A DNA stretch of 64,000 bases from Streptomyces roseoverticillatus (GTDB lineage Bacteria; Actinomycetota; Actinomycetes; Streptomycetales; Streptomycetaceae), in contig NZ_JOFL01000028.1 in assembly GCF_000719265.1 (NCBI RefSeq), positions 5,976 through 69,975 on the forward strand, read 5' to 3'. The notes below the pieces were generated by a model. The model was not told where the DNA came from. It made no database searches and saw only the letters and a list, made by a program, of their open reading frames with translations. The translations under genes and the position numbers were made by a program. Of the stretch, positions 1-64,000 are shown piece by piece (position 1 is the stretch's first letter; every line of letters starts with the position of its first letter).

Positions 1-2
1 TG

Positions 3-101
3 GAGGAGGTGCGGGAGATGGTGGAACACTCATACGACCGTGTGGTGTCGGGTCTGCCGAAGGCGGCCCGCGATCGCCTGCGCCTGCTGCGCGCGGCCTG
101 A
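3..101 (+). CDS. C-terminal end of MmcQ/YjbR-family protein (5' truncated)
   Basis: An open frame enters from the left edge and stops with TGA at 99-101, giving 32 residues. They contain HSYDRVVSGLPKAARDRL, which resembles the usual C-terminal helix of MmcQ/YjbR-like proteins (small, CyaY-like fold, suspected DNA binding). The family takes one of its names from a gene of the mitomycin cluster, which fits the genes that follow. Only the tail is visible, so function and full length cannot be judged. The family call is from memory of the tail motif. Confidence 0.55.
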   Translation, partial: EEVREMVEHSYDRVVSGLPKAARDRLRLLRAA

Positions 102-205
102 TCCTTCGTCTCCTCCGCCCCCACTCCCCGCCCCTCCGCCGCTCGCTCCCCCACGTTCTCCGATGACCGGTATGCCAACTGCCCAGCAGACCGAGGGAGT
201 CGTAC

Positions 206-1537
206 GTGACGTTTCGCCAGCGTGTCGTCGTCATCATCACCGAGGGCGCCGCGCCCGAGCTGCTCGAGCGGTGGTGCGCGAAGGGTCTGCTGCCCGGCTT
301 CGCCCGGCTGCGCGCGCAGGGCGTCCACGGGCCGCTGCGCGCGGAGGGCACCCCGTACGAGCCGCCGGGCCTGCTGAGCGTCCTGACCGGGCGGCGGGCC
401 GGGCGGCACGGCTTCTACTCCTACTGGACCTGCCACGATCCCGAGTACGCCCCGCAGGTCCTGACCTCGAAGGACCGCCGGTTCCCGGTGCTGTGGCAGC
501 AGGAGGTGTTCACCGGCGTCAGGTTCGCCTCGATCGGCGTGTTCGGCACCCATCCGCCCGAGCCGTTCGACGGCTCGCTGATCACCTATCCGATGTACGC
601 CACCCTCCACGCCTGCCATCCGCGGAGCCTGCAGCGCACCCTGGCGGCGCGGGGCGTCCGGCCGGTCCACGACGTCTCGGTGTTCTGGACCGGCCAGGAC
701 CGTGACGAGCTGCTGCCCTCCCTGCTGGAGGCGGACGTCCAGCGCGGGCGCGCGGCGCTCGCGCTGCTGGAGGACCACGACGTCGTGCTCGTCAACCTCA
801 CCTCCATCGACCGGACGTCGCACATCTACTGGCAGGAGCTGGAACGGGGGCCGGAGCACGAGGAGTCGAGCGCCGTCCTCGCCGCGTACCGCACCTGCGA
901 CCGCGTCATCCAGGACGTCCTGGACCGGGCGGACGACCGCACCACGGTCCTGGCGTTCTCGGAGATCGGTTTCGGCCCGCTGCGCAACTACCACTCCGTC
1001 AACGCCGAGCTGGAGTCCTGCGGCTTCCTCTCGCACGCCGCGGACGGCCGCGCCGAGTGGGCACGCAGCCGGGCCTTCGAGGCGGTGCAGGGCACGCACG
1101 GGGTGAACGTCAACCTGCGCGGGCGGTACAAGCACGGCACGGTCGCCGAGCGCGACTACGAGGCGGTGCGCACCGAGGTCGCGGCGGCGCTGCTGGAGCG
1201 GCTCAACCCCCGTACGGGCAGGCCCTTCCTGGCGGCCGTGCACCGGCGGGAGGAGGTCTACGCGGGCGAGGCCGTCCACCTGGCCCCGGACCTCGTCCTG
1301 GAGCCGGCGGACTGGCGCTACCTCCCCCTGGGGGATCCCGCGTGGGCCTCCCACGTGCACCGCGACTGGCAGAGCGGCTGGCACCGCCGCGATTCCTACT
1401 GGGCGGCGCTGGGCCCGGGCTTCTCCGGCGGCGCCGCGCGTTCGCGCGTCGCGGCCCCCGTCGACATACCCGCAACCGTGTGCGAACTGCTCGGGCGTGA
1501 CGTGCCGTCGGATTGGGACGGCGTTCCGCTGTCCTGA
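206..1537 (+). CDS. Alkaline-phosphatase-superfamily (type I phosphodiesterase-like) protein with degraded metal site
   Basis: A 443-residue protein starting at GTG 206 behind a GAGGGAG site. The fold signature of the nucleotide pyrophosphatase/phosphodiesterase family is recognisable: an N-terminal strand ending ITEGA, a TGRRAGRHGFYSYW stretch, and SIDRTSHIYW in the middle. Compared with the intact paralogues at 8355-9734, 16332-17747 and 18085-19647, several catalytic residues are changed. The first metal Asp is Glu13, the Thr/Ser nucleophile position is Glu52, and the SDHG motif reads SEIG (Glu253, Ile254). The middle Asp and His (DRTSH) are kept. It is closest by eye to the 18085-19647 protein, sharing GLNVNVRGR-like sequence near the middle. 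It may be a non-catalytic or binding paralogue, or use different chemistry. It sits at the left flank of the mitomycin-type cluster, just upstream of mrd; substrate unknown. Confidence 0.75.
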   Translation: MTFRQRVVVIITEGAAPELLERWCAKGLLPGFARLRAQGVHGPLRAEGTPYEPPGLLSVLTGRRAGRHGFYSYWTCHDPEYAPQVLTSKDRRFPVLWQQEVFTGVRFASIGVFGTHPPEPFDGSLITYPMYATLHACHPRSLQRTLAARGVRPVHDVSVFWTGQDRDELLPSLLEADVQRGRAALALLEDHDVVLVNLTSIDRTSHIYWQELERGPEHEESSAVLAAYRTCDRVIQDVLDRADDRTTVLAFSEIGFGPLRNYHSVNAELESCGFLSHAADGRAEWARSRAFEAVQGTHGVNVNLRGRYKHGTVAERDYEAVRTEVAAALLERLNPRTGRPFLAAVHRREEVYAGEAVHLAPDLVLEPADWRYLPLGDPAWASHVHRDWQSGWHRRDSYWAALGPGFSGGAARSRVAAPVDIPATVCELLGRDVPSDWDGVPLS

Positions 1538-1559
1538 AATCGCCCCTCAATAGGCAGCG

Positions 1560-1615
1560 TTGACACGCGGAAGCGATACGGCGATTGGCCAAGTCCGCCG
1601 ATGGGTCACTAGCCT
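1560..1615 (+). promoter_or_regulatory. Possible promoter region upstream of mrd
   Basis: The 186-bp gap before mrd contains TTGACA at 1560-1565 and, further on, TAGCCT at 1610-1615. TAGCCT is the same hexamer that precedes mmcH at a leaderless spacing. The two boxes are too far apart to be one promoter, so these are candidate elements only. The stretch 1681-1700 is locally AT-rich. Confidence 0.2.
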
Positions 1616-1723
1616 GCACGGGTCCAGCACATTCGGACTTCGCGGCCCGGCCGGCCCGGACGGAAGACGGCCGCCCCCCGGAGACCCATTTTAAAGTGCA
1701 AGAAAGTGCAGGAAAGGAAACGC

Positions 1724-2116
1724 ATGTCAGCAAGGATTTCCCTGTTCGCGGTGGTCGTCGAGGACATGGCCAGGTCGCTGGAGTTCTACCGCCTGCTGGG
1801 CGTGGAGATTCCCGCCGAGGCCGACGCCGCGCCGCACGTCGAGGTGGTGCTCGACGGCGGCGTCCGGCTCGCCTGGGACACGGCGGCCACGATCCGTTCG
1901 TACGACCCGCAGTGGGAGGCCCCGAGCGGCGGCCACCGCGTGGCCATCGCCTTCGAGTTCCCCGACACCGCGGCCGTGGACGCCAAGTACGCCGAGCTCG
2001 TCGGCGCCGGCTACGAGGGCCACCTCAAGCCGTGGGATGCCGTGTGGGGCCAGCGCTACGCCATCGTCAAGGACCCCGACGGCACCGTGATCGACCTCTT
2101 CGCGCCCCTGTCGTAG
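1724..2116 (+). CDS. mrd: Mitomycin-binding resistance protein (VOC superfamily)
   Basis: A 130-residue protein of the vicinal-oxygen-chelate/bleomycin-resistance fold. The start is ATG 1724 (MSARISLF), with a GGAAAGGA site 6 bases upstream; a longer in-frame extension was discarded. The whole sequence, for example LEFYRLLGVEIPAEAD, YDPQWEAPSGGHR and YAIVKDPDG, matches my memory of MRD of Streptomyces lavendulae. That dimeric protein binds mitomycin C in its cleft and, with the transporter Mct, gives self-resistance. No Mct-like transporter is in this window. Aromatic residues and the conserved repeat of two beta-alpha-beta-beta-beta units are present. Location at the edge of the mmc genes supports a self-protection role. 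Confidence in the family is very high, and in the exact orthology high. Confidence 0.92.
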   Translation: MSARISLFAVVVEDMARSLEFYRLLGVEIPAEADAAPHVEVVLDGGVRLAWDTAATIRSYDPQWEAPSGGHRVAIAFEFPDTAAVDAKYAELVGAGYEGHLKPWDAVWGQRYAIVKDPDGTVIDLFAPLS

Positions 2117-2236
2117 GCAAGGCGCGCGACCTTCCGCGGGGCCCGGTTCCGGTGACGCGCCCGGGCTCCGCCGCCACTGTCGTTCCACGCAACCCGGTTC
2201 TCCGGAACATCCCCCGTTCTCCGGAAGGTGGGCACC

Positions 2237-2605
2237 ATGGTCCTACGAGCGCCCGGGCGGCGGCGGGAACCACGCCGCGCCCTGTCCCCGCTCCCCGCAC
2301 GTGTCACCCGCGAAGAACTCTCCGCGGGGGCCGCATTCGCGCCCCGGGATTTCGGCCGGGGCCCGGCCGGGCTGCCGGAGCTGCCCGGTTCCCTGGCCTC
2401 CGCCCCGCTGGGCACACTCCGTTCCGGCATTCTCACCGGACACCTCGGCGGCCCCTGGCTGAGCGGCTTCCCGCGCTATGTCTGGCACCGGTCCGGTGAC
2501 ACCGTCGTGGAATTCCGGCTGACCGGCCGGCGCCCCGGCGAATACACCGGATACGAACTCCACCCGAGTGAATGGCCGGAAGGGCTGGCGGACCATGCTT
2601 CCTGA
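2237..2605 (+). CDS. Small hypothetical protein, translationally coupled to the IrrE-like gene
   Basis: 122 residues if started at ATG 2237 (GGAAGG lies about 10 bases upstream; GTG 2228 is an alternative). The N-terminal third is rich in Arg, Pro and Ala; the C-terminal part is more ordered (GGPWLSGFPRYVWHRSGDTVVEFRLTGRRPGEYTG split across a predicted beta-rich segment). No family is recognised and there is no membrane segment or signal peptide. Its stop (TGA 2603-2605) lies inside the start of the next gene (ATG 2595), so the two are probably made together. A partner or antitoxin-like role is possible but unsupported beyond gene pairing. Confidence 0.5.
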   Translation: MVLRAPGRRREPRRALSPLPARVTREELSAGAAFAPRDFGRGPAGLPELPGSLASAPLGTLRSGILTGHLGGPWLSGFPRYVWHRSGDTVVEFRLTGRRPGEYTGYELHPSEWPEGLADHAS

Positions 2606-4016
2606 GTTCCAATTGCAGTGGAATTGGCACGAGGCCCCCGCCGGCGGCCGGGACGAGCTGCAGGCGACCCGGGCCGACCTGCGCATAGCGGTGGGCGCCG
2701 AGACCGTCACCCTGATCCGGGAGCCCGGCGCCGGGACGTACCGCGAGCACGTCACCGGCTCCCTCTACCCCATGGCCGAGTGGATCGCCTTCAACTGGTG
2801 GTCGCTCGTGGCCGACGCGCGGCCGGGCACCCAGATATCCCAGCTCCGCTTCGCCTACAAGTACGGCGTCGGCGACGACCGCGGCGCGTGGTGGGTCCGT
2901 TCGCGCCGCCACGTCTTACGCGCGGCCTGCGACGGCTTCCGCTGGCCGGACATGCTCTTCGTGCCCGAGGGCCGGGAGACCCGGATCGTGTGGATGCCCG
3001 ACATGGGGCCCGACGTCCGCCCCGGCGACCACTTCGCGAGCCGCGGCAACAGCTGTGTGGAGAGCGCGGCGTTCACCGCCTCCCTGGCCGCGTTCGTGGA
3101 CGCCGTCGCGGACCGCCTGGCCGGGCAGGGCATCACGGACACCCCGCTGCAGGAGGAGTGGGCGGCGATCCGCTCCACCGGCGAGGAGGAGGCCGCCTTC
3201 TGCCGCGTCGCCGCGCGCCTGGGCCTCGACCCCTACAGCGAGGCCGAACCGTACGAGGCCGACATCGTCAAGGCCGCCGAGCAGCTGCCGGAGCCGCTGG
3301 CCGGTGACTTCTTCAACGGCGTGCGGCCGGAGCGGATCGCCGACCAGCTGGAGTGGGTGGCGCGGGCGCGCACGCTGATGGGCACGGCCCCCGAGGGCGC
3401 CGCGCCGGCCGACGCCCTGGTGGAGCTGCGGAAGGCCTGCGCCGACGTGAGCGCCCGGTTCTTCGCCCCGGGCAACCTCGACAACCCCTGGCACCTCGGG
3501 TACGAGGTGGCGCACCGGGTCCGCGCGTGGGCCGGCCTGGAGGACACCCGGCCCTTCGACCCGGCCCCCTTCATGAGCTACCGCACCGAACAGGTCCCCT
3601 ACCTGGACCGCGGGCTGGTCGCCCTCGGCACGAGCCGGGGCGCGGAGGGGGCCGCCCTGGTGTCCGCCCGCCGCTTCACCGACCGTCCCCGGCGCTTCCT
3701 GCAGGCCCGGGCCCTGTGGCACCTGATCTGCGACACCGACGACACCTTCCTCATCGCCGCCGCCCACACCCACCGCCAGCACGTGGCCCGGGGCTTCGCC
3801 CTGGAGGTCCTCGCCCCGGCCCGGGGCATCGCGACCCTGCTGTCCGACCCGGCCCACCTGGTGTCCGCCGAGGACGTGGAGCTGATCGCCGACGACTACG
3901 GCTGCGGCAACATCGTCGTGGAGCACCAGCTGGACAACCTCGTCCTGGCAAGGGACTTCGCCCGGCCGGGCCCGGACCGCACCGGTGCGCGGGGTGACGG
4001 GGGCCGGTCCGCATGA
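2595..4016 (+). CDS. IrrE/ImmA-like protein with degenerate zinc motif
   Basis: 473 residues from ATG 2595, overlapping the preceding gene by 11 bases and the following P450 gene by 4 (ATGA). Residues 1-280 resemble no family I know. The C-terminal part has the layout of an ImmA/IrrE metallopeptidase: a helix where HExxH would sit, then HVARGFALEVLAPARGI and a closing IADDYGCGNIVVEHQLDN segment typical of those proteins. The HExxH motif itself reads RALWH (about residues 372-376), so the first His and the Glu are lost and peptidase activity is doubtful. It contains a TTA leucine codon at 2916-2918, so translation should need the bldA tRNA. Its link to mitomycin chemistry is unclear; sensing or regulation is as likely as catalysis. 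Confidence 0.55.
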   Translation: MLPEFQLQWNWHEAPAGGRDELQATRADLRIAVGAETVTLIREPGAGTYREHVTGSLYPMAEWIAFNWWSLVADARPGTQISQLRFAYKYGVGDDRGAWWVRSRRHVLRAACDGFRWPDMLFVPEGRETRIVWMPDMGPDVRPGDHFASRGNSCVESAAFTASLAAFVDAVADRLAGQGITDTPLQEEWAAIRSTGEEEAAFCRVAARLGLDPYSEAEPYEADIVKAAEQLPEPLAGDFFNGVRPERIADQLEWVARARTLMGTAPEGAAPADALVELRKACADVSARFFAPGNLDNPWHLGYEVAHRVRAWAGLEDTRPFDPAPFMSYRTEQVPYLDRGLVALGTSRGAEGAALVSARRFTDRPRRFLQARALWHLICDTDDTFLIAAAHTHRQHVARGFALEVLAPARGIATLLSDPAHLVSAEDVELIADDYGCGNIVVEHQLDNLVLARDFARPGPDRTGARGDGGRSA

Positions 4017-5218
4017 CCGCACGCGTTCCGTCCCTCTTCCCCTTCCCGCCCGGCCCCCTGGGCACGGTCCCGCCCGCGTTCGGACGGCTCCTGGCCGAGG
4101 ACCCCGTGCCCGAGGTCCGGCTGGCCGACGGGGCGCGGATCCGCCTGGTCACCCGCCACGAGGACGTCCGGACCGTGCTGGCCGACGACCGCTTCAGCCG
4201 GCACCGGGCGGCCCTGCTGCCCGGGCGGGGGTTCGGCCGCTCGCAGGGGTCCGGCATCGTGGACCTCGACCCGCCGGACCACGCCCGGCTGCGGGGGCCG
4301 GTGGCCGCCGCGTTCGGCGCGGAGCGGGCCGCGCGCTTCGTGCCGCGCATCGAGGAGATCGCCGGGGACGTCCTCGCCGGGCTGCCCGCCGGGGCCGGCA
4401 CCGTGGACCTGGTCACGGCGTACACCGCGCCCTTCGCCGGCCGTGTCACCTGCGAGCTGCTCGGGTTCCCCGGTGACCGCTGGCGGGCCGTCACCTCCGA
4501 CGTGGAGCTCCTGCTGCTGCCCCGGGGAGCCGCCGAGGAGGACCTGGCGGCCGCCCGGGACCGGCTCGGGAAGGCCTTGGGCGACCTGCTCGCCGCCTGC
4601 CGGGCCGCGCCCGGCGACAGCGTCGCCCACGCGCTCCTGGGCGCGGGCCCGCAGGACGCCGCCGCGAGCCTGACCGACGAGGATCGCAGGCTGCTCCTCC
4701 ACGGCCTGGTCATCTCCGGCTTCGTCACCATCCGGGACCTCCTGGCCCGCCACCTCTTCGGCGTGCTCTCCTCCCCCGGCCTCGCCGCCCGGCTGGCCGG
4801 CGACCCGGCCCTCGTCCCGGTGGCCGTATGGGAACTGCTGCGCTTCTACCCCTCCACCCACGACGGGCTGCTGCGGGTCGCCACCGAGGACGTGGTGCTC
4901 TCCGGCAGCCGCATCGCCGCCGGGGAGGCGGTGCTGCCGCTGGTGGCGGCCGCCTCCCGCGACCCGGAGGTCTTCCCCGACCCCGACGTCCTCGACATCA
5001 GCCGGATCGCCGACCGCGCCATCGCCTTCGGCGCGGGCCGGCACGCCTGCCCGGCCGCCGACCTCGCCGTGGCCGAGCTGACCGTGGGCGTCGCACGGCT
5101 GCTCGCGGCGTTCCCCGGCATCGCGCCGGCCGTGCCGCCCGAGGAGATCGAGCACAGCAGCGAACTGCTGCCCCTCGCCGTCCGGTCGCTGCCGGTGGTC
5201 CTCGGACCGCGGCACTGA
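4013..5218 (+). CDS. mmcN: Cytochrome P450
   Basis: 401 residues, ATG overlapping the upstream stop. The heme-binding loop FGAGRHAC places the ligand at Cys346, and the K-helix ExxR reads WELLR followed by FYP. The I-helix, where most P450s have AGxET/DT, reads ISGFVTIRDLL: the acidic residue is Val while Thr is kept. This suggests altered proton delivery or an unusual substrate-assisted reaction. It occupies the position of mmcN in the mitomycin cluster of S. lavendulae as I recall it, next to the McrA-like flavoprotein and aldehyde dehydrogenase. A role in oxidising the mitosane core or its carbon substituents is expected, but which step is not known to me. No ferredoxin gene is adjacent. 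Confidence 0.88.
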   Translation: MTARVPSLFPFPPGPLGTVPPAFGRLLAEDPVPEVRLADGARIRLVTRHEDVRTVLADDRFSRHRAALLPGRGFGRSQGSGIVDLDPPDHARLRGPVAAAFGAERAARFVPRIEEIAGDVLAGLPAGAGTVDLVTAYTAPFAGRVTCELLGFPGDRWRAVTSDVELLLLPRGAAEEDLAAARDRLGKALGDLLAACRAAPGDSVAHALLGAGPQDAAASLTDEDRRLLLHGLVISGFVTIRDLLARHLFGVLSSPGLAARLAGDPALVPVAVWELLRFYPSTHDGLLRVATEDVVLSGSRIAAGEAVLPLVAAASRDPEVFPDPDVLDISRIADRAIAFGAGRHACPAADLAVAELTVGVARLLAAFPGIAPAVPPEEIEHSSELLPLAVRSLPVVLGPRH

Positions 5219-5312
5219 CCGGCCCGACCCGAACCTCCGCGCCCGGCGGGGCTGCGGCCCGCGGCCCGCCCGGCGCGGACGCTCGTCCCGCTCCATCCAG
5301 AAAGGTTCATCG

Positions 5313-6731
5313 GTGAATTCAGCAAGCCACCAGTCACCGGGCGCGCCCGTCCCGCTCGGCGCACCGGACGCCGAGGAGCTCAGAGCTCACGTCGCCGGCC
5401 CCGTCCTGCTGCCCGGGGAGGAGGGCTTCGACGAGGAGCTCGCCGGCTTCGAGCTGTCCGTCACGCACCGCCCGGCGCTCATCGTCGGCGCCACCGGCGC
5501 GGCCGACGTCATCGCGGCCGTGCGCTTCGCCGCGGAGCGCGGCCTCGGGGTGGCGGTCCAGGCGACCGGCCACGGCATCTCCCGGCCCGCCACCGACGTG
5601 TTCATCGGCACCCGGCGGATGACCGGTGTACGGGTGGACCCGCAGGCCCGCACGGCGCGCATCGAGGCGGGCGTCCGCTGGGAGCAGGTGATCCACGAGG
5701 CGGCCGTGCACGGGCTGGCGCCGCTCAACGGCTCGGCGCCGTTCGTCGGAGCGGTCTCGTACTCCCTCGGCGGGGGGCTCGGGCTCCTCTCGCGCAAGTA
5801 CGGCTTCGCGACCGACCACATCACCTCCTTCGACCTCGTCACCGCCGACGGCCGGCTGCTGGAGGTCACCCCCGAGCAGCACCCCGACCTGTTCTGGGGG
5901 GTGCGCGGCAGCAAGGGCAACCTCGGCATCGTCACCTCCCTGGAGGTGCGGCTGTTCCCCGTGAGCCGGGTGTACGGGGGCGGGCTGTTCTTCGACGCCG
6001 AGTCGACCCCGGCGGCGCTGAAGACCTGGCTCGCGTGGGCGCCCCGGATGCCGGAGGAGATGGCGTCCTCGGTGTTCCTCGCCGAGTACCCCGACGCCGA
6101 GGGGCTGCCGGGGCCACTGCGCGGCCGGTTCGTCACCCACATCCGGCTGGCCTACCTCGGGGAGCCCGAGGAGGCCGAGCGGCACTTCGCCGAGCTCCGG
6201 GCGGCCGGCACGGTCGTCATGGACACGGTGGCCTCCCTGCCGTACACGCGCGCCGGGGAGATCCATAACGACCCGCCGTCGCCCGTGGCGAGCTACAGCA
6301 AGACCTTCATGCTCCGCCGGCTCGACGAGAAGGCCGCCGACCTGATCCTGCAGCTGGCCGGCCCCGGGACGAATGCGGTGCACGGCGTGGAGCTGCGCCA
6401 CCTGGGCGGCGCCCTGTCCCGGCCCCCGCAGGTCCCCAGCGCGGTGGGCCACTTCCCGGACGCGGTCTTCAACGCCTACATCGCCTCCCTGATCGAGCCG
6501 GAGACGATCGAGTCCGTCGACCGGGCGCAGCAGGGCTTCGTGGACGCCCTGCGGCCCTGGACGACGCCCGGGGCGTGCCTGAACTTCCTCGCGGGCCACA
6601 ACACGTCGGTGGAGGTCGCCCGCGGCGCCTTCACGCCGGAGAACTACGCCCGGCTGCAGGGGCTGAAGGCGCGGCACGACCCGGGCAACGTCTTCCGGTT
6701 CAACCCCAACATCCCGCCGCTGCCCGCGTAG
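5313..6731 (+). CDS. mmcM: FAD-linked oxidase of the McrA/berberine-bridge family
   Basis: 472 residues from GTG 5313 with an AGAAAGG site upstream. The PCMH-type FAD-binding domain covers roughly residues 45-220 (QATGHGIS, GGGLGLLSRKYG, GSKGNLGIVTSLE). A berberine-bridge C-terminal domain ends FRFNPNIPPL. His87 in TGHG is at the position that carries covalent FAD. The second, cysteinyl attachment site of bicovalent members is absent (NGSAPFVG), so single attachment is likely. McrA of S. lavendulae, a relative, reoxidises reduced mitomycin C and gives resistance. This protein could do that or catalyse a dehydrogenation in the pathway. It has no export signal, unlike MitR. The letter follows gene order relative to mmcB, mmcD and mmcF. 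Confidence 0.85.
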   Translation: MNSASHQSPGAPVPLGAPDAEELRAHVAGPVLLPGEEGFDEELAGFELSVTHRPALIVGATGAADVIAAVRFAAERGLGVAVQATGHGISRPATDVFIGTRRMTGVRVDPQARTARIEAGVRWEQVIHEAAVHGLAPLNGSAPFVGAVSYSLGGGLGLLSRKYGFATDHITSFDLVTADGRLLEVTPEQHPDLFWGVRGSKGNLGIVTSLEVRLFPVSRVYGGGLFFDAESTPAALKTWLAWAPRMPEEMASSVFLAEYPDAEGLPGPLRGRFVTHIRLAYLGEPEEAERHFAELRAAGTVVMDTVASLPYTRAGEIHNDPPSPVASYSKTFMLRRLDEKAADLILQLAGPGTNAVHGVELRHLGGALSRPPQVPSAVGHFPDAVFNAYIASLIEPETIESVDRAQQGFVDALRPWTTPGACLNFLAGHNTSVEVARGAFTPENYARLQGLKARHDPGNVFRFNPNIPPLPA

Positions 6732-6828
6732 CCGGCGCGCGGCGGCCGCCCCGGGGCCCTCGTGCTCCGGCGCGGCCGCCGCCCGCGCGTTCCGGCGGGG
6801 CGCACGTCACGGACGACACGAGGAGACG

Positions 6829-8352
6829 GTGAGGCACATGGAGAGCGTGGCCGAGCAGGTTCCCATGTACATCGGCGGCCTGGCCGTGCCGGCCCGCGAC
6901 GGTGCCGTCCTGCGCACCTTCGAGCCGGCGACGCGGCGTCACCTGGCCGACGTGCCGAGCGGCGGCCCCGAGGACGTGCGCCGGGCGGTGGCGGCCGCCC
7001 GGAAGGCCTTCGACGAGGGCCCCTGGCCCCGGATGCCGGCGCGGGAGCGGGCCCGCCTGCTGCGCGCGGCGGCGGAGCGGCTGGCCGGTGAGGCGGCGGA
7101 GTTCGCGCACCTGGAGGTGCGCGACAACGGCGCGACGCTGCGCAAGGCGCGGGGGGCGGACGTGCCCGGCGCGGCGGCGGCGTTCGAGTGGAGCGCCTGG
7201 TGGGCGGAGCACGTGCCCGAGCGGGAGCCCGGGGACGGCGGCGCGTACGTGCTGTGGCGGCCGGCCGGGGTCGTCGCCGCGATCGTGCCCTGGAACCTGC
7301 CGCTGTTGCTGGCCGCCTGGCGGATCGCGCCCGCGATCGCCGCGGGCAACACGTGTGTGATCAAGCCGGCTTCGTTCGCTTCGCTGTCCGTGCTGCGCCT
7401 GGTGCGGCTGCTGCACGAGTGCGGGCTGCCGCCGGGCGTGGTCAATGTGGTCACGGGGCCGGGTGCGGTGACCGGTGAGAGTCTGGTGCGCGCCCCGGGG
7501 GTGGACCTCGTGGCGTTCACCGGCTCCGACGAGACGGGGGACGCCGTACGGCAGGGGGCGGCGTCGGCGGGCACGAGCACCCGCCTGGACCTGGGGGGCA
7601 AGTCGCCCAACCTCGTGCTGGCGGACGCCGATCTCGAACAGGCCGTGAAGGGTGTGGCGTGGGGGGCGTTCCTGCACAACGGGCAGGTGTGCATGGCGGG
7701 CACCCGGGCCGTGGTGCACGCCGCCGTCCACGACGATTTCGTGCGGCTGCTCGTCGAGCGGGTGGGGCGGCTGCGGCTGGGCGACCCGCTGGACGAGGCC
7801 ACCGACCTCGGTCCTCTGGTGTCGCGCAGCCAGGCGCGCACGGCCCGGCGCTTCACCGAGCTGGGCCTGTCCCAGGGGGCGCGGCTGGCGTGCGGCGGAG
7901 GTTCCCCGGCCGCGGGCGAGCTGGCCGAAGGGCTGGATGCCGCCGCGTACTTCAGGCCCACGGTGCTGACCTCGGTGGGCGAGCGGGACGCCGTCGCGCA
8001 GGAGGAGATCTTCGGCCCCGTGCTGTCCGTCCTCCGTGCCGGCGACGACGAGGAGGCGGTGCGCATTGCCAACGGCACCCGCTACCGGCTCAGCGCCGGT
8101 GTCTGGTCCGCCGACCCGGCGCGGGCGCGCGCCGTCGCCGAGCGGCTGCGCGCGGACCGGGTGTGGATCAACGACTACCGCCTGGTCGACCTGGAGCGGC
8201 CGGGCCGGGCGGGCGGCTCCTCCGCCGTCTGGGACCGGCTGACGAACGAACTGGACTCCTACCGGCGGCGGCACACCGTGCACGAGGGCCGCGAGCAGGG
8301 GGCGGGACGGCCGGCGGGGCCGCCCACTCCCTACGCGCTGCTGGGCGGATGA
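6829..8352 (+). CDS. mmcL: Aldehyde dehydrogenase family protein
   Basis: About 505 residues. Either GTG 6829 (AGGAG three bases upstream) or ATG 6838 could be the start. Family landmarks: VPWNLPLLLAAW, the NAD-site FTGSDETGDAV, LGGKSPNLVLADAD, catalytic Cys in NGQVCMAGTR, and EEIFGPVLSV. The general-base Glu that normally precedes LGGKSP is Asp here (RLDLGGKSP), a conservative but unusual change. The C-terminal loop also departs from the usual NxPFGG motif (RPGRAGGSSA). Located between mmcM and mmcK, with only 2 bases separating its stop from the convergent mmcK stop. It may oxidise an aldehyde released from the sugar-derived carbons; the substrate is unknown. Confidence 0.87.
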   Translation: MRHMESVAEQVPMYIGGLAVPARDGAVLRTFEPATRRHLADVPSGGPEDVRRAVAAARKAFDEGPWPRMPARERARLLRAAAERLAGEAAEFAHLEVRDNGATLRKARGADVPGAAAAFEWSAWWAEHVPEREPGDGGAYVLWRPAGVVAAIVPWNLPLLLAAWRIAPAIAAGNTCVIKPASFASLSVLRLVRLLHECGLPPGVVNVVTGPGAVTGESLVRAPGVDLVAFTGSDETGDAVRQGAASAGTSTRLDLGGKSPNLVLADADLEQAVKGVAWGAFLHNGQVCMAGTRAVVHAAVHDDFVRLLVERVGRLRLGDPLDEATDLGPLVSRSQARTARRFTELGLSQGARLACGGGSPAAGELAEGLDAAAYFRPTVLTSVGERDAVAQEEIFGPVLSVLRAGDDEEAVRIANGTRYRLSAGVWSADPARARAVAERLRADRVWINDYRLVDLERPGRAGGSSAVWDRLTNELDSYRRRHTVHEGREQGAGRPAGPPTPYALLGG

Positions 8353-8354
8353 GG

Positions 8355-9734
8355 TCAGGCGACGGGGCGGCGGGAGCCGTGCTGCGGGAGGCCGAGGAGC
8401 CCCCGCAGGGTCGGTGCCACGTCGTAGAGCGAGAGGCCGACGGCCTGTCCCGGGGCGACGCCCGGCGCGCTGAGCGCGAAGATGCCGGTGTCGCCGTGGT
8501 TGGCGTGGTCCGGCCCGGTGTCGTTCTCCGTCGTGTAGAGGCCCTTGCCCATGCCGAGGGTGGCCAGGGCCCGCCAGCGCAGGTTCCCGACGTAGACGAG
8601 GAGGTCCGGGGCGATGCCGTTGACCTCCGGGTACAGCTCGCCGGGGCGCAGGGCGCGGGTGCCCATCGGCTGCCCCTGGTCGTCCGGCACGGCCTCCAGC
8701 GCCGCGGCGACGAGGTCGCGGGTGCTCTCGTACTCGGCGGCGGGGATCGTGCCGTGCGGCTCCCTGCCCTCGACGTTGAGGAAGATCCGTCCGTAGTAGC
8801 CGCCCTCGGCCCAGGCGGTGGTGCGCTTCCAGTCGATCCGGGCCGCGCTGACGGGTGTGGGGCCGGCGGCCTCCTCGGCCAGGACGAGGAGGCCTTCCTT
8901 GCGCAGCCACTCGTTGATGAAGAAGCCGCCCACCATGGGCTGTGCCCCGTGGTCGGAGACGACGAGCACGGCGGTGTCCTCGGGCAGGCACTCCAGGAAC
9001 CGGCCGAGGTGCCGGTCGAGGGCGCGGTAGTAGTCGCGGAAGAGGCCGGCGTGGGGGTTGCCGGGCTCGTGCCGGGGGTGGCCGGGGTCGCAGTACTTCC
9101 AGAAGCCGTGGTGCAGGCGGTCGGGGCCCATGTCCACGAAGGAGAGGAAGTCCCACTCCTGGGTGGTCGCGAGGTGGCGGGCGACCTCGAAGCGCTGCTC
9201 GCTCATGTCGAAGATCTGCTGCGAGACGCGGCCGAGCTCGGGGGAACGGAAGTCCTCGACGTCCAGGGCGTAGCCGCCGGTCAGCTTGTGCAGGTCGGCG
9301 GCGAGGCCGGGCGGCGAGGTGTACTGCGCCTGGGTGCTGGGCGCGAGGAAGCAGGAGACCATCGCTCCCCGGATGGGGGCGGGCGGGTAGGTGCCGGGCA
9401 CGCCGAGGACGACGCTGGGGCGCCCGGCCTCCGTCATCTCGTCCCAGATCCGCGGGGCCCGGATGCTGTGGGACGTGGCGAACTTCAGCGGGCCGTAGTC
9501 GTGGGCGGCGCGGTCCCGGAATCCGTAGACGCCGAGTTCGCCGGGAGTGCGGCCCGACATCATGCAGGACCACGCGGGCATGGTGATGGGCGGGTCGACA
9601 CTGCGCATCGGTCCCCACAGGGAATTGCGGCGCAGTGCGGTGAACACCGGCATGTCGTCGGCGAACCGGTCGAACATGTACTGCGGAGTCGCGGAGTCGA
9701 GGCCTATCACGGCCACTTTACGGGCAGCGGGCAT
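8355..9734 (-). CDS. mmcK: Alkaline-phosphatase-superfamily hydrolase (type I phosphodiesterase-like)
   Basis: 459 residues, start ATG 9734 with GAGAGGA upstream. The active site of the nucleotide pyrophosphatase/phosphodiesterase family looks complete: Asp13 in GLDSAT, Thr51 as nucleophile in PPITMPAW, Asp/His in GPDRLHHGFW, Asp-His in SDHG, and a last His in DHANHGDTG. Cytoplasmic, with no signal peptide. It belongs to a set of four paralogues in this cluster. Such enzymes hydrolyse phosphate mono- or diesters, or sometimes phosphonates or sulfates; no phosphate-bearing late intermediate is established for mitomycin, so the substrate is open. Transcribed divergently from mmcJ across a 119-bp promoter region. 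Confidence 0.85.
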   Translation of the reverse strand: MPAARKVAVIGLDSATPQYMFDRFADDMPVFTALRRNSLWGPMRSVDPPITMPAWSCMMSGRTPGELGVYGFRDRAAHDYGPLKFATSHSIRAPRIWDEMTEAGRPSVVLGVPGTYPPAPIRGAMVSCFLAPSTQAQYTSPPGLAADLHKLTGGYALDVEDFRSPELGRVSQQIFDMSEQRFEVARHLATTQEWDFLSFVDMGPDRLHHGFWKYCDPGHPRHEPGNPHAGLFRDYYRALDRHLGRFLECLPEDTAVLVVSDHGAQPMVGGFFINEWLRKEGLLVLAEEAAGPTPVSAARIDWKRTTAWAEGGYYGRIFLNVEGREPHGTIPAAEYESTRDLVAAALEAVPDDQGQPMGTRALRPGELYPEVNGIAPDLLVYVGNLRWRALATLGMGKGLYTTENDTGPDHANHGDTGIFALSAPGVAPGQAVGLSLYDVAPTLRGLLGLPQHGSRRPVA

Positions 9735-9853
9735 CGGGGATTCCTCTCACTGTGCACAGCGCGCGACCGCGCGCGGATCCTGCGTGGAGAAAACATGAGC
9801 GCCGCAAAAAACATACGCGCCGCCGGAGATATACGACAGGGGGCAAGAGGACG

Positions 9854-10678
9854 ATGAGGATCAGCATTGCACTGCCGAATACCGTACCGGGCGCGGACGG
9901 ACGCCTTTTAATGGAATGGGCGCGAAGGGCCGAGGAGCGCGGATTCGCCTCGCTGGCCGTCACGGAGCGGCTGGTGTACCCGGGCCACGACCCGTTGCTC
10001 ACGCTGGCCGCCGCGGCCGCGGTGACGTCCCGGATCGGGCTGCTGACCAACGTCCTGATCGGCCCGCTGCGCACGGCGCCGGTGCTGGCCAAGTCGGTGG
10101 CGTCGCTGGCGTCGCTGTCCGGCGGGCGGCTCGTCCTGGGGATGGGGCCGGGCGTGCGGGGGGACGACTTCGAGGCCGCGGGGCGCCCCTTCGCGGGGCG
10201 GCGCGCGGCTTTCGAGGAGCAGCTGGAGCTGCTCGGGCGGGGCGCGGTGCCCGCGGCGGGTGCGGAGGTGCCGGTGCTGGTGGGCGGGCTGAGCGACGCG
10301 GCCGTGCGCCGCGTGGTGCGCCGGGGCGACGGCTGGACGGCGCCGGGCCTGGAGCCGGAGGCGGTCCTGCCGTTCGCCGCACGGGTGCGCCGCGCCTGGT
10401 CCGAGGGCGGGCGCTCCGGCGCGCCGCGCATCGTGGCGCTGGCGCGCTTCGCGCTGGGCGAGGACGTGGAGCGGGAGTCGGCGGCGTTCGTGCGGGACTA
10501 CTTCTCCGTGCTGGGCGCGGAGGCCGAGGAGTTCGTGGCGAAGACGCCCCGCACGCCGGAGCGGATCCGCGAGGCCGTCGAAGAGCTGGCCGGCGGAGGG
10601 GTGGACGAGGTGGTCCTGCACCCCACCGCGGCCGCGCTGTCGCAGGTGGACCGGCTGGCGGACGTGCTGCTCCCCTAG
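9854..10678 (+). CDS. mmcJ: Luciferase-like (FMN/F420-dependent) oxidoreductase
   Basis: 274 residues from ATG 9854 (AAGAGG 4 bases upstream); an in-frame basic 34-residue extension was rejected. Typical bacterial-luciferase-fold TIM barrel: RISIALPNTVPGADGRL, WARRAEERGFASLAVTERL, ISRIGLLTN-like strand, and GGRLVLGMGPG for the phosphate site. It is shorter than many members (usually 300-350). These proteins use FMN or coenzyme F420; in the mitomycin literature they were annotated as F420-dependent methylene-H4MPT-reductase-like. A TTA codon at 9908-9910 (residue 19) suggests bldA control. Its stop codon shares the palindromic CTAG at 10675-10678 with the convergent mmcI stop. Confidence 0.85.
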   Translation: MRISIALPNTVPGADGRLLMEWARRAEERGFASLAVTERLVYPGHDPLLTLAAAAAVTSRIGLLTNVLIGPLRTAPVLAKSVASLASLSGGRLVLGMGPGVRGDDFEAAGRPFAGRRAAFEEQLELLGRGAVPAAGAEVPVLVGGLSDAAVRRVVRRGDGWTAPGLEPEAVLPFAARVRRAWSEGGRSGAPRIVALARFALGEDVERESAAFVRDYFSVLGAEAEEFVAKTPRTPERIREAVEELAGGGVDEVVLHPTAAALSQVDRLADVLLP

Positions 10679-11487
10679 GCCGGGTCCGCGACTTGTTCCT
10701 CTTGTCCCTCGCGGGCGAAGGGCAGGGCCCGCTCCACGCCGTCCAGCCGGAAGGGATGCCCTACCTGGAAGATCAGGTGGCGGGCGCCCGCGGCCACCAG
10801 CCGGTGCAGCTCTTCGCCGGTCTGGTCACGGGTGACGAAGGCGCTGCGTTCGATCGCCGCCGGGTCGCGGCCCACCTCGGCGCACCACTGGTCGAGCACG
10901 CGGTTGCCCTCGGCGAAGCGCCAGGCCATGGTGTTCCAGATGGTGGCACGCTCGGCGGCGAAGCGCAGCAGGCGCCTGCGGCCGTCGCCGCCGATGAGCA
11001 GGGGCAGGGCGCCCAGCGGTCCGGGGTTGAGGCGGGCGAGCCTGCGGTCGATCCGGGCCACCGCGTCAACGAGCCCGGCGACGCGCTCTCCCGCTCCGGG
11101 CACGGGGTATCCGTACTCCTTCAGGTCGCGTTCGACCCAGCCCGCGCCCATGCCCAGGATGAGGCGGCCGTCGCTGAGGTGGTCGACGGTGCGGGCCATG
11201 TCGGCGAGCAGGTCGGGGTTGCGGTAGGCGTAGTTGGTGACGAGGGTGCCCACCCGGGCGGCGCGGGTGTCGGCGGCCAGGGCGGCCAGCAGGGTCCACG
11301 CCTCGTAGTGGCTGCCGTCGGGGTCGCCGGTGAGCGGGAAGAAGTGGTCCCACAGCCACAGCGAGTCCACGCCCAGGGAGTCGGCCGCGCGCCAGGCGGC
11401 GCGCAGTTCACGCACGGAGGTGTGCTGGGGGGTCAGCCAGACCCCGATCCTGATGCGCCCGTCCGGTCGCGTGAGTGCGTACGTCAT
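10675..11487 (-). CDS. mmcI: Luciferase-like (FMN/F420-dependent) oxidoreductase
   Basis: 270 residues from ATG 11487 (MTYALTRPDGRIRIGV). The longer version from 11523 lacks a clear ribosome site. TIM-barrel landmarks: GVWLTPQHTSVRELRAAW, WLWDHFFPLTGDPDG, ARVGTLVTNYAYRNPDLLADMARTVD split over two strands, and RLILGMGAGW for the flavin phosphate. One of four luciferase-like proteins in the cluster (with mmcJ, mitH, mitK), which implies several separate flavin or deazaflavin redox steps. Convergent with mmcJ, overlapping it by 4 bases, and divergent from mmcH. Confidence 0.86.
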   Translation of the reverse strand: MTYALTRPDGRIRIGVWLTPQHTSVRELRAAWRAADSLGVDSLWLWDHFFPLTGDPDGSHYEAWTLLAALAADTRAARVGTLVTNYAYRNPDLLADMARTVDHLSDGRLILGMGAGWVERDLKEYGYPVPGAGERVAGLVDAVARIDRRLARLNPGPLGALPLLIGGDGRRRLLRFAAERATIWNTMAWRFAEGNRVLDQWCAEVGRDPAAIERSAFVTRDQTGEELHRLVAAGARHLIFQVGHPFRLDGVERALPFAREGQEEQVADPA

Positions 11488-11584
11488 CGTGGGAACCGCC
11501 CTTCCGGCGTGTGCGGGAATCATGTCGCGGGGATTACCGCGCTGTTGTTCCGGCGTGCTGTTGTTCCGGGGTAATGGCGGCTGC

Positions 11585-11596
11585 TAGCCTCGCCAT
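11585..11596 (+). promoter_or_regulatory. Probable leaderless promoter of mmcH (-10 TAGCCT)
   Basis: TAGCCT at 11585-11590 ends 6 bases before the ATG of mmcH at 11597. That puts the expected transcription start on the A of the start codon. No Shine-Dalgarno sequence precedes this ATG. This is the common layout of leaderless Streptomyces mRNAs. No convincing -35 box was seen. Confidence 0.45.
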
Positions 11597-12361
11597 ATGC
11601 GCGCGACTCTGACGAATGACGTCGAAACAGCCGCACGAGACCTCGCCGATCACGGATACTGTCTGCTTGAGTGCCCGATTTCGCCGGGCGCGTTCGAAAG
11701 GCTCCGGGGACGTCTTCTGGAGGTCGCCGGGCGGGAACGCGAAGACGGTTCCGCCTTTCTCTACGACGGTGGCAACCAGCGCGTCTTCAGCCTGCTCAAC
11801 AAGGGCGAGGAATTCGAGGAGAACGTCCAGGACCCCTCCGTCATGCGCTTGATGGAGGAGCTGCTGGGGGTCGGTTTCCTGCTCTCCAGCACCCATGCCA
11901 ACATCGCCGGGCCCGGTGGGGCCCCGATGCACCTGCACGCCGACCAGACCTTCGCCCGCCCGCCCTGGCCGCCGTACGCCCTGGTGGCCAACAGCATGTG
12001 GATGCTGGACGACTTCACCGCGGAGAACGGCGCGACCCGGCTGGTGCCGGGCTCCCACCTGCTGGGGCGGCAGCCGGACTACGAGCGGGGCGAGGGCAAC
12101 ACCGCGGCCGTCCCGGTGTGCGCGCCGGCCGGCAGCGTGATGGTCTTCGACGGCCGGCTGTGGCACCAGACGGGCGCCAACACCACCGGCCGGCCGCGCC
12201 ACGGCATCCTCAACTACTACTGCCGCGGTTACGTCCGGCAGCAGCAGAACTTCTTCACCGGCCTGAAGGAGGAGGTCGCCGCGCGTGCCGAGCCCGGGCT
12301 GCGCCGCCTGCTGGGCTACGAGAACTACTTCTCGCTCGGGATGACGGACGGCCTGCCGTAG
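11597..12361 (+). CDS. mmcH: Phytanoyl-CoA dioxygenase-family Fe(II)/2-oxoglutarate oxygenase
   Basis: 254 residues, probably read from a leaderless mRNA starting at ATG 11597. The jelly-roll iron site is visible: HLHADQTF gives the HxD pair (about residues 114-116), and WHQTGANTTGRPRHGILNYY supplies the distal His (about residue 190) and an Arg for 2-oxoglutarate binding. Sequence such as NGATRLVPGSHLLGRQPDY is typical of the family. A hydroxylation, desaturation or ring-forming oxidation on the mitosane skeleton is plausible; which one is not known to me. It lies between the divergent mmcI and the small gene mmcG. Confidence 0.87.
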   Translation: MRATLTNDVETAARDLADHGYCLLECPISPGAFERLRGRLLEVAGREREDGSAFLYDGGNQRVFSLLNKGEEFEENVQDPSVMRLMEELLGVGFLLSSTHANIAGPGGAPMHLHADQTFARPPWPPYALVANSMWMLDDFTAENGATRLVPGSHLLGRQPDYERGEGNTAAVPVCAPAGSVMVFDGRLWHQTGANTTGRPRHGILNYYCRGYVRQQQNFFTGLKEEVAARAEPGLRRLLGYENYFSLGMTDGLP

Positions 12362-12421
12362 CCGCGTGACGGACGACGGAGGGCGCGCCGGTGCCGTCGG
12401 CGCACGGAAGGGGAGGGATTC

Positions 12422-12922
12422 ATGCCGGGAAGGCTCATGGCTCCGGTGGCCCGGCTGGTCGTCGTGGCCGGCCGGGCCGCCGGAGAAGGCGCGGGTGCCG
12501 CGGACAGCTGGCGCCGGGCGCTGGCGCCCGAAGTGACGGTGGGCCGGGGGCCCGGGGGCCTCGCGGGCCCGCCCGGCGACGCCCTGCCCCGGGCGCTGTT
12601 CACCACCGGCGACCGGGTGGGCGCCGTACTGGCCGGCGCCCTGCGCGCGGATCCGCCGCCCTCCCACGTGCTGCTGTGGGCCGGCGACCGGGAGCCGGAG
12701 GAGGACTGCGCGGCGGTCGCCGCCGGGCGGCTGTCCTGCCCGGTGACGGTGCTGGTCCCCATGGCCGCGCACGCGGCCCGGGCCGCGGCCCACCGCTGGC
12801 GCGGCCTCACCGACGGGCCCTTCACCGTACGGCTCCTCCCGCCCGGCTGCCCGCTGCCCGCTGCGTGCGACGCGGTGAGCGCACGGCTCATCAAGGAGGA
12901 GCTGCAGGTGTGGCCGGCCTGA
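12422..12922 (+). CDS. mmcG: Small hypothetical protein
   Basis: 166 residues from ATG 12422, with a strong GGGGAGGGA site upstream. Ala-, Gly- and Pro-rich; possible alternating strands and helices (RLVVVAGRAAG, SHVLLWAGDREP, PVTVLVPMAAHAARAAAHRW) hint at a small alpha/beta fold. No family is recognised. No signal or membrane segment. The letter is inferred only from its place between mmcF and mmcH. It converges on mmcF with a 27-bp gap. Confidence 0.6.
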   Translation: MPGRLMAPVARLVVVAGRAAGEGAGAADSWRRALAPEVTVGRGPGGLAGPPGDALPRALFTTGDRVGAVLAGALRADPPPSHVLLWAGDREPEEDCAAVAAGRLSCPVTVLVPMAAHAARAAAHRWRGLTDGPFTVRLLPPGCPLPAACDAVSARLIKEELQVWPA

Positions 12923-12949
12923 CGCGGCACGGGTCGGCACGGCGGGCCG

Positions 12950-13387
12950 TCAGCCTTCCGGGACCATGAGGGTCAGGGCCCGGGCCGCCATCCGGTAGCC
13001 CAGTGCCCCCATGCCCATCACGACGCCGGAGGACAGCGGCGCCGTCACCGAGACGTGCCGGAAGGCCTCGCGGCCCCACACGTTGCTGAGGTGGACTTCC
13101 AGCCACGGCCGTCCGAAGTCCGCCAGCGCGTCGCGCAGCGACCAGCCCGCGATCATCAGTGCGCCCGGGTTGACGATCGCTCCGACCACGTCCCGGTGGC
13201 GCTCCAGGAGGCCGACGAGCTCTCCCTCGCCGTTGCGCTGCTCGGCGACCAGGCTCCAGCCGCGCCCGCGGATCTCCTCCGCGACCTCGGCCTCGATCTC
13301 GGCCAGGGTCTGCTTCCCGTAGATCTCCGGCTGCCGCGTGCCCAGCGTCCCCAGGTTGGGCCCGTTGAGCAACAACACCCTGTCCAT
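12950..13387 (-). CDS. mmcF: Type II 3-dehydroquinate dehydratase, aminodehydroquinate (RifJ-like) type
   Basis: 145 residues, the usual length of type II enzymes. Key residues: NGPNLGTLGTRQPEIYG brings the Asn, Arg and catalytic Tyr; EVHLSN brings the catalytic His; and GREAFR keeps the Arg. The loop that in ordinary enzymes reads NxGxxTHTS is NPGALMIAGWSLRD, so the substrate-contacting His is Ile. That suits an amino-substituted substrate. Expected reaction: 5-amino-5-deoxy-3-dehydroquinate to the dehydroshikimate analogue, the step before aromatisation by AHBA synthase (MitA). Last gene of the minus-strand run mmcA-F, 21 bases after mmcE. Confidence 0.9.
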   Translation of the reverse strand: MDRVLLLNGPNLGTLGTRQPEIYGKQTLAEIEAEVAEEIRGRGWSLVAEQRNGEGELVGLLERHRDVVGAIVNPGALMIAGWSLRDALADFGRPWLEVHLSNVWGREAFRHVSVTAPLSSGVVMGMGALGYRMAARALTLMVPEG

Positions 13388-13408
13388 GCTCCTCCTCCGC
13401 GTTTCCGC

Positions 13409-14503
13409 TCAGCCCACCAGTGCCTTGTACAGGTCCGCGGGGGTGGCCCGGGCCACGTCGGCGTCGTCGGGGAGCTCGGCCCCGAGCTCCTCCTCCAGCA
13501 CGACGGTGAGCTCGATGACCCGTACGGAGTCCACGGCCAGTTGCTCGCCGAGGGGCGTGTGGGGGTCGAGCACGGTTTCGCGCGCCCCCAGCGTGCGGGC
13601 CACCAGGGTCAGGAACTCCTCCAGCGCGGGCACGTCGGTCACGGTCGTCCGCTCCTTCCCGGTAGTGCGCCGCGGGCCGCGGCGCGGTGGCCGTCCCGGC
13701 GGGCGCAGCGGCAGGTCCTGTTCGTAGTGCAGGCCGAGCCGCAACGCCGTTTCGGCCTTGGCCAGTTCGCCGCCCAGGTACCCGGCGTGGGCGGGGTCCT
13801 CGATGACGCCGGCCTCCAGGAGCCCGAGCAGCATGGTCTCCCCGCGGGTGCCCTGCATTTCGTGCCGGGGCGTCACGTCGGAGTCGTAGTGGCGCAGTCG
13901 TATGCGCCGGCCGGCCCGGTCCACGGTGATCACGACGAAGCCGTCGATGCCCGTGTCGAGGGGCTTGCGCCGCCCCACCGGGTGCAGCAGGCCGAAGGCG
14001 GGGCCCTGGAGTCCGTACGGAGCCGCGCCGTCGCCGGGGGGCAGGCCGTCCGCGGGGGCCTCGCGCACGGCGGATACCAGCGCCGCGACGGCGGTGCGCA
14101 GGACCGCCGGGTCGCGCTCGCCGCGCAGGTCCACGAGCTCCACGCGGGCGCGCACCTCCTCGACCTCCCGCCGCGTCACGGACCGCAGGACGGGCAGGTG
14201 GCCGGCGGCGCCGGGGATGCGCGCGCTGCCGGGCGGCAGGCCGCGGCGGAAGAGGGCGACGAGGCTCTGCCCGGCCAGGAAGCGGGGCGAGTCGCGGCCG
14301 CAGACCAGCAGGCCGCGGACGGTGCGTTCGTGCGCCAGGGCCCGGACGATCTCCTCGATGCCCAGGTTGGCGGTCATGAGGGTGCCCGCCAGGGCCACGC
14401 CGGGCAGGCGGGCCAGCGGTTCGACGAGTTCCCTGCTGCTGAGGGTGCAGACGGCCACCCGCGCCGGGGCGGGTTCCGCCGTGCCCTCCCCCGTTCTCAC
14501 CAT
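13409..14503 (-). CDS. mmcE: MtrA-like / DUF4346 / acyl-carrier-protein fusion
   Basis: One uninterrupted frame of 364 residues. ATG 14503 overlaps the mmcD stop and GGAG lies just upstream. Residues about 10-150 match the corrinoid-binding subunit A of methanogen methyl-H4MPT:CoM methyltransferase (TANLGIEEIVRAL, GLLVCGRDSPRFLAGQSLVAL, RIPGAAGHLPVL). The His that binds cobalt in MtrA (GHxTGQ) is replaced: SPRFLAGQ. Residues about 190-285 resemble DUF4346 (FVVITVDRAGRRIRLRHYDSD). Residues about 288-364 are a carrier domain with LAVDSVRVIEL; Ser326 would carry phosphopantetheine. A GTG at 13642 with GGAAGGA upstream could also give a free 77-residue ACP from the same frame. Function unknown; a carrier that docks a tethered substrate to a C1 or cobalamin enzyme is a guess. 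Confidence 0.8.
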   Translation of the reverse strand: MVRTGEGTAEPAPARVAVCTLSSRELVEPLARLPGVALAGTLMTANLGIEEIVRALAHERTVRGLLVCGRDSPRFLAGQSLVALFRRGLPPGSARIPGAAGHLPVLRSVTRREVEEVRARVELVDLRGERDPAVLRTAVAALVSAVREAPADGLPPGDGAAPYGLQGPAFGLLHPVGRRKPLDTGIDGFVVITVDRAGRRIRLRHYDSDVTPRHEMQGTRGETMLLGLLEAGVIEDPAHAGYLGGELAKAETALRLGLHYEQDLPLRPPGRPPRRGPRRTTGKERTTVTDVPALEEFLTLVARTLGARETVLDPHTPLGEQLAVDSVRVIELTVVLEEELGAELPDDADVARATPADLYKALVG

Positions 14504-16332
14504 GTGGCTCCGCTGCCCTCCCCGGTGTACTGGCGGGGCAGTCCGCCGGGCCGTTCTTTGGGGATCGTCGAGCTGACCTCGATGACGCGGGCGCCGAGGC
14601 GGGTGAGCGCCTTGCCCACGCGCAGCTGCTCGTCGCGCAGGAGCTGCATCCGGTCGTGGAAGTACTGCTCGACGTCCACCACCTGCCGGGCCTGCTCGGC
14701 GGGGTCGAGGGTGTCGTTCATGACGGCTTCGAGGTTGGACATGAAGAAGGCGTAGTTGTACTGGCCCATTTCCTGGCGGACCTCGTGCACGCGGGCCTTG
14801 AAGGCCTCCATCACGTCGTTGACGCCGGGCAGCCGGCCGAACCTGCGGTGCAGGCGCGAGATGAAGGTCTGCAGCACGACGTTGTAGGTCTCGAAGGCGA
14901 AAACGGAGGAGTATTCGGTGATGACGCCGTGGCGGTGGTAGTCGTCGTTGTTGTACAGCCGGGCGAAGTGCTTGGCCAGCCGGCCGACCCGGGGGTCCTT
15001 GAAGTCGTAGCCGTAGGGGTCGAGCCGGTCGAGGTAGCTCTCGTCGAGCAGGCCGTCGCCCTCCATGCGGCGCACGATGGCGGTGCCGGGGTAGATCTCC
15101 AGGCGCTCGGTCATCCGCCGCAGGTTGTGCCCGGAGTTGTCGCGCAGGAAGGCGGCGTTGGCGACGAGGGTCTCCACGGTGGCGTACGGGTGGAAGGGGA
15201 TGAACCCCATGGCGAGGTAGACGCCGTGCTCCCGCAGCATCCTGATGATGGTGACGTTGTCCTCGACCGTGGCGCGCTTCTCCCACAGCTGGAGTTCCTC
15301 GGCGGTGCCGGCTTCGATGCCGACGTTGACCTTCTCCAGACCGGAGGCGACGAGCAGGTCGAGCACGGCGTGGTCCTCGGGGGTGTCGCGCCAGTTCTCG
15401 GCGCGCATGCAGACGTTGTAGTAGATGTCCAGGCCGCGCTCCAGGATGCCTTTGGCGATGGCCGTCACGCGCTTCTTGCCCACCCGGCCGCCGTCGGGGT
15501 CCTCGAAGGTGGAGTCCACGAAGTCGAAGGTGCGGAACTGGTGGCGCTCGACGATCGCGGCGACCTCTTCCACGATCTGCTCCGGGCCGCGGCCGCGCCA
15601 GGCCTTGCCGGCCTGCACCCGGTTCTTCAGGTGCGGCGCGGAGCAGAAGGCGCAGTTGGCGACGCAGCCCCGGCTGGTGCTCACCCGGACGTACTCCAGT
15701 TTGTCGCCGTGCTGGCTGAGCTGGTCCCGGGCGGGGAAGGGCAGGTCTTCGAGGTTGTGGATGAGGGGCCGGGCGGGGTTCTGGCGCGGTGTGCCGCCGG
15801 CATCGCGGTAGCAGATGCCGCGCACGGAGGAGAGCGGCTCCTTGAGGTACAGCCGCTGGACGAGGTCCAGGACGGTGGGTTCGCCCTCGCCGACGGCGAC
15901 GACGTCGGCCCAGGGGTTGTTGCGCAGCACGTCCAGGCCGGCGAAGGTGCCGGCGGGCCCGCCGCAGGCGATCACCGTGCCGGGGAGCTCCTCCCGCAGC
16001 AGCCGGCACAGCGTCAGGCAGCTGCCCAGGTTGAGGCTCATCAGGGTGAAGCAGACGAGGTCGGGGCGGAAGTCCTTGAGCGCTTCCACCGCGGCGGCGG
16101 CCTCGTCGTCGCCGTGCTCCACCTCCCGGATCTCGGCGGTGAAGCCCGTGTGGCGCAGCACGCTGGTCATGTAGGCCACGCCCAGGTGCTCGGGGGACAT
16201 CACGAGGTCGCCGTCGAGGAGGATGAGGAAGCTGACCCGGAAGGACGCGGGGTCCGTGATGCGCGGGTCGAGCGTCAGGTCGAGCGTTCCCGGTTTGGGC
16301 GCCGAAGGTACCAGACCGAGATCCTGCTTCAT
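14497..16332 (-). CDS. mmcD: Cobalamin-binding-type radical SAM protein
   Basis: 611 residues. The ATG at 16330-16332 shares its last base with the mmcC stop (TGATG). Residues about 20-180 form a Rossmann-like B12-binding-type domain (PEHLGVAYMTSVLRHTGF, DLVCFTLMSLNLGSCLTLC, ADVVAVGEGEPTVLDLV). The radical SAM core follows with CVANCAFC near residues 218-225 and FDFVDSTFED. Residues about 430-611 form an extra C-terminal region (YGYDFKDPRVG, LHRRFGRLPGVNDVMEAFK, TRLGARVIEVSSTIPKERPGG). The early annotation as Mg-protoporphyrin-ester cyclase-like agrees with this family (BchE type). A C-C or C-N bond-forming radical step joining the aminobenzoate and amino-sugar parts is a fair hypothesis but unproven. 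Confidence 0.88.
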   Translation of the reverse strand: MKQDLGLVPSAPKPGTLDLTLDPRITDPASFRVSFLILLDGDLVMSPEHLGVAYMTSVLRHTGFTAEIREVEHGDDEAAAAVEALKDFRPDLVCFTLMSLNLGSCLTLCRLLREELPGTVIACGGPAGTFAGLDVLRNNPWADVVAVGEGEPTVLDLVQRLYLKEPLSSVRGICYRDAGGTPRQNPARPLIHNLEDLPFPARDQLSQHGDKLEYVRVSTSRGCVANCAFCSAPHLKNRVQAGKAWRGRGPEQIVEEVAAIVERHQFRTFDFVDSTFEDPDGGRVGKKRVTAIAKGILERGLDIYYNVCMRAENWRDTPEDHAVLDLLVASGLEKVNVGIEAGTAEELQLWEKRATVEDNVTIIRMLREHGVYLAMGFIPFHPYATVETLVANAAFLRDNSGHNLRRMTERLEIYPGTAIVRRMEGDGLLDESYLDRLDPYGYDFKDPRVGRLAKHFARLYNNDDYHRHGVITEYSSVFAFETYNVVLQTFISRLHRRFGRLPGVNDVMEAFKARVHEVRQEMGQYNYAFFMSNLEAVMNDTLDPAEQARQVVDVEQYFHDRMQLLRDEQLRVGKALTRLGARVIEVSSTIPKERPGGLPRQYTGEGSGATW

Positions 16333-17747
16333 CACTGCTCCCTGGTGTCGAGGGGGGCCGGTGGGCCGCCGGGCGGCGGGTCCGCCGTGCCGAGCACGGG
16401 CGTGCCGTCGAGGCCGTCCGGGCGGATGCCGATCGACGCGAGGACGGTGGGGGCCACGTCGGTCATGTCGTAGGGCGCGGCGGCCCGCCGGGGGTCCGGC
16501 GGGGCGGCGCCGCGGCGGTAGAGGACCGCGTCGTGGCGGGTGTGGGTGCCGCTGAGGACGTCGGTGCGCACGGTGGCGGTGCCGCCCCAGCCGCCGCGCA
16601 GCTGGATGCCGGGCGCGGGCACGGCCACGAGGTCGGGGGCGTGGGCCAGGAGCGGGCCGTGGTAGACGTCGGCCGCGCGGTGGAGGGAGCGCAGCAGCGG
16701 CGGCCCGTCGGCGTCGGGGCCGATGCGGGTGCCGTCGCAGCGCAGTGCGGTCAGTTCCCGGGCGATCTCGGCGGCCGCGTCGTCCGCCTCGGCGTCGGTG
16801 AGGGCGCCGCCGGGGAAGCGGCTCTTGCGGTTGAGGTGGATGCGGGCGGGGTCGAGGGCGAAGGCGGTGCTGCGCGCGTCGAGCGCGTCCGGCCGGGGGC
16901 AGGCGTCGAGCGGGGCGAGCCAGCCGGACTCCCTGAGCCAGGCGTTGAGGTAGACCTGGTGTGCGGCGGGGCCGAAGCCGTGGTCGCTCATCAGGAAGAG
17001 CTCGGTGCCGGCGGGGAGGGCCGCGACGAGCGCGGCGACGCTGTCGTCGACGAGGCGGTGGAAGGCGCGGAGCCGCTCGTGCAGGGGGTGGCCGGGGTCG
17101 GTGACGGCGCGCCACAGGAAGTGGTAGACGCGGTCGGTCTCGGTGAGCACGGTGACCGCCAGGTCCCACGGTTCGTGGCGCAGGAGGTGGTCCATGGCCC
17201 GGGTGCGGGCGCGCAGGGCGCGCTCGGCCCGGTCCAGGAAGGCGGCGGGGTCGGCGGCGACGTCCCCGACCTCGACGTCGAGTTCGTAGCCGAAGTCGCG
17301 CAGCAGGGGCAGCAGCCGGGGCGGGCTGACGGCGCGTTCGAGGTCGGGGGCGACGAAGCCGGAGACGACCGCGCCGCCGGTGCCGGGGGCGGGGTAGGTG
17401 CCGGGGACGTTCAGGCACAGGGTGCGCCGTCCGGCCCGGGCGGCGAGTTCCCACAGCGGGGGTTCTTGCAGGTCCGGCAGGCCGGGGAAGCGGATGCGGT
17501 AGCCGCCGCCGGGCGTGAGGTCGGTGAAGCCGTAGATGCCGTGCCGGCCGGGGTTGGTCCCGGTGAGGAAGGTGGCCCAGGAGGTGGAGCTGATCTCGGG
17601 TACGGGGGCGAGGAGTTCGGCGCAGTGGCCCTCGGCGAGCAGCCCGGCGACGCGGGGCATGGTGCCGTCGGCGGCGAGCCGGGTCAGCAGGGACCGGGGC
17701 ATGCCGTCGAGCCCGATGACCAGGGCGCGTTCGGCTGCCGGGCTCAC
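16332..17747 (-). CDS. mmcC: Alkaline-phosphatase-superfamily hydrolase (type I phosphodiesterase-like)
   Basis: 471 residues from GTG 17747, overlapping the mmcB stop by four bases (GTGA). The active site looks intact, with Ser rather than Thr as nucleophile: GLDGMP (Asp), EISSTSWATFLTG (Ser), TETDRVYHFLW (Asp, His), MSDHGFG (Asp, His) and SGTHTRHDA (His). Translational coupling to the carrier protein MmcB on one side and to the radical SAM enzyme MmcD on the other suggests it acts on, or near, carrier-bound material. Substrate unknown. The C-terminal 25 residues are a Pro/Gly-rich tail. Confidence 0.85.
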   Translation of the reverse strand: MSPAAERALVIGLDGMPRSLLTRLAADGTMPRVAGLLAEGHCAELLAPVPEISSTSWATFLTGTNPGRHGIYGFTDLTPGGGYRIRFPGLPDLQEPPLWELAARAGRRTLCLNVPGTYPAPGTGGAVVSGFVAPDLERAVSPPRLLPLLRDFGYELDVEVGDVAADPAAFLDRAERALRARTRAMDHLLRHEPWDLAVTVLTETDRVYHFLWRAVTDPGHPLHERLRAFHRLVDDSVAALVAALPAGTELFLMSDHGFGPAAHQVYLNAWLRESGWLAPLDACPRPDALDARSTAFALDPARIHLNRKSRFPGGALTDAEADDAAAEIARELTALRCDGTRIGPDADGPPLLRSLHRAADVYHGPLLAHAPDLVAVPAPGIQLRGGWGGTATVRTDVLSGTHTRHDAVLYRRGAAPPDPRRAAAPYDMTDVAPTVLASIGIRPDGLDGTPVLGTADPPPGGPPAPLDTREQ

Positions 17748-18004
17748 GCCATGCGCTCGCGGACGTAGCCGGCCAGGAGGTCGAGGCTGTCGATGAGCTT
17801 GATCGACAGGTCTTCGTCGGCGATCTCGATGCCGAACTCGCTCTCGACCCAGATGAGGAACTCGATGGTGTTGATCGAGTCGAGGCCCAGCTTGTCCACG
17901 AGCCCATGGTCGGGGACGCCGGAGGGCTCCATGGGGAGCTCCAGGGAGTCGACGAGCACCTTGCGGAGGCGGTCCTTGATCTCGTCCGTGACGGTCTTCT
18001 CCAT
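17744..18004 (-). CDS. mmcB: Acyl carrier protein
   Basis: 86 residues from ATG 18004 with AGAAAGG upstream. Classic carrier fold: a first helix DEIKDRLRKVLVDSLEL, then GLVDKLGLDSINTIEFLIWV, where Ser in DSI is the phosphopantetheine site, and an acidic middle helix. In the mitomycin pathway MmcB has been reported as the carrier on which MitE loads AHBA and on which MitB then adds GlcNAc. The gene is the second of the operon mmcA-B-C-D-E-F and is coupled to mmcC through a GTGA overlap. Confidence 0.93.
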   Translation of the reverse strand: MEKTVTDEIKDRLRKVLVDSLELPMEPSGVPDHGLVDKLGLDSINTIEFLIWVESEFGIEIADEDLSIKLIDSLDLLAGYVRERMA

Positions 18005-18084
18005 GCGCGGAAACCTTTCTCCTCAGCTCCTTGGGAGCGGCGGGGTGCCAGGAGGCCCGGACGTCGGCCGCGGGCCGGGGGCTG

Positions 18085-19647
18085 TCAGAGGTAGCCCATC
18101 TCGCGCAGCCGTTCGCTCGTGTACGCGTCCTCGGTGCCGGCGGGGATCTCCGCGGCGGCCGTGCCGGCGGGTCCGGCGGCCGCGCGGACCGTCGCGAGGC
18201 GGGGGTCGGGCGGCGGGACGTCCACGCCGGCGAGGACGTCGTGGACGGGGGCGCCGTGCACGTCCGGCGGCCAGGAAGCCCCGAGGTCGGCCAGCAGGGT
18301 GGGCATGGTGTCCGTCAGCGCGACGGTCCCGGGCAGGCGGCCGGGGCGGATGCGGGGAGAGCGGTGCGCCCACATGCCGCGGTGGCGGTGCAGGCCCGTC
18401 TGGGGGCTGGGCCGCCACACCTCGCCGCCCACGTCGCAGACGGGCAGCACGCTCTCGTCGTCCGGCAGCAGGAGCAGGTCGGGCGCGCGGCCGCAGTGCG
18501 GGCCGGGATAGGCCTCCTCCCGGGGGACGACGGCACGGAAGACCCGGCGCCCGTCCGGCCCGGTGAGCCCCGCCAGCAGCCCGGCGGTCTCCTCCATGAC
18601 CCGCTCGCGTTCGCGGGGTGCGACGCAGCCGCGCAGCTGGCGTCCCCGTACGTTGACGTTGAGGCCGTAGCTGCCGGGTACGGGCATGTAGACGCGGGTG
18701 CGCCGGAAGTCCACGTGGCGCCCCGCGCCGGCGAACCAGCTCGCCGCCCCTTCCTCGGGCCGCTCCCCGGGGGCGGTGGCCAGCAGCCCGGCCTCCTCCA
18801 GGAGCATGTGCAGCGCGAGCGCGTGGCGCCCGGTGCCCAGGCCGTGGTCGGAGACGAGCACGACGCTGGTGTCCTCGTCTGCGAGCTCCAGGAGCTCCCC
18901 CACGGCACGGTCCACGGCCTGATAAATGCGGGGGACGGCGGCGTCCCAGCCGCTGCCCTCCGGGGCCGGAAGGTGGCCGGGGTGGTCCGGTTCGCCGAAG
19001 TGCCAGTAGTGGTGGCCGACGCGGTCCGCCTCGGTGAGGACGACCATCACCACGTCGGTGGGCCGGGTGGTCATCAGGTGCCGCACCGACCGGACGCGCG
19101 CCTCGACGTTGCGTTCCGCCTCCTCCAGATAGGCCATGTCGCCGCGGAACATGGTCGCCAGATCGGACTGGAAGTGGGCCTTGGCCGCGGCGAGTTCGCG
19201 CAGTAGGGAGGGTGGCCGGCAGTGCCGCAGCGTACGCTCCAGGGGCCAGGTCACCTGATAGCCCGGCAGCTCGGCCGGCGGGTGGGACATGGGGATGTTG
19301 ACGAGGCCGAGGGTGCGGCCCTGCGCGGCGAGCCAGTCCCACGCGCTGGTGCGGCCCAGGTCGGCGGAGCGGGTGACGCGGGCGCCGTAGCCGGGGTCCT
19401 GGGTGTCGTGGAACTGGTAGATGCCGTGCCCCCCGGGGCGGCTGGCGCTGACGAACGTGCTCCAGCCGGGCGCCGTGTGGGCCGGCCAGGTGCAGTCGGT
19501 GACGGCCCGGGCGCTCTGGCCGAGCAGCTTGCCGATGTGGGGCAGACGGCCCTGCGCGACGAGGGGGTCGATGACGTCGAATGTGCCTCCGTCGATGCCG
19601 ATGACGAGGGCGCGGGGACAAGGAGGGGAAGGCGGAGAAGGTGGCAC
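18085..19647 (-). CDS. mmcA: Alkaline-phosphatase-superfamily hydrolase (type I phosphodiesterase-like)
   Basis: 520 residues from GTG 19647 with GGAGG eight bases upstream; first gene of the mmcA-F operon. Metal and nucleophile residues are all present: GIDGGT (Asp), PAHTAPGWSTF (Thr), TEADRVGHHYW (Asp, His), VSDHGLG (Asp, His) and GLHRHRGMW (His). It is longer than the others, with an added C-terminal region of about 40 residues (EDAYTSERLREMGYL). It shares GLNVNVRGRQ-type sequence with the degenerate paralogue at 206-1537. Role unknown. The naming relies on its place next to mmcB and opposite mitA. Confidence 0.82.
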   Translation of the reverse strand: MPPSPPSPPCPRALVIGIDGGTFDVIDPLVAQGRLPHIGKLLGQSARAVTDCTWPAHTAPGWSTFVSASRPGGHGIYQFHDTQDPGYGARVTRSADLGRTSAWDWLAAQGRTLGLVNIPMSHPPAELPGYQVTWPLERTLRHCRPPSLLRELAAAKAHFQSDLATMFRGDMAYLEEAERNVEARVRSVRHLMTTRPTDVVMVVLTEADRVGHHYWHFGEPDHPGHLPAPEGSGWDAAVPRIYQAVDRAVGELLELADEDTSVVLVSDHGLGTGRHALALHMLLEEAGLLATAPGERPEEGAASWFAGAGRHVDFRRTRVYMPVPGSYGLNVNVRGRQLRGCVAPRERERVMEETAGLLAGLTGPDGRRVFRAVVPREEAYPGPHCGRAPDLLLLPDDESVLPVCDVGGEVWRPSPQTGLHRHRGMWAHRSPRIRPGRLPGTVALTDTMPTLLADLGASWPPDVHGAPVHDVLAGVDVPPPDPRLATVRAAAGPAGTAAAEIPAGTEDAYTSERLREMGYL

Positions 19648-20378
19648 GAAATTGCCTCCAGCTCTGGACGCATCATGACCGCAGGCGAAATCGTCCGGTC
19701 ATCGATGGCCCGAGGACATTAACAGCCCCTGAGCGGAGCGTCCACGGTGCGGACGGCGGGTGCGGGGAGCGGTCTCCCCTCGGAAGGGCTCTCCGCTCGG
19801 GAGCGCTCTCCCCTCAGGAGGTTCTCCCCTGCAGGAGGGTTCTCCCCTCGGGGGCGGTACGGATTCGGCGGTACAGCGGCAGATTTCACACGGCACGTAT
19901 CCGGACGGAACCCGCTCCACCATACGCCTGCCCCGCCGCCGGCTCCAGGCACGCGATTTGCGCCACTTCACCGGCGGAAAAACCGTCCGCGCGGACCGGT
20001 GTGACCCCCTCCGACCGCGCCCGGGCCGTCTGTGCGGCGCCGAGTTCGCAGGTCATGGCGGGTGCGGCGAAATCCTGTGGCTCGTAGGTGAGTTGTGCTC
20101 CGGGGTGTTGACTCCGGCAACTACCCCGATGGACGCTCATGTACGGGCATGTGATCCGGCCCACGACCGGGGGCCGGATCGCATGTCCCCTGCCCGGCCG
20201 CCCATCGGACCCTTCGGCCGGCCCATATTCCCGCCTGTTCCCGGCTGTTTCCCGGCCGCGAGATACGCGGCGTGCGGCTGCTCCTGCGGCCCCGGATCGC
20301 TTTCCGTCCTTCCGTCCTTCCGTCGAACGGCGCCTGAAGTCGGCCCACCACAAGCGCGAGACCGAAAGGCTGCTCATC
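19648..20378. promoter_or_regulatory. Divergent intergenic region between mmcA and mitA
   Basis: 731 bp with no credible gene; the open frames across it lack coding character and ribosome sites. It should contain the promoters of the two main biosynthetic operons. Visible structure: the five-repeat array at 19773-19848, and a short run of TTCCGTCC-type repeats at about 20302-20324 upstream of mitA. No clear -10/-35 pair stands out in either direction. Confidence 0.6.
19773..19848. repeat. Five regularly spaced TCTCCCCT repeats
   Basis: TCTCCCCT or TCTCCGCT (copy 2) begins at 19773, 19790, 19807, 19823 and 19841, so the spacing is 17, 17, 16 and 18 bp. Each copy is followed by a partly complementary G-rich half (for example CTCAGGAGG, CTGCAGGAGG), so single units are weak dyads. 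The array lies 125-200 bp from the mmcA start and about 530-600 bp from mitA. Periodic direct repeats of this kind are typical of binding sites for OmpR-type or SARP activators. MitQ is the obvious candidate, by inference only. Confidence 0.6.
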
Positions 20379-21539
20379 ATGCCGGACTCCGGTGAAGAAC
20401 TGCTCTTTCCCTCCTGGCCGCAGCACGGCGAGGAGGAGCGCACCGGCCTTCTGCGGGCGCTCGCGCAGGAAGGCTGGTGGCGCAACGGAGGATCGGAGGT
20501 CGAGAACTTCGAGCGGGAATTCGCCGCCCATCACGGAGCGCCGTACGCGCTGGCGACGACGAACGGCACGCACGCGCTGGAACTCGCCCTGGAGGTGATG
20601 GGCGTCGGCCCCGGCGACGAGGTCGTCGTGCCCGCGTTCACCTTCATCTCCTCCTCGCTGGCGGTGCAGCGCATCGGGGCCGTGCCGGTGCCCGCCGACG
20701 TACGGCCCGACACCTACTGCCTGGACCCCGAGTCGGCGGCGGCGCTCGTCACGCCGCGGACCAAGGCGATCATGCCGGTGCACATGGCGGGCCAGTTCGC
20801 GGACATGGACGCGCTGGAGAAGCTGTCCGTGGACACCGGGGTGCCCCTCCTGCAGGACGCCGCGCACGCCCACGGCGCACGGTGGCAGGGCAGGCGGGCC
20901 GGCGAGCTCGGCAGCATCGCCGCCTTCAGCTTCCAGAACGGCAAGCTGATGACCGCGGGCGAGGGCGGGGCCCTGCTGCTGCCCGACGAGGAGTCCCACC
21001 GGCAGGCGTACCTCCGGCACTGCTGCGGCCGCCCGCCCGGAGACCGGCTCTACGCCCACCTGACCCAGGGCTCGAACTACCGCATGAACGAGTTCTCCGC
21101 GAGCGTACTGCGCGCCCAGCTAGGACGCTTGGACGATCAGTTGAAGGTCCGCGAGCAGCGCTGGGCGCACCTGCGCGAGGCGCTCGCGGCGATCGACGGG
21201 GTGGTGCCCCAGGGCCGGGACGAGCGCGGCACCCTGCACGCGCACTACATGGCCATGGTGCGGCTGCCCGGCATCACCGCGCAGCGGCGGCTCGCGCTGG
21301 TGGACGGGCTGATCGAGCGGGGCGTCCCCGCCTTCGTCGGCTTCCCGCCGGTCTACCGCACCGAGGGATTCCGGCACGGGCCGGTCCCGGGCGACGCCGA
21401 GGAGCTGGCCGCGCACTGTCCCGTGGCGGAGCGGATCGGCGGCGACTGCGTGTGGCTGCACCACCGGGTGCTGCTCGCCGACGTGCCGGTGCTGGACCGG
21501 CTGGCCGAGGTCTTCGCGGGCCTCGTCCGCGCGCTCTGA
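20379..21539 (+). CDS. mitA: 3-amino-5-hydroxybenzoate (AHBA) synthase
   Basis: 386 residues from ATG 20379 (CGAAAGG upstream), essentially the length of RifK (388). PLP-dependent DegT/DnrJ fold with the Schiff-base Lys in FSFQNGKLMTAGEGG. Long stretches match AHBA synthases as I remember them: FPSWPQ near the N-terminus, EGWWRNGGSEVENFEREFAA, TNGTHALELALEVMGVGPGD, LLQDAAHAHGARWQG and DCVWLHHRVLL. The family both aromatises 5-amino-5-deoxy-3-dehydroshikimate to AHBA and can act with the RifL-type partner as a transaminase. First gene of the long mitA-mitM run; it identifies the pathway as AHBA-dependent. Confidence 0.96.
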   Translation: MPDSGEELLFPSWPQHGEEERTGLLRALAQEGWWRNGGSEVENFEREFAAHHGAPYALATTNGTHALELALEVMGVGPGDEVVVPAFTFISSSLAVQRIGAVPVPADVRPDTYCLDPESAAALVTPRTKAIMPVHMAGQFADMDALEKLSVDTGVPLLQDAAHAHGARWQGRRAGELGSIAAFSFQNGKLMTAGEGGALLLPDEESHRQAYLRHCCGRPPGDRLYAHLTQGSNYRMNEFSASVLRAQLGRLDDQLKVREQRWAHLREALAAIDGVVPQGRDERGTLHAHYMAMVRLPGITAQRRLALVDGLIERGVPAFVGFPPVYRTEGFRHGPVPGDAEELAAHCPVAERIGGDCVWLHHRVLLADVPVLDRLAEVFAGLVRAL

Positions 21540-21543
21540 CGCG

Positions 21544-22536
21544 ATGCCTGTGCCCAGTGGCGCAACGGCTCCCCGGCTGAGCGTCGTCGTGCCCAGCCGC
21601 GGGCCGGCGGTGCGCCTGCGCGCGACGCTCTCCTGCCTGGCCGGGCAGGGGCCGGGGACGCCGTCCTTCGAGGTGCTCGTGGTCGACGACAATCCGGGGC
21701 CGGCGGGCGGCAGCCCAGGACCGGCGGGCGACGATCCGGGACCGGCGGGCGACGGAACCACCCCTGCCGCCGTGGCCGGGGAGCTGGCCCGCCACCTGCC
21801 GGTGCGGGTGGTGCGGGGGCCGCTGCGGGGGCGGGCCGCGGCCCGCAACGCCGGTGCGGCCGCGGCCCGCGGGGCCCGCCTGGTATTCCTGGACGACGAC
21901 GTGCTGGTGGGGCCGGACTTCCTCACGGCCCACGCCGAGGCGGCGGACCCGGATACCTTCACCCACGGACGGACGCGCGAACTACCCACCGCCGCACGGC
22001 TGTTGAAGAGCCTGGAGGGCGGGAGTCCCGAGGACGCCCGGCGGGCCCGCGCCGCCCTCGGCCCGGCGCCTGCGCTCGCACCGTCCGGGCCCGCCGCGCA
22101 CCGGCGGCTCGTCGCCAACGCCCTGGAGCGGACCATCGAGGCCATGGCCGGCGGCGCCCTGCCGGACGTCGCGCCCTGGCTCGGCTTCGTCGGCGCCAAC
22201 ACCGCCGTCGACCGCGACCGCTGGCGGCGGGCGGGCGGCTTCGACGAGGACTTCGGGGTCACCTGGGGCTGCGAGGACCTGGAGTTCGGCTTCCGCCTGC
22301 ACGCGGCGGGCCTCCGCAGGACCCTGGCCGCGGACGCCCTGGGCGTCCACCTCAGCCATGCCCGGCCCGGGCGCTGGGAGCAGCACCACCGCAACCTGAC
22401 CCGCTTCCGGGCCCTTCACCCGCGCCCCTCGGTGCACGCCCTGGAGGCGCTGCTCGGGCCCGGCGGCACCCCTGGGGAGTACGTCCGCGCCGTCGCCGCC
22501 GCGACGGACGCGACGGTACGGGGCGGCACGCGATGA
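21544..22536 (+). CDS. mitB: Family-2 glycosyltransferase (GlcNAc transfer to carrier-bound AHBA)
   Basis: 330 residues, starting 4 bases after mitA. GT-A fold: LSVVVPSRGPAVRLRATLSCL, LVVDDN, GRAAARNAGAAAA, and the metal-binding FLDDDVLVGPDF. The acceptor side has GCEDLEFGFRLHAAG (ED catalytic-base region). MitB of S. lavendulae has been reported to add N-acetylglucosamine to AHBA held on MmcB. An in-frame Gly/Pro-rich expansion interrupts the region after VVDDN (three 21-bp repeats at 21691-21753, PGPAGGD-like), probably a surface loop. Its stop overlaps the mitC start (ATGA). Confidence 0.9.
   Translation: MPVPSGATAPRLSVVVPSRGPAVRLRATLSCLAGQGPGTPSFEVLVVDDNPGPAGGSPGPAGDDPGPAGDGTTPAAVAGELARHLPVRVVRGPLRGRAAARNAGAAAARGARLVFLDDDVLVGPDFLTAHAEAADPDTFTHGRTRELPTAARLLKSLEGGSPEDARRARAALGPAPALAPSGPAAHRRLVANALERTIEAMAGGALPDVAPWLGFVGANTAVDRDRWRRAGGFDEDFGVTWGCEDLEFGFRLHAAGLRRTLAADALGVHLSHARPGRWEQHHRNLTRFRALHPRPSVHALEALLGPGGTPGEYVRAVAAATDATVRGGTR
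21691..21753 (+). repeat. Three in-frame 21-bp repeats inside mitB
   Basis: Near-identical units of 21 bp start at 21691, 21712 and 21733, each with the core CCGGCGGGCG. They encode a sevenfold-residue unit rich in Pro, Gly, Ala and Asp, inserted just after the nucleotide-sugar-binding strand. Such a tract may vary in copy number between strains. Confidence 0.75.
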
Positions 22537-23381
22537 CGACCCGTACGCACGCCGCGCCCGGCGGTCACGTGGTGCTCGCCCCGCACGCGGACGACGCCGT
22601 CTGGTCCGTGGGCGCCCGTCTGGCGCGCTGGGCCGCCGAGGGCCGCCGGACGACCGTCGTCACGGTCTTCTCAGGTCCTGCCGACACGGTCTTCACAGGC
22701 CCCGCCGAAACGGTCTTCACAGGTCCTGCCGCCGGACCGGCCGAAGCGTCCGGCACCTGGCGGAAGACCGCCGATCCCCGGGTGCGGCAGGCCGAGGACG
22801 CGGCCGCCTGCGCCGAACTGGGCGCCGTCCTCGTACCGCTCGGCTTCACGGACGCCGCCCTGCGCACCGGAGCGGGCGGCTCCGGCTTCCTCTACTCCGC
22901 ACCGCGGCGGCTCCTCGGCCCCCGGCATCCCGCCGACGCGCGGCTGCTGGAGGAGGTCCGCGCCGCGCTGGCCCCGCTGTGCGCCGGGCCGGTGACGGTG
23001 CACGCGCCCCTCGCGGCGGGCGGGCACGTAGACCACCGGCTGGTCCGGGGCGCGGTCGAGGCCCTGGCACCGGGGCGCACCGTCTGGTACGAGGACTTTC
23101 CCTACCGGCTGCGCGGGCGCGACCACGCGGGCCTGCGGCCGCGCACCGAGCCGCTGCCGGCCGGGGCGGTGGAGCGCTGGCTGTCCGCCGCGGGCCGCTA
23201 CGCCGGCCAGGCCCGGGCCCACTTCGGCTCGGTCCCCGCACTGCGCGAGGCGCTGCTCGCCCGGGCCCGCGGGCACGGCGACGGTGACGGGCACCGGCTC
23301 GCCGACCGCCACTGGCTGCCCGCGGCCGGCGGGCGGCCCGCCCGGACGGCGGAGGGAGGCCGTGACCCACGCCGCGCGTAG
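22533..23381 (+). CDS. mitC: PIG-L/LmbE-family N-acetylglucosaminyl deacetylase
   Basis: 282 residues; ATG 22533 overlaps the mitB stop. The zinc/catalytic motif reads LAPHADDAVWS (family AHPDDE, with the last Glu replaced by Ala) and the second metal site is GGHVDHR. The likely reaction is removal of the acetyl group from the GlcNAc unit added by MitB, freeing the amine that later enters the aziridine or ring system. This is established for the family; the carrier-bound substrate is inferred from operon position. Residues about 45-68 hold three copies of a VFTGPAET-like octapeptide (24-bp repeats at 22665-22736), a low-complexity insertion between the metal motif and the rest of the fold. 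Confidence 0.9.
   Translation: MTTRTHAAPGGHVVLAPHADDAVWSVGARLARWAAEGRRTTVVTVFSGPADTVFTGPAETVFTGPAAGPAEASGTWRKTADPRVRQAEDAAACAELGAVLVPLGFTDAALRTGAGGSGFLYSAPRRLLGPRHPADARLLEEVRAALAPLCAGPVTVHAPLAAGGHVDHRLVRGAVEALAPGRTVWYEDFPYRLRGRDHAGLRPRTEPLPAGAVERWLSAAGRYAGQARAHFGSVPALREALLARARGHGDGDGHRLADRHWLPAAGGRPARTAEGGRDPRRA
22665..22736 (+). repeat. Three in-frame 24-bp repeats inside mitC
   Basis: Units beginning GTCTTC at 22665, 22689 and 22713, each 24 bp and differing at a few positions, encode VFSGPADT, VFTGPAET and VFTGPAAG. They look like a recent slippage or unequal-crossover expansion, since even synonymous positions are mostly conserved. Confidence 0.8.
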
Positions 23382-23407
23382 CCCCCATGACCGAAGAAAG
23401 GGCACTC

Positions 23408-24553
23408 ATGTCCCCGCGAACTCCTTCGTCGGCGGCTGCCGGACCCGGGCAGCGGCTGCTGCCGCTGATCGGCAACGACCTCGTCGTCAACGAGGACTCC
23501 TGCAACCTCAGTTGCACGTACTGCCTCACCGGGCAGAGCAACCTCAAGGAGGGCCACTCCCTCCAGCTGATCTTCGAACCGCCGCGGCGTGACAGCTACG
23601 AGCCCGGCAGCCCGCTGGGGCAGCGGCTGGACGCCGTCGCCGACCGGCTGCGGGGCCACTTCGGGCTGCCGCTGCTCAAGGTCACGGGGGGCGAGATCTT
23701 CCTGGTCCGGGGGATCATGGATTTCCTGGAACAGGAGGCGGGCAAGCACGAGGTGCTGGTGATCCAGACCAACGGCGTGCTGGTGCGGCAGGAGCACCTG
23801 GACCGCTTCCGCGCCTGGGGCAACGTCGTCCTGCAGGTCTCCCTGGACAGCCACCTCCACCACGGCAACAGCCACCGGGTGCCCACCGAGGGGCTGCACC
23901 GCAAGGTCGTCGCCGCGATCTCCCGCATCCTGGAGTCGGGGCTGCCCGTGGAGATCTACTCGGTGCTCAACGACCGCAGCGTCACCGAGGTCTGCGCGTT
24001 CGCCGAGTGGCTGACGGGCTTCTCCCGGCCCCCGGTGTACTTCCCCTTCCCCGTCCGCGGCCCGGACGCGGAGAGGTTCGCGGTGCGTCCCGAGCAGCAC
24101 GGCCTCGTGGAGGAACTGGCCGACCGCTACGACGAGTTCGCCTCCGTGCTCCCGCCGCGCCCCTACTTCGACCGGCTGCTGAGCTTCTACCGCGAGGGGC
24201 GCCGCACCTTCCGCTGCCACCTGCCGCGGCTCGTCGTCTCCACCTTCAGCGACGGGGTCGTCACCCCCTGCCCCAACATCTGGTTCTCCGACATGGGCAA
24301 CGCCCTGGAGGAGAGCTGGGAGGAGACGCTGGAGAAGGCCGGCACCAGCGGCCTCTACCGGGCCCTGCTCGCTCCCCGGCCGCGGCTCTCGGCGTGCCAC
24401 GGCTGCTTCACTCCCTGGGACACGCTCTCGATGTACTTCGAGGACGAGATCACCCTCGACGAGCTGTGCGCCGCGCCCACCTACTCGCCGCCCCGCATCC
24501 GCCGGATGATCGCCGACGCCAAGGCCGACTACCTCCGCACCGGGGGGAAGTGA
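23408..24553 (+). CDS. mitD: Radical SAM protein with SPASM/twitch-like C-terminus
   Basis: 381 residues from ATG 23408, chosen because AAAGGG lies 6 bases upstream; ATG 23387 has no such site. The cluster motif CNLSCTYC is near residues 32-39, followed by LLKVTGGEIFL (the GGE SAM motif) and VIQTNGVLV. C-terminal cysteines in RCHLPRL, VVTPCPN and ACHGCF suggest an additional iron-sulfur cluster as in SPASM/twitch proteins. It differs from MmcD, which has a cobalamin-type domain. It lies between the deacetylase and the AHBA-loading ligase, so it probably acts on the sugar-aminobenzoyl intermediate. Reaction unknown. Confidence 0.88.
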   Translation: MSPRTPSSAAAGPGQRLLPLIGNDLVVNEDSCNLSCTYCLTGQSNLKEGHSLQLIFEPPRRDSYEPGSPLGQRLDAVADRLRGHFGLPLLKVTGGEIFLVRGIMDFLEQEAGKHEVLVIQTNGVLVRQEHLDRFRAWGNVVLQVSLDSHLHHGNSHRVPTEGLHRKVVAAISRILESGLPVEIYSVLNDRSVTEVCAFAEWLTGFSRPPVYFPFPVRGPDAERFAVRPEQHGLVEELADRYDEFASVLPPRPYFDRLLSFYREGRRTFRCHLPRLVVSTFSDGVVTPCPNIWFSDMGNALEESWEETLEKAGTSGLYRALLAPRPRLSACHGCFTPWDTLSMYFEDEITLDELCAAPTYSPPRIRRMIADAKADYLRTGGK

Positions 24554-24554
24554 C

Positions 24555-26870
24555 ATGGGCGACGGCGAGGCGGACACCCTCCTGGAGGCGGTGCGCGCGC
24601 TGCCGCCGGGGCGGATCCTGCTGCCGGGCACGGACGCGGGCACGCTGCTGGACCGGGTGCGCAAGGCCGCGGACGAGATCGGGGCCGGGACCGTGGAGGG
24701 CGAGGCGGTGGCCCTGTGCGCCGGGAACGGCCCCGCGTGGGTGGTGGCCTTCCTGGCCCTGCTGGCCGCCGGGACCAGGCCGCTGCTCCTGGAAGCCGGC
24801 ACGCCGGAGGCCGAGGCCCGGCGGCTGCTGCGGGCGGCCGGCGGGGGCAGGTCGCTGACCGTTCCGGACGGGGACGGCGACCTGCCGCCGGTGCTGTCCG
24901 GTCCGCCCGGGGAACCCTCCGGGCCCGGCCCGGCCGTCCTGCTGCCCACCTCGGGCTCGACCGGCGCGAGCAGGATCGTCGTACGTGACGAGGCGAGCCT
25001 CCTCGCGGAGGGCCGCCGCTACCGCGACGGCGTGGGGCTCACCGGGCGGGACACCCTGCTGCTGCCGGTCCCCCTCTCCCACGCCTACGCGCTGGGCTGG
25101 CTCTTCGGGGGGCTGCTGTCCGGTGCCTCGCTGCGGCCCGTCCCGCCGACGGCCCTGGGCCGGATCGCCGGGGAACTGGCCGGCGGGGCCACGGTGGTGG
25201 CGCTGGTGCCCAGCATCGCCCGGCTGCTCGCGGCCCGGCGGCTGCGCGCGGGCGGCCCCCGGCCGCGGCCCGGCGACGGCCCGGGCCCGGCGGAGCGCCC
25301 CGACCCGGCCGCCGCGCCCGCCCTGCGGCTGGCCATGGTGGGCGCCGGCCCGGTGGACGAGCGGCTGGACCGCGCCTTCGAGGACGCGTTCGGCACCCCG
25401 CTCGCCCGGAACTACGGCTCCACCGAAACGGGTGCGGTGTTCGCCGGGCGGGCCCGTATCGAGCCCTTCTGCGTCGGCACTCCCCTGCCCGGGATCGCGT
25501 ACCGGCTGACCGGCGAGGACGGCGAGGCGGTCCCCGGCGGCACGCCCGGGCTGCTGCACGTCCGCGTGGACGGCATCTGGCACGCCATGGGGGACCTCGC
25601 CGTGACCGTGCCGGACGGACTGCGCGTCATCGGCCGGAAGGACCGGGCGATCCGCCGGGGCGGCCGCTGGGTGTCCCCCCTGGAGATCGAGGAGGTGCTG
25701 CGGGGGCATCCGGGCGTGCGCGAGGTGCGGGTCACCGCCCGGCGGGGGCGTCACCCGGGTGAGGACGGCATCGTCGCGGAGGTGTCGGCCCTGCGGCCGG
25801 GACTCGCGCCGGAGCCGCTGCGCGAGCACGCCCGCCGCGAACTGGCCGCGCACAAGGTGCCCGACGAGTTCCTGATCCGTACGGCCCTGCCCACCAGCGC
25901 CGCCGGCAAGGTCCGGGCCGCCCCCCGCTACCGGCTGACCCGGCGGGCGGCTGAGGCCGCGCGCGCCTACAAGACCTCCGAGGTCCTCTTCGCGCTGCAC
26001 GGCCTGGGCGCGCTGGACCGGCTGGCGGAGGGCGCCGAAGCGGCGGACCTCGCCCGGGAGCTGGAGTGCGACGCCGACGCGCTGGAGTGGGTGCTCCGGA
26101 CGGCCGCCGGGCTGGGGGTACTGACCACCGGAGCGGCCGGGGACGGGGAGCCGCGCGTGCGGGCCGCCGAACTGGCCGCGTTCGTCCGGCTGGAGGAGCA
26201 CCTCTCGCGCGGCCCCGTCACCCGCGAGGAGATCGCCGCCGTCGCCCGGACCGGGGTGGCGCGACGGCCCTTCGAAGAGACCGGGCCCGCCGGACCGGAC
26301 GGGCTCGTCACCGTCTACCAGGGCGCCATGAACGGCCCGAGCGCCCGGGCCCGGGCCGCACTGGGCCTGCGGCTGCTGAAGCCGGAGAGGGGGGCACGGA
26401 TGGTTGAGATTACGGCCGGGCCGGGCCGCTACCTGGAGCGCCTGCTGGCCGCCGACCCCACGGCCGGCGGCCACCTGCTGACCGTCGGCCGGCTCTCCGG
26501 GCCGCCCGCGCCCGCCGTCGCCGCGGCCGTTGCGGAGGGCAGGGTGACCACCGGCCCCGAGCCGCCCCGGGGCGCGGCCGACCTCTGCGTCGTCGCCAAC
26601 GCCGTGCACGGCCCCGGCCCGGGCAGCGAACCCGCCGTGCTGCTGGGCAGTCTGCGCCCCGGCGGCCGGCTGCTGGTCGACGACGTCTTCCTGCCCCCGG
26701 CCGGGGCGGGCAGCGAACTGGCCCTGGACTGGCTCACGCACGGCGGCACCGCGTGGCCCACGGCCGGCGACCTGATCGCCGGCCTGTCCCGGGAAGGGGC
26801 CCGCATCAGCAGGCACCTGCCGCTGGAGGAGTCCTTGTGTCATCTGATCACCGCCGAGGAGGCCGGCTGA
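24555..26870 (+). CDS. mitE: AHBA-loading adenylating ligase with C-terminal winged-helix/methyltransferase-like region
   Basis: 771 residues from ATG 24555. Residues 1-465 are an ANL (acyl-AMP) ligase: LLPTSGSTGASRIVV (P-loop), ARNYGSTETGAVF, WHAMGDLAV, RKDRAIRRGGRWVSP, and catalytic Lys in TSAAGKVRA (about 455). MitE has been reported to activate AHBA and load it on MmcB. Residues 475-771 are not part of the ligase fold. A winged-helix segment (VLFALHGLGALDRLAEG, DADALEWVLRTAAGLGVLT) and a Rossmann segment (MVEITAGPGRYLERLLAAD near 616) look like an O-methyltransferase with a weakened SAM-binding glycine motif. Whether this half binds SAM, dimerises or docks the ACP is unknown. Coupled to mitF by TGATG. 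Confidence 0.9.
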   Translation: MGDGEADTLLEAVRALPPGRILLPGTDAGTLLDRVRKAADEIGAGTVEGEAVALCAGNGPAWVVAFLALLAAGTRPLLLEAGTPEAEARRLLRAAGGGRSLTVPDGDGDLPPVLSGPPGEPSGPGPAVLLPTSGSTGASRIVVRDEASLLAEGRRYRDGVGLTGRDTLLLPVPLSHAYALGWLFGGLLSGASLRPVPPTALGRIAGELAGGATVVALVPSIARLLAARRLRAGGPRPRPGDGPGPAERPDPAAAPALRLAMVGAGPVDERLDRAFEDAFGTPLARNYGSTETGAVFAGRARIEPFCVGTPLPGIAYRLTGEDGEAVPGGTPGLLHVRVDGIWHAMGDLAVTVPDGLRVIGRKDRAIRRGGRWVSPLEIEEVLRGHPGVREVRVTARRGRHPGEDGIVAEVSALRPGLAPEPLREHARRELAAHKVPDEFLIRTALPTSAAGKVRAAPRYRLTRRAAEAARAYKTSEVLFALHGLGALDRLAEGAEAADLARELECDADALEWVLRTAAGLGVLTTGAAGDGEPRVRAAELAAFVRLEEHLSRGPVTREEIAAVARTGVARRPFEETGPAGPDGLVTVYQGAMNGPSARARAALGLRLLKPERGARMVEITAGPGRYLERLLAADPTAGGHLLTVGRLSGPPAPAVAAAVAEGRVTTGPEPPRGAADLCVVANAVHGPGPGSEPAVLLGSLRPGGRLLVDDVFLPPAGAGSELALDWLTHGGTAWPTAGDLIAGLSREGARISRHLPLEESLCHLITAEEAG

Positions 26871-27643
26871 TGAGCAGCGTCACCGAACGGGCCGTGGAGC
26901 GGCTCGGACTGAGCGGCCGCGTGGTCGTGGTCTCGGGAGCGTCGGGGCAGATCGGCGGTGCCTGCGCGCTGGAGCTGTCCGCGCTCGGGGCCGCCGTCGT
27001 CGCCGGCTACCACACCGGTGCCGAGGCCGCGCGCAAACTGCAGGAGCAGGCCGAGGGCCAGGGAGGCACGCTCGTGCCCGTCGCGGCGGACCTGAGCCGG
27101 CCCGAGGGGGCCGACGCCCTGGTGGCCGCCGCCGTGGAGCGCTTCGGCCGGGTGGACGGCTGCGTGGCGGCCGCGGGCCTGCGCACCCGCCGGCTCGCCC
27201 TGGCCACCGACGACCGGAGCCTGCAGCGGCTGCTGCAGCTGAACCTGGCCGGTGCGGTCAACCTCGCCAAGGCGTGCCTGAAGCCGATGATGCGGGCCCG
27301 CTACGGGCGGATCGTGCTCTTCGGCTCAAGAGCGGGCACGAGCGGGCTGCCGGGCCACGGCGCCTACGCCGCGACCAAGGGCGCCCTCCAGCCGTGGGCG
27401 GCGTCCGTGGCGGGAGAGGTCGGCGGCCACGGCATCACCGTCAACGTCGTGGCCCCCGGGGCGATCCGGGCCGAGGTGATGGACTTCTCGGAGGCGGAGC
27501 GCGACCTGGTCCTCAAGTTCATCGGGGCCGGCCGGCTCGGCGAGCCCGAGGAGGTCGCGGCGGCCGTGTCGTTCCTGATGTCGCCCTCGGCCTCGTACGT
27601 CAACGGCACCACCCTCGTCGTCGACGGCGGTGCGCGGTTCTGA
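26870..27643 (+). CDS. mitF: Short-chain dehydrogenase/reductase (FabG-like)
   Basis: 257 residues from ATG 26870 (MSSVTERAVERL); an upstream in-frame extension inside mitE was rejected. Standard SDR landmarks: VVSGASGQIGGACALEL (cofactor glycines), catalytic Ser in LFGSRAG, Tyr-Lys in YAATKGAL, and the C-terminal VNGTTLVVDGG. It is most similar by eye to 3-oxoacyl-ACP reductases, consistent with a substrate held on the carrier protein MmcB. The redox step is not assigned. Stop overlaps the mitG start. Confidence 0.88.
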   Translation: MSSVTERAVERLGLSGRVVVVSGASGQIGGACALELSALGAAVVAGYHTGAEAARKLQEQAEGQGGTLVPVAADLSRPEGADALVAAAVERFGRVDGCVAAAGLRTRRLALATDDRSLQRLLQLNLAGAVNLAKACLKPMMRARYGRIVLFGSRAGTSGLPGHGAYAATKGALQPWAASVAGEVGGHGITVNVVAPGAIRAEVMDFSEAERDLVLKFIGAGRLGEPEEVAAAVSFLMSPSASYVNGTTLVVDGGARF

Positions 27644-28809
27644 TGACCTTCACCGACAAGGCACCCGGCAAACGATCCGCGCGGCCCGCCGACCGCGAAC
27701 CGCTCCGGCTGGCGGTGGTGGGGGCGGGCTGGGTCGCGCGGCAGGTGTGGCTGCCCCTGCTGGAGGCGCACCCGGCGTTCCGGGTCGACGCTGTCGTGGA
27801 CGACGACCCCGCGGCCGCCCGCTCGGCCGTGCCCCGCGGCGGGCACACCCGCGTCCTGCGGCACCCGGAGGAGCTGAGCCCCGACATCGTGGACGCGGCC
27901 GTCATCGCCCTGCCCAACCACCTGCACCTTCCCGTGGCCAAGGCGCTCGTCGAACGCGACGTGCCGGTCTTCGTCGAGAAGCCGGTGTTCCGCACCCTCT
28001 TCGAGGCCCAGGCACTCGCCCTGGACCACCTCGCCCGGGGCAGCATCGGTGACCTGACGCTGTACTCGTGGAGCGCCGCCCGGCACCGCACCGACGTCTG
28101 CCGGCTGGCGGAGCTCCTGCCCACCCTGGGCACCATCCGCAACCTGGGCCTGAGCTGGATCCGGGCCACCGGCATCCCGCAGCGCACCGGCTGGTTCGTC
28201 GACCGGCGGCTGTCGGGCGGCGGGGCCCTGCTCGACCTGGGCTGGCACCTGCTCGACGTGGGCCTCCACCTGCTGGGCTGGCCGCGCGTGGTCCGGGCGG
28301 CCGGCACCATGTCGGCCGACTGGATGGAGCGCGGCGACGCCACGGCCGACTGGCGGCCGCGCCCCCAGGACGGCCCGGCGGCCCGGCCCGTGGAACCCGT
28401 CGAGGACACCGCCCGCGGCTTCCTGGTCACCGACACGGGGGTGGGCATCTCCCTGGAGACCCGCTGGGCCTCCCACCAGGCCCTCGACGTCACCACCCTC
28501 ACGGTCGAGGGCACCGAGGGCGTGGCCACGCTGCGCGGCACCTTCGGCTTCAGCCCGCACCGCCTGCCGCGCTCCTCCCTCACCGTCCTGCGCCTGGGCC
28601 GCGAGGAGACGGTCGCATTGCCGGACGAGCCCGTGGGCATCGAATACGAGCGGCAGGTCGACGAGCTCGCCCGCCGGCTCGGGGGCCCCGGCGGCGGGCG
28701 GCCGGCGTCCGGCCTGGGCGAGGGCTCGATGGCCGAAGTGACCATCCTCGCTTCCTGCATCGACCACATCTACTCGGCCGCCGGCCGGACCCTGCGGGAG
28801 GTCTCATGA
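27643..28809 (+). CDS. mitG: Gfo/Idh/MocA-family oxidoreductase (RifL-like)
   Basis: 388 residues from ATG 27643. The N-terminal NAD(P) domain reads RLAVVGAGWVARQVWLPLLEAH and is followed by VDAAVIALPNHLHLPVAKAL and VFVEKP, the family signature. The C-terminal part has GGGALLDLGWHLLDVGLHLLG, containing the catalytic-region Asp/His pair. In AHBA clusters the RifL homologue works with AHBA synthase to make the 3-keto or aminated sugar precursor (kanosamine route), which is the expected role here. Overlaps mitH by 4 bases. Confidence 0.86.
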   Translation: MTFTDKAPGKRSARPADREPLRLAVVGAGWVARQVWLPLLEAHPAFRVDAVVDDDPAAARSAVPRGGHTRVLRHPEELSPDIVDAAVIALPNHLHLPVAKALVERDVPVFVEKPVFRTLFEAQALALDHLARGSIGDLTLYSWSAARHRTDVCRLAELLPTLGTIRNLGLSWIRATGIPQRTGWFVDRRLSGGGALLDLGWHLLDVGLHLLGWPRVVRAAGTMSADWMERGDATADWRPRPQDGPAARPVEPVEDTARGFLVTDTGVGISLETRWASHQALDVTTLTVEGTEGVATLRGTFGFSPHRLPRSSLTVLRLGREETVALPDEPVGIEYERQVDELARRLGGPGGGRPASGLGEGSMAEVTILASCIDHIYSAAGRTLREVS

Positions 28810-29945
28810 AGTTCGCCTACTTCACCCACGTCTGGGGCCGGCCCGGCATCACCCCCGGGCAGCGCTACGCCGAACTGTGGCGCGAGATCCGCGACGCCGA
28901 CCGGCTCGGCCTCGACTACGCCTTCTCCGTCGAGCACCACTGCACGCCGCACGAGAGCTGGATGTCCTCCCCGGCGGTGTTCTGCACGGGCGCGGCCCTG
29001 CACACCGAGCGCATCCGCGTGGGGCCGATGGGCTGGGTCCCGCCACTGCGCCACCCGATGCACCTCGTCGAGGAGGTCGCCACCCTCGACCACCTCCTGG
29101 GCGGCCGGCTGGAGGTGGGGCTGGCCTCGGGCGTCAGCCCCGAGCCCTTCCTGCCCTTCGGCGCCGACTTCGCAGGCCGTCACGAGCTCACCCGGGAGGC
29201 CGTGGAGCTGCTGCGCACCGCGCTCGGCACCGACGGCACGATCGACTTCGAGGGGCCCGTGCACCGAGTGCGGGACGTCACGCTCTCCTTCCCCTCCCTG
29301 CAGCGCCCCCACCCGCCGCTGTGGGTGCCCACCACCAACCGCAACACCCTGCGCCACCTCAGCTCGGTCGGCGCCCATACGGGCTCGACGATGATCGTGC
29401 CGCGCGCCTCCATGGGCCTCGTCTACCGCCACTACCTCGACTGGTGGCGCGGGCACGGCCACGCCACGGACCCCGACATCGGCTACTGGACCCTCGTCCA
29501 CGTGGCGCCCACCGACGCCGAGGCCGAGGCGCGCGCGGCCGCGCACATCACCGAGACCTTCACCAAGACCCTCCAGTACAGCTCCGTGCGGCGCTCCGGC
29601 GAGCAGCACGCCCCGGCCAGCAAACTGAGCACGCCCGACATCCTCGCCGGGTCCGGCGACTTCGGCTTCCTCCTCGACCACAACCTGGTCTTCGTCGGCT
29701 CGCCGCAGACGGTGACCGAGAGGATCCGGGCCGCGGCCGCGGAGGGCCACTTCAACACCGTGCTGGGCGAGTTCGCCTTCGGGGGCCTGGAGGAGCGGCA
29801 CCGGGCCGAGTCCCTCGAACTGTTCGCCCGCGAGGTGATCCCCGCGCTGCGCGACCACACCCCCTACGCACCGCGCCCCGCCTACACACAGGGCGACGAG
29901 GAACAGGTGGCCGCCCGCCTCCAGGCCCTCGGCTACCTCGACTGA
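28806..29945 (+). CDS. mitH: Luciferase-like (FMN/F420-dependent) oxidoreductase
   Basis: 379 residues from ATG 28806 (ATGA overlap). Full-length luciferase-like TIM barrel: FAYFTHVWGRPG, GLDYAFSVEHHC (usual EHH active-site motif), VGPMGWVPPLRHPMHLVEEVATLD, and GGRLEVGLASGVSPEPF. The C-terminal VFVGSPQTVTERIRAAA is the flavin-monooxygenase tail. Among the four members in this cluster it looks closest to classical FMN-dependent monooxygenases. It could hydroxylate the aromatic ring toward the quinone, but this is inference. A 93-bp gap separates it from mitI. Confidence 0.87.
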   Translation: MKFAYFTHVWGRPGITPGQRYAELWREIRDADRLGLDYAFSVEHHCTPHESWMSSPAVFCTGAALHTERIRVGPMGWVPPLRHPMHLVEEVATLDHLLGGRLEVGLASGVSPEPFLPFGADFAGRHELTREAVELLRTALGTDGTIDFEGPVHRVRDVTLSFPSLQRPHPPLWVPTTNRNTLRHLSSVGAHTGSTMIVPRASMGLVYRHYLDWWRGHGHATDPDIGYWTLVHVAPTDAEAEARAAAHITETFTKTLQYSSVRRSGEQHAPASKLSTPDILAGSGDFGFLLDHNLVFVGSPQTVTERIRAAAAEGHFNTVLGEFAFGGLEERHRAESLELFAREVIPALRDHTPYAPRPAYTQGDEEQVAARLQALGYLD

Positions 29946-30038
29946 ACCGCTCCCGCAGACCGCTTGACGATCCAGTAGGAGCCTGCCACGGCCGCGCCGA
30001 CCGCGCCCCGGCGAAAGGATGAGGAGATCAGCGTTCAC

Positions 30039-30953
30039 GTGCCGACCCGGCCGCCCCCGGCGCGGGAGCTGCGCCCCCTCGTGGACCGGCTGCTGCTCGT
30101 CCCCGACGAGCACCGCCGCTTCGCCGTGGACGAACAAGGCGCACGCCGCCTGCACCGCATCGGACCGGAGCTGCTGGACGAGCTCACGGCGGCCGGGCTG
30201 CCCCACGCCGGCCACGGCCCCGGCCGGCTCTTCGACGGCTACGACCTCGGCAACACCGCCCTGCACCTCGGACTGGCCTCCGTCCAGCGGCGGGCCATCC
30301 GCTCCTGGGCGGCGGCCCTGCGCACGGCCTCGGTCCCCGCACCCCCGAGCCTGCTGGTCGACGTGAAGGCGTCGTGCCCGGTGCCCGGCCACGCCGGCCC
30401 CTGCCCGTACGGAGTGCTGCTGCCCGGCGGGCGGCGCCGCGTGGTGGCGGGCCCGCCCGCGGACGCCCTCCTGGCCCGGCTCACCGTACGGCCGCATCCG
30501 GAGTGGCCGGCCTTCCCCCCGCCCGTCCTGGAGCTGCTGCGCGCCCTGGAGCCGGTCGGCTTCTTCCTGCTGCCGGAGGCCGTCCGCTGGGACCCGGAGT
30601 TCATGTGGCGGACGCGCATGGCGGACTGCGGGGGCGCGGCCGCGTGGCTGGTGGCGGAGGGCGAACGGCGTGGGCTCGGCGTCCGCTTCGCCTTCGGGCT
30701 GCTCGTGGCCAGGCCGTACTCCACCCCGCACTGCTGGGCGGAGTTCCTGGTGGACGGCCGGTGGGTGCCGGCCGATCCGCTGCTGCTGCGGGCCATGGCC
30801 GCCTGGGGCGGGCTGGACGCGGCGGCCCACCCGCCCGCCGGGTCCCCGGGAGCCGTCTTCCACCGGCTCACGGACCGCTTCACGAAAGTCGTCAGCCACG
30901 CCGGGGTCTGGGCCCCGGCGTCCCTACCCACGGAGCTCCTGCCATGCCCCTGA
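30039..30953 (+). CDS. mitI: Transglutaminase/arylamine-transferase-like thiol protein of unknown role
   Basis: 304 residues from GTG 30039, preceded by AGGATGAGGAGA. The first half is Leu/Arg-rich without a known domain. The second half carries a spaced Cys-His-Asp set typical of transglutaminase-like folds: Cys197 in MADCGGAAAWL, His231 in PHCWAEF and Asp246 in WVPADPLLL. Such triads make acyl transfers or hydrolyse thioesters and amides. On a pathway that runs on an ACP, release or transfer of the acyl intermediate is a possible role. The order of genes makes this mitI. Its last 10 bases overlap mitJ. Confidence 0.7.
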   Translation: MPTRPPPARELRPLVDRLLLVPDEHRRFAVDEQGARRLHRIGPELLDELTAAGLPHAGHGPGRLFDGYDLGNTALHLGLASVQRRAIRSWAAALRTASVPAPPSLLVDVKASCPVPGHAGPCPYGVLLPGGRRRVVAGPPADALLARLTVRPHPEWPAFPPPVLELLRALEPVGFFLLPEAVRWDPEFMWRTRMADCGGAAAWLVAEGERRGLGVRFAFGLLVARPYSTPHCWAEFLVDGRWVPADPLLLRAMAAWGGLDAAAHPPAGSPGAVFHRLTDRFTKVVSHAGVWAPASLPTELLPCP

Positions 30954-31663
30954 CTCCTCCGCCCCGCTCCGCCGCGGCCTCCCCGGCCGTACCGCCGCGG
31001 ACCGCCGCCCCCGCTCCCGGCCGCTTCGCCACCGTGGTCTTCGACCTCGACGGCGTCCTCATCGACAGCTTCGACGTCATGCGCGAGGCCTTCGCGATCG
31101 CCTACCGCGAGGTGGTGGGCACGGGCGAACCGCCCTTCGAGGAGTACGTCACCCACCAGGGGCGCTACTTCCCGGACATCATGCGGCTGATGGGGCTGCC
31201 CGGCGAGATGGAGGGGCCGTTCGTCCGGGCGAGCCATGAGCTGATGGACCGGGTCAAGGTCTACCCGCACGTACCGGAACTGCTGGCCGTCCTGCGCGAA
31301 CGGGGCGTGCGCACCGCCGTCGCCACCGGCAAGTCCGGCTCCCGGGCCCGCGCCGTCCTGGACCGGACCGAGCTGCTGCCCCTGCTCGACGAGGTCGTCG
31401 GCAGTGACGAGGTGCCCCGGCCCAAACCGCACCCGGACATCGTCCGCGAGGCACTGCACCGGCTGGACGCACCGGCCGACGGAGCGGTCATGGTCGGCGA
31501 CGCGGTGATCGACATCCGCAGCGGGCGCGCCGCCGGCACGGCCACCGCCGGCGTCACCTGGGGCGAGGGCTCGGCGGAACGGCTGCGCGCCGAGCGCCCC
31601 GACTTCCTGCTCGACCAGCCGTGGCACCTGCTCGCGCTCGTGTGCGGCGGGGGGCGCGGATGA
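30944..31663 (+). CDS. mitJ: HAD-superfamily phosphatase (RifM-like)
   Basis: 239 residues from ATG 30944, overlapping mitI by 10 bases. HAD motifs: VVFDLDGVLIDS (nucleophile and acid Asp), VATGKSG, EVPRPKPHPDIV (Lys) and MVGDAVIDIRSGRAAG (Asp pair). Close by memory to RifM of rifamycin and its AHBA-cluster homologues, which dephosphorylate an amino-sugar phosphate on the way to aminoDAHP. The family's partner kinase (RifN-like) is not in this window. The N-terminal 25 residues are a disordered Pro/Ala leader. Confidence 0.9.
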   Translation: MPLTPPPRSAAASPAVPPRTAAPAPGRFATVVFDLDGVLIDSFDVMREAFAIAYREVVGTGEPPFEEYVTHQGRYFPDIMRLMGLPGEMEGPFVRASHELMDRVKVYPHVPELLAVLRERGVRTAVATGKSGSRARAVLDRTELLPLLDEVVGSDEVPRPKPHPDIVREALHRLDAPADGAVMVGDAVIDIRSGRAAGTATAGVTWGEGSAERLRAERPDFLLDQPWHLLALVCGGGRG

Positions 31664-32730
31664 CGGCGGCCGCCCCGCGCTGGAGCGTCGTCGCCCCGCA
31701 GGGGGCGGCCGGTGAACTGGCCGGCACCGGCGGGGCCGAGGGCTGGCGGCTGCTGCTGGAGACCGCCCGCACCGTCCGGCGGCACGGGCGGGGCGCGCTG
31801 TGGCTGCTGGACCGCACGGACACCACGCCGCGGCGCGCGCCCGAGCCCGTGTGGGAGGGCTGGACGGCGCTGGCCGGGCTGGCGGCCGCGGTGCCGGGGC
31901 TGGAGCTGGGCCTGCTCTCCCCGCCGGCGCCCTTCCGCAACGCGGCCCTGCTCGCCAAGCGGGCGGCGAGCGCGGACCACATCTGCGGCGGGCGGCTCGC
32001 ACTGGGCTTTACCGCCGCCGCGTACGTGCCGGAGCACCGCTCCACCGGGATCGCCCCGCCTGACGAACCCTCCCCGGGCGAGGTCTCCGCCGGCGACGAC
32101 CGGGCCCACCGCGCCGTCGGGGAGACGGCCGAGGCGCTGCGCGCGCTGTGGAGCGGCCGGCCGGTGACCCTCGCCGGGGAGCACGTACGGCTGGACGCCG
32201 CGCACTGCGTACCGGCGCCGCACCAGGAGCCGCTGCCGCTGGTCCTGCGCCTGGACGCCGGGGAGGAGGGGGCCGGGGCGCGCCTGCCCGCGGACGTCTC
32301 CGTACGGGAGTGCTCCGCCGTCCAGTGGACGGGCGAGACGCGTCAAGTGGCCGCGGCTGTCGAAGAGTTCGGTAAGCGCAGGACGGCCTTGGGGACGGAC
32401 CCCGGCGGGGTGCGGCACGCCTGGGCGGCCGAGTGCCGGGTCTTCGACTCTGTGCTGGAGCGTGACCGGTGGCTGTGCTCCCCGCACGAGGTGCAGTTCT
32501 GGAGCCACCACCCGGACCTGCTGGCGCGGCGGAGCCTGTACGGCACGCCCGATCAGATCGTGGACCGCGCGCGGAGCCTGCTGGCGGCGGGCGTGGAGGA
32601 GTTCGTGCTGTGGTTCCGCGACTACCCGCACACCACGAGTCTGGACCGGCTCCTCACCGACATCGCCCCCCGCGTCGGCACAGACACCGGTCCCGGCGGG
32701 GCGGAGAAGGCAGAGGAGGCGGAGGAATGA
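31660..32730 (+). CDS. mitK: Divergent luciferase-like oxidoreductase
   Basis: 356 residues from ATG 31660 (ATGA with the mitJ stop). The barrel is recognisable but degenerate at the N-terminus: RWSVVAPQGAAGEL replaces the usual Arg/Lys-rich first strand. ELGLLSPPAPFRNAALLAKRAASADHICGGRLALGF and YGTPDQIVDRARSLLAAGVEEFVLWF are typical in separate blocks. Flavin or F420 use cannot be decided from sequence. The C-terminus ends in an acidic tail. Coupled to mitL (ATG four bases inside). Confidence 0.82.
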   Translation: MTAAAPRWSVVAPQGAAGELAGTGGAEGWRLLLETARTVRRHGRGALWLLDRTDTTPRRAPEPVWEGWTALAGLAAAVPGLELGLLSPPAPFRNAALLAKRAASADHICGGRLALGFTAAAYVPEHRSTGIAPPDEPSPGEVSAGDDRAHRAVGETAEALRALWSGRPVTLAGEHVRLDAAHCVPAPHQEPLPLVLRLDAGEEGAGARLPADVSVRECSAVQWTGETRQVAAAVEEFGKRRTALGTDPGGVRHAWAAECRVFDSVLERDRWLCSPHEVQFWSHHPDLLARRSLYGTPDQIVDRARSLLAAGVEEFVLWFRDYPHTTSLDRLLTDIAPRVGTDTGPGGAEKAEEAEE

Positions 32731-34325
32731 GCCCGGTGCCCGGTACGAAACCCGCCGACCCGTTCCTGTCCACGGCCTGGCTCGCCGCCGGCCGCTCCCT
32801 CGAACGCCCGCCCGCCGGCGTACGCGACACCGTGAGGCTCCGGCTGGAGATCACCGATCCGCCGCCCGGGGCGCCCCCTGCGGTGGACGTGGAGGTGGAC
32901 CTGGCCGCCGGGCGCCTCGGCGTCGCGGCCGCCGCGGGCGAGTCGCCGGGGCTACGGATCACCCTGCCGCACGCGGCGGCCCGCGCGCTGCTGCTGGGCT
33001 CGTCGCAGGAGCGCGCCGGCGTCTTCGAGCGCGGTGACGTGCGCGCCGAGGGCAACTTCAGCCTGCTGTTCTTCATCGACGCGGCGCTCCGGCGGGACGG
33101 GTCGGGGCACGTGGCCGCGCTCCGGGGTGCGGCCGGACTGCCTCAGCCCCGGCCCCGGAAGGCTGCGGAGACTGCTGGGACAGCCGGGGCCGGGGAAACG
33201 GCCGGGGTGGCCGAGGCCGTTGAGCACGCCCGGGAGGCCCTGCCCGGGACCGTGCGCGAGATGGAACGCGAAGTGGGCACCTCGACTCCGGGGGCCCAGC
33301 TGCACGTCTCCCTCGACGGAGTCACCCTGGCGGACGCGGGGCTGGGCGAGGCCCGGCCCGGCGTCCCGATGACCCATCGCTCGCTGCCGCTGTGGTACTG
33401 CTGCGCCAAGCCCCTGCTGTCGGCCGCGCTCGGCCGGCTCTGGGAAGCCGGGGCGTACGACCCGTACCTGCCCGTCGCCCACTACCTGCCCGCGTTCGGC
33501 CGGGCGGGCAAGGAGTCCATCACCTCGATGGACCTTCTCACGCACACGGGCCCGCTGCCGACCGGCGACGACCCGCTGCACGGCGTGGTCGCCGGACCGG
33601 ACGACGAGCGTCTGCGACGGGCCTTCGGCGTCGCGGTCCCGTCATGGTCGCGGCGGGCCCCGGGCGTCAACTACAGCCAGTGGTGGGCCTGGTTCGTCCT
33701 GGCCCGGATCCTTCCCGTGGTCGACGGCAGGGAGTACCGCCCGTACGTCGAGCAGGAGATCCTCGGGCCGTGCGGGATGACGGGCACGCGCGTGCACCTG
33801 ACGCCGGAGGACTTCACGGCCTTCGGTGACCGGCTTCCGCTGATCCACGTGAGCAACCCCCGGTCGGCTCCCCAGCCCACCCACTGGTGGTCCACCGAGG
33901 CCGCGACCACGCGGTGCATCCCCGGCGTGAACACCCGGGGGCCGCTGAGCGACCTCGGCCGCTTCCTCACCATGCTGCTGCGCGGCGGGGCCGCCCCCGG
34001 CGGGCGCGTCCTCGCGCCGACGACCGTCGCCGCGCTGACCGCCCGGCACCGCACCGGCCTGCGCGACCGGTACGGGAACGCCGACTGGGGCATGGGGTTC
34101 CGCCTCGAATGCCGCCACCTGGGCGAGGAGTTCACCAGCTTCGGCACTCACGCCTCCCCGCGGTCCTACGGGCACGACGGGCTGTGGACCGCGGTGGCGT
34201 TCGCGGACCCCGACGCCGGGCTCACCGTGGCCGTCCACCTCAACGGGAAGGTGGAGCACGAACGGCACCGCGAGCGGATCCTCCGCATCGCCGACGCCGT
34301 GTACCGCGACCTCCGTCTGTGCTGA
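32727..34325 (+). CDS. mitL: SCP2-like domain fused to beta-lactamase-family protein with Cys nucleophile
   Basis: 532 residues from ATG 32727 with GGAGG upstream. Residues about 25-140 look like an SCP2 (sterol-carrier) fold. Residues about 180-530 are a serine beta-lactamase/esterase-family domain: the SxxK motif reads Cys225-Cys-Ala-Lys228 (LWYCCAKPL), the Tyr motif NYSQ, and a GHDGLW motif near the end. The nucleophile Ser is therefore Cys, unless Cys226 serves. In capuramycin biosynthesis a relative of this fold (CapW) is an acyltransferase making amides, so an acyl-transfer role is more likely than drug resistance. Low-complexity Ala/Gly linker near 155-170. Followed 45 bases later by mitM. 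Confidence 0.82.
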   Translation: MSPVPGTKPADPFLSTAWLAAGRSLERPPAGVRDTVRLRLEITDPPPGAPPAVDVEVDLAAGRLGVAAAAGESPGLRITLPHAAARALLLGSSQERAGVFERGDVRAEGNFSLLFFIDAALRRDGSGHVAALRGAAGLPQPRPRKAAETAGTAGAGETAGVAEAVEHAREALPGTVREMEREVGTSTPGAQLHVSLDGVTLADAGLGEARPGVPMTHRSLPLWYCCAKPLLSAALGRLWEAGAYDPYLPVAHYLPAFGRAGKESITSMDLLTHTGPLPTGDDPLHGVVAGPDDERLRRAFGVAVPSWSRRAPGVNYSQWWAWFVLARILPVVDGREYRPYVEQEILGPCGMTGTRVHLTPEDFTAFGDRLPLIHVSNPRSAPQPTHWWSTEAATTRCIPGVNTRGPLSDLGRFLTMLLRGGAAPGGRVLAPTTVAALTARHRTGLRDRYGNADWGMGFRLECRHLGEEFTSFGTHASPRSYGHDGLWTAVAFADPDAGLTVAVHLNGKVEHERHRERILRIADAVYRDLRLC

Positions 34326-34370
34326 CCTCCGACGTCCGACGTCCGGTTCCGACTTCCAGAGAGGGTTTCC

Positions 34371-35216
34371 ATGCCGCACTCCGACCTGACCGAACTGCCC
34401 ATGCCGTCGCCCGTGTCCGCCGAGGTGGGCGCGCTCTACGACCGGTTCACCGCCCTGGGCTCCGCCTCCCTGGGCGAGAACCTGCACTTCGGGTACTGGG
34501 ACTCCCCCGACAGCCGGGTGCCGCTGGAGGAGGCGACCGACCGGCTCACGGACATGATGGCCGACCGGCTGCGCATCGGCGCCGGGTCGCGCGTCCTCGA
34601 CCTGGGCTGCGGCGTGGGCACGCCCGGGGTGCGCATCGCCCGCCGCACCGGCGCGGACGTCACCGGCATCTCCGTCAGCACGGAGCAGATCGCCCGGGCC
34701 AACACGCTGGCGGAGGCCTCAGGCGTCGCCGACCGGGCACGGTTCCGGCAGGCGGACGCGATGGAACTGCCCTTCGAGGACGGCAGCTTCGACGCGGTCA
34801 TCGCCCTGGAGTCGATCATCCACATGCCCGACCGCGCCCAGGTCCTCGCGCACGTGGGCCGGGTGCTGCGGCCGGGCGGCCGGCTGGTGCTCACCGATTT
34901 CTTCGAACGTGCCCCCATCCCCGCCGCCGGCCAGACCGCCGTACGGCGCTACCTGCATGACTTCATGATGACGATGGTGACCGCCGAGTCCTACCCGCCC
35001 CTGCTGCGCGGGGCGGGGCTGTGGCTGGAGGAGTTCCTGGACATCAGCGACCAGACGCTGGAGAAGACGTTCGTCCTGCTCTCCGAGCGCATCAACGCGG
35101 CGAAGCAGCAGCTCGCGGAGGAGTTCGGGGAGGAGATGGTGGACCAGTTCGACCCGGGCGACCTGGTGGGAATCAGGGAGTTCGGCTATCTGCTGCTCGT
35201 GGCCCGGCGCCCGTGA
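34371..35216 (+). CDS. mitM: SAM-dependent methyltransferase (aziridine N-methyltransferase type)
   Basis: 281 residues from ATG 34371 with AGAGAGGG upstream. Class I fold: VLDLGCGVGTPGVRIARR (SAM site), GISVSTEQIARAN, ADAMELPFEDGSFDAVIALESIIHM and RPGGRLVLTDF. The layout resembles small-molecule methyltransferases of the Rif14/RebM type. MitM of S. lavendulae has been characterised as the aziridine N-methyltransferase. Its place directly after mitL, as last gene of the plus-strand run, agrees. A terminator hairpin follows at 35251-35294. Confidence 0.92.
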   Translation: MPHSDLTELPMPSPVSAEVGALYDRFTALGSASLGENLHFGYWDSPDSRVPLEEATDRLTDMMADRLRIGAGSRVLDLGCGVGTPGVRIARRTGADVTGISVSTEQIARANTLAEASGVADRARFRQADAMELPFEDGSFDAVIALESIIHMPDRAQVLAHVGRVLRPGGRLVLTDFFERAPIPAAGQTAVRRYLHDFMMTMVTAESYPPLLRGAGLWLEEFLDISDQTLEKTFVLLSERINAAKQQLAEEFGEEMVDQFDPGDLVGIREFGYLLLVARRP

Positions 35217-35250
35217 CGCGGAAGGGGTGAGCGGGCACGAGCCCGCGGGC

Positions 35251-35294
35251 CCGTACGCCCCCGCGCCGCGAGCCGCCGGCGCGGGGGCGTACGG
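35251..35294. terminator. Bidirectional terminator between convergent mitM and mitP
   Basis: A perfect 17-bp inverted repeat (35251-35267 with 35278-35294) around a 10-base loop. It is very GC-rich, lies 34 bp after the mitM stop and 22 bp from the mitP stop, and would end transcription from both sides. Confidence 0.85.
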
Positions 35295-35316
35295 CCTCCT
35301 GGCTACGCCCTTCCTG

Positions 35317-36435
35317 CTACAGCCCCGCGGGGCCGCTCTGCCTCGGCATTCCGTCGAGGGTGCGCAGGACCACGTCCTCGGGGACGCCGGGAACGAGTTC
35401 GGCGCCCCGCGGCCCGTCGAGGACGAAGGCCAGGCCGTCGCCGGCGGCCTTCTTGTCGCGCCGCATCAGCATGGTCAGCAGGGTCGCGTCGGCGTCCTCC
35501 GGGAGCGCCCCGGGCAGGCCGTAGTCGCGGACGACCCGGGCGTGCTCCTCCGCGCGGCCGGCCGTGATGCGCCCCAGGGCCAGGGCCAGCCGGCCCGCGA
35601 AGACCGTGCCGATGGCCACCCCGATGCCGTGGCGGACGGCGAATCCGGTGGCGGTCTCCAGGGCGTGGCCCAGGGTGTGGCCGTAGTTGAGGACGTGCCG
35701 CCTGCCGGTGTCGCGCTCGTCGGCCGAGACGATCGACGCCTTCAGCCGCAGGCTCGCGGTGACCTGCTCGTGGACGGCGAGTCCGCGCAGGTCGCCCGCG
35801 CCGATGAAGTGGCAGCGCGCTATCTCGCCGTAGCCGTTGGTCCACTCCTCGGGGGGCAGCGTCTCCAGGTAGGTGGTGTCGCACAGCACGGCGGCGGGCT
35901 GCCAGTAGGCCCCGACGAGGTTCTTGCCCTCGGGGAGGTTGACCGCGGTCTTGCCGCCGACGCTCGCGTCCACCTGGGCCAGGAGTGTGGTGGGCAGGTG
36001 GATCACGGGCACCCCGCGGTGGTGGAGCGCGGCCGCCAGCCCGGCCGTGTCGGTGGTCGTCCCGCCTCCGCAGGAGACGACCACGTCGTGGCGGGTGATG
36101 CCGAAGGTGGTGAACCGCCGGCACAGGTCCTCCACGGTGGCCAGGGTCTTGTGGCGTTCCCCGTCGCGCACCTGGACGACCGTCGACGGCACGCCGGGGT
36201 CGGGCACCGTCTCCGGCGGCCGTGCGGTGACGACCGCGGCACGCCGGGCGCCCAGTGCCGCCACGACGTCCGGCAGGAGCTCCCGCGCCCCGGGCCCGAC
36301 GTGGACGGCGTAGGAGCGCTCCCCCAGCCGCACGTCGACACGGCTGACAGGGCCGGCGGAACCGACAGGGCTTACGGGACCGCCTGGGCTGACGGGGCTG
36401 TGGCGTCCGGCGGGGTTCTGCTGCGGCTGCGGCAC
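35317..36435 (-). CDS. mitP: 3-dehydroquinate synthase family, aminodehydroquinate (RifG-like) type
   Basis: 372 residues from GTG 36435 (GAGGAGGG seven bases upstream). Core motifs: SCGGGTTTDTAGLAAAL (NAD site), PTTLLAQVDASVGGKTAVN, GKNLVGAYWQP, NGYGEIARCHFIG and LNYGHTLGHALE (zinc and substrate residues). The combination AYWQP plus GEIARCHF is what I recall from RifG-like enzymes rather than primary-metabolism AroB or cyclitol synthases. Expected reaction: aminoDAHP to 5-amino-5-deoxy-3-dehydroquinate, ahead of MmcF. The first 30 residues are a Ser/Pro/Gly/Val-rich leader made of imperfect repeats. First gene of a minus-strand group whose upstream neighbour is mitQ. Confidence 0.92.
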   Translation of the reverse strand: MPQPQQNPAGRHSPVSPGGPVSPVGSAGPVSRVDVRLGERSYAVHVGPGARELLPDVVAALGARRAAVVTARPPETVPDPGVPSTVVQVRDGERHKTLATVEDLCRRFTTFGITRHDVVVSCGGGTTTDTAGLAAALHHRGVPVIHLPTTLLAQVDASVGGKTAVNLPEGKNLVGAYWQPAAVLCDTTYLETLPPEEWTNGYGEIARCHFIGAGDLRGLAVHEQVTASLRLKASIVSADERDTGRRHVLNYGHTLGHALETATGFAVRHGIGVAIGTVFAGRLALALGRITAGRAEEHARVVRDYGLPGALPEDADATLLTMLMRRDKKAAGDGLAFVLDGPRGAELVPGVPEDVVLRTLDGMPRQSGPAGL

Positions 36436-36499
36436 GGCGGCCCTCCTCGCTCGTGGGTACGCCGGCGCTCGCGGGTGCGCGCCGACGCGATCGGTGCGG

Positions 36500-36572
36500 G
36501 GTGGTGCGTACGGTACGAGGCAGTGCGTACGGCACGGGCAGTGCGGACTGTGCGGGCAGTGCGGACTGTGCG
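36500..36572. repeat. Four tandem 18-bp repeats upstream of mitP
   Basis: Two exact 18-bp units (36537-36554 and 36555-36572, GGCAGTGCGGACTGTGCG) follow one related unit at 36519-36536 and a weaker one at 36500-36517. They occupy the gap between the mitQ stop (36580) and the mitP start (36435). They could be regulator sites, an mRNA element, or simple slippage repeats. Confidence 0.65.
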
Positions 36573-36579
36573 GGCGGGC

Positions 36580-37107
36580 TCAGTGCTCCGCCCGGTGTGC
36601 GGCCTCCAGGACGTAGCCGCGCCCGCGGACGGTGCGCACGCGCAGGTCCAGGGCCGACAGCCGGCGGCGGATGCGCATGATGTGCAGGTCGAGCGCGTTG
36701 CGGCTGAGCGGGGGCCGGCCGGGCTGCGGGGCGAGCAGGTCGTCGCGGGCGACGACCTCCGTGAAGGAGGCCGCCAGCCGGGCCACCAGATGCGCACCGG
36801 TGGGCGAGAGCAGGGCGGAGCGGCGGCGGAAGCGCAGGACCCCGTTGGGCTCGACGACGGGCCGGGATTCCGCGGCCGCCCGCATCCGCAGCGCCTCGGC
36901 ACGGGCCCGGAGGTCCCCGGGGCTGATGGGGGCGCGCACCCAGTCCTCCCGGAGGTCCGGGCTCGCGGGCGCCTCCGCGCCCGCCTCCAGCACCAGGATC
37001 CGCATGACCCCGCGGTCGCGGCAGCGCTCCCGGCGGTCGGACTCCGCCGGCCAGCGGATCAGCTCCACCTTCTCTCCCGGCAGTAACGGCACGCGCGCCC
37101 CCTCCAC
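36580..37107 (-). CDS. mitQ: OmpR/PhoB-type winged-helix regulator without a full receiver domain
   Basis: 175 residues if GTG 37107 is the start (the only nearby site is weak). Residues about 95-170 form an OmpR-type DNA-binding domain: GAHLVARLAASFTEVVARDDLL, SRNALDLHIMRIRRRL, VRTVRGRGYVLEAA. The N-terminal 90 residues are too short for a receiver and show no phosphorylatable Asp pocket, so activation is not by classical phosphotransfer. A TTA codon at 37084-37086 (residue 8, if this start is right) would place it under bldA. Likely the pathway-specific regulator; candidate targets are the repeat arrays at 19773-19848 and 36500-36572. Confidence 0.8.
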   Translation of the reverse strand: MEGARVPLLPGEKVELIRWPAESDRRERCRDRGVMRILVLEAGAEAPASPDLREDWVRAPISPGDLRARAEALRMRAAAESRPVVEPNGVLRFRRRSALLSPTGAHLVARLAASFTEVVARDDLLAPQPGRPPLSRNALDLHIMRIRRRLSALDLRVRTVRGRGYVLEAAHRAEH

Positions 37108-37185
37108 CTCAACTGTCCACCATTGAACCGGACTTCACTCAATCACACGGAAGTCCGCGGCGCACGGCTGCGAGGGGCGCTCCGG

Positions 37186-38727
37186 TCAGCCGACGGCCTG
37201 GGCGAAGGAGAAGAAGCGGTGCGGGTCGTAGGCGCGTTTGACCGCGGTCAGCCGGCCGTAGTTCTCGGCGTAGTAGGCCGTGCGCCAGTCGGTCAGCTCG
37301 GGGTCGATGAAGTTCTGGTAGCTCTCGCCGTTGGAGTGCGGGTCGAGGGTGTGCAGCCCGCGCGCGGCCCAGGCCCGGCCGGCGGTCTCGTCCTCGCGGC
37401 TGTAGTCCGGCTTGTTCAGGGCGAGCGAGAAGCCCAGGTAGAACTGCGTGTCGCGGTGCACGTAGGCGGTGGTGGAGCGGTCGGGGCGGTTGGCGGCGCC
37501 GCCGAGGGCGAAGAAGCTCAGGAAGCGGAACTGCCCGGCCCGGGGGCCCGCGGCGAAGGCTTCCAGGATCCGCTCGACGCCCCGCGCCGGGATGGCCGCG
37601 GAGAAGAGCCGGTTGCGGTCGATGGAGAAGTTCTGCCGGGGCAGGGCCGCCTCGGGCGAGTAGCCCACGGTGTGGCACTGCTCGGGCGACAGCTCGGCGC
37701 AGCCGTACTGCGCCATCATCGCGTCGTGCGCGGACTGCCGCTTGGCCGACCGCGTGGCGGGCGCCCGGCCCACCGACGCCACCAGGGAGTCCAGTACGGG
37801 GTCGAGGGCGTCCGGCGCGCCGAGCCAGGCTCCGGTGACGACGACCACCGGGGCGCCGGTCCCGGCGTCCGGCCACTGCACGGCCAGGGCGGCGCCCAGG
37901 TCCCGCGGGCCGTCGATGATCCAGTGCTGCCACGCCTCGACGACCCGCTGCGCGGCCTCCCACGGCCAGGTGAGGTTGTAGCTGACGAGGGTGGGCACGT
38001 CCGTGGGCCGCAGCTCCAGGCTGGTGATCACGCCGAAGTTGCCGCCCCCGCCGCCGCGCGTCGCCCAGAACAGGTCCGGGTGCTCGGCGGCGGACGCGGT
38101 GACGGCCCGCCCGTCGGCCAGGACGATCCGGGCCGAGACCAGGCGGTCGCAGGCCATGCCGTACTTGCGGGTCTGCCAGCCCAGCCCGCCGCCCGGGACG
38201 AACCCGCCGGGGCAGACGCCCGGGCAGTTGCCGCCCGCCACGGTGACGCCGCGCGGCGACAGCGCCGTCAGGGCGTCCACCTGCTGGGTGCCGGCCCCCA
38301 TGACGACGGTGTTCCGGGGCGTCAGCCCCACCGTGCTGAGCCGCGAGAGGTCGAGGACGATCCCCTCGCCCGTGGAGTAGCCGCCGAAGCTGTGCCCGCC
38401 GCTGCGCGGGACGAGGGGCAGGGCGTGGTCCTGGGCGAACGCGAGGGTCGTCCGGACGTCCTCCTCGCTCCGGCAGTAGGCCACGGCCTGCGGCCGGATC
38501 CCGTCGAACTGGCCGCTGTAGAGCTTCCTGGCCCGTTCGTAGCCGCTGTCCGAAGGCAGGACGAGGTCGCCCGACAGGCGGCGTTCGAGCTCGTTCCAGT
38601 CGACGCCGCCGCCTGCGCGCCGCGCGGCCGGACCCGCCGGGCCCGCGGCCGCCGCACCGGTCGCGCCGGTGGCGGCAGCGGCCGCCGCCACCGCTCCGGC
38701 CCGTAGCACAGTCCGCCTGTCGAGCAT
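37186..38727 (-). CDS. mitR: Tat-exported, bicovalent FAD oxidase (berberine-bridge family)
   Basis: 513 residues from ATG 38727 (GGAGAGG 4 bases upstream); longer starts at 38745 and 38793 lack good sites. The N-terminus is a Tat signal: DRRTVLRAG followed by an Ala-rich hydrophobic stretch. The FAD domain has His112 in RSGGHSFGG and Cys168 in GGNCPGV, the pair that binds FAD at two points. GGGLGWQTRKYG and GGNFGVITSLELR follow. The C-terminus ends YDPHRFFSFAQAVG, the usual berberine-bridge tail. It probably oxidises a late intermediate or the drug outside the membrane; export would separate it from the cytoplasmic McrA-like MmcM. Right end of the recognisable mit genes. Confidence 0.9.
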   Translation of the reverse strand: MLDRRTVLRAGAVAAAAAATGATGAAAAGPAGPAARRAGGGVDWNELERRLSGDLVLPSDSGYERARKLYSGQFDGIRPQAVAYCRSEEDVRTTLAFAQDHALPLVPRSGGHSFGGYSTGEGIVLDLSRLSTVGLTPRNTVVMGAGTQQVDALTALSPRGVTVAGGNCPGVCPGGFVPGGGLGWQTRKYGMACDRLVSARIVLADGRAVTASAAEHPDLFWATRGGGGGNFGVITSLELRPTDVPTLVSYNLTWPWEAAQRVVEAWQHWIIDGPRDLGAALAVQWPDAGTGAPVVVVTGAWLGAPDALDPVLDSLVASVGRAPATRSAKRQSAHDAMMAQYGCAELSPEQCHTVGYSPEAALPRQNFSIDRNRLFSAAIPARGVERILEAFAAGPRAGQFRFLSFFALGGAANRPDRSTTAYVHRDTQFYLGFSLALNKPDYSREDETAGRAWAARGLHTLDPHSNGESYQNFIDPELTDWRTAYYAENYGRLTAVKRAYDPHRFFSFAQAVG

Positions 38728-38909
38728 GCTGCCTCTCCATTCCATCGGCCGGCCCGCGCGCCCGGGCGCGCGGGAAGCGATCACGGGAACCACGGCCCAG
38801 GATGCCCGGCAGGATCACCCGTGCCTCCGCTCCTGTCAGCGGGGTGAAAGAAAGCGGCACTTGACGTTCCGCACAATGGGAGGGACACCGGGAGCGGAAG
38901 GCGGAGCAC

Positions 38910-39653
38910 ATGCACCAGGCGGAGCGGAACGGGTATCCGGGCAGGCGGTTCCGGGACGAGCGGCTGCTGGAGGCGAAGGTCACCGCGGTCCGGGCCGCCG
39001 TGCCCGGCATGACGGACGTCACGCTGCGCGGCCCCGCCTTCGCCCGGTTCGCCTGCAAGCCGGGCGCCCACCTCCCCGTGGAGGTTCCCGGTGGCGCGCA
39101 GGGGCCCGTCCTGCGGACGTACTCGGTGTGGCGGCACACCCCGGCCGACGCCTCGCTCACCCTGCGGATCGCGCTGCACCGCCCGGGCGGCCCGGGCTGC
39201 GCGTGGGCGGGCGCCGTGACGCCCGGCGCGCGCGTACGGACCGGGGTCCCGCGCAACCGGATCGTGCTCGACCCCCGGGCCCGCCACCACGTCTTCGTCG
39301 GCGAGGAGACGGGAGCGGTGCCGCTCCTCACCATGGTGGACGCGCTCCCGCCCGGGGCCGTGACCCACGGGGTGCTGGAGACCACGGGCCCGGAGGCGGA
39401 GTTCCCGGCGCCGGACGGCGCGCGGACGCTGCGCTGGGTGCACCGCGGGCGCGCCTCGGCGGCCGCCTCACCGGTGCTGGTGGCGGCCGTCCGCCGGCTG
39501 GAGCTGCCTCCCGGGCCGGGAGTCGCCTACGTCGCGGGAGAAGCGGCGACCTGCCGGGCGGTGGTGCGCCACTTCGTGACCGAGCGGGGCTGGCCGCGGT
39601 ACGCGGTCAAGACGCAGACGCACTGGACGCCGGGCAAGTGCGGCATCCTCTGA
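38910..39653 (+). CDS. Siderophore-interacting (ViuB/SIP) FAD-dependent reductase family
   Basis: 247 residues from ATG 38910 (GGCGGA upstream), divergent from mitR by 182 bp. The flavin domain has RTYSVWRHTPADA, then GEETGAVPLLTMVDALPPGA, and the NAD-side motif VAYVAGEAATCRAVVRHFVTERGW, all characteristic of siderophore-interacting proteins. These reduce ferric chelates or pass electrons from NAD(P)H through FAD. No siderophore genes are near. It could belong to the mitomycin cluster as a reductase, or be its outer flank. Its stop lies 4 bases from the convergent aminotransferase stop. Confidence 0.82.
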   Translation: MHQAERNGYPGRRFRDERLLEAKVTAVRAAVPGMTDVTLRGPAFARFACKPGAHLPVEVPGGAQGPVLRTYSVWRHTPADASLTLRIALHRPGGPGCAWAGAVTPGARVRTGVPRNRIVLDPRARHHVFVGEETGAVPLLTMVDALPPGAVTHGVLETTGPEAEFPAPDGARTLRWVHRGRASAAASPVLVAAVRRLELPPGPGVAYVAGEAATCRAVVRHFVTERGWPRYAVKTQTHWTPGKCGIL

Positions 39654-39657
39654 AGCG

Positions 39658-40800
39658 TCACGCCGCCCGCGGCCGGAGCGCGCGGACGGTCTCGCGCAAC
39701 AGGTGCGCGACGGTCCGTGCGTCGTCGTCGGTGAGCCCGGGGTGCAGCGGCAGGCACAGCGTCTCCGCCGCGGCGCGCTCGGACACGGGCAGGGAGCGTA
39801 CGGGCCCGTAGGCCGGGACCGTGTGCAGCGGCCCGTAGCGGAAGCTCGTCTCGACCCCGGCGGCGTGCAGGCGGCGGGCCACCTCGTCCCTGATGCGGCG
39901 GTCCACCTGCACCCAGTACAGGTAGTGGGAGGAGACGTGCCCGCCGGGGAGCGGGGGCGGCCGCCGGATGCCCGCGGCGCCGGCCAGCGCGTCGTCGTAG
40001 CGGCGGACGAGCTCCTCCCTGCGGGCGACGAGACCGGGCAGGCGGCACAGTTGGACGGCGCCGATCGCGGCGGTCAGGTCGTTGCCGACGAGCCGGCGGC
40101 CGATCTCCCGCTGCTCGAACTCCCAGGACCGCCACGGCGGCGGGGTGAAGCCGTCGTCGGGCCGGGCCAGGCCGTGGTAGGCGAGGCGGCGGGCCCGGCG
40201 GGCGAGGCGGGGGTCGCGCACGTGGAGCATGCCGCCGTCACCGGTCACCATGATCTTCATCTGGTCGAAGCTCCAGACGCCCATGTCGCCGAAGGTCCCG
40301 GCGGCCCTTCCGCGCACGCTGGACGCCACGGAGCAGGCCGCGTCCTCGACCAGGGCGACGCCCCGCCGCGCGCAGAGCTCCGCCAGGCCGGCGATGTCGC
40401 CGGGACAGCCGCCGTAGTGCAGGACCAGGACCGCCTTGGTGCGCGGGGTGAGCACCCGCTCGACGTCGCGGACCGACGGGTTGAGGGAGCGCGGGTCGAC
40501 CTCGCAGAAGACGGGGCGGGCGCCGCGCGCCCGGGTGGCGTTGGGCCCGGACACGAAGCTCAGGGACGGGATCACCACCTCGTCCCCCTCGGTGAGGCCG
40601 AGCAGTTCGAGCGCGAGGAACGTGCCCGAGGTCGCGGAGTTGAGGAAGACGACGTGCTCCGGTGGGACGCCGAGGTGCCGGGCGAAGCGCCCCTCGAAGT
40701 CCCGCGACCGCGGCCCGTAGCCGACGGTCCCGCTGTCGAAGGCCTCCGCGACGGCCCGGAGTTCGGGGTCGCCCAGCGCGGGCCGCGAGAATGCGATCAC
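39658..40800 (-). CDS. DegT/DnrJ/EryC1-family PLP aminotransferase
   Basis: 380 residues from GTG 40800 (VIAFSRPALGDPE), chosen because AGGAGAG lies five bases upstream; the ATG at 40839 has no ribosome site. PLP Lys in SFDQMKIMVTGDGG. Other signatures: NSATSGTFLALELLGLTEGD, VIPSLSFVSGPNA, LHYGGCPGDI and LVEDAACSV. It is a sugar aminotransferase type, distinct from AHBA synthase (no HAHGARW or WLHHRVLL). Whether it serves the mitomycin-type pathway, another sugar, or is unrelated is not clear. Confidence 0.85.
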   Translation of the reverse strand: MIAFSRPALGDPELRAVAEAFDSGTVGYGPRSRDFEGRFARHLGVPPEHVVFLNSATSGTFLALELLGLTEGDEVVIPSLSFVSGPNATRARGARPVFCEVDPRSLNPSVRDVERVLTPRTKAVLVLHYGGCPGDIAGLAELCARRGVALVEDAACSVASSVRGRAAGTFGDMGVWSFDQMKIMVTGDGGMLHVRDPRLARRARRLAYHGLARPDDGFTPPPWRSWEFEQREIGRRLVGNDLTAAIGAVQLCRLPGLVARREELVRRYDDALAGAAGIRRPPPLPGGHVSSHYLYWVQVDRRIRDEVARRLHAAGVETSFRYGPLHTVPAYGPVRSLPVSERAAAETLCLPLHPGLTDDDARTVAHLLRETVRALRPRAA

Positions 40801-41055
40801 GTAGCTCTCCTCCTGGGGTCGCGGGTCGTGACCTGTCATGCCCGTACGTCACGAGAGCACTTACCCACAAGAAGCGGATAATGCTCCTCCGCAACGCGAA
40901 CGGCTCGTATACCCCCGTCGCACCTCCGGCAGCGCCGTTGGCGGACTCCGAGAGCCGGTTCCCGGCCAACTCCGCCCGGGCCCTACCGGGCGCCCGCCTC
41001 CGTGAGTAGCGTCGCCCCTCGGCATCGATCGACCGCAACGTCTACAGGGGGTCAC

Positions 41056-41409
41056 ATGAGATTCCGCTACCGTGTCGCGGCCGTCAGCGCATCCCTCGCT
41101 CTTGCTGGCGGGGGCATGGTGAGCCTCGCCGTGCCCGCTTCCGCATCGCCATCCGGATCCGCTTCCGCTTCCGCACGCGACGCCGCGCCCGCCCTCTCCT
41201 GCGACGCATGGCGGTACGAGAGGGGCACCAAGGGGCACGGTGCGTCGATCAAGTGCTACGGCAGCTCGTTCACCGGGTACGCCGTCTGCCACCAGCCCGA
41301 CGGCTACCTGTACCTCCGCTTCGGCAACCGGGCCCGCTCCGGTGGCACTTCGCTCGTGTGGTGCGACCGCAACGCGGAGGTCACCGATGCGGGGGCGATT
41401 CCCGGCTGA
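41056..41409 (+). CDS. Small secreted cysteine-containing protein
   Basis: 117 residues from ATG 41056 (AGGGGG upstream). Signal peptide: MRFRYRVAAVSASLALAGGG, hydrophobic core, then cleavage near PASASPSG. The mature part begins with a Ser/Ala-rich linker followed by a compact domain with four Cys (ALSCDAW, IKCYGSS, AVCHQP, VWCDRN), probably two disulfides. No family is recognised. Exported small proteins of this sort are common in Streptomyces. Confidence 0.75.
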   Translation: MRFRYRVAAVSASLALAGGGMVSLAVPASASPSGSASASARDAAPALSCDAWRYERGTKGHGASIKCYGSSFTGYAVCHQPDGYLYLRFGNRARSGGTSLVWCDRNAEVTDAGAIPG

Positions 41410-41513
41410 CCGCTAGGAACGGAGCCCCGGCAGCCGAGGGGGCTGGCCACAGCGGTCTCTCCACCGCTGCGGCCGGCCCGACGGCTTACGGGAACCTTCG
41501 CCTTACTCTCCGG

Positions 41514-43199
41514 TTACGCTCCGGCCGAAGACCGCCCGCCCGCGCCCGTACTCGCCTTAGCGCTGTCCATCAGCTCGTCGAAGGCCGCGAAGACGTCCGG
41601 CGCGTGGAGGGTGACGAGGTCTTCGCGCGTCAACGGCTCGCCGTTGCGGGGCGTTGCCGCGAGGCGGAGATCGCGGTGGGCGGCGGCCTTCTGGCACAGG
41701 TTGCGGATGAAACGGCCGTTGCCGAGGGCGTCGATCCTGTCCGCCGCACCGCTGAGGCTCCGTTCCAGGGCGCTCGCGCCCGCCGGGGACAGGACGTCGC
41801 CGTTGTCGTCCAGCAGCACGCCGGCGATCTCCCGCAGTTCCTCCGGCGCGTACGACGGGAAGTCGACGTGCGTGGTGAAGCGGGAGGCCAGGCCGGGGTT
41901 GGTGGCCAGGAGGCCCTCCATCTCGCGGCGGTAGCCGGCCAGAACCACGACCAGGCGCTCGCGGTCGTCCTCGGCACGCTTCAGGAGCACCTGCAGCGCC
42001 TCGTTGCCGAACGCGTCACCACCGTTGTAGCCGTCGTTGACCAGGGCGTACGCCTCGTCGATGAAGAGCACGCCGTCCAGGGCGGAGTCGATGACCGCCG
42101 ACGTCTTCAGCGCGGTGGAGCCGAGGTGCTCGCCGACCAGGTCGACGCGCTGCGTCTCCACGACGTGACCGCGCTCCAGCAGGCCGAGCCCCGCGAAGAC
42201 CTTTCCCACGATGCGGGCCACCGTGGTCTTGCCGGTGCCGGGCGGGCCGGCGAAGACGAAGTGCTGCGGCCGGCTGCGGGTGGGTATGCCCTGCTCCGCG
42301 CGGAGCCCCGCCATCTCCAGCTGGGCGATCAGGGTGTGGACCTGACGCTTGACCGACTCCAGGCCGATCATGCCGTCGAGTTCGGCCCGCGCCTGGGCGA
42401 GCAGCTCCGCGCGCTGCCCCGCCGCCACGGCGGCCGAGCCGCCCCCGGCCTGGACGACCTGCGCCCGCTCCGCCACGTCGTACAGCCCGGGGTAGTGCCG
42501 GTAGGCGTACTGGAAGTGCTTGAGGGCCTGCTCCTGGGCACCCAGCCCCTCGTGGGCCACACCGCTCCAGTAGGCCACCTCGGCCTCGAAGTGGCTGTTG
42601 ACCTCCATCTCCTCCGACAGCCAGGTCAGGGTGTTGAGGGCCTCGTGCCAGACCTTCTGCGCGATGAGCGCCTGCGCGGCGTAGAGCTGCGCCTCGGCCA
42701 CGAGCAGGGATTCCTCGATGTCGGTCGAGGAGGACAGCACCCAGTTCCACTCCTCCGAGAGGTAGGCGTACCGCGTGGTGAGGAAGCGCATCCCGTCGCA
42801 GTCCGGCTCCGCTTCGGCCATCGTCTGCCATGCCTCGCCGAGGGCGCCGGCGTCCAGGAGGGCGCTGTGGACGGCCAGCCACAGGTCCCGGCTCGTCACC
42901 AGGGGGAAGTTGACGTACGCGCCGATCCGGAACTGGGACACCAGGGATTTGCTGTGTTTCGCCCGCAGGGCCCCGAACTTCGCCTCGTGCTGCTCCATGG
43001 CGGCCAGGGCCTCGTCCTGACGCCGGCCCGTGGCGTGCAGGCCGAGCCAGGCGTCGGCCGCGGTGGGGTCGTCCCGCACCGCGTCCGCGAAGCGCGCCGC
43101 CGCCCGGTCGGTGGCTCCCTGCTCGAACAGGCCGACGGCTTCCAGCCAGGCCCGCTCCGCTCGTCTCGCCGCCAGCCAGGACGTCTTTCCACCCGACAC
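41514..43199 (-). CDS. AAA+ ATPase of the CbbX/EccA type with N-terminal TPR-like region
   Basis: 561 residues from GTG 43199 (VSGGKTSWLAARRAERAW), chosen because AGGAGGG lies eight bases upstream; the ATG at 43268 would run through a palindrome. Residues about 1-265 are helical and TPR-like. The AAA+ domain follows: FAGPPGTGKTTVARIVGK (Walker A), GVLFIDEAYAL (Walker B), GYRREMEGLLATNPGLASRF (sensor/arginine finger) and a C-terminal lid. This architecture matches EccA of type VII (ESX) secretion. No EccB-E, EspG or WXG100 gene is visible nearby, so it may be an orphan. Confidence 0.87.
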   Translation of the reverse strand: MSGGKTSWLAARRAERAWLEAVGLFEQGATDRAAARFADAVRDDPTAADAWLGLHATGRRQDEALAAMEQHEAKFGALRAKHSKSLVSQFRIGAYVNFPLVTSRDLWLAVHSALLDAGALGEAWQTMAEAEPDCDGMRFLTTRYAYLSEEWNWVLSSSTDIEESLLVAEAQLYAAQALIAQKVWHEALNTLTWLSEEMEVNSHFEAEVAYWSGVAHEGLGAQEQALKHFQYAYRHYPGLYDVAERAQVVQAGGGSAAVAAGQRAELLAQARAELDGMIGLESVKRQVHTLIAQLEMAGLRAEQGIPTRSRPQHFVFAGPPGTGKTTVARIVGKVFAGLGLLERGHVVETQRVDLVGEHLGSTALKTSAVIDSALDGVLFIDEAYALVNDGYNGGDAFGNEALQVLLKRAEDDRERLVVVLAGYRREMEGLLATNPGLASRFTTHVDFPSYAPEELREIAGVLLDDNGDVLSPAGASALERSLSGAADRIDALGNGRFIRNLCQKAAAHRDLRLAATPRNGEPLTREDLVTLHAPDVFAAFDELMDSAKASTGAGGRSSAGA

Positions 43200-43210
43200 A
43201 GTTCTGCCCT

Positions 43211-43250
43211 CCTGTTCCCGTTCCTGCTCCGGAGCAGGAACGGGAACAGG
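43211..43250. promoter_or_regulatory. Perfect 40-bp palindrome in the leader of the AAA ATPase gene
   Basis: Bases 43211-43230 are exactly complementary to 43231-43250, with no loop. On the minus strand the hairpin would end at the first bases of the AGGAGGG ribosome site of the AAA ATPase gene. It could therefore hide that site in mRNA, or act as an operator in DNA. Confidence 0.75.
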
Positions 43251-43430
43251 AACGGTTGATGTGATCATTTACAGAGGGCTGATGGTACTGCGCCCGCGAC
43301 GCCGGGCGTTCCACCCCCGCTGAAGGCCGGCGCCCCCGCTGAAGGGCGGCGCAAAGTCGCGTTCCCGGCAGCGGCTCATGCGTCCGCACGACCGTTCCCG
43401 CCCGGCCGAAGGCGGGAAGCCTAGGGCCCT

Positions 43431-44498
43431 ATGACCACGGAACCGCGGCACGAAGGCACCCTCCCCCGGTCATCCCCCGTGACGGCCCTCGTCCTCCTCG
43501 TTCTCGGCACCGCATGCGCCCTCTGGCTGCCGGCCGCCGGCCCGGCCTCAGCGACGACCGCCGTCCCGCCCGGCCGGACGGGCCCCGTCAGGTGCGAGCT
43601 GAGCGCCTACGTCAGCGACCTGTACGACATCGATCCCGCCAAGGGCAGGTTCTCCGCCCGGTTGTGGCTGTGGACCATCTGCCCGGACAAGAGCGCCGAC
43701 CCACTGCCCAAGGTCTCCTACGCCAACGCCGACGACCCGAACGCCTCCGAGCCGAACATCATCGAGCAGGACGGGCAGGTACTGGACCAGGTGCGGGTGC
43801 AGTCCAGCTTCCGGCAGCGCTGGGACGTACGGAACTTCCCCTTCGACCGCCACCGCATCGAGATCGTCCTGACCGCACCGGAGGACACGAACCACTTCCG
43901 GTTCACCGTGAACAACGCCGATGCGCAGACCAACCCGGACATCCGCCCCCAGGGCTGGCACCTGACCGGATTCCGGCTGGTCAGCGCCGTCAAGCACTAC
44001 ACCACCACGTACGGCGACCACAGTCTGAAGAACGGCAGCACCTACGACCAGGTGCACATCCGGATCGACCTCGAACGCTCCGCTCCCACCGTCTTCTGGA
44101 AACTGACCATCCCGCTCTACCTCGCCGTACTCATCGCCGTCTCCACCTTCCTCGTCTCCTCCCACCGCGAGGAGCTGGAGACCACCGCGCGGCTGGAGGG
44201 CATCCACAACAGGCTCGGCGTCCTGGGCGGCGGCCTGTTCGTCGTCGTCCTCAACATGCAGCAGGCCAATGACGTGATCACCAGCTCCACCGGGCTGACC
44301 CTCATCGACCGGCTCCACCTCACCACGCTCGCGTTCCTCCTCCTCGCCGTGGCGGGTACGGTCCTCGCCTGGAGCTGGACCTCCCGGGGCGGCAGCCCCA
44401 CCCGGGCGGAGCACATGGGCCACCGCGGGGCGTGGTGCGGGCTCGCCGCCTACGTGGTGGCGTGCGGGGCGCTGGTACTCCAGGCGGCGTGGCGGTGA
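43431..44498 (+). CDS. Pentameric ligand-gated (Cys-loop-receptor-like) ion channel homologue
   Basis: 355 residues from ATG 43431. Signal peptide (VTALVLLVLGTACALWLPA). The extracellular beta-sandwich contains VRNFPFDRHRIEIVL, the WxxxFPFD-type signature of the receptor family. Four membrane segments follow: KLTIPLYLAVLIAVSTFLV with the conserved Pro, LGVLGGGLFVVVLNMQ, LTTLAFLLLAVAGTVLAWSW and GLAAYVVACGALVLQ. The Cys pair of animal receptors is not needed in bacterial members. The second (pore) segment is unusually Gly-rich and short. Bacterial homologues such as GLIC and ELIC are known channels, but actinobacterial ones are little studied. Ligand and physiological role unknown. Confidence 0.8.
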   Translation: MTTEPRHEGTLPRSSPVTALVLLVLGTACALWLPAAGPASATTAVPPGRTGPVRCELSAYVSDLYDIDPAKGRFSARLWLWTICPDKSADPLPKVSYANADDPNASEPNIIEQDGQVLDQVRVQSSFRQRWDVRNFPFDRHRIEIVLTAPEDTNHFRFTVNNADAQTNPDIRPQGWHLTGFRLVSAVKHYTTTYGDHSLKNGSTYDQVHIRIDLERSAPTVFWKLTIPLYLAVLIAVSTFLVSSHREELETTARLEGIHNRLGVLGGGLFVVVLNMQQANDVITSSTGLTLIDRLHLTTLAFLLLAVAGTVLAWSWTSRGGSPTRAEHMGHRGAWCGLAAYVVACGALVLQAAWR

Positions 44499-44572
44499 CG
44501 CTCCTCCCCGTCGCCGTGAGCAATGCCGGGCACAGGTCGCCGGCGACGCGGCGATCACGGCGCCTGATCGGG

Positions 44573-45220
44573 TCAAGGCTTGTTCAGGTAGGTGAGGACG
44601 GCGCGGACGCGGCGGTTGCTGTCGTCGTCATCGTTGAGGCCCAGCTTGCCGAACATGGTGGTGGTGTACTTGCTGATGGCGCTGTCGCTGAGGAAGAGGC
44701 GGCGGCCGATGGCCTGGTTGGACAGGCCCTCGGCCATGAGGCCCAGCACGGAGTACTCGCGTTCGGTGAGTTGCTCGAGCCCCCGGCCCGGGGAGCTGTT
44801 GGAGAGCAGTTTCGCGATGACGGACGGGTCCATGGCGGTCCCGCCGGCCGCGACCCGCTCCAGGGCGCCGATGAACTGGTCGGCGTCGAACACGCTCTCC
44901 TTGAGGAGGTAGCCGACACCGCCGGACCCGTCGGCCAGGAGCTCCCGCGCGTACAGCTGCTCGACGTGCTGGGAGAGGATGAGGACCGGCAGCCCGGGCA
45001 TCTCGCGGCGGGCGGCGAGGGCCGCCTGCAGGCCCTCGTCCGACTGGTTCGGCGGCATGCGGACGTCGATGACGGACACGTCCGGGCGCCATGTCCGCAG
45101 TGCGTCGAGCGTCTCGGGTCCGGTGGCCGCGGTCGCCACCACTTCGTGTCCGCACGCCTCGATCAGTCGGACCATCCCGTCGCGCAGGAGGTAGAGGTCT
45201 TCGGCTACAACGATTCGCAT
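44573..45220 (-). CDS. NarL/LuxR-type response regulator
   Basis: 215 residues. Receiver domain 1-120 with acidic pocket in IVVAEDLYLLRDG, phospho-acceptor Asp in VSVIDVRMPP and Lys in GYLLKES. LuxR-type helix-turn-helix near residues 145-205 (LTEREYSVLGLMAEGLSNQAIGRRL split over two helices, ISKYTTTMFGKLGL). Overlaps the upstream kinase gene by 16 bases, so it is the cognate regulator. Confidence 0.93.
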   Translation of the reverse strand: MRIVVAEDLYLLRDGMVRLIEACGHEVVATAATGPETLDALRTWRPDVSVIDVRMPPNQSDEGLQAALAARREMPGLPVLILSQHVEQLYARELLADGSGGVGYLLKESVFDADQFIGALERVAAGGTAMDPSVIAKLLSNSSPGRGLEQLTEREYSVLGLMAEGLSNQAIGRRLFLSDSAISKYTTTMFGKLGLNDDDDSNRRVRAVLTYLNKP

Positions 45221-46464
45221 GGCACCATCATCCTCGCCCGTGTCGGACCGCCCGGCGGGCTGGTGATCTCCAGGGTGCCGTCGAAGGCGGCGAGGCGGCG
45301 GCGCAGGCCCGCGAGCCCGCCGCCGGTCCGGATGCCGGCGCCGCCCCGGCCGTCGTCCTCGACCTCGGCGATGACGCCGGTGTCGTCCCGGGTGAGGGTG
45401 ACGTACGCCCGGGTCGCCCGGGCGTGCTTGACCGCGTTGGTCAGCAGTTCGGCGATGCCGAAGTAGACGGCGGACTCGATCGGCGGGTCCAGGCGCAGCG
45501 GGGTGGCGGCGCTGACGGCCACGTCGAGGGGCATGTCAAGGGCGAGGGCGCGGACGGCGTCGGCGAGTCCCCGTTCGTTGAGTACGGGCGGGCTGATGCC
45601 CCGGATCAGCTCGCGGAGTTCGGCCAGGGAGGCGGTGGCGCCGGCCTGTGCGTCCCGCATCAGTGCCCTGGCCTGGTCCGGGTCGCTATCCATGAGTTTC
45701 CCGGCGGTCGCCACGGAGAGCCCGAGCGCGACCAGGCGGGCCTGTGCGCCGTCGTGCAGGTCCCGTTCGATGCGGCGGATCTCGGCGGCTTGCGCGACCG
45801 TCGCGTCCGCGCGCTGGGCGGTCAGTTCGTCCACCCGGTCCGCCAGCGCCATCGCGGGCGAGGGGCGGAGGAAGCGGACGGCCACCGGTACGACGGGCCG
45901 CCAGGCGTACGGGGCGGAGGCGACGGCCACGACCAGGCCGAGTCCGCCGACGAGGTGCGCGGCGGTCTCCGGCCGGGCGAACCCGAGGACCGCGGCGGCC
46001 ACTCCGGCCGGCGGGAGGGCGGCGACCACGCCCGCGGTGAACGGCACGATCCCCGTGAACCGCAGGTCGCGCCAGTTGGCGGGGTCGCTCCACCAGAGCC
46101 GCATCTTCTGGTCCAGGACGGCGTCCCGGCGGCTGCGCTCGTAGGAGAAGCCGTTCCACCAGTACCCGGTGGACAACCGCGTCACCGGGCCGCCCTGCCG
46201 GTATCCGGCGGGGATGACGGTGGCGGCCCACCGCGCGACGAGGAAGCGGATCGTCCGGCAGACCGGGCGGGGCAGGGCGAGCGTGCCCACGCACACGATC
46301 GCGAACGGCGCCGTCCACGACCAGGGGTTTCCCGGCCCCCACCAGATCCCCAGCGCCGCGGCCGCGGCCCACACGGCCGGAACCAGCAGGCTGACGGCCG
46401 CCACGGCACACGCCCGTACGAACCCCACGCCGACGCGTGCCGGCCACGTCCCCAGTCGTCTCAT
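45205..46464 (-). CDS. NarL-partner (HPK7/DesK-type) sensor histidine kinase
   Basis: 419 residues from ATG 46464. The N-terminal region has several membrane helices (VGFVRACAVAAVSLLVPAVW, WTAPFAIVCVGTLAL, GIVPFTAGVVAALPPAG, LVGGLGLVVAVASAPYAW). The dimerisation/phospho-His motif is IERDLHDGAQARLVALGLS. ATPase N-box ELLTNAVKHA and G-box DDGRGGAGI / GGGLAGLRRRLAAF follow. The signal sensed is unknown. Coupled to the response regulator downstream. Confidence 0.92.
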   Translation of the reverse strand: MRRLGTWPARVGVGFVRACAVAAVSLLVPAVWAAAAALGIWWGPGNPWSWTAPFAIVCVGTLALPRPVCRTIRFLVARWAATVIPAGYRQGGPVTRLSTGYWWNGFSYERSRRDAVLDQKMRLWWSDPANWRDLRFTGIVPFTAGVVAALPPAGVAAAVLGFARPETAAHLVGGLGLVVAVASAPYAWRPVVPVAVRFLRPSPAMALADRVDELTAQRADATVAQAAEIRRIERDLHDGAQARLVALGLSVATAGKLMDSDPDQARALMRDAQAGATASLAELRELIRGISPPVLNERGLADAVRALALDMPLDVAVSAATPLRLDPPIESAVYFGIAELLTNAVKHARATRAYVTLTRDDTGVIAEVEDDGRGGAGIRTGGGLAGLRRRLAAFDGTLEITSPPGGPTRARMMVPCESL

Positions 46465-46615
46465 GAATCTTCCTCCGCTTCCCGTTCGATGCTTCCACTG
46501 TGCACCGTGCGGAGCCCGCTCCTGCCCTGGTCAGCCCAGGAGTGGGGCTAGCCCCACCCACCCGTGCGCCCAGGCCCATACCGGGCCGGCCGGGCGCTTC
46601 GTAGCGTCAGTGAGC

Positions 46616-47065
46616 ATGAAGACCAACGAAACCAGCACGCACACCACGGCCGCGGCGGCACTCCTCAACGACCCCCGCACGCAAAGCGCCTTCACCACGG
46701 CGAAGAACAGCATCAAGATCTACGGCGCACTCGGCACCGCCGCCCTCCTGGCGGTCATCGCGGTGGCGGGCACCGGCCATACGGTGAACACGTTCATGTG
46801 GGTGCGGGCCGTCCTGCTGCCGGTGCTCGCCGTGCTGATCCACCGGGTGACCGCCTCCGCCGCCCGGGGATCCCGGCGGGCCTTCGAGCGGGTGAGCGCC
46901 CTCGCCGTCATCATGCCGATCGCGATCATCGGCGTCGACCTGATCCCGGGTGTCTGTCCGCCGTGGTACGCCGTGATGCAGGTGGTCTGCATGCTGCCCG
47001 TCATCGGCGTCGCGTTCATCACCCGCGGCTCCGCGCTGCGCGCCGCCTTCCCCAAGGGGCACTGA
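46616..47065 (+). CDS. Small integral membrane protein
   Basis: 149 residues from ATG 46616, divergent from the two-component system. A TAGCGT box at about 46602-46607 suggests a very short or absent leader. Four probable membrane segments: YGALGTAALLAVIAVAG, WVRAVLLPVLAVLIHRV, VSALAVIMPIAIIGVDLIPG and AVMQVVCMLPVIGVAFI. Similar small proteins often accompany DesK-type kinases in Streptomyces and may be the regulon's target; function unknown. Confidence 0.78.
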   Translation: MKTNETSTHTTAAAALLNDPRTQSAFTTAKNSIKIYGALGTAALLAVIAVAGTGHTVNTFMWVRAVLLPVLAVLIHRVTASAARGSRRAFERVSALAVIMPIAIIGVDLIPGVCPPWYAVMQVVCMLPVIGVAFITRGSALRAAFPKGH

Positions 47066-47198
47066 CGGACGGCGGACGGCGGGCGGCGGCACGCCACCGG
47101 GATTCCGCCCTCGCCGACGCCGCCCCGCCGGCGACGGGGGCCGCCGTGACGTGTCTGCGTGTCCGTCTCGGCAAGGGGCGGGAGAGACTGACGCAGGG

Positions 47199-47675
47199 TC
47201 AGGACCCGACCGGTCCTCCATGGTGCAGGGAGGTGCCGTCGGGCCTCCGCCCGAAGGCGGCCTCAAGAACGGCGGGAATGTCCGCCTCGGGGACCGCGGC
47301 GCGTACCTCCGCCAGAACGCGAGGGAAATCGTCGTCATCGATGTCACCCAGGTACTCCTGGCGCAGCCGGTGAATGACCTCGACGAGCTCGCGCCGCAGC
47401 CGCATCCAGGCGCGGGACGTGCGGATCTCCTCATCGACGCGGTCCATGAACCAGTGCATGACGTCGCGCGGGACGTGCAGGTGCCGCCCGCCGGCGTCGA
47501 AAGACATCGTCGGCTCCCGCGCCGGGTCCTCGTCGGGAACGCTCGCGAGCACCAAGGTCAGTTGCTCGGCGACGAGCTCCAGTTCCAGGTGCCAGGCGTC
47601 GGCGGGTACGGAGTAGATGACGGTGATCGCGTAATCGCCGCCGGGGTGCGTGATGGACATGCCACATGCTGTCAT
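47199..47675 (-). CDS. Hypothetical protein
   Basis: 158 residues from ATG 47675 (GGGGA upstream); ATG 47660 is an alternative. The N-terminal half is beta-rich (YAITVIYSVPADAWHLELELVAEQLTLVL in two pieces), the C-terminal half helical and charged (VMHWFMDRVDEEIRTSRAWMRLRRELVEVIHRLRQEY in parts). No family is recognised and there is no signal or membrane segment. The coding frame is supported by high third-position GC and strong continuity. Confidence 0.6.
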   Translation of the reverse strand: MTACGMSITHPGGDYAITVIYSVPADAWHLELELVAEQLTLVLASVPDEDPAREPTMSFDAGGRHLHVPRDVMHWFMDRVDEEIRTSRAWMRLRRELVEVIHRLRQEYLGDIDDDDFPRVLAEVRAAVPEADIPAVLEAAFGRRPDGTSLHHGGPVGS

Positions 47676-47740
47676 GCCCGTCCCCCGCCGCGGCCGCGGC
47701 CTCTCCCCCGTCCGCCGCCCGTCATCGCGGAACGGGGTGT

Positions 47741-48649
47741 TCACAGGCCGAAGAGGCGGGCGGCGTTGTCGTGGCAGACGGCTCGCAGCCAGTCGTCGCC
47801 CAGCCGCAGCCGGGCCAGGGACTCCAGGGCGTGGTGGTAGGTGTAGGGGATGTTGGGGAAGTCGGTGCCCAGGAGGATGCGGTCGCCGAGCTCCCGCAGG
47901 CGTGCGGTCTCCCGGCGCGGGAACGGGGCGACGTCTTCGGTGAAGTCGGTGAAGGCCATGGTCGTGTCCAGGTGCACGCCGGGGTGGCGGTCGGCGAGGT
48001 CGAGGAAGTCGCTGTACTCGGGGAGTCCCATGTGCGCGATGACCAGGCGTGTTCCGGGGTGGCGCCGCAGCAGGCGGGCCGTGGGGCCGGGTCCGGTGTG
48101 GGCGCCGGGGGCGGGTCCCGAGCCGCAGTGGACGACGACGGGTATGCCCTGGCCGGCGAGATGGTCCCAAACGGGGTCGAGGAGGGGGTCGTTGGGGTCG
48201 TACCCGCCGACCTGCAGGTGCGCCTTGAAGACGCGGGCGCCCTGCTCGACGGCGCGGCGCACGTAGCGGGCCGCTCCGGGTTCGGGGAAGAACGTGGCGG
48301 TGTGCAGGCAGTCGGGGTGACGGGCGGCGAAGCCTGCGGCCCAGGAGTTGAGCCAGGCGGCCATGCCGGGCTTGTGCGGGTAGAGCATGGCCGTGAACCG
48401 GCGCACGCCGAAGGCGCGCAGCCTTGCGACGCGTTCGTCCTCGCCGGTGCGGTAGGTGATGGGCCACGGCCGGGCGGTGAGCGGACCGGCCGCGTCGAAG
48501 TAGGCCCACACCTTGCGCATGACCCGGTCGGGCATGAAGTGGGTGTGGACGTCGATGAGCCCGGGCAGCCCGAGCTCCTGCCAGAAGCGCCTGACGCGCT
48601 CCTGCTCGGCGGCGGTGGGCTGCTGCGCGGGCGAAACGTCGGTGGTCAT
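47741..48649 (-). CDS. Amidohydrolase (ACMSD-like TIM barrel)
   Basis: 302 residues from ATG 48649 (AGGA eight bases upstream; ATG 48658 would leave no spacing). Metal-site residues of the amidohydrolase-2 family: GLIDVHTHFM (HxH), PVVVHCGSG (His), RLVIAHMGL (His) and ILLGTDFPN (Asp). Likely a metal-dependent decarboxylase or hydrolase acting on a small organic acid. No operon partner. Confidence 0.88.
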   Translation of the reverse strand: MTTDVSPAQQPTAAEQERVRRFWQELGLPGLIDVHTHFMPDRVMRKVWAYFDAAGPLTARPWPITYRTGEDERVARLRAFGVRRFTAMLYPHKPGMAAWLNSWAAGFAARHPDCLHTATFFPEPGAARYVRRAVEQGARVFKAHLQVGGYDPNDPLLDPVWDHLAGQGIPVVVHCGSGPAPGAHTGPGPTARLLRRHPGTRLVIAHMGLPEYSDFLDLADRHPGVHLDTTMAFTDFTEDVAPFPRRETARLRELGDRILLGTDFPNIPYTYHHALESLARLRLGDDWLRAVCHDNAARLFGL

Positions 48650-48760
48650 GGGCCACATCCTGCCGCGAGCCTCCGCGCTGTGGCCGGACGAGACCCATCG
48701 CCATGCCCCGCGGCCACCGTCAGGACGGGAGGTTGCCGCGCCACGGCCCTCGCGGCCCGC

Positions 48761-49456
48761 TCACTTCACGAAGTCGTCCACGACCTCGGGCGGCCAGGTG
48801 CCGATCTTGAGCACGCCCATGGAGTAGGCGCGGGAGACGAGTGCGGTGCGGTTGCGCACCTTCAGCTTCCGCAGCAGGCAGGTCACGTGGTACTCGACGC
48901 CGTGCGGGCTCAGGAAGAGGCGTGAGGACAGGGGGATGGTGGAGATGCCCGCGGCGATGCCCTCGAGGATGCGGGCGTCCATCGCGGAGAGGACCTTCTT
49001 GCGTTTGGTGACCACCCGCGTCTCCTCGGTGCCCTTGGCCGTGGGCATCATGACGAGGACCGCGTTGGTGCCGGGCAGTCCGCCGCTCACCGCGATCGCG
49101 GTGAGGGGAACGGTGAAGGCGGACTCCCCGCCGGGGCGCACGGCGATGACGGGGGTGACGAAGCGCTGGTGCTTGCCTTCGAGCAAGTGGGAGAACTGAC
49201 GCATCAGCGGCTGCTGGACGCTCGGGTGCACCACGTCGCGGATGCTGCGGCCGCACAGCTCCTCCGACGAGCCGCTGAACTGCCGGAAGAACTCCTGGTT
49301 CGCCTGCCGGATGGTCAGGGCCGCGTCGAGCCCCGCCACACACATGCCTTGCTGGTCGGGCTGCTGGTGCGCGTCCGCGCCGCCGGCCCGGCCCATCGGG
49401 TCGCCGCCTGCCTCTAACCCGGCCGAATCAATGAGCGTGGGGACTGAATTCAGCAA
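48761..49456 (-). CDS. PAS-LuxR transcriptional regulator (PimM-like)
   Basis: 231 residues from TTG 49456 (GGGGA upstream); a shorter start at ATG 49397 is possible. A PAS fold covers residues about 38-135 (AGLDAALTIRQANQEFFRQF, GRSIRDVVHPSVQQPL, GTNAVLVMMP). The C-terminal LuxR helix-turn-helix reads LSSRLFLSPHGVEYHVTCLLRKLKVRNRTALVSRA in part. This two-domain layout is that of PimM, AmphRIV and NysRIV, which activate polyene macrolide genes. It stands next to the polyene-type cluster to the right. I did not find a clear copy of the CTVGGGAWWTCCCBAG operator in the gap. Confidence 0.87.
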   Translation of the reverse strand: MLNSVPTLIDSAGLEAGGDPMGRAGGADAHQQPDQQGMCVAGLDAALTIRQANQEFFRQFSGSSEELCGRSIRDVVHPSVQQPLMRQFSHLLEGKHQRFVTPVIAVRPGGESAFTVPLTAIAVSGGLPGTNAVLVMMPTAKGTEETRVVTKRKKVLSAMDARILEGIAAGISTIPLSSRLFLSPHGVEYHVTCLLRKLKVRNRTALVSRAYSMGVLKIGTWPPEVVDDFVK

Positions 49457-50077
49457 AGGAAGATCCCCTTCATGAAACTTCGCGTGGAGGTGGGATGAAT
49501 TGGAAGGCTAGTTACCTACCGACCGAGGGGGCAACGACCGCCATGCGGAGACACTTAAACCTGCGGCTCAATCGAAAAACGGTTCGGTACATAACCGCGG
49601 CTTCGGTGGCTCCCGTACGGCCGAAATCACGCCAATAGCCGCACCTTTACGCCACACCCGGACCGCTTCATCACTCTCCGCACGCTCTCGATCACTACCT
49701 GCCGGTATATCGGAATCAAAGGCTCCGGATCAATGGGCACCGGACCGCGCTGCACGCCGAATGAAAAATGATCATCCATCACGCCCAATTCACCGCAGGA
49801 ATGCGAGATCGAGTGCACGTAACGAGTTCATGACGCCTCCGGTTCCAGGTTCCCGAAAAAACGCGTCAAGAATTTTCCGCAGCACCCGGAAACCGGGGCC
49901 GGCCGGCGCCGGGGGCATGACACCCGCCCTGCGCGCCACCGAGGGCGAGGTCCGGGCCGCAGGGGCGGAGGAGTCTACGGATTTCCCGGCACCCGGCGTG
50001 AGATCAAAGGTGAGCACGGCCAGCCGACCGCACGGGGGCGTGCCCGACGCGCGCCCGCCACCGCCGAAAGGGAACCC
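49457..50077. promoter_or_regulatory. Divergent intergenic region of the polyene-type cluster
   Basis: 621 bp between the PAS-LuxR gene and the glycosyltransferase gene. Base composition drops noticeably in 49490-49870 compared with the flanks. Open frames here (for example 49627-49818, minus strand) have no ribosome site or recognisable product. It presumably holds the promoter for the glycosyltransferase-to-PKS operon. No array of repeats or strong hairpin was seen. Confidence 0.55.
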
Positions 50078-51454
50078 ATGGACTCCGCCCGACGGCCGAT
50101 CCTCTTCGTCAGCCTCCCGGAGAGCGGCCTGCTCAACCCGCTGCTCGTCCTGGCGGGCGAGCTCTCCCGCCAGGGGGTGGAGGACCTCTGGTTCGCCACC
50201 GACGAGCCGCGGCGCGACGACGTGCGGCGGATCGCGGAGCGTTCCCCGGTGGAGTTCGCCTCCCTGGGCGAGGTCATCTCCGAGCTGTCCGCGGTGACGT
50301 GGGGCGACGACGTCTACCGCGAGGTCACCCAGTCCTCGCGCTTCCGTGCGCACCGCGCGGTCATCAAGCAGTCCTACAAGCCCGGCCTGCAGGACGTGAA
50401 GTACCGCCGGCTCGAAGCCGTCGTCAGCAAGGTGCGACCGGCGCTGATGGTCATCGACTGCATCAGCGGATTCGCGATCGATCTGGCCATAGCCCGGGGG
50501 ATCCCGTTCGTGCTCAGCGTGCCGTTCCTGCCGAGCAACGTGCTGACGGCCCGTGCCCCCTTCGGCAAGGGATACACCCCGAAGGGCTTCCCGGTCCCCC
50601 ACACCGGGCTGCCGGCCGGGATGAGCCTCGTCCAGCGCATCAGCAACGAACTGTTCAAGATCCGGACCCTGGCGATGTTCTGCACCCCGGAGATGGGGAA
50701 GGTCATGAGGCAGGACGGCCGGCGGCGCAAGGCGCTCGGCCTCCCGTCGATCAGCCCGATGGCGAGGATCGACAAGGCCGAGATGGTCCTGTGCAATTCG
50801 ATCGCGGAGCTGGACTACCCCTTCACCGTCCCCGGCAAGATGCGGCTGGTCGGCGCGATGGTCCCGCCGCTCCCCGAGGCCCCGGACGACAAGGACCTGT
50901 CGGGCTGGCTGGACGCCCAGTCGTCCGTGGTCTACATGGGGCTCGGGACCATCACCCGGCTGACCCGGGCGGAGGTCGGCTCCGTCGTGGAGGTCGCCCG
51001 CCGGCTCGAAGGCCGGCACCAGGTGCTGTGGAAGCTGTCCGAGGAACAGCAGCACCTGCTGCCGCCGCGGGAGTCGCTGCCGGCCAACCTCCGCATCGAG
51101 AGCTGGGTCCCGTCGCAGCACGACGTCCTCGCCCACCCGAACGTGAAGGTGTTCTTCACCCACGGCGGCGGCAACGGCTTCAACGAGGGCGTGTACTTCG
51201 GCAAGCCGCTCGTGGTCCGGCCGCTGTGGGTGGACTGCTTCGACCAGGCGGTCCGCGGCCGGGACTTCGGTATCAGCCTGACCCTGGACCGGCCGCACGC
51301 CCTGTCCGCCGGCGACGTCGTCGACAAGCTCACCCGCGTGCTGGGCACCCCCTCCTTCGCCGAGAAGGCGGAGCGGCTCGGGAAGCTGCAGCGCGCGGCG
51401 GGCGGGCGGGAGACCGCCGCCTCGCTGATCCTCGGGCTCCCGGCCCTGGCCTGA
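50078..51454 (+). CDS. Glycosyltransferase, polyene-macrolide mycosaminyltransferase type
   Basis: 458 residues from ATG 50078. UGT/MGT-like GT-B fold: N-terminal ILFVSLPESGLLNPLLVLAGEL, C-terminal donor motif WVPSQHDVLAHPNVKVFFTHGGGNGFNEG with FFTHGG and the later DQAVRG. Sequence and neighbours (a DegT aminotransferase, P450, ferredoxin) match the NysDI/AmphDI/PimK group that attaches mycosamine to polyene aglycones. The call to this group is inference from context and memory. First gene of the plus-strand run. Confidence 0.85.
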   Translation: MDSARRPILFVSLPESGLLNPLLVLAGELSRQGVEDLWFATDEPRRDDVRRIAERSPVEFASLGEVISELSAVTWGDDVYREVTQSSRFRAHRAVIKQSYKPGLQDVKYRRLEAVVSKVRPALMVIDCISGFAIDLAIARGIPFVLSVPFLPSNVLTARAPFGKGYTPKGFPVPHTGLPAGMSLVQRISNELFKIRTLAMFCTPEMGKVMRQDGRRRKALGLPSISPMARIDKAEMVLCNSIAELDYPFTVPGKMRLVGAMVPPLPEAPDDKDLSGWLDAQSSVVYMGLGTITRLTRAEVGSVVEVARRLEGRHQVLWKLSEEQQHLLPPRESLPANLRIESWVPSQHDVLAHPNVKVFFTHGGGNGFNEGVYFGKPLVVRPLWVDCFDQAVRGRDFGISLTLDRPHALSAGDVVDKLTRVLGTPSFAEKAERLGKLQRAAGGRETAASLILGLPALA

Positions 51455-51498
51455 GGACACCCGAGTACCCGGACCCCACGAGAAGGAAGAGAGCGACG

Positions 51499-52554
51499 AT
51501 GTCGTTCACGTACCCCGTGTCCAGGCCGGCCCTGGACGGCCGAGAGCTCGAATACGTCACCGCGACCGTCAGCGACGGCTGGATATCGTCCCAAGGGCCG
51601 GTGATCCAGCGCTTCGAGCGCGCCTTCGCGGACTACAACGCGATCGCGCACGGCGTCGCCTGTTCCTCCGGGACCGCCGCCCTCACGCTGGCCCTGCGGG
51701 CGCTGGGCATCGGCCCGGGCGACGAGGTGATCGTCCCCGAGTTCACCATGGTCGCCTCCGCCTGGGCGGTCACCTACACCGGAGCGACCCCCGTCTTCGT
51801 CGACTGCGCGGACGACCTCAACATCGACGTCACCCGCATCGAGGAGAAGATCACCTCGCGGACGAGGGCCGTCATGCCCGTGCACGTCTACGGCCGGCGC
51901 TGCGACATGGACGCGATCATGGACATCGCGTTCCAGCACAACCTGCGCGTCGTCGAGGACTCCGCCGAGGCCCACGGCATCCGCCCGGTCGGCGACATCG
52001 CCTGCTTCTCGCTCTTCGCTAACAAGATCATCACCTCGGGCGAGGGCGGCATCTGCCTCACCGACGATCCCAGGCTGGCCGGGCAGCTGGAGCACCTGCG
52101 CGCCATGGCCTTCACCAAGGACCACAGCTTCCTGCACAAGAAGGTCGCCTACAACTTCAGGATGACGGCCATGCAGGCCGCCGTCGCCCTCGGCCAGGTC
52201 GAGCGGCTGGACGAGATCCTTCAGACGCGCCGGACGATAGAGAAGCGCTACGACGAAGGTCTCGCCGACGTCCCCGGGATCACCTTGATGCCGCCGCGGG
52301 ACGTGCTGTGGATGTACGACGTCCGGGCCGAACGCCGCGAGGAGCTACGGGCGTTCCTGGCCGACCGGTCCATCGAGACCCGGCTCTTCTTCAAGCCGAT
52401 GAGCCGGCAGCCCATGTACTTCCATCCCGAGTGGCCCTCGCTCAAGGCGAACGTCTTCGCCGAGGACGGGCTGTACCTGCCCACGCACACCGGGCTGACC
52501 GCCGCCGACCAGGACTTCGTGATCGGCCGGGTCCGCGCGTTCTACGGCGTCTGA
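51499..52554 (+). CDS. Sugar aminotransferase (GDP-mycosamine type, DegT family)
   Basis: 351 residues from ATG 51499 with AAGGAAGA upstream. PLP Lys in SLFANKIITSGEGG. VACSSGTAALTLALRALGIGPGD and VVEDSAEAHGI are DegT signatures. It resembles GDP-3-keto-6-deoxymannose 3-aminotransferases (NysDII/AmphDII/PimC) and GDP-perosamine synthases, consistent with the adjacent glycosyltransferase. The GDP-mannose 4,6-dehydratase expected for the same sugar is not in the window. Confidence 0.87.
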   Translation: MSFTYPVSRPALDGRELEYVTATVSDGWISSQGPVIQRFERAFADYNAIAHGVACSSGTAALTLALRALGIGPGDEVIVPEFTMVASAWAVTYTGATPVFVDCADDLNIDVTRIEEKITSRTRAVMPVHVYGRRCDMDAIMDIAFQHNLRVVEDSAEAHGIRPVGDIACFSLFANKIITSGEGGICLTDDPRLAGQLEHLRAMAFTKDHSFLHKKVAYNFRMTAMQAAVALGQVERLDEILQTRRTIEKRYDEGLADVPGITLMPPRDVLWMYDVRAERREELRAFLADRSIETRLFFKPMSRQPMYFHPEWPSLKANVFAEDGLYLPTHTGLTAADQDFVIGRVRAFYGV

Positions 52555-52583
52555 CCGAACCGTCCGAAAGGGGACATCCGCAC

Positions 52584-53762
52584 ATGACGCAAGCCGAACC
52601 GCAGGTGGTCGACTTCCCGCTGCGCAAGCCCGGCGTGGCCTTCCCGCCCCCGGGTTACGCCGGCTACCGCGAGCAGCAGGGGCTGGTCCTCTCGTGCCTG
52701 CCCAACGGCGACCGGGTCTGGCTGGTCACCCGGCACGAGGACGTGCGCGCCGTGCTGACCGATCCGAGGATCAGCTCCAACCCCGAGCACCCGGGGTTCC
52801 CGAACGTCGGCGAGAGCCTGGGGGTGCCCAAGCAGGACCAGATCCCGGGCTGGTTCGTGGGGCTGGACTCCCCGGAGCACGACCGGTTCCGCAAGGCGCT
52901 CATCCCGGAGTTCACCGTCCGGCGCGTCCGCGCGATGCGCCCGGCGATCGAACGCACGGTGGACGAGCGCCTCGACGCGATGCTGGCCGCGGGCGACTGC
53001 GCCGACCTCGTCGCCGACTTCGCGCTGCCCATCCCGTCCCTGGTGATCTCCTCGCTGCTCGGGGTGCCGCCGGCCGACCGCGACTTCTTCGAGTCCAGGA
53101 CGCGCACCCTGGTCGCCATCCGCGCCTCGACCGACCAGCAGCGGGAGTCCGCCGCCAAGGACCTGCTGCGCTACATCAACCGGTTGGTGGCCATCAAGCA
53201 GAAGTGGCCCGCCGACGACCTGGTCAGCAGGCTGCTGGCCACCGGCGCGATCGCCCCGCACGAGCTGTCGGGCGTGCTGATGCTCCTGCTCATCGCCGGG
53301 CACGAGACGACGGCCAACAACATCGCGCTGGGCGTGGTCACCCTCCTGACGAACCCCGAGTGGATCGGTGACGACCGGGCCGTGGAGGAGACGCTGCGCT
53401 TCCACTCGGTCGCCGACCTGGTGTCCCTGCGGGTGGCGGTCGAGGACGTGGAGATCTCCGGGCAGCTCGTCCGGGCGGGCGAGGGCATCGTGCCCCTGGT
53501 GGCAGCGGCCAACCACGACGAGAACAGCTTCGAGTGCCCCCACCGGTTCGACCCCTCCCGGTCCGCCCGCCACCACGTGGCCTTCGGCTACGGCGTGCAC
53601 CAGTGCCTGGGGCAGAACCTCGTGCGGGTCGAAATGGAGATCGCCTACCGGAAGCTCTTCGAGCGCATCCCCGCCCTCGAACTCGCCGTGCCCGCCGAGG
53701 GACTGTCCTTCAAGCACGACGGCGTGGTGCACGGACTGCACGCGCTGCCGGTCCGCTGGTAG
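52584..53762 (+). CDS. Cytochrome P450 (NysN/AmphN/PimG-like)
   Basis: 392 residues from ATG 52584 (GAAAGGGG upstream). Canonical motifs: LLLIAGHETTANN (I-helix with Glu-Thr), EETLRFHS (ExxR) and FGYGVHQCLGQNL (heme Cys). It is followed by a ferredoxin gene as in polyene clusters, where the homologous P450 oxidises the exocyclic methyl to a carboxyl group. Contrast with mmcN, whose I-helix is abnormal. Substrate assigned by context only. Confidence 0.9.
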   Translation: MTQAEPQVVDFPLRKPGVAFPPPGYAGYREQQGLVLSCLPNGDRVWLVTRHEDVRAVLTDPRISSNPEHPGFPNVGESLGVPKQDQIPGWFVGLDSPEHDRFRKALIPEFTVRRVRAMRPAIERTVDERLDAMLAAGDCADLVADFALPIPSLVISSLLGVPPADRDFFESRTRTLVAIRASTDQQRESAAKDLLRYINRLVAIKQKWPADDLVSRLLATGAIAPHELSGVLMLLLIAGHETTANNIALGVVTLLTNPEWIGDDRAVEETLRFHSVADLVSLRVAVEDVEISGQLVRAGEGIVPLVAAANHDENSFECPHRFDPSRSARHHVAFGYGVHQCLGQNLVRVEMEIAYRKLFERIPALELAVPAEGLSFKHDGVVHGLHALPVRW

Positions 53763-53838
53763 CCGGCGACCGGACCGTCCGCCGGGCGCGCCACCGGCCG
53801 CCCGGCGGACCCGAATCCACCGCAGGAGAGACACCGAC

Positions 53839-54033
53839 ATGCGTATCACCGCCGACACCGGCCGCTGCGTGGGAGCGGGCCAGTGCGTACTGAACGCCCC
53901 GCGGGCCTTCGACCAGGACGACGACGGGCTGGTCACCCTGCTGCTCGCCGAGCCCGGCGCCGACGAGGAGGCCGGGGTCCGGCTGGCGGCCGGCCTCTGC
54001 CCGTCCCGGGCCATCACCGTGCACGAGGACTGA
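53839..54033 (+). CDS. [3Fe-4S]-type ferredoxin
   Basis: 64 residues from ATG 53839 (AGGAGAG upstream). Three cysteines in the pattern CVGAGQC (residues 10 and 16) and LCPSRAI (54), as in actinobacterial P450 ferredoxins with a 3Fe-4S cluster. It is the electron donor for the P450 76 bases upstream. Standard length. Confidence 0.93.
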   Translation: MRITADTGRCVGAGQCVLNAPRAFDQDDDGLVTLLLAEPGADEEAGVRLAAGLCPSRAITVHED

Positions 54034-54102
54034 CGCCCGCGCCCGGGCGACCGGCCTGCCGCGTCCCCCAACCGACGAAAGCACTCGCATCCGGGAGTGA
54101 AC

Positions 54103-57100
54103 GTGCCCGCCCAGACAGATGACTACGCGAACGATCCGTCCCCCGAGCCCGTGGCCGTCATCGGCATGGCCTGCCGGCTGCCGGGCGGGGCCCACTCCCC
54201 CGAGGCCCTGTGGCAGCTGCTCTCCGACGAGGCCCACGCGATGTCCGGCTTCCCGGAGGACCGCGGCTGGGACCTCGGCCGGCTCTTCGACGACGACCCC
54301 GACCGCCCCGGCACCACGTACGCGCGCGAAGGCGGTTTCCTGCACGACGCGGGCCACTTCGACGCGGGCTTCTTCGGCTTCTCCGACCTGGAGGCGACGG
54401 CGACCGACCCCCAGCAGCGCCTGCTCCTCGAAGCCGCCTGGGAGACCTTCGAACGGGCGGGCATCGACCCGGCGGCCCTGAAGGGCACCCGCACCGGCGT
54501 GTTCACCGGTGCGACGCACGGCGGCTACGCCACCGGCTCGTCCGTGAACGACGGCCGGCTGGAGAGCCTGCTGGCCACCGGGACCGCCGGGAGCGCGGTC
54601 TCCGGGCGCCTCGCCCACGCCTACGGGCTGGAGGGGCCCGCGCTCACGGTGGACACCGACTCCTCGTCCTCCCTCGTCGCCCTGCACCTGGCCTGCCGGT
54701 CCCTGCGGTCGGGCGAGTCCACGCTCGCGCTGGCCGGCGGCGTCGCCGTCATGGCCTCCCCCGCGCCCTTCACCCGGCTCTCCCGGCTGCGGGTGCTGTC
54801 CCCGGGCTCCCGCTCCAGGGCCTACGCGGACGCCGCCGACGGCTCGGCCTGGTCCGAGGGGGCGGGGCTGCTCCTGCTGGAGCGGCTCGGCGACGCCCGG
54901 CGCAACGGGCACCGCGTCCTGGCGCTGGTACGCGGCTCCGCCGTCAACCAGGACGGCGCCTCCGACGGGTTCACGGCACCGAGCGGCACCGCACAGCAGC
55001 GCGTCATCCGGCAGGCCCTGGCGGACGCCCGGCTGGCACCGCGGGACATCGACGCCGTGGAGGGCCACGGCACCGGCACACCGCTCGGCGACGCCGTCGA
55101 GGTCCGGGCCCTCCTGGCCGCGTACGGCGAGGGGCGCCCCGCGGAACGGCCGCTGTGGCTGGGGTCGGTGAAGTCCAACCTCGGGCACACGCAGGCGGCC
55201 GCGGGTGTCGTCGGGGTCATCAAGACGGTGCTCGCGATGCACCGTGGCCTGCTGCCCAGGACCCTGCACGCCGACGAGCCGCCGTCCCGGGCGGAGCGGT
55301 CCGACGGCTCGCTGCGGGTGCTGACCGAGGCCCGGCCCTGGCCGCGGGAGAGCGGACGGACGCGCCGGGCCGGGGTGTCCTCCTTCGGGCTCACCGGCAC
55401 CAACGCCCATGTGATCCTGGAGGAAGCGCCGGCCGGTGACGGCACGGGCAGCGCGGCCGGGGCCACCGGCACGGCCCGCACCGAGGTCCAGGAACCGGCC
55501 GGTGACGCGGCAGCGCCCTGGATCCTGTCCGCCCGCAGCCGGGCGGCGCTCCGCGCACAGGCGCGGCGCCTGGCCGAGCGGGTGGCGGCCGACCTGGGGC
55601 TGTCCGCCCAGGACGTCGCCCATTCCCTGGCCACCACCCGCGCCCTGCACCGGCACCGGGCCGTCATCAGCGGCTCGGGCCGCGCGGAACTCCTGGCCGC
55701 GACGGAGGAACTCGCGACCGGCAGGCGGGCCTCCCGGGTCACCGTCGAGGACTCCTCACCGGGCGGCCTGGCCGTCGTCTTCCCCGGGCAGGGCGGCCAG
55801 CGGCCCGGAATGGGCCGCGAGGCGGCCGGGACGTTCCCCGTGTTCGCGGCCGCGCTGCGCGAGGTGTGCGCCGTCATGGACACCCTGCTGGACCGGCCGC
55901 TCACGTCGGTGATGTGGGCGGATCCGGACTCCGAGGAGGCGGCCCTGCTCGACGACGCCGTCTACGCCCAGCCCGCGCTGTTCGCCCTCCAGGTCGCCCT
56001 GTACCGGCTCTTCGAGTCCTGGGGCGTGGTCCCGGACCGCCTGGCGGGACACTCGGCCGGCGAGACCACCGCCGTTCACTTGGCGGGCGGGCTCGGTCTT
56101 GAGGACGCCTGCACCCTGGTGGCCGCCCGGGGCAGGCTGATGGATTCCCTTCCCGGCGGGTCGATGGTGGCGGCCCGGATCTCCGAGAGCGAAGTGGAAC
56201 CGTTGCTCGCCGAGTGGGGGGACGCTGCGGCGATCGCCTCCGTGAACGGGCCGCACTCGCTCGTCCTTTCGGGCGCCGACGCCGCGCTGGCCGCGCTCAC
56301 GGACCGGCTCAACGCCGCCGGCCATAAGACCCGGCGGGTCGCGGTGAACGGCGCCGCCCACTCGCCGCTCATGGACCCCGTCCTGGAGGAGTTCGGCGCG
56401 GTCGCCCGGACGCTGTCCTACTCCACACCCGCCCTTCCCGTCGTCTCGACCGTCACCGGCAGGCTCCTGACCGCCGAGGACGCCCACGATCCCGGCCACT
56501 GGGTGCGGCACCTGCGGGACTGCGTGCGCTTCAAGGACGCGGTCGACCGGCTCCGGGACGAACGCGTCACCGGATTCCTGGAGCTGGGCCCCCATCCGGT
56601 GCTGACGCCGATGGTCGACGAGTGCCTGGACCCCGCCGGCACCGGCTACGGTGCCGCCATCGTGCCGACCCTGCGCGCCGGGGAGGGCGAGCGGCAGGCC
56701 CTGCTCACGGCCGTCGCCCGGATGCACGCCCACGGCGTTCCCGTGGACTGGCACGCGGTCCTGCCCGGGGCGCGGTCCGTTCCCCTGCCGACCTACGCCT
56801 TCCAGCGGCGGCGGTTCTGGGCGGCTTCCGCGGACGCCGGGACCGTCGGCGGCCGCACGGCGGGCGCCGGGGAAGGGACCGCGGGCGACGACGAACCGCC
56901 GAGCCTGGCCGACCGGCTGTCCGGCCTCGACGGCCCCGCGCAGGACGCGCTCGTGCTGGCCACGGTCCTCGCCGAGGTCTCGGCCGCCCTGGGCATCCCG
57001 GAGCTGCGGAGCGACGAGGGCGACCGGGCGTTCCTGGACATGGGGGTCACCTCGGTGAGCGCGCTGGAGCTGCGCAACCGGCTCGTCGCCGCCACGGGCA

Positions 57101-57408
57101 CGCGCCTCCCGGTCACGCTCGTGTACGACCACCCCACGCCCGACGCCGTCGTCCGCTTCGTGCGCGGCAGGCTCACGGTGCCGGCCGCCGTCCGTGACAC
57201 GGCCACCGTCGTGGCCGAGCTGGAGGCCCTTCTCACGGACGGCGCGGCGGTCTCCACGGACACGGCGGCACGGCTCAGGGCGGTGGCGGCCCGGTGCCGG
57301 GCCGAGGCGCCTTCGGCCGGCGCACCCGGCGCGTCCCCGGCCGGCGCGCTCGACCTGTCCGCGGCCAGCGACGAGGAACTGTTCGACCTGCTGGACGGGG
57401 CGGGATGA
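54103..57408 (+). CDS. Type I polyketide synthase loading module (KS-S, AT, ACP)
   Basis: 1101 residues from GTG 54103 (GGGAG five bases upstream; GTG 54097 is possible). KS domain about 17-440: the active-site Cys is Ser187 (VDTDSSSSLVAL in place of TACSSS), so it decarboxylates but cannot condense, the mark of a loading module. The other KS residues are VEGHGTGT and KSNLGHTQ. AT about 565-860: GHSAG, and the specificity motif reads GAAH (VNGAAHSPLMDP) rather than malonyl HAFH or methylmalonyl YASH. ACP about 950-1030: MGVTSVSALEL with Ser intact but the preceding Asp changed to Thr. The C-terminal 70 residues look like a docking tail. No DH, KR or ligase. Equivalent in position to NysA/AmphA-type starters. 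Confidence 0.9.
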   Translation: MPAQTDDYANDPSPEPVAVIGMACRLPGGAHSPEALWQLLSDEAHAMSGFPEDRGWDLGRLFDDDPDRPGTTYAREGGFLHDAGHFDAGFFGFSDLEATATDPQQRLLLEAAWETFERAGIDPAALKGTRTGVFTGATHGGYATGSSVNDGRLESLLATGTAGSAVSGRLAHAYGLEGPALTVDTDSSSSLVALHLACRSLRSGESTLALAGGVAVMASPAPFTRLSRLRVLSPGSRSRAYADAADGSAWSEGAGLLLLERLGDARRNGHRVLALVRGSAVNQDGASDGFTAPSGTAQQRVIRQALADARLAPRDIDAVEGHGTGTPLGDAVEVRALLAAYGEGRPAERPLWLGSVKSNLGHTQAAAGVVGVIKTVLAMHRGLLPRTLHADEPPSRAERSDGSLRVLTEARPWPRESGRTRRAGVSSFGLTGTNAHVILEEAPAGDGTGSAAGATGTARTEVQEPAGDAAAPWILSARSRAALRAQARRLAERVAADLGLSAQDVAHSLATTRALHRHRAVISGSGRAELLAATEELATGRRASRVTVEDSSPGGLAVVFPGQGGQRPGMGREAAGTFPVFAAALREVCAVMDTLLDRPLTSVMWADPDSEEAALLDDAVYAQPALFALQVALYRLFESWGVVPDRLAGHSAGETTAVHLAGGLGLEDACTLVAARGRLMDSLPGGSMVAARISESEVEPLLAEWGDAAAIASVNGPHSLVLSGADAALAALTDRLNAAGHKTRRVAVNGAAHSPLMDPVLEEFGAVARTLSYSTPALPVVSTVTGRLLTAEDAHDPGHWVRHLRDCVRFKDAVDRLRDERVTGFLELGPHPVLTPMVDECLDPAGTGYGAAIVPTLRAGEGERQALLTAVARMHAHGVPVDWHAVLPGARSVPLPTYAFQRRRFWAASADAGTVGGRTAGAGEGTAGDDEPPSLADRLSGLDGPAQDALVLATVLAEVSAALGIPELRSDEGDRAFLDMGVTSVSALELRNRLVAATGTRLPVTLVYDHPTPDAVVRFVRGRLTVPAAVRDTATVVAELEALLTDGAAVSTDTAARLRAVAARCRAEAPSAGAPGASPAGALDLSAASDEELFDLLDGAG

Positions 57409-57496
57409 CACGCCCGGGTGGGGGCGGCCCCACAGGACGGCCGCCGGGATCCCCTCCCGCGCGGCACTCGGAACACTCATCCGCGGGAGATCAGCC

Positions 57497-58480
57497 ATGA
57501 GCGGACCCACTTCGCCCACCGCCGCCCGGACTGCCGGGGACATCATGATCGAGGCGGACGGCGTCAGCAGGGCCTTCGGTTCGCTGCGGGCCCTGGACTC
57601 GGTGAGCCTCTCGGCGCGCCGCGGCACGGTACTGGGCCTGCTCGGGCACAACGGCGCGGGCAAGACCACGCTCGTCAACGTGCTCACCGCCGCCCTGCCG
57701 CCCAGCTCGGGACGGGCGGCGGTCGCCGGCTTCGACGTCACGCGCGCACCGCGCGAAGTACGCAAACGCATTGGTCTCACCGGCCAGTTCGCGTCGGTCG
57801 ACCCCCAGCTCTCGGGGCGGGACAACCTCGTCCTGCTGGCCCGCCTCCTCGGCGCGGACCGCAGGTCGGCCCGGGTGAGGGCCGACGAACTGCTGGAGCT
57901 GTTCGGCCTCCAGGGCTTCGCGTCGCGCCGGCCGGGAACGTACTCGGGCGGGCTGCGCCGGCGGCTGGACCTGGCCGCGTCCCTGGTCGGCCACCCGGAC
58001 GTCATCTTCCTCGACGAGCCGACCACGGGCCTGGACCCGTCGAGCCGGCTGAATCTTTGGGAGATCGTGGAGGACCTGGTGGCCGGGGGCACCACGGTCC
58101 TGCTCACCACCCAGTACCTCGACGAGGCGGACCGGCTCGCGGACTCCATCACCGTCCTCTCGGCCGGCGCGGTGATCGCGAGCGGCACCGCCGCCGAACT
58201 CAAGGCCCAGGTGGGCACGTGCACGGTGACGGTGACCCCGGACTCCGCGGCCGGCCCGGCCGTGACCTGCGCCGCCCTGCGGCAGGCGGGCCTGGAACCG
58301 GTGCCGGACCGGGAGAACGGCACCGTCGCCGTCGCCGTCGAGGCGTCGAAGGACATCGCGCAGGTGATCCGGGCCCTCGACCGGGCGGGCATCGGGGCCA
58401 CGGCACTGTCGTTCCGCGAGCCGAGCCTCGACGACGTCTACCTCGCCCTGGCCGGGCGCTCCGCCGGCGCCGCCTCATGA
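57497..58480 (+). CDS. ABC transporter ATP-binding protein (DrrA type)
   Basis: 327 residues from ATG 57497. Walker A GHNGAGKTTLVNVL, signature YSGGLRRRLDLA, Walker B VIFLDEPTTGLDP, H-loop and a DrrA-like C-terminal region (SFREPSLDDVYLALAG). Paired with the permease gene 28 bases downstream. Drug-exporting role for the polyene product inferred from position. Confidence 0.93.
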   Translation: MSGPTSPTAARTAGDIMIEADGVSRAFGSLRALDSVSLSARRGTVLGLLGHNGAGKTTLVNVLTAALPPSSGRAAVAGFDVTRAPREVRKRIGLTGQFASVDPQLSGRDNLVLLARLLGADRRSARVRADELLELFGLQGFASRRPGTYSGGLRRRLDLAASLVGHPDVIFLDEPTTGLDPSSRLNLWEIVEDLVAGGTTVLLTTQYLDEADRLADSITVLSAGAVIASGTAAELKAQVGTCTVTVTPDSAAGPAVTCAALRQAGLEPVPDRENGTVAVAVEASKDIAQVIRALDRAGIGATALSFREPSLDDVYLALAGRSAGAAS

Positions 58481-58508
58481 ACCTCTTCGCACAGATCGTG
58501 GAGACTCC

Positions 58509-59366
58509 ATGACCACACCATCCATCGGCACACCGAACCCGGCGCCGCCGGTCCCGGATCCCGCCCCGGGGCCGGCGGCGGCCGTCTGGAACGGCAGCTC
58601 GACCGCCACTCAGATCCGGGTGCTCACCGGCCGCTCGCTGCGGGCGCTGGTGAGCGACCCCGGGGTGCTCGCCTTCGGCCTGTTCCAACCGGTGATCATC
58701 CTGTTCGTGCTGACCCAGGTCTTCACCGGGATGGGCAAGTCGGCCCACTTCCCCGCGGGGGTCAGCTACCTCGACTTCGTCATGCCTGCGGTCCTGGTGG
58801 ACAACGCGGTGCAGTCCGCCGTCCAGTCCGGGATCGGCGTGGTGGACGACCTCAAGAACGGCATGGTCGCCCGGCTGCGGTCCCTGCCCATCCACCCCGC
58901 TTCGCTGCTCGTCGCCCGGAGCCTGGCGAACCTGGTCCGTGCCGCGATCCAGATCGCGGTCGTCATCGTGCTGGCCGTCGTCGTCCTCGGCTACTCCCCC
59001 AAGGGCGGCGCGGGGCAGCTCCTCGCCTCGGCCGGGCTGGCGGTCTTCATCACCTGGACCCTGGGCTGGGCGTTCATCGCCGCGGCCACGTGGCTGCGCC
59101 GGGCGGAGCCCATGCAGAACCTCTCGGTCATCGCGCTCATCCCCCTGATGTTCGCGTCGAGCGCCTACATCCCGGTCAGCGACCTGCCCGAGTGGCTGCG
59201 CGTGATCGCCAAGGTCAACCCGCTGACGTACGCGATCGACACGGCGCGCGCCCTCGCGCTCGACCTGCCGGGCGCCGGGGCCGCGGTACCCGCCGTGCTC
59301 ATCAGCGCCGGCATCGCCGTCGTCGGCGGGGTGTTCGCAGTGGTGGGCCTCCGCCGGCCGCTGTGA
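58509..59366 (+). CDS. ABC transporter permease (DrrB type, ABC-2 family)
   Basis: 285 residues. About six membrane segments, including VLAFGLFQPVIILFVLTQVF, AAIQIAVVIVLAVVVLGY, LASAGLAVFITWTLGWAFI and AVPAVLISAGIAVVGGVFAVVG. LIPLMFASSAYIPVSDLPEWLRVIAKVNPLTY is the ABC-2 motif, given here in part. Forms an exporter with the ATPase just upstream. Followed by a terminator hairpin. Confidence 0.92.
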   Translation: MTTPSIGTPNPAPPVPDPAPGPAAAVWNGSSTATQIRVLTGRSLRALVSDPGVLAFGLFQPVIILFVLTQVFTGMGKSAHFPAGVSYLDFVMPAVLVDNAVQSAVQSGIGVVDDLKNGMVARLRSLPIHPASLLVARSLANLVRAAIQIAVVIVLAVVVLGYSPKGGAGQLLASAGLAVFITWTLGWAFIAAATWLRRAEPMQNLSVIALIPLMFASSAYIPVSDLPEWLRVIAKVNPLTYAIDTARALALDLPGAGAAVPAVLISAGIAVVGGVFAVVGLRRPL

Positions 59367-59393
59367 GCCGGGGCCGCTCCCCCTCCGCGTACG

Positions 59394-59437
59394 ACGAAGC
59401 GGCCCGCACCAGGATCACCTGGTACGGGCCGCTTCGT
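59394..59437. terminator. Bidirectional terminator between the ABC permease and the large PKS
   Basis: A 20-bp inverted repeat with one mismatch (59394-59413 against 59418-59437) and a 4-base loop, in the 88-bp gap between two convergent stops. Strong stem; serves both directions. Confidence 0.88.
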
Positions 59438-59454
59438 GGTGCCGGGCCGGGCCG

Positions 59455-62400
59455 TCAGGAAAGGCCGAGCTCGTTGTCGAGGAGGTCGAAGACCTCCTCG
59501 TCGGAGGCGGACTCGAAGTCGAAGCCCTCCTCGTCCTCCCCGGATCCCTCGCGGCCGGCTTCCGCGGCGGCACCCCGCAGGGCGTCCCACTTCGCCTTGA
59601 GGACCTCAAGGCGGCCGGCTATCTGCTCGTGCACCTCCTCCGTGACGTCCAGCCCGCCGAACGCCTTCTCCAGCCTGCCGAGTTCGTCCAGGAGCGCCTC
59701 CGGGCCAAAGAGTTCCCCGGGCGCGAGCAGGGCGTGGAGACGGCCGACGAGCTCGACAGGCGTCGGGTAGTCGAAGAGCAGGGTCGCCGGCAGCCGGACA
59801 CCGGTGAGGGCGCTCAGCCTGTTGCGGAGCTCGATCGCGGTGAGGGAGTCGAAGCCGAGGTCCTGGAACGCCTGCTCCGCATCGACCTGCGCGGCTCCTT
59901 CGTGGCCCAGTACGGCGGCGGCCTCACCGCGTACGGTCTCCAGCACGACGTCGCGCGCCTCCGCGGCGGACAGCCCGGCCAGCCGCTGGGCCAGGCCGGC
60001 GGCCCCGCCGCCCGTAGCGGCCGCCGCGGTACGCCGCCCCGGTGCCCGGATCAGGCCGCGCAGGAGGGGCAGGGGTTCGCCCTGTGCGCGGAGGGCGGTG
60101 AGGTCCAGGCGGACGGGGAGGACGGCCGACGCGGTGGTGCCGAGTGCGGCGTCGAAGAGCGCCACGCCGTCCTCCGCGGAGAGCGGGGGCATTCCGGAGC
60201 GGGCCATGCGCTCAAGATCAGCCTCGGCGAGGGTGCCCGTCATGCCGCTGTCCTGCGACCACGGCCCCCATGCGAGCGACGCGGCCGGAAGACCTTGCGT
60301 CCGGCGGTGGTGAGCGAGGGCGTCCAGGAAGGCGTTGCCGGCCGCGTAGTTGGCCTGGCCCGCACTGCCGAAGGTGCCCGCGACGGAGGAGAAGACCACG
60401 AAGGCGCCGAGGTCCAGGTCCTTGGTGGCCTCGTGCAGGTTCCACGCGGCATCCACCTTCGGCCGCAGGACAGCGGCCAGCCGGTCCGGGGTCAGGGACG
60501 TGATGGTGGCGTCGTCGAGGACACCGGCGGTGTGCACGACGGCACGGACGGAGTGCCGGGCCACGAGCCCGGCCACGGCCGCGCCGTCGGTCACGTCGCA
60601 CGCCTCGACGATCGCGTCCGCCCCGTGCTCCGCGAGCTCGGTCACGAGCTCCGCCGCGCCCTCGGCGGCCGGACCGCGGCGGCTGACCAGCAGCAGGCTC
60701 CGTACCTCGTGCGCGGCCGCCAGGTGTCGTGCCACCGCGCGTCCCAGGCCGCCCGTACCGCCGGTGATCAGAACCGTGCCGGTCGTGTCCCACGCGGCGT
60801 CGGCCGTGTTGCGCTCCTGCACCCGGGCGAGGCGCGCGGCGAGCACCTTGCCCTCCCGGACCAGCAGCTGAGGCTCGTCCGTCGCGAGCGCCTGCGGCAG
60901 CACGGTCGCGTCGGCGCCGGCGTCACCGTCCAGGTCCACCAGGACGAAACGCCCCGGATTCTCCGACTGCGCGGAGCGGACCAGTCCCCACACGGCGGCA
61001 CCGGCGAGATCCTCACCCGAAGCCGCACCCCGGGTCACGAACACCAGGCGCGCGTCCGCGAACCGGTCGTCGGCCAGCCACGACCGCACCAGCTCCAGCG
61101 CCCGGGCGCACGCGGCGTGAACGGTCTCCGCCGTGCCGGCGCTTTTGAAGGCGGCCGGCTCGACCAGTATCGCCCGGGGAATCGCTTCCCCGGCCAGGGC
61201 TTCCAGATCGGCGTACGCCCGGAAGGGCGCGCCGTCCGGCCCGGTGCCGAGCCCGACGCGTTCGTCCGTGAGGGCGACAGGAACCCAGTCGAGCGTGAAC
61301 AGGGAGTCGCGGTCCCCGGTCCGCAGCTGCCCGGCGGAGACCGGGCGGACGGTCAGCGACTCCACCGAAGCCACCGGCGCACCGGCCGGGTCGGCCATCG
61401 CGATCGACACGCCGCCTTCGACGGGCCGCAGACGCACCCGCACTTGTGAGGCGCCGGAAGCGTGCAGCGACACGCCGCTCCACGAGAACGGGACGCTTCC
61501 TTCACCGGCTCCCGCGGCGAACGCCGAAGCGTGCAACGTCGCGTCGAAGAGCGCCGGATGCAGGCCATAGGCGGCGCCGTCGGTTCCTTCCGGCAGCCGC
61601 ACCTCGGCGTAGACGTCGTCGCCGGCCGTCCAGGCCGCCCGGAGGCCCTGGAACGCCGGGCCGTACGCGAACCCGGCAGCCGCGAACTGCTCGTAGCCGC
61701 TCTCCACGTCGAGAGGCAGGGCTCCCTGCGGAGGCCATTCGGACGTGTCGAACGCCGGCGGTTCCGCGCCTGTGGTCACCACACCGCTCGCGTGCAGCGT
61801 CCACGACTCCTCGCCCTCACGTGAATGCACCGCCACCGAACGGCGACCGGAATCGTCCGGCTCACCCACCCACACCTGCACCTGCACACCAGCACCCGAA
61901 GCAGGCAGCACGAGAGGCGCGGCGAGCGTCAGCTCCTCCAGCAGATCGCAGCCGACCTCATCAGCAGCACGCAGCACCACCTCCACCAGCGCCGTACCCG
62001 GCACCAGCACAGAACCCATCACCACATGATCCGCCAGCCACGGATGCTGGACATACAACCGCGCCAGGGCTCCCGTCACGGCCGTCTCTTCGTCCCGGTT
62101 ACGGCGCAGGGCGGGAACGAGGACGGTCTCTTCGGGCAGTGACTCCTGGGCCATGGCCGACAGGACGCCGTCCGGGCCGAGCTCCAGGAACCGCGTCACG
62201 CCCTCCGCGTGCAGGGCACGCACGCCGTCCGCGAAGCGCACCGCCTCACGCACGTGGCTGACCCAGTAGTCGGCGGAGGCCAGCTGCCCGGGCCCGGCGG
62301 GCCGACCCGTGAGGTTGGATACGACGGGCAGCGTCGGCGCACCGAACGACAGCCTCGCCACCACCTCACGGAAGTCCGCCAGCATCGGGTCCATCAGCGG

Positions 62401-64000
62401 CGAATGGAACGCGTGCGACACCCGCAGCCGGCTGGTCTTGCGCCCCTCGTTCCCGAAGCGCGCCCGGAGCGCCTCGACGGCCTCCTCGGCGCCGGAGACG
62501 ACGACCGACGCCGGGCCGTTGACCGCCGCGATCGCGACGCCCTCGGTCAGGTGCGGCAGGACCTCCTCCTCCGTCGCCTGCACCGCGGCCATCGCACCAC
62601 CGGCGGGCAGGGCTTGCATGAGCCGGCCACGGGCCGCCACCAGCGCGCAGGCGTCCGCCAGCGAGAACACACCGGCCACATGCGCGGCGGCGACCTCACC
62701 GATGGAGTGACCTGCGACGAAGTCCGGTCGTACGCCCCAGGACTCCATCAGCCGGAAGAGCGCCACCTCGATCGCGAACAGGCCCGCCTGCGCGTAGGCC
62801 GTCTGATGCAGCAGGCCGGCGTCGTCGCCCCAGACCACGCCCCGCAGGGGGCGGTCCAGGTGCTCGTCCAGCCCCGCGCACACCGCGTCGAAGGCTTCCG
62901 CGAAGAGCGGATACCGGGCATACAGCTCGCGGCCCATCCCGAGCCGTTGCGAACCCTGGCCCGGGAACAGGAACGCCGACTTGCCGGAGCGAACCGAGCC
63001 CGCGGCCACCTCCGGGCCGGTTTCCCCGGCCGCGAGCTCCGAGAGGGCCCGTGCCAGGGCATCGCGGTCCGCACTCCACACCACCGCGCGATGCGGGAAG
63101 CCCGAGCGGCTCGTGGCCAGCGAGTACGCCACGTCCAGCAGCCTCGGTCCGGGGTCGCCCCCGATGCGGGACAGCAGCCTGGCCGCCTGGGCGCGCACCG
63201 CGGGTGCGGACTTGCCGGACACCACGAACGGTACGAGCCTTTCGGTGTCCGCGTCCTCCACCCGTTCCCGGGCCGGCTCGGGAACGGGCTCGGGTTCCGG
63301 CCGTTCCAGGATCACGTGTGCGTTCGTGCCGCTGATCCCGAAGGAGGAGACGCCCGCACGCCGCGGACCGTCGCCCTCAGGCCAGGCGGTCTGCTCGGTC
63401 AGCAGCTCGACGGCGCCGGCCGACCAGTCCACGTGCGACGACGGCGCGTCGACGTGCAGGGTGCGCGGCAGCTCGCCGTGGTGCATCGCCATGACCATCT
63501 TGATCACGCCGGCGACACCGGCGGCGGCCTGCGCGTGACCGATGTTCGACTTGACGGACCCGAGCAGCAGCGGCCGGCCCTCCGGGCGGCCCTGCCCGTA
63601 CGTGGCGAGAAGGGCCTGAGCCTCGATCGGGTCGCCGAGTGTCGTACCCGTACCGTGCGCCTCCACCGCGGCGACCTGATCCGGGGAGATGCCCGCGTTC
63701 GCCAGGGCCTGGCGGATCACCCGCTGCTGCGACGGGCCGTTGGGGGCCGTGAGGCCGTTCGACGCGCCGTCCTGGTTCACGGCGCTGCCACGTACCGTCG
63801 CCAGGACGCGGTGACCGTTCCGGCGCGCGTCCGACAGCCGCTCCAGCACCAGCATGCCCACGCCTTCACCCCAGCCGACCCCGTCGGCCGCATCGGCGAA
63901 GGCCTTGCACCGGCCGTCCGCCGACAATCCCCGCTGCCGCGAGAACTCCACGAACGTCGTCGGCGTCGACATCACCGTCACACCACCCGCCAGCGCCAGC
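59455..64000 (-). CDS. Large type I polyketide synthase, C-terminal module KS-AT-DH-KR-ACP (5' truncated by window)
   Basis: 1515 residues visible; the frame is open to the right edge, where [11 protein letters not shown] of a KS domain is read. Domains in order: KS C-terminal part ([20 protein letters not shown]); AT about 340-640 ([13 protein letters not shown]: malonyl-type); DH about 660-900 ([17 protein letters not shown] with catalytic His, and FDATLH with Asp); KR about 1130-1310 ([21 protein letters not shown] as in B-type, [20 protein letters not shown] with Ser/Tyr/Asn); ACP about 1380-1450 ([13 protein letters not shown]). There is no ER, so this module would leave a C=C bond, as expected in a polyene chain. 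No thioesterase at the end; a docking tail (about 60 acidic residues) suggests that another PKS subunit follows. Confidence 0.93.

Follow-up and report, generated by a model that had tools for sequence, protein, structure and literature searches.

Mitomycin is a DNA-crosslinking cancer drug, and mitomycin C is in clinical use. In Streptomyces lavendulae NRRL 2564, mitomycin C is encoded by a cluster of 47 genes on 55 kb, including seven AHBA supply genes, according to PMC8621148, which together with PMC9570651 also gives the published functions of MitB, MitC, MitD, MitE, MitF, MitH, MitM, MmcB, MmcR and MmcS. The later steps of mitomycin C biosynthesis are still partly unassigned according to PMC9570651. 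Here, a window of 64,000 nucleotides from contig C28 was analysed (positions are those of the window unless given for C28 or C45). The initial annotation had read it as a near-complete mitomycin-type cluster, and Pfam and PDB matches confirmed every element that it had named at its place. The locus very probably represents a cluster for mitomycin biosynthesis, to all appearances complete, in a Streptomyces close to S. klenkii and S. nondiastaticus. Orthology to the described cluster is suggested by the matches to three crystallised mitomycin proteins and to RifK together with the domain content, and the strain would, judged from its genes, be a mitomycin producer.

Extent and gene content of the cluster

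The mitomycin-type cluster occupies the window as far as 39653. An extent of 1 to 38727 had been proposed; the left part runs beyond the window, and on the right 39653 is the better boundary, because the SIP-type flavin reductase ending there is conserved in S. klenkii (92%) and in three further clusters (66%). To the left of the window, C28:1-5975 carries mmcR, an aromatic-ring hydroxylase gene and an MmcS-type carbamoyltransferase gene (96% in S. klenkii), the latter assigned by its domains, without comparison to an MmcS reference. The cluster continues on contig C45 with MFS exporter, MarR, shikimate-dehydrogenase-like and ROK genes (85-96% to their S. klenkii counterparts), and three genes at C45 6672-10637 are without S. 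klenkii match. Between C28 and C45 the assembly lacks about 1.5 kb, and most of a CysD-like and part of a CysN-like gene fall into this gap. Sulfate-activation genes (CysC/CysD/CysN-like) are conserved with the cluster.

The plus-strand run announced from AHBA synthase, GT2, PIG-L, radical SAM and AMP ligase onward to mitM was recovered by Pfam as 13 genes in series (20139-35216), equal in number to the letters A-M. Likewise, mitP/Q/R-like genes lie to the right (35317-38793), the minus-strand mmcF-mmcA block spans 12950-19647, and mrd stands at the left (1706-2116). Seven letters with a published function (B, C, D, E, F, H and M) are at matching ordinal places, which supports the mitomycin-type identity. 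The letter-by-letter mitA-M order is presumably that of S. lavendulae, and the letters mmcA, mmcC-E and mmcG-P are used as we take them to apply.

20379..21539, plus: mitA, AHBA synthase (DegT-family aminotransferase by Pfam, scanned as 20139-21539; PDB 1b9h)
21544..22536, plus: mitB, GT2 glycosyltransferase (GlcNAc to AHBA-ACP), long N-terminus included (PF00535)
22533..23381, plus: mitC, PIG-L deacetylase (PF02585)
23387..24553, plus: mitD, radical SAM enzyme (PF04055; CNLSCTYC motif)
24555..26870, plus: mitE, AHBA-activating AMP ligase with C-terminal O-methyltransferase-like domain (PF00501/PF13193/PF08100)
26870..27643, plus: mitF, SDR reductase (PF13561)
27715..28809, plus: mitG, Gfo/Idh oxidoreductase, RifL-like by family, AHBA nitrogen supply (PF01408)
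28806..29945, plus: mitH, luciferase-like oxidoreductase (PF00296, E 1.2e-50)
30039..30953, plus: mitI, transglutaminase-like (PF01841, E 1.1e-5)
31034..31663, plus: mitJ, AHBA-associated HAD phosphatase, RifM-like (TIGR01454 AHBA_synth_RP)
31660..32730, plus: mitK, luciferase-like oxidoreductase (PF00296)
32727..34325, plus: mitL, beta-lactamase-fold protein (PF00144, E 4.7e-49)
34371..35216, plus: mitM, aziridine N-methyltransferase (PDB 8zc8/8zc7, MitM)
35317..36435, minus: mitP, (amino)dehydroquinate synthase (PF01761, E 3.7e-42)
36580..37107, minus: mitQ-like winged-helix regulator (PF00486, E 3.9e-9)
37186..38793, minus: mitR-like BBE FAD oxidase (PF01565/PF08031)
38910..39653, plus: SIP-type FAD/NAD(P)H flavin reductase, last gene on the right (PF04954, E 3e-22)
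C28:2485-4125: carbamoyltransferase MmcS (PF16861 and PF02543)

The mrd-mmc part of the window holds the following genes:

206..1537, plus: type I phosphodiesterase/alkaline-phosphatase-superfamily protein, taken as mmcP (PF01663, E 3.3e-40)
1706..2116, plus: mrd, mitomycin-binding resistance protein (PDB 1kmz/1kll/2a4w, 'mitomycin-binding protein')
2595..4016, plus: ImmA/IrrE-family relative without HExxH motif, taken as mmcO (homologues, alignment)
4013..5218, plus: cytochrome P450, taken as mmcN (PF00067, E 1.7e-21; heme motif FGAGRHACPA)
5313..6731, plus: BBE-type FAD oxidoreductase, taken as mmcM (PF01565, PF08031)
6829..8352, plus: aldehyde dehydrogenase, taken as mmcL (PF00171, E 3.2e-142)
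8355..9716, minus: type I phosphodiesterase, taken as mmcK (PF01663)
9911..10678, plus: luciferase-like oxidoreductase, taken as mmcJ (PF00296)
10675..11487, minus: luciferase-like oxidoreductase, taken as mmcI (PF00296)
11597..12361, plus: PhyH-type oxygenase, taken as mmcH (PF05721, E 7.9e-37)
12422..12922, plus: small protein, no family assigned, taken as mmcG (homologues in other clusters)
12950..13387, minus: mmcF, type II dehydroquinase-like, amino-DHQ dehydratase of the AHBA pathway (PF01220, E 6.3e-43)
13409..14503, minus: MtrA-like corrinoid, pterin-binding and ACP fusion, taken as mmcE (PF04208, PF14251, PF00550)
14497..16332, minus: B12-dependent radical SAM protein, taken as mmcD (PF02310, PF04055; CxxxCxxC at 223)
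16332..17747, minus: type I phosphodiesterase, taken as mmcC (PF01663)
17744..18004, minus: mmcB, acyl carrier protein carrying AHBA (PF00550)
18085..19647, minus: type I phosphodiesterase, taken as mmcA (PF01663)

Some of these assignments go beyond a plain family match. The phosphodiesterase at 206..1537 reaches 97% in S. klenkii. The protein at 2595..4016 matched neither Pfam nor NCBIfam, and several of its homologues are named ImmA/IrrE or bear PF06114. The P450 does not match the strict motif FxxGxxxCxG because its last Gly is replaced by Ala, the Cys being present. The small protein at 12422..12922 has no Pfam match even at E 10 and shares 42-44% identity over 68% of its length with proteins of three other clusters.

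Precursor supply, assembly, methylation and resistance

The AHBA synthase and the AHBA supply genes are all present on the window and C45. MitA matched the RifK AHBA synthase (PDB 1b9h) with 545 bits and 248 identical residues in 377 aligned columns (66%), the next listed match being a 2-deoxy-scyllo-inosose aminotransferase at 221 bits; the NGK motif is present, and in the NCBIfam search no AHBA synthase model was among the matches, the best of which stayed below its cut-off. MitJ scored 351 bits against TIGR01454 AHBA_synth_RP in NCBIfam (cut-off 246.65). The seven supply genes we take to be mitA, mitG, mitJ, mitP and mmcF plus RifI-like (shikimate-dehydrogenase-like) and RifN-like (ROK) genes, whose families were read from the S. 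klenkii genes and whose C45 copies were assigned by their identity to them (90% and 85%, respectively).

The assembly machinery is likewise present, comprising an AHBA ligase, a discrete ACP with active Ser, a GT2 glycosyltransferase, a PIG-L deacetylase, an SDR and a radical SAM enzyme. MmcB has a DSI motif with Ser at residue 43, the residue reported as active in PMC8621148. Five further proteins, four of which carry the name Streptomyces, share 79-88% identity with MitB. Genes resembling mitB-E are also present in other AHBA clusters of Streptomyces. The predicted C-terminal O-methyltransferase-like domain of MitE (about residues 460-771) rests mainly on Pfam and on an hhalign probability of 93.5 to MmcR, and less on the structure model, which had a mean pLDDT of 60 (core blocks 76-94) and gave Foldseek TM-scores of 0.39/0.37 to MmcR at an rmsd of 15.1.

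Mrd, MitM and MmcR match named mitomycin proteins at 81-85% identity. Mrd is identical to 1kmz at 110 of 129 positions (85%; E 6.7e-75) and MitM to its crystallised namesake (8zc8/8zc7) at 238 of 281 (85%; E 9.4e-159), values at which the likeness is not due to chance; the 7-O-methyltransferase MmcR, encoded on C28 just left of the window, is identical to crystallised MmcR at 280 of 347 positions (81%). Hence, resistance protein, aziridine N-methyltransferase and 7-O-methyltransferase are all in place.

Product class and proposed pathway

MitN methylates 9-epi-mitomycin. Between mitM, ending at 35216, and mitP no gene was called, so the letters N and O are unfilled there, and the S. klenkii counterparts of both genes are neighbours too. 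A genome search with MitM as query and without a MitN reference sequence (E <= 1e-10) found no close second MitM-like methyltransferase; its eight matches comprised MitM and, all outside C28 and C45, seven partial sequences at 33-44% identity. It is conceivable, if rather less than evenly probable, that the locus specifies a mitomycin variant in which MitN is absent, N-methylation does not reach the 9-epi branch and the spectrum of products departs from that of S. lavendulae. This would be a special case of the mitomycin reading, with odds not to be added to it. PMC8621148, which records MitN in S. lavendulae, speaks against the variant by giving MitN another probable role, at C-9a, and a distant mitN copy may lie elsewhere, the search having been made with MitM.

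An FR900482-type product, a hydroxylamine hemiketal with a phenol instead of the quinone, would share with mitomycin the aziridine and the carbamoylated hydroxymethyl group, and a pathway in common has been suggested (PMC8788734 and PMC9570651), so that its early genes would look alike. The presence of MmcR and an aromatic-ring hydroxylase nevertheless contrasts with the phenol-only FR900482, a distinction drawn from the structures in PMC8788734. With MmcR (81%), the ring hydroxylase, MitM (85%) and Mrd (85%) all present, FR900482 appears disfavoured and quite improbable, and a mitomycin is the more likely product in what is a one-sided comparison made without an FR900482 cluster sequence. A cluster for an ansamycin or another AHBA-derived polyketide, for which an AHBA synthase gene shares its contig with type I PKS genes (54097-57408 and 59455-63981, right of the cluster) as possible assembly line, can be practically dismissed, since the PKS genes start 14 kb past the conserved block and neither matches the S. 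klenkii region, no PKS domain was found in the scanned proteins encoded between C28:1 and window position 39653, Mrd, MitM and MmcR match named mitomycin proteins, whereas the initial annotation had named best matches in an ansamycin cluster as evidence against its reading, and we know of no place for MitB-F, MmcB, Mrd, MitM or MmcR in ansamycin pathways.

For the favoured mitomycin product, the genes, their order and identities are observed, and the chemistry is transferred from enzymes described in S. lavendulae and S. caespitosus. AHBA would be made by the seven supply genes, activated by MitE and loaded onto the ACP MmcB, where MitB would add GlcNAc and MitC deacetylate it. MitF and the radical SAM enzyme MitD may then start ring closure on the carrier protein, and flavin/F420-type oxidoreductases, the PhyH-type oxygenase and the P450 could complete the mitosane. 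The 7-methoxy quinone would be built by the FAD hydroxylase and MmcR, the C10 carbamate set by MmcS and the aziridine N-methylated by MitM, with Mrd and the MFS exporter providing self-protection.

It might also be that mitosane assembly involves sulfate activation, although we consider this proposal, including the roles it gives to the phosphatase superfamily and the MitE domain, unlikely. PAPS from the CysC/CysD/CysN-like proteins of the cluster would serve to convert a hydroxyl of the sugar into a leaving group, allowing the aziridine or pyrrolidine ring to close, the four alkaline-phosphatase-superfamily proteins would act on such esters, and the C-terminal domain of MitE would be a scaffold, or a real methyltransferase, for ACP-bound intermediates. 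No sulfotransferase was detected by Pfam among 50 window ORFs and 20 proteins of L001 and the S. klenkii flank, and the titles and abstract beginnings of open-access literature contained nothing that linked mitomycin biosynthesis with PAPS or sulfation, both words co-occurring in other contexts. If the proposal holds, AHBA-glucosamine chemistry would be a family wider than the mitomycins, as suggested by a further cluster (G127) with MitB-F-like and CysD/CysN-like genes in which no MitM or MmcS counterpart was seen.

Comparison with related clusters

Loss of synteny with the mitomycin locus had been named as evidence against the mitomycin assignment. With S. klenkii KCTC 29202 (NZ_RBAM01000010.1) as stand-in for S. 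lavendulae, all 39 compared ORFs were collinear, at identities of 83-98% (median 94%); the S. klenkii cluster lies on one contig, whereas ours is split in two. Among titles and abstract beginnings of open-access literature, none dealt with mitomycin genes of S. klenkii. Two fragments titled Streptosporangium nondiastaticum (L004 and L005) carry 10 genes each at 90-99% identity and both break inside mitB, a comparison confined to two short contigs with weaker paralogue matches left out.

Three rearranged mitomycin-like clusters (G133, G082 and G358) were compared by tblastn with the window genes, which also took in the weaker MitB matches G351 and G338. Each has counterparts for 36 of the 39 ORFs (42-85% identity), including MmcR, MmcS and MitM, but in a different gene order, and with a second ACP gene and an aldo/keto-reductase-like gene, the latter read by eye. 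In these three clusters neither mitQ nor 10675-11487 was matched, and for mitR there is no orthologue, only 27-30% matches at the MmcM counterpart. Together with the present cluster and the near-identical one of S. klenkii they form a comparative set. The genes that all its members share, namely those for sulfate activation, the phosphodiesterases, the pair of B12-radical SAM and MtrA/ACP proteins and the ImmA-like protein, may belong to the core chemistry, and mitQ and mitR, missing from the rearranged clusters, may act in regulation or in late oxidation steps.

Relative to the rifamycin pathway with its RifK, the other AHBA genes are alike by family, and the mitomycin-type conserved block differs by containing no polyketide synthase. 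Unlike S. lavendulae, which has MitN, the locus showed no close MitN-like gene and nothing at the letters N and O. As in S. lavendulae, however, it combines the AHBA genes, the MitE-MmcB-MitB-MitC-MitF-MitD assembly, MitM, MmcR, MmcS, Mrd and the ACP Ser43. Collectively, the cluster is a close yet distinct version of the known mitomycin cluster, an apparently intact relative and not new in kind.

Gene content of the cluster

Contig C28 (69,975 bp), of which the window takes up bases 5976-69975, belongs to a genome of 7.2 Mb in 96 contigs and harbors a genuine, apparently intact mitomycin cluster of an already known kind. Gene calling by codon-position GC together with Pfam scans for the families bore out the gene list of the initial annotation, i.e. 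mitA-M, mitP/Q/R, mmcA-N and mrd. Between 20139 and 35216, 13 plus-strand genes follow each other, whose families are, in order, those expected of MitA to MitM. The letters mmcA, mmcC-E, mmcG-P, mitG, mitI-L, mitP-R and mmcF are taken here as an assumption. The functions reported for B, C, D, E, F, H and M in excerpts of PMC8621148 and PMC9570651 match places 2, 3, 4, 5, 6, 8 and 13 of this series, respectively.

Several products could be compared with characterised proteins. Mrd shares 110 of 129 residues with PDB 1kmz, MitM 238 of 281 with 8zc8, and MmcR (C28:4179-5219, minus strand, just left of the window) is identical to 3gwz in 280 of 347 aligned columns. MitA has 248 of 377 residues in common with the AHBA synthase 1b9h (545 bits), the next listed match being an inosose aminotransferase at 221 bits; its NCBIfam matches included no AHBA-synthase model, only sugar aminotransferases under their cut-offs. 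With 351 bits, MitJ lies above the cut-off (246.65) of TIGR01454, an AHBA-specific model. The carrier protein MmcB has the serine of its DSI motif at residue 43, which has been shown to be essential according to an excerpt of PMC8621148. None of the 17 translated proteins contains an internal stop.

MitN is probably absent, as judged from sequence with MitM as query, because no gene was called between mitM (end 35216) and mitP, and a MitM search of the genome (E <= 1e-10) returned, besides MitM itself, only seven partial matches of 33-44%, none of them on C28 or contig C45.

Genes, order and identities were observed directly, and from the described pathway we infer the chemistry. The AHBA-type genes would supply AHBA, which MitE may load on MmcB; MitB would then transfer GlcNAc, MitC deacetylate the product, and MitF/MitD close the ring, with oxidation presumably following at a later stage. 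MmcR, MmcS and MitM are putative tailoring enzymes, and self-protection might rely on Mrd and export.

Extent of the cluster and its borders

To the left, the cluster extends through the remaining 5,975 bases of C28 (L001), and a DNA search with the left flank of the S. klenkii cluster (L019) showed that contig C45 (17,195 bp; L057) carries it onward from its first base.

Cluster genes left of the window
L001 135-722: APS kinase-like protein
left 5,975 bases of C28: aromatic-ring FAD hydroxylase
left 5,975 bases of C28: carbamoyltransferase
C28:4179-5219, minus strand: MmcR
starting in the left 5,975 bases of C28, ending inside the window: YjbR protein
C45, L057 1-528: end portion of a CysN-like gene
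C45: MFS exporter
C45: MarR regulator
C45: shikimate-dehydrogenase-like gene
C45: ROK-kinase-like gene

Since C28 and C45 start at positions 18221 and 16676 of L019, the assembly gap measures about 1.5 kb and holds most of the CysD-like gene. With the shikimate-dehydrogenase-like and ROK-kinase-like genes of C45, the AHBA-type genes number seven (the others being MitA, G, J, P and MmcF), as they do in S. lavendulae according to an excerpt of PMC8621148. Three further genes on C45 (L057 6672-10637; 396-421 aa) are unmatched in the corresponding S. klenkii region.

Right of 39653, only one of 17 ORFs compared has a close S. klenkii counterpart (43479-44498, 84%), while 3 gave matches of 31-35% and 13 none. 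The protein of this gene, whose span is also given as 43431-44498, matches the neurotransmitter-gated channel ligand-binding domain at a level under the Pfam cut-off (E 1e-4). A DegT aminotransferase adjoins the cluster edge on the minus strand (39658-40839); the S. klenkii region gives it 31% matches only, and a gene from the region of G127, a genome with another AHBA-type cluster, shares 63% identity with it along 213 residues. A second biosynthetic cluster occupies 50078-63981, with a glycosyltransferase, a DegT aminotransferase, a P450, a KS-AT-ACP protein, an ABC transporter and, starting at the contig end on the minus strand, a KS-AT-DH-KR-ACP protein.

Conserved genes and the MitE fusion

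What makes the locus interesting is the comparison set, together with conserved genes that the described pathway leaves unexplained, namely those for sulfate activation, the four phosphodiesterases and the B12-radical SAM/MtrA pair. Genes for sulfate activation (APS kinase-, CysD- and CysN-like) sit inside the cluster (L001 135-722; L019 16149-18349; L057 1-528) and recur in S. klenkii and in three rearranged clusters, the CysC- and CysD-like genes in 3/3 and the CysN-like gene in 2/3 of the latter. The mitomycin molecule is sulfur-free. Pfam recognised no sulfotransferase among 50 window ORFs and 20 proteins of L001 and the S. klenkii flank. MitE (24555-26870) is, by sequence, an AMP ligase with an O-methyltransferase-like domain fused to its C-terminus; this domain is a relative of MmcR and perhaps does not bind SAM. 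The four phosphodiesterases share 27-31% pairwise identity. An ImmA/IrrE-like protein (2595-4016) is missing the HExxH motif; the homologues nearest to it, at 56-95%, come from Streptomyces, Saccharopolyspora, Kitasatospora and Actinosynnema, and several of them are on contigs equal in length to contigs that gave MitB or MitM matches.

Related clusters in other genomes

The cluster is uncommon, because the MitB profile matched 12 of 392 genus genomes at E <= 1e-60, five of them, our own included, at 1.5e-120 or better, and of 394 genomes sampled from the class MitD (E <= 1e-90) matched two, our own being one. A 69% MitB was found in S. olivoreticuli, and an excerpt of PMC12472026 names mitomycin C among the metabolites of a strain of this species.

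In S. klenkii, all 39 ORFs (-5840 to 39653, negative positions lying left of the window; one 27-residue piece at the contig edge omitted) are collinear with the cluster here at 83-98% identity (median 94). The rearranged clusters (G133, G082, G358) have counterparts of 36/39 ORFs; they lack the mitQ-like regulator, the luciferase-like gene of 10675-11487 and mitR, for which only 27-30% matches appeared, located at the MmcM counterpart. In G082, several broken ORFs and the lack of a called CysN-like gene suggest that the cluster could be damaged or poorly assembled. Nearer than S. klenkii, for most of the cluster genes they carry, are L004 and L005, two fragments titled Streptosporangium nondiastaticum, with 90-99% identity over those genes; their genus label is doubtful, given that Streptomyces nondiastaticus is the name on the record of a near-identical MitM.

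G127 carries a different AHBA cluster (C1, ~36-61 kb; L040, L036), which has counterparts of MitA-G, MitI, MitJ and MmcA-F at 34-71% as well as CysD/CysN-like genes at 35-38%; in the 60 kb examined, MitM, MmcS and MitR had no match, and those of MmcR (27% over 187) and Mrd (29%) were weak. Another AHBA-type cluster in G362 (C2, ~3.806-3.825 Mb; L034, L035; 40 kb examined) has counterparts of MitB (56%), MitE (44%), MmcF (66%), MitJ (52%), MitP (67%) and the carbamoyltransferase (48%).
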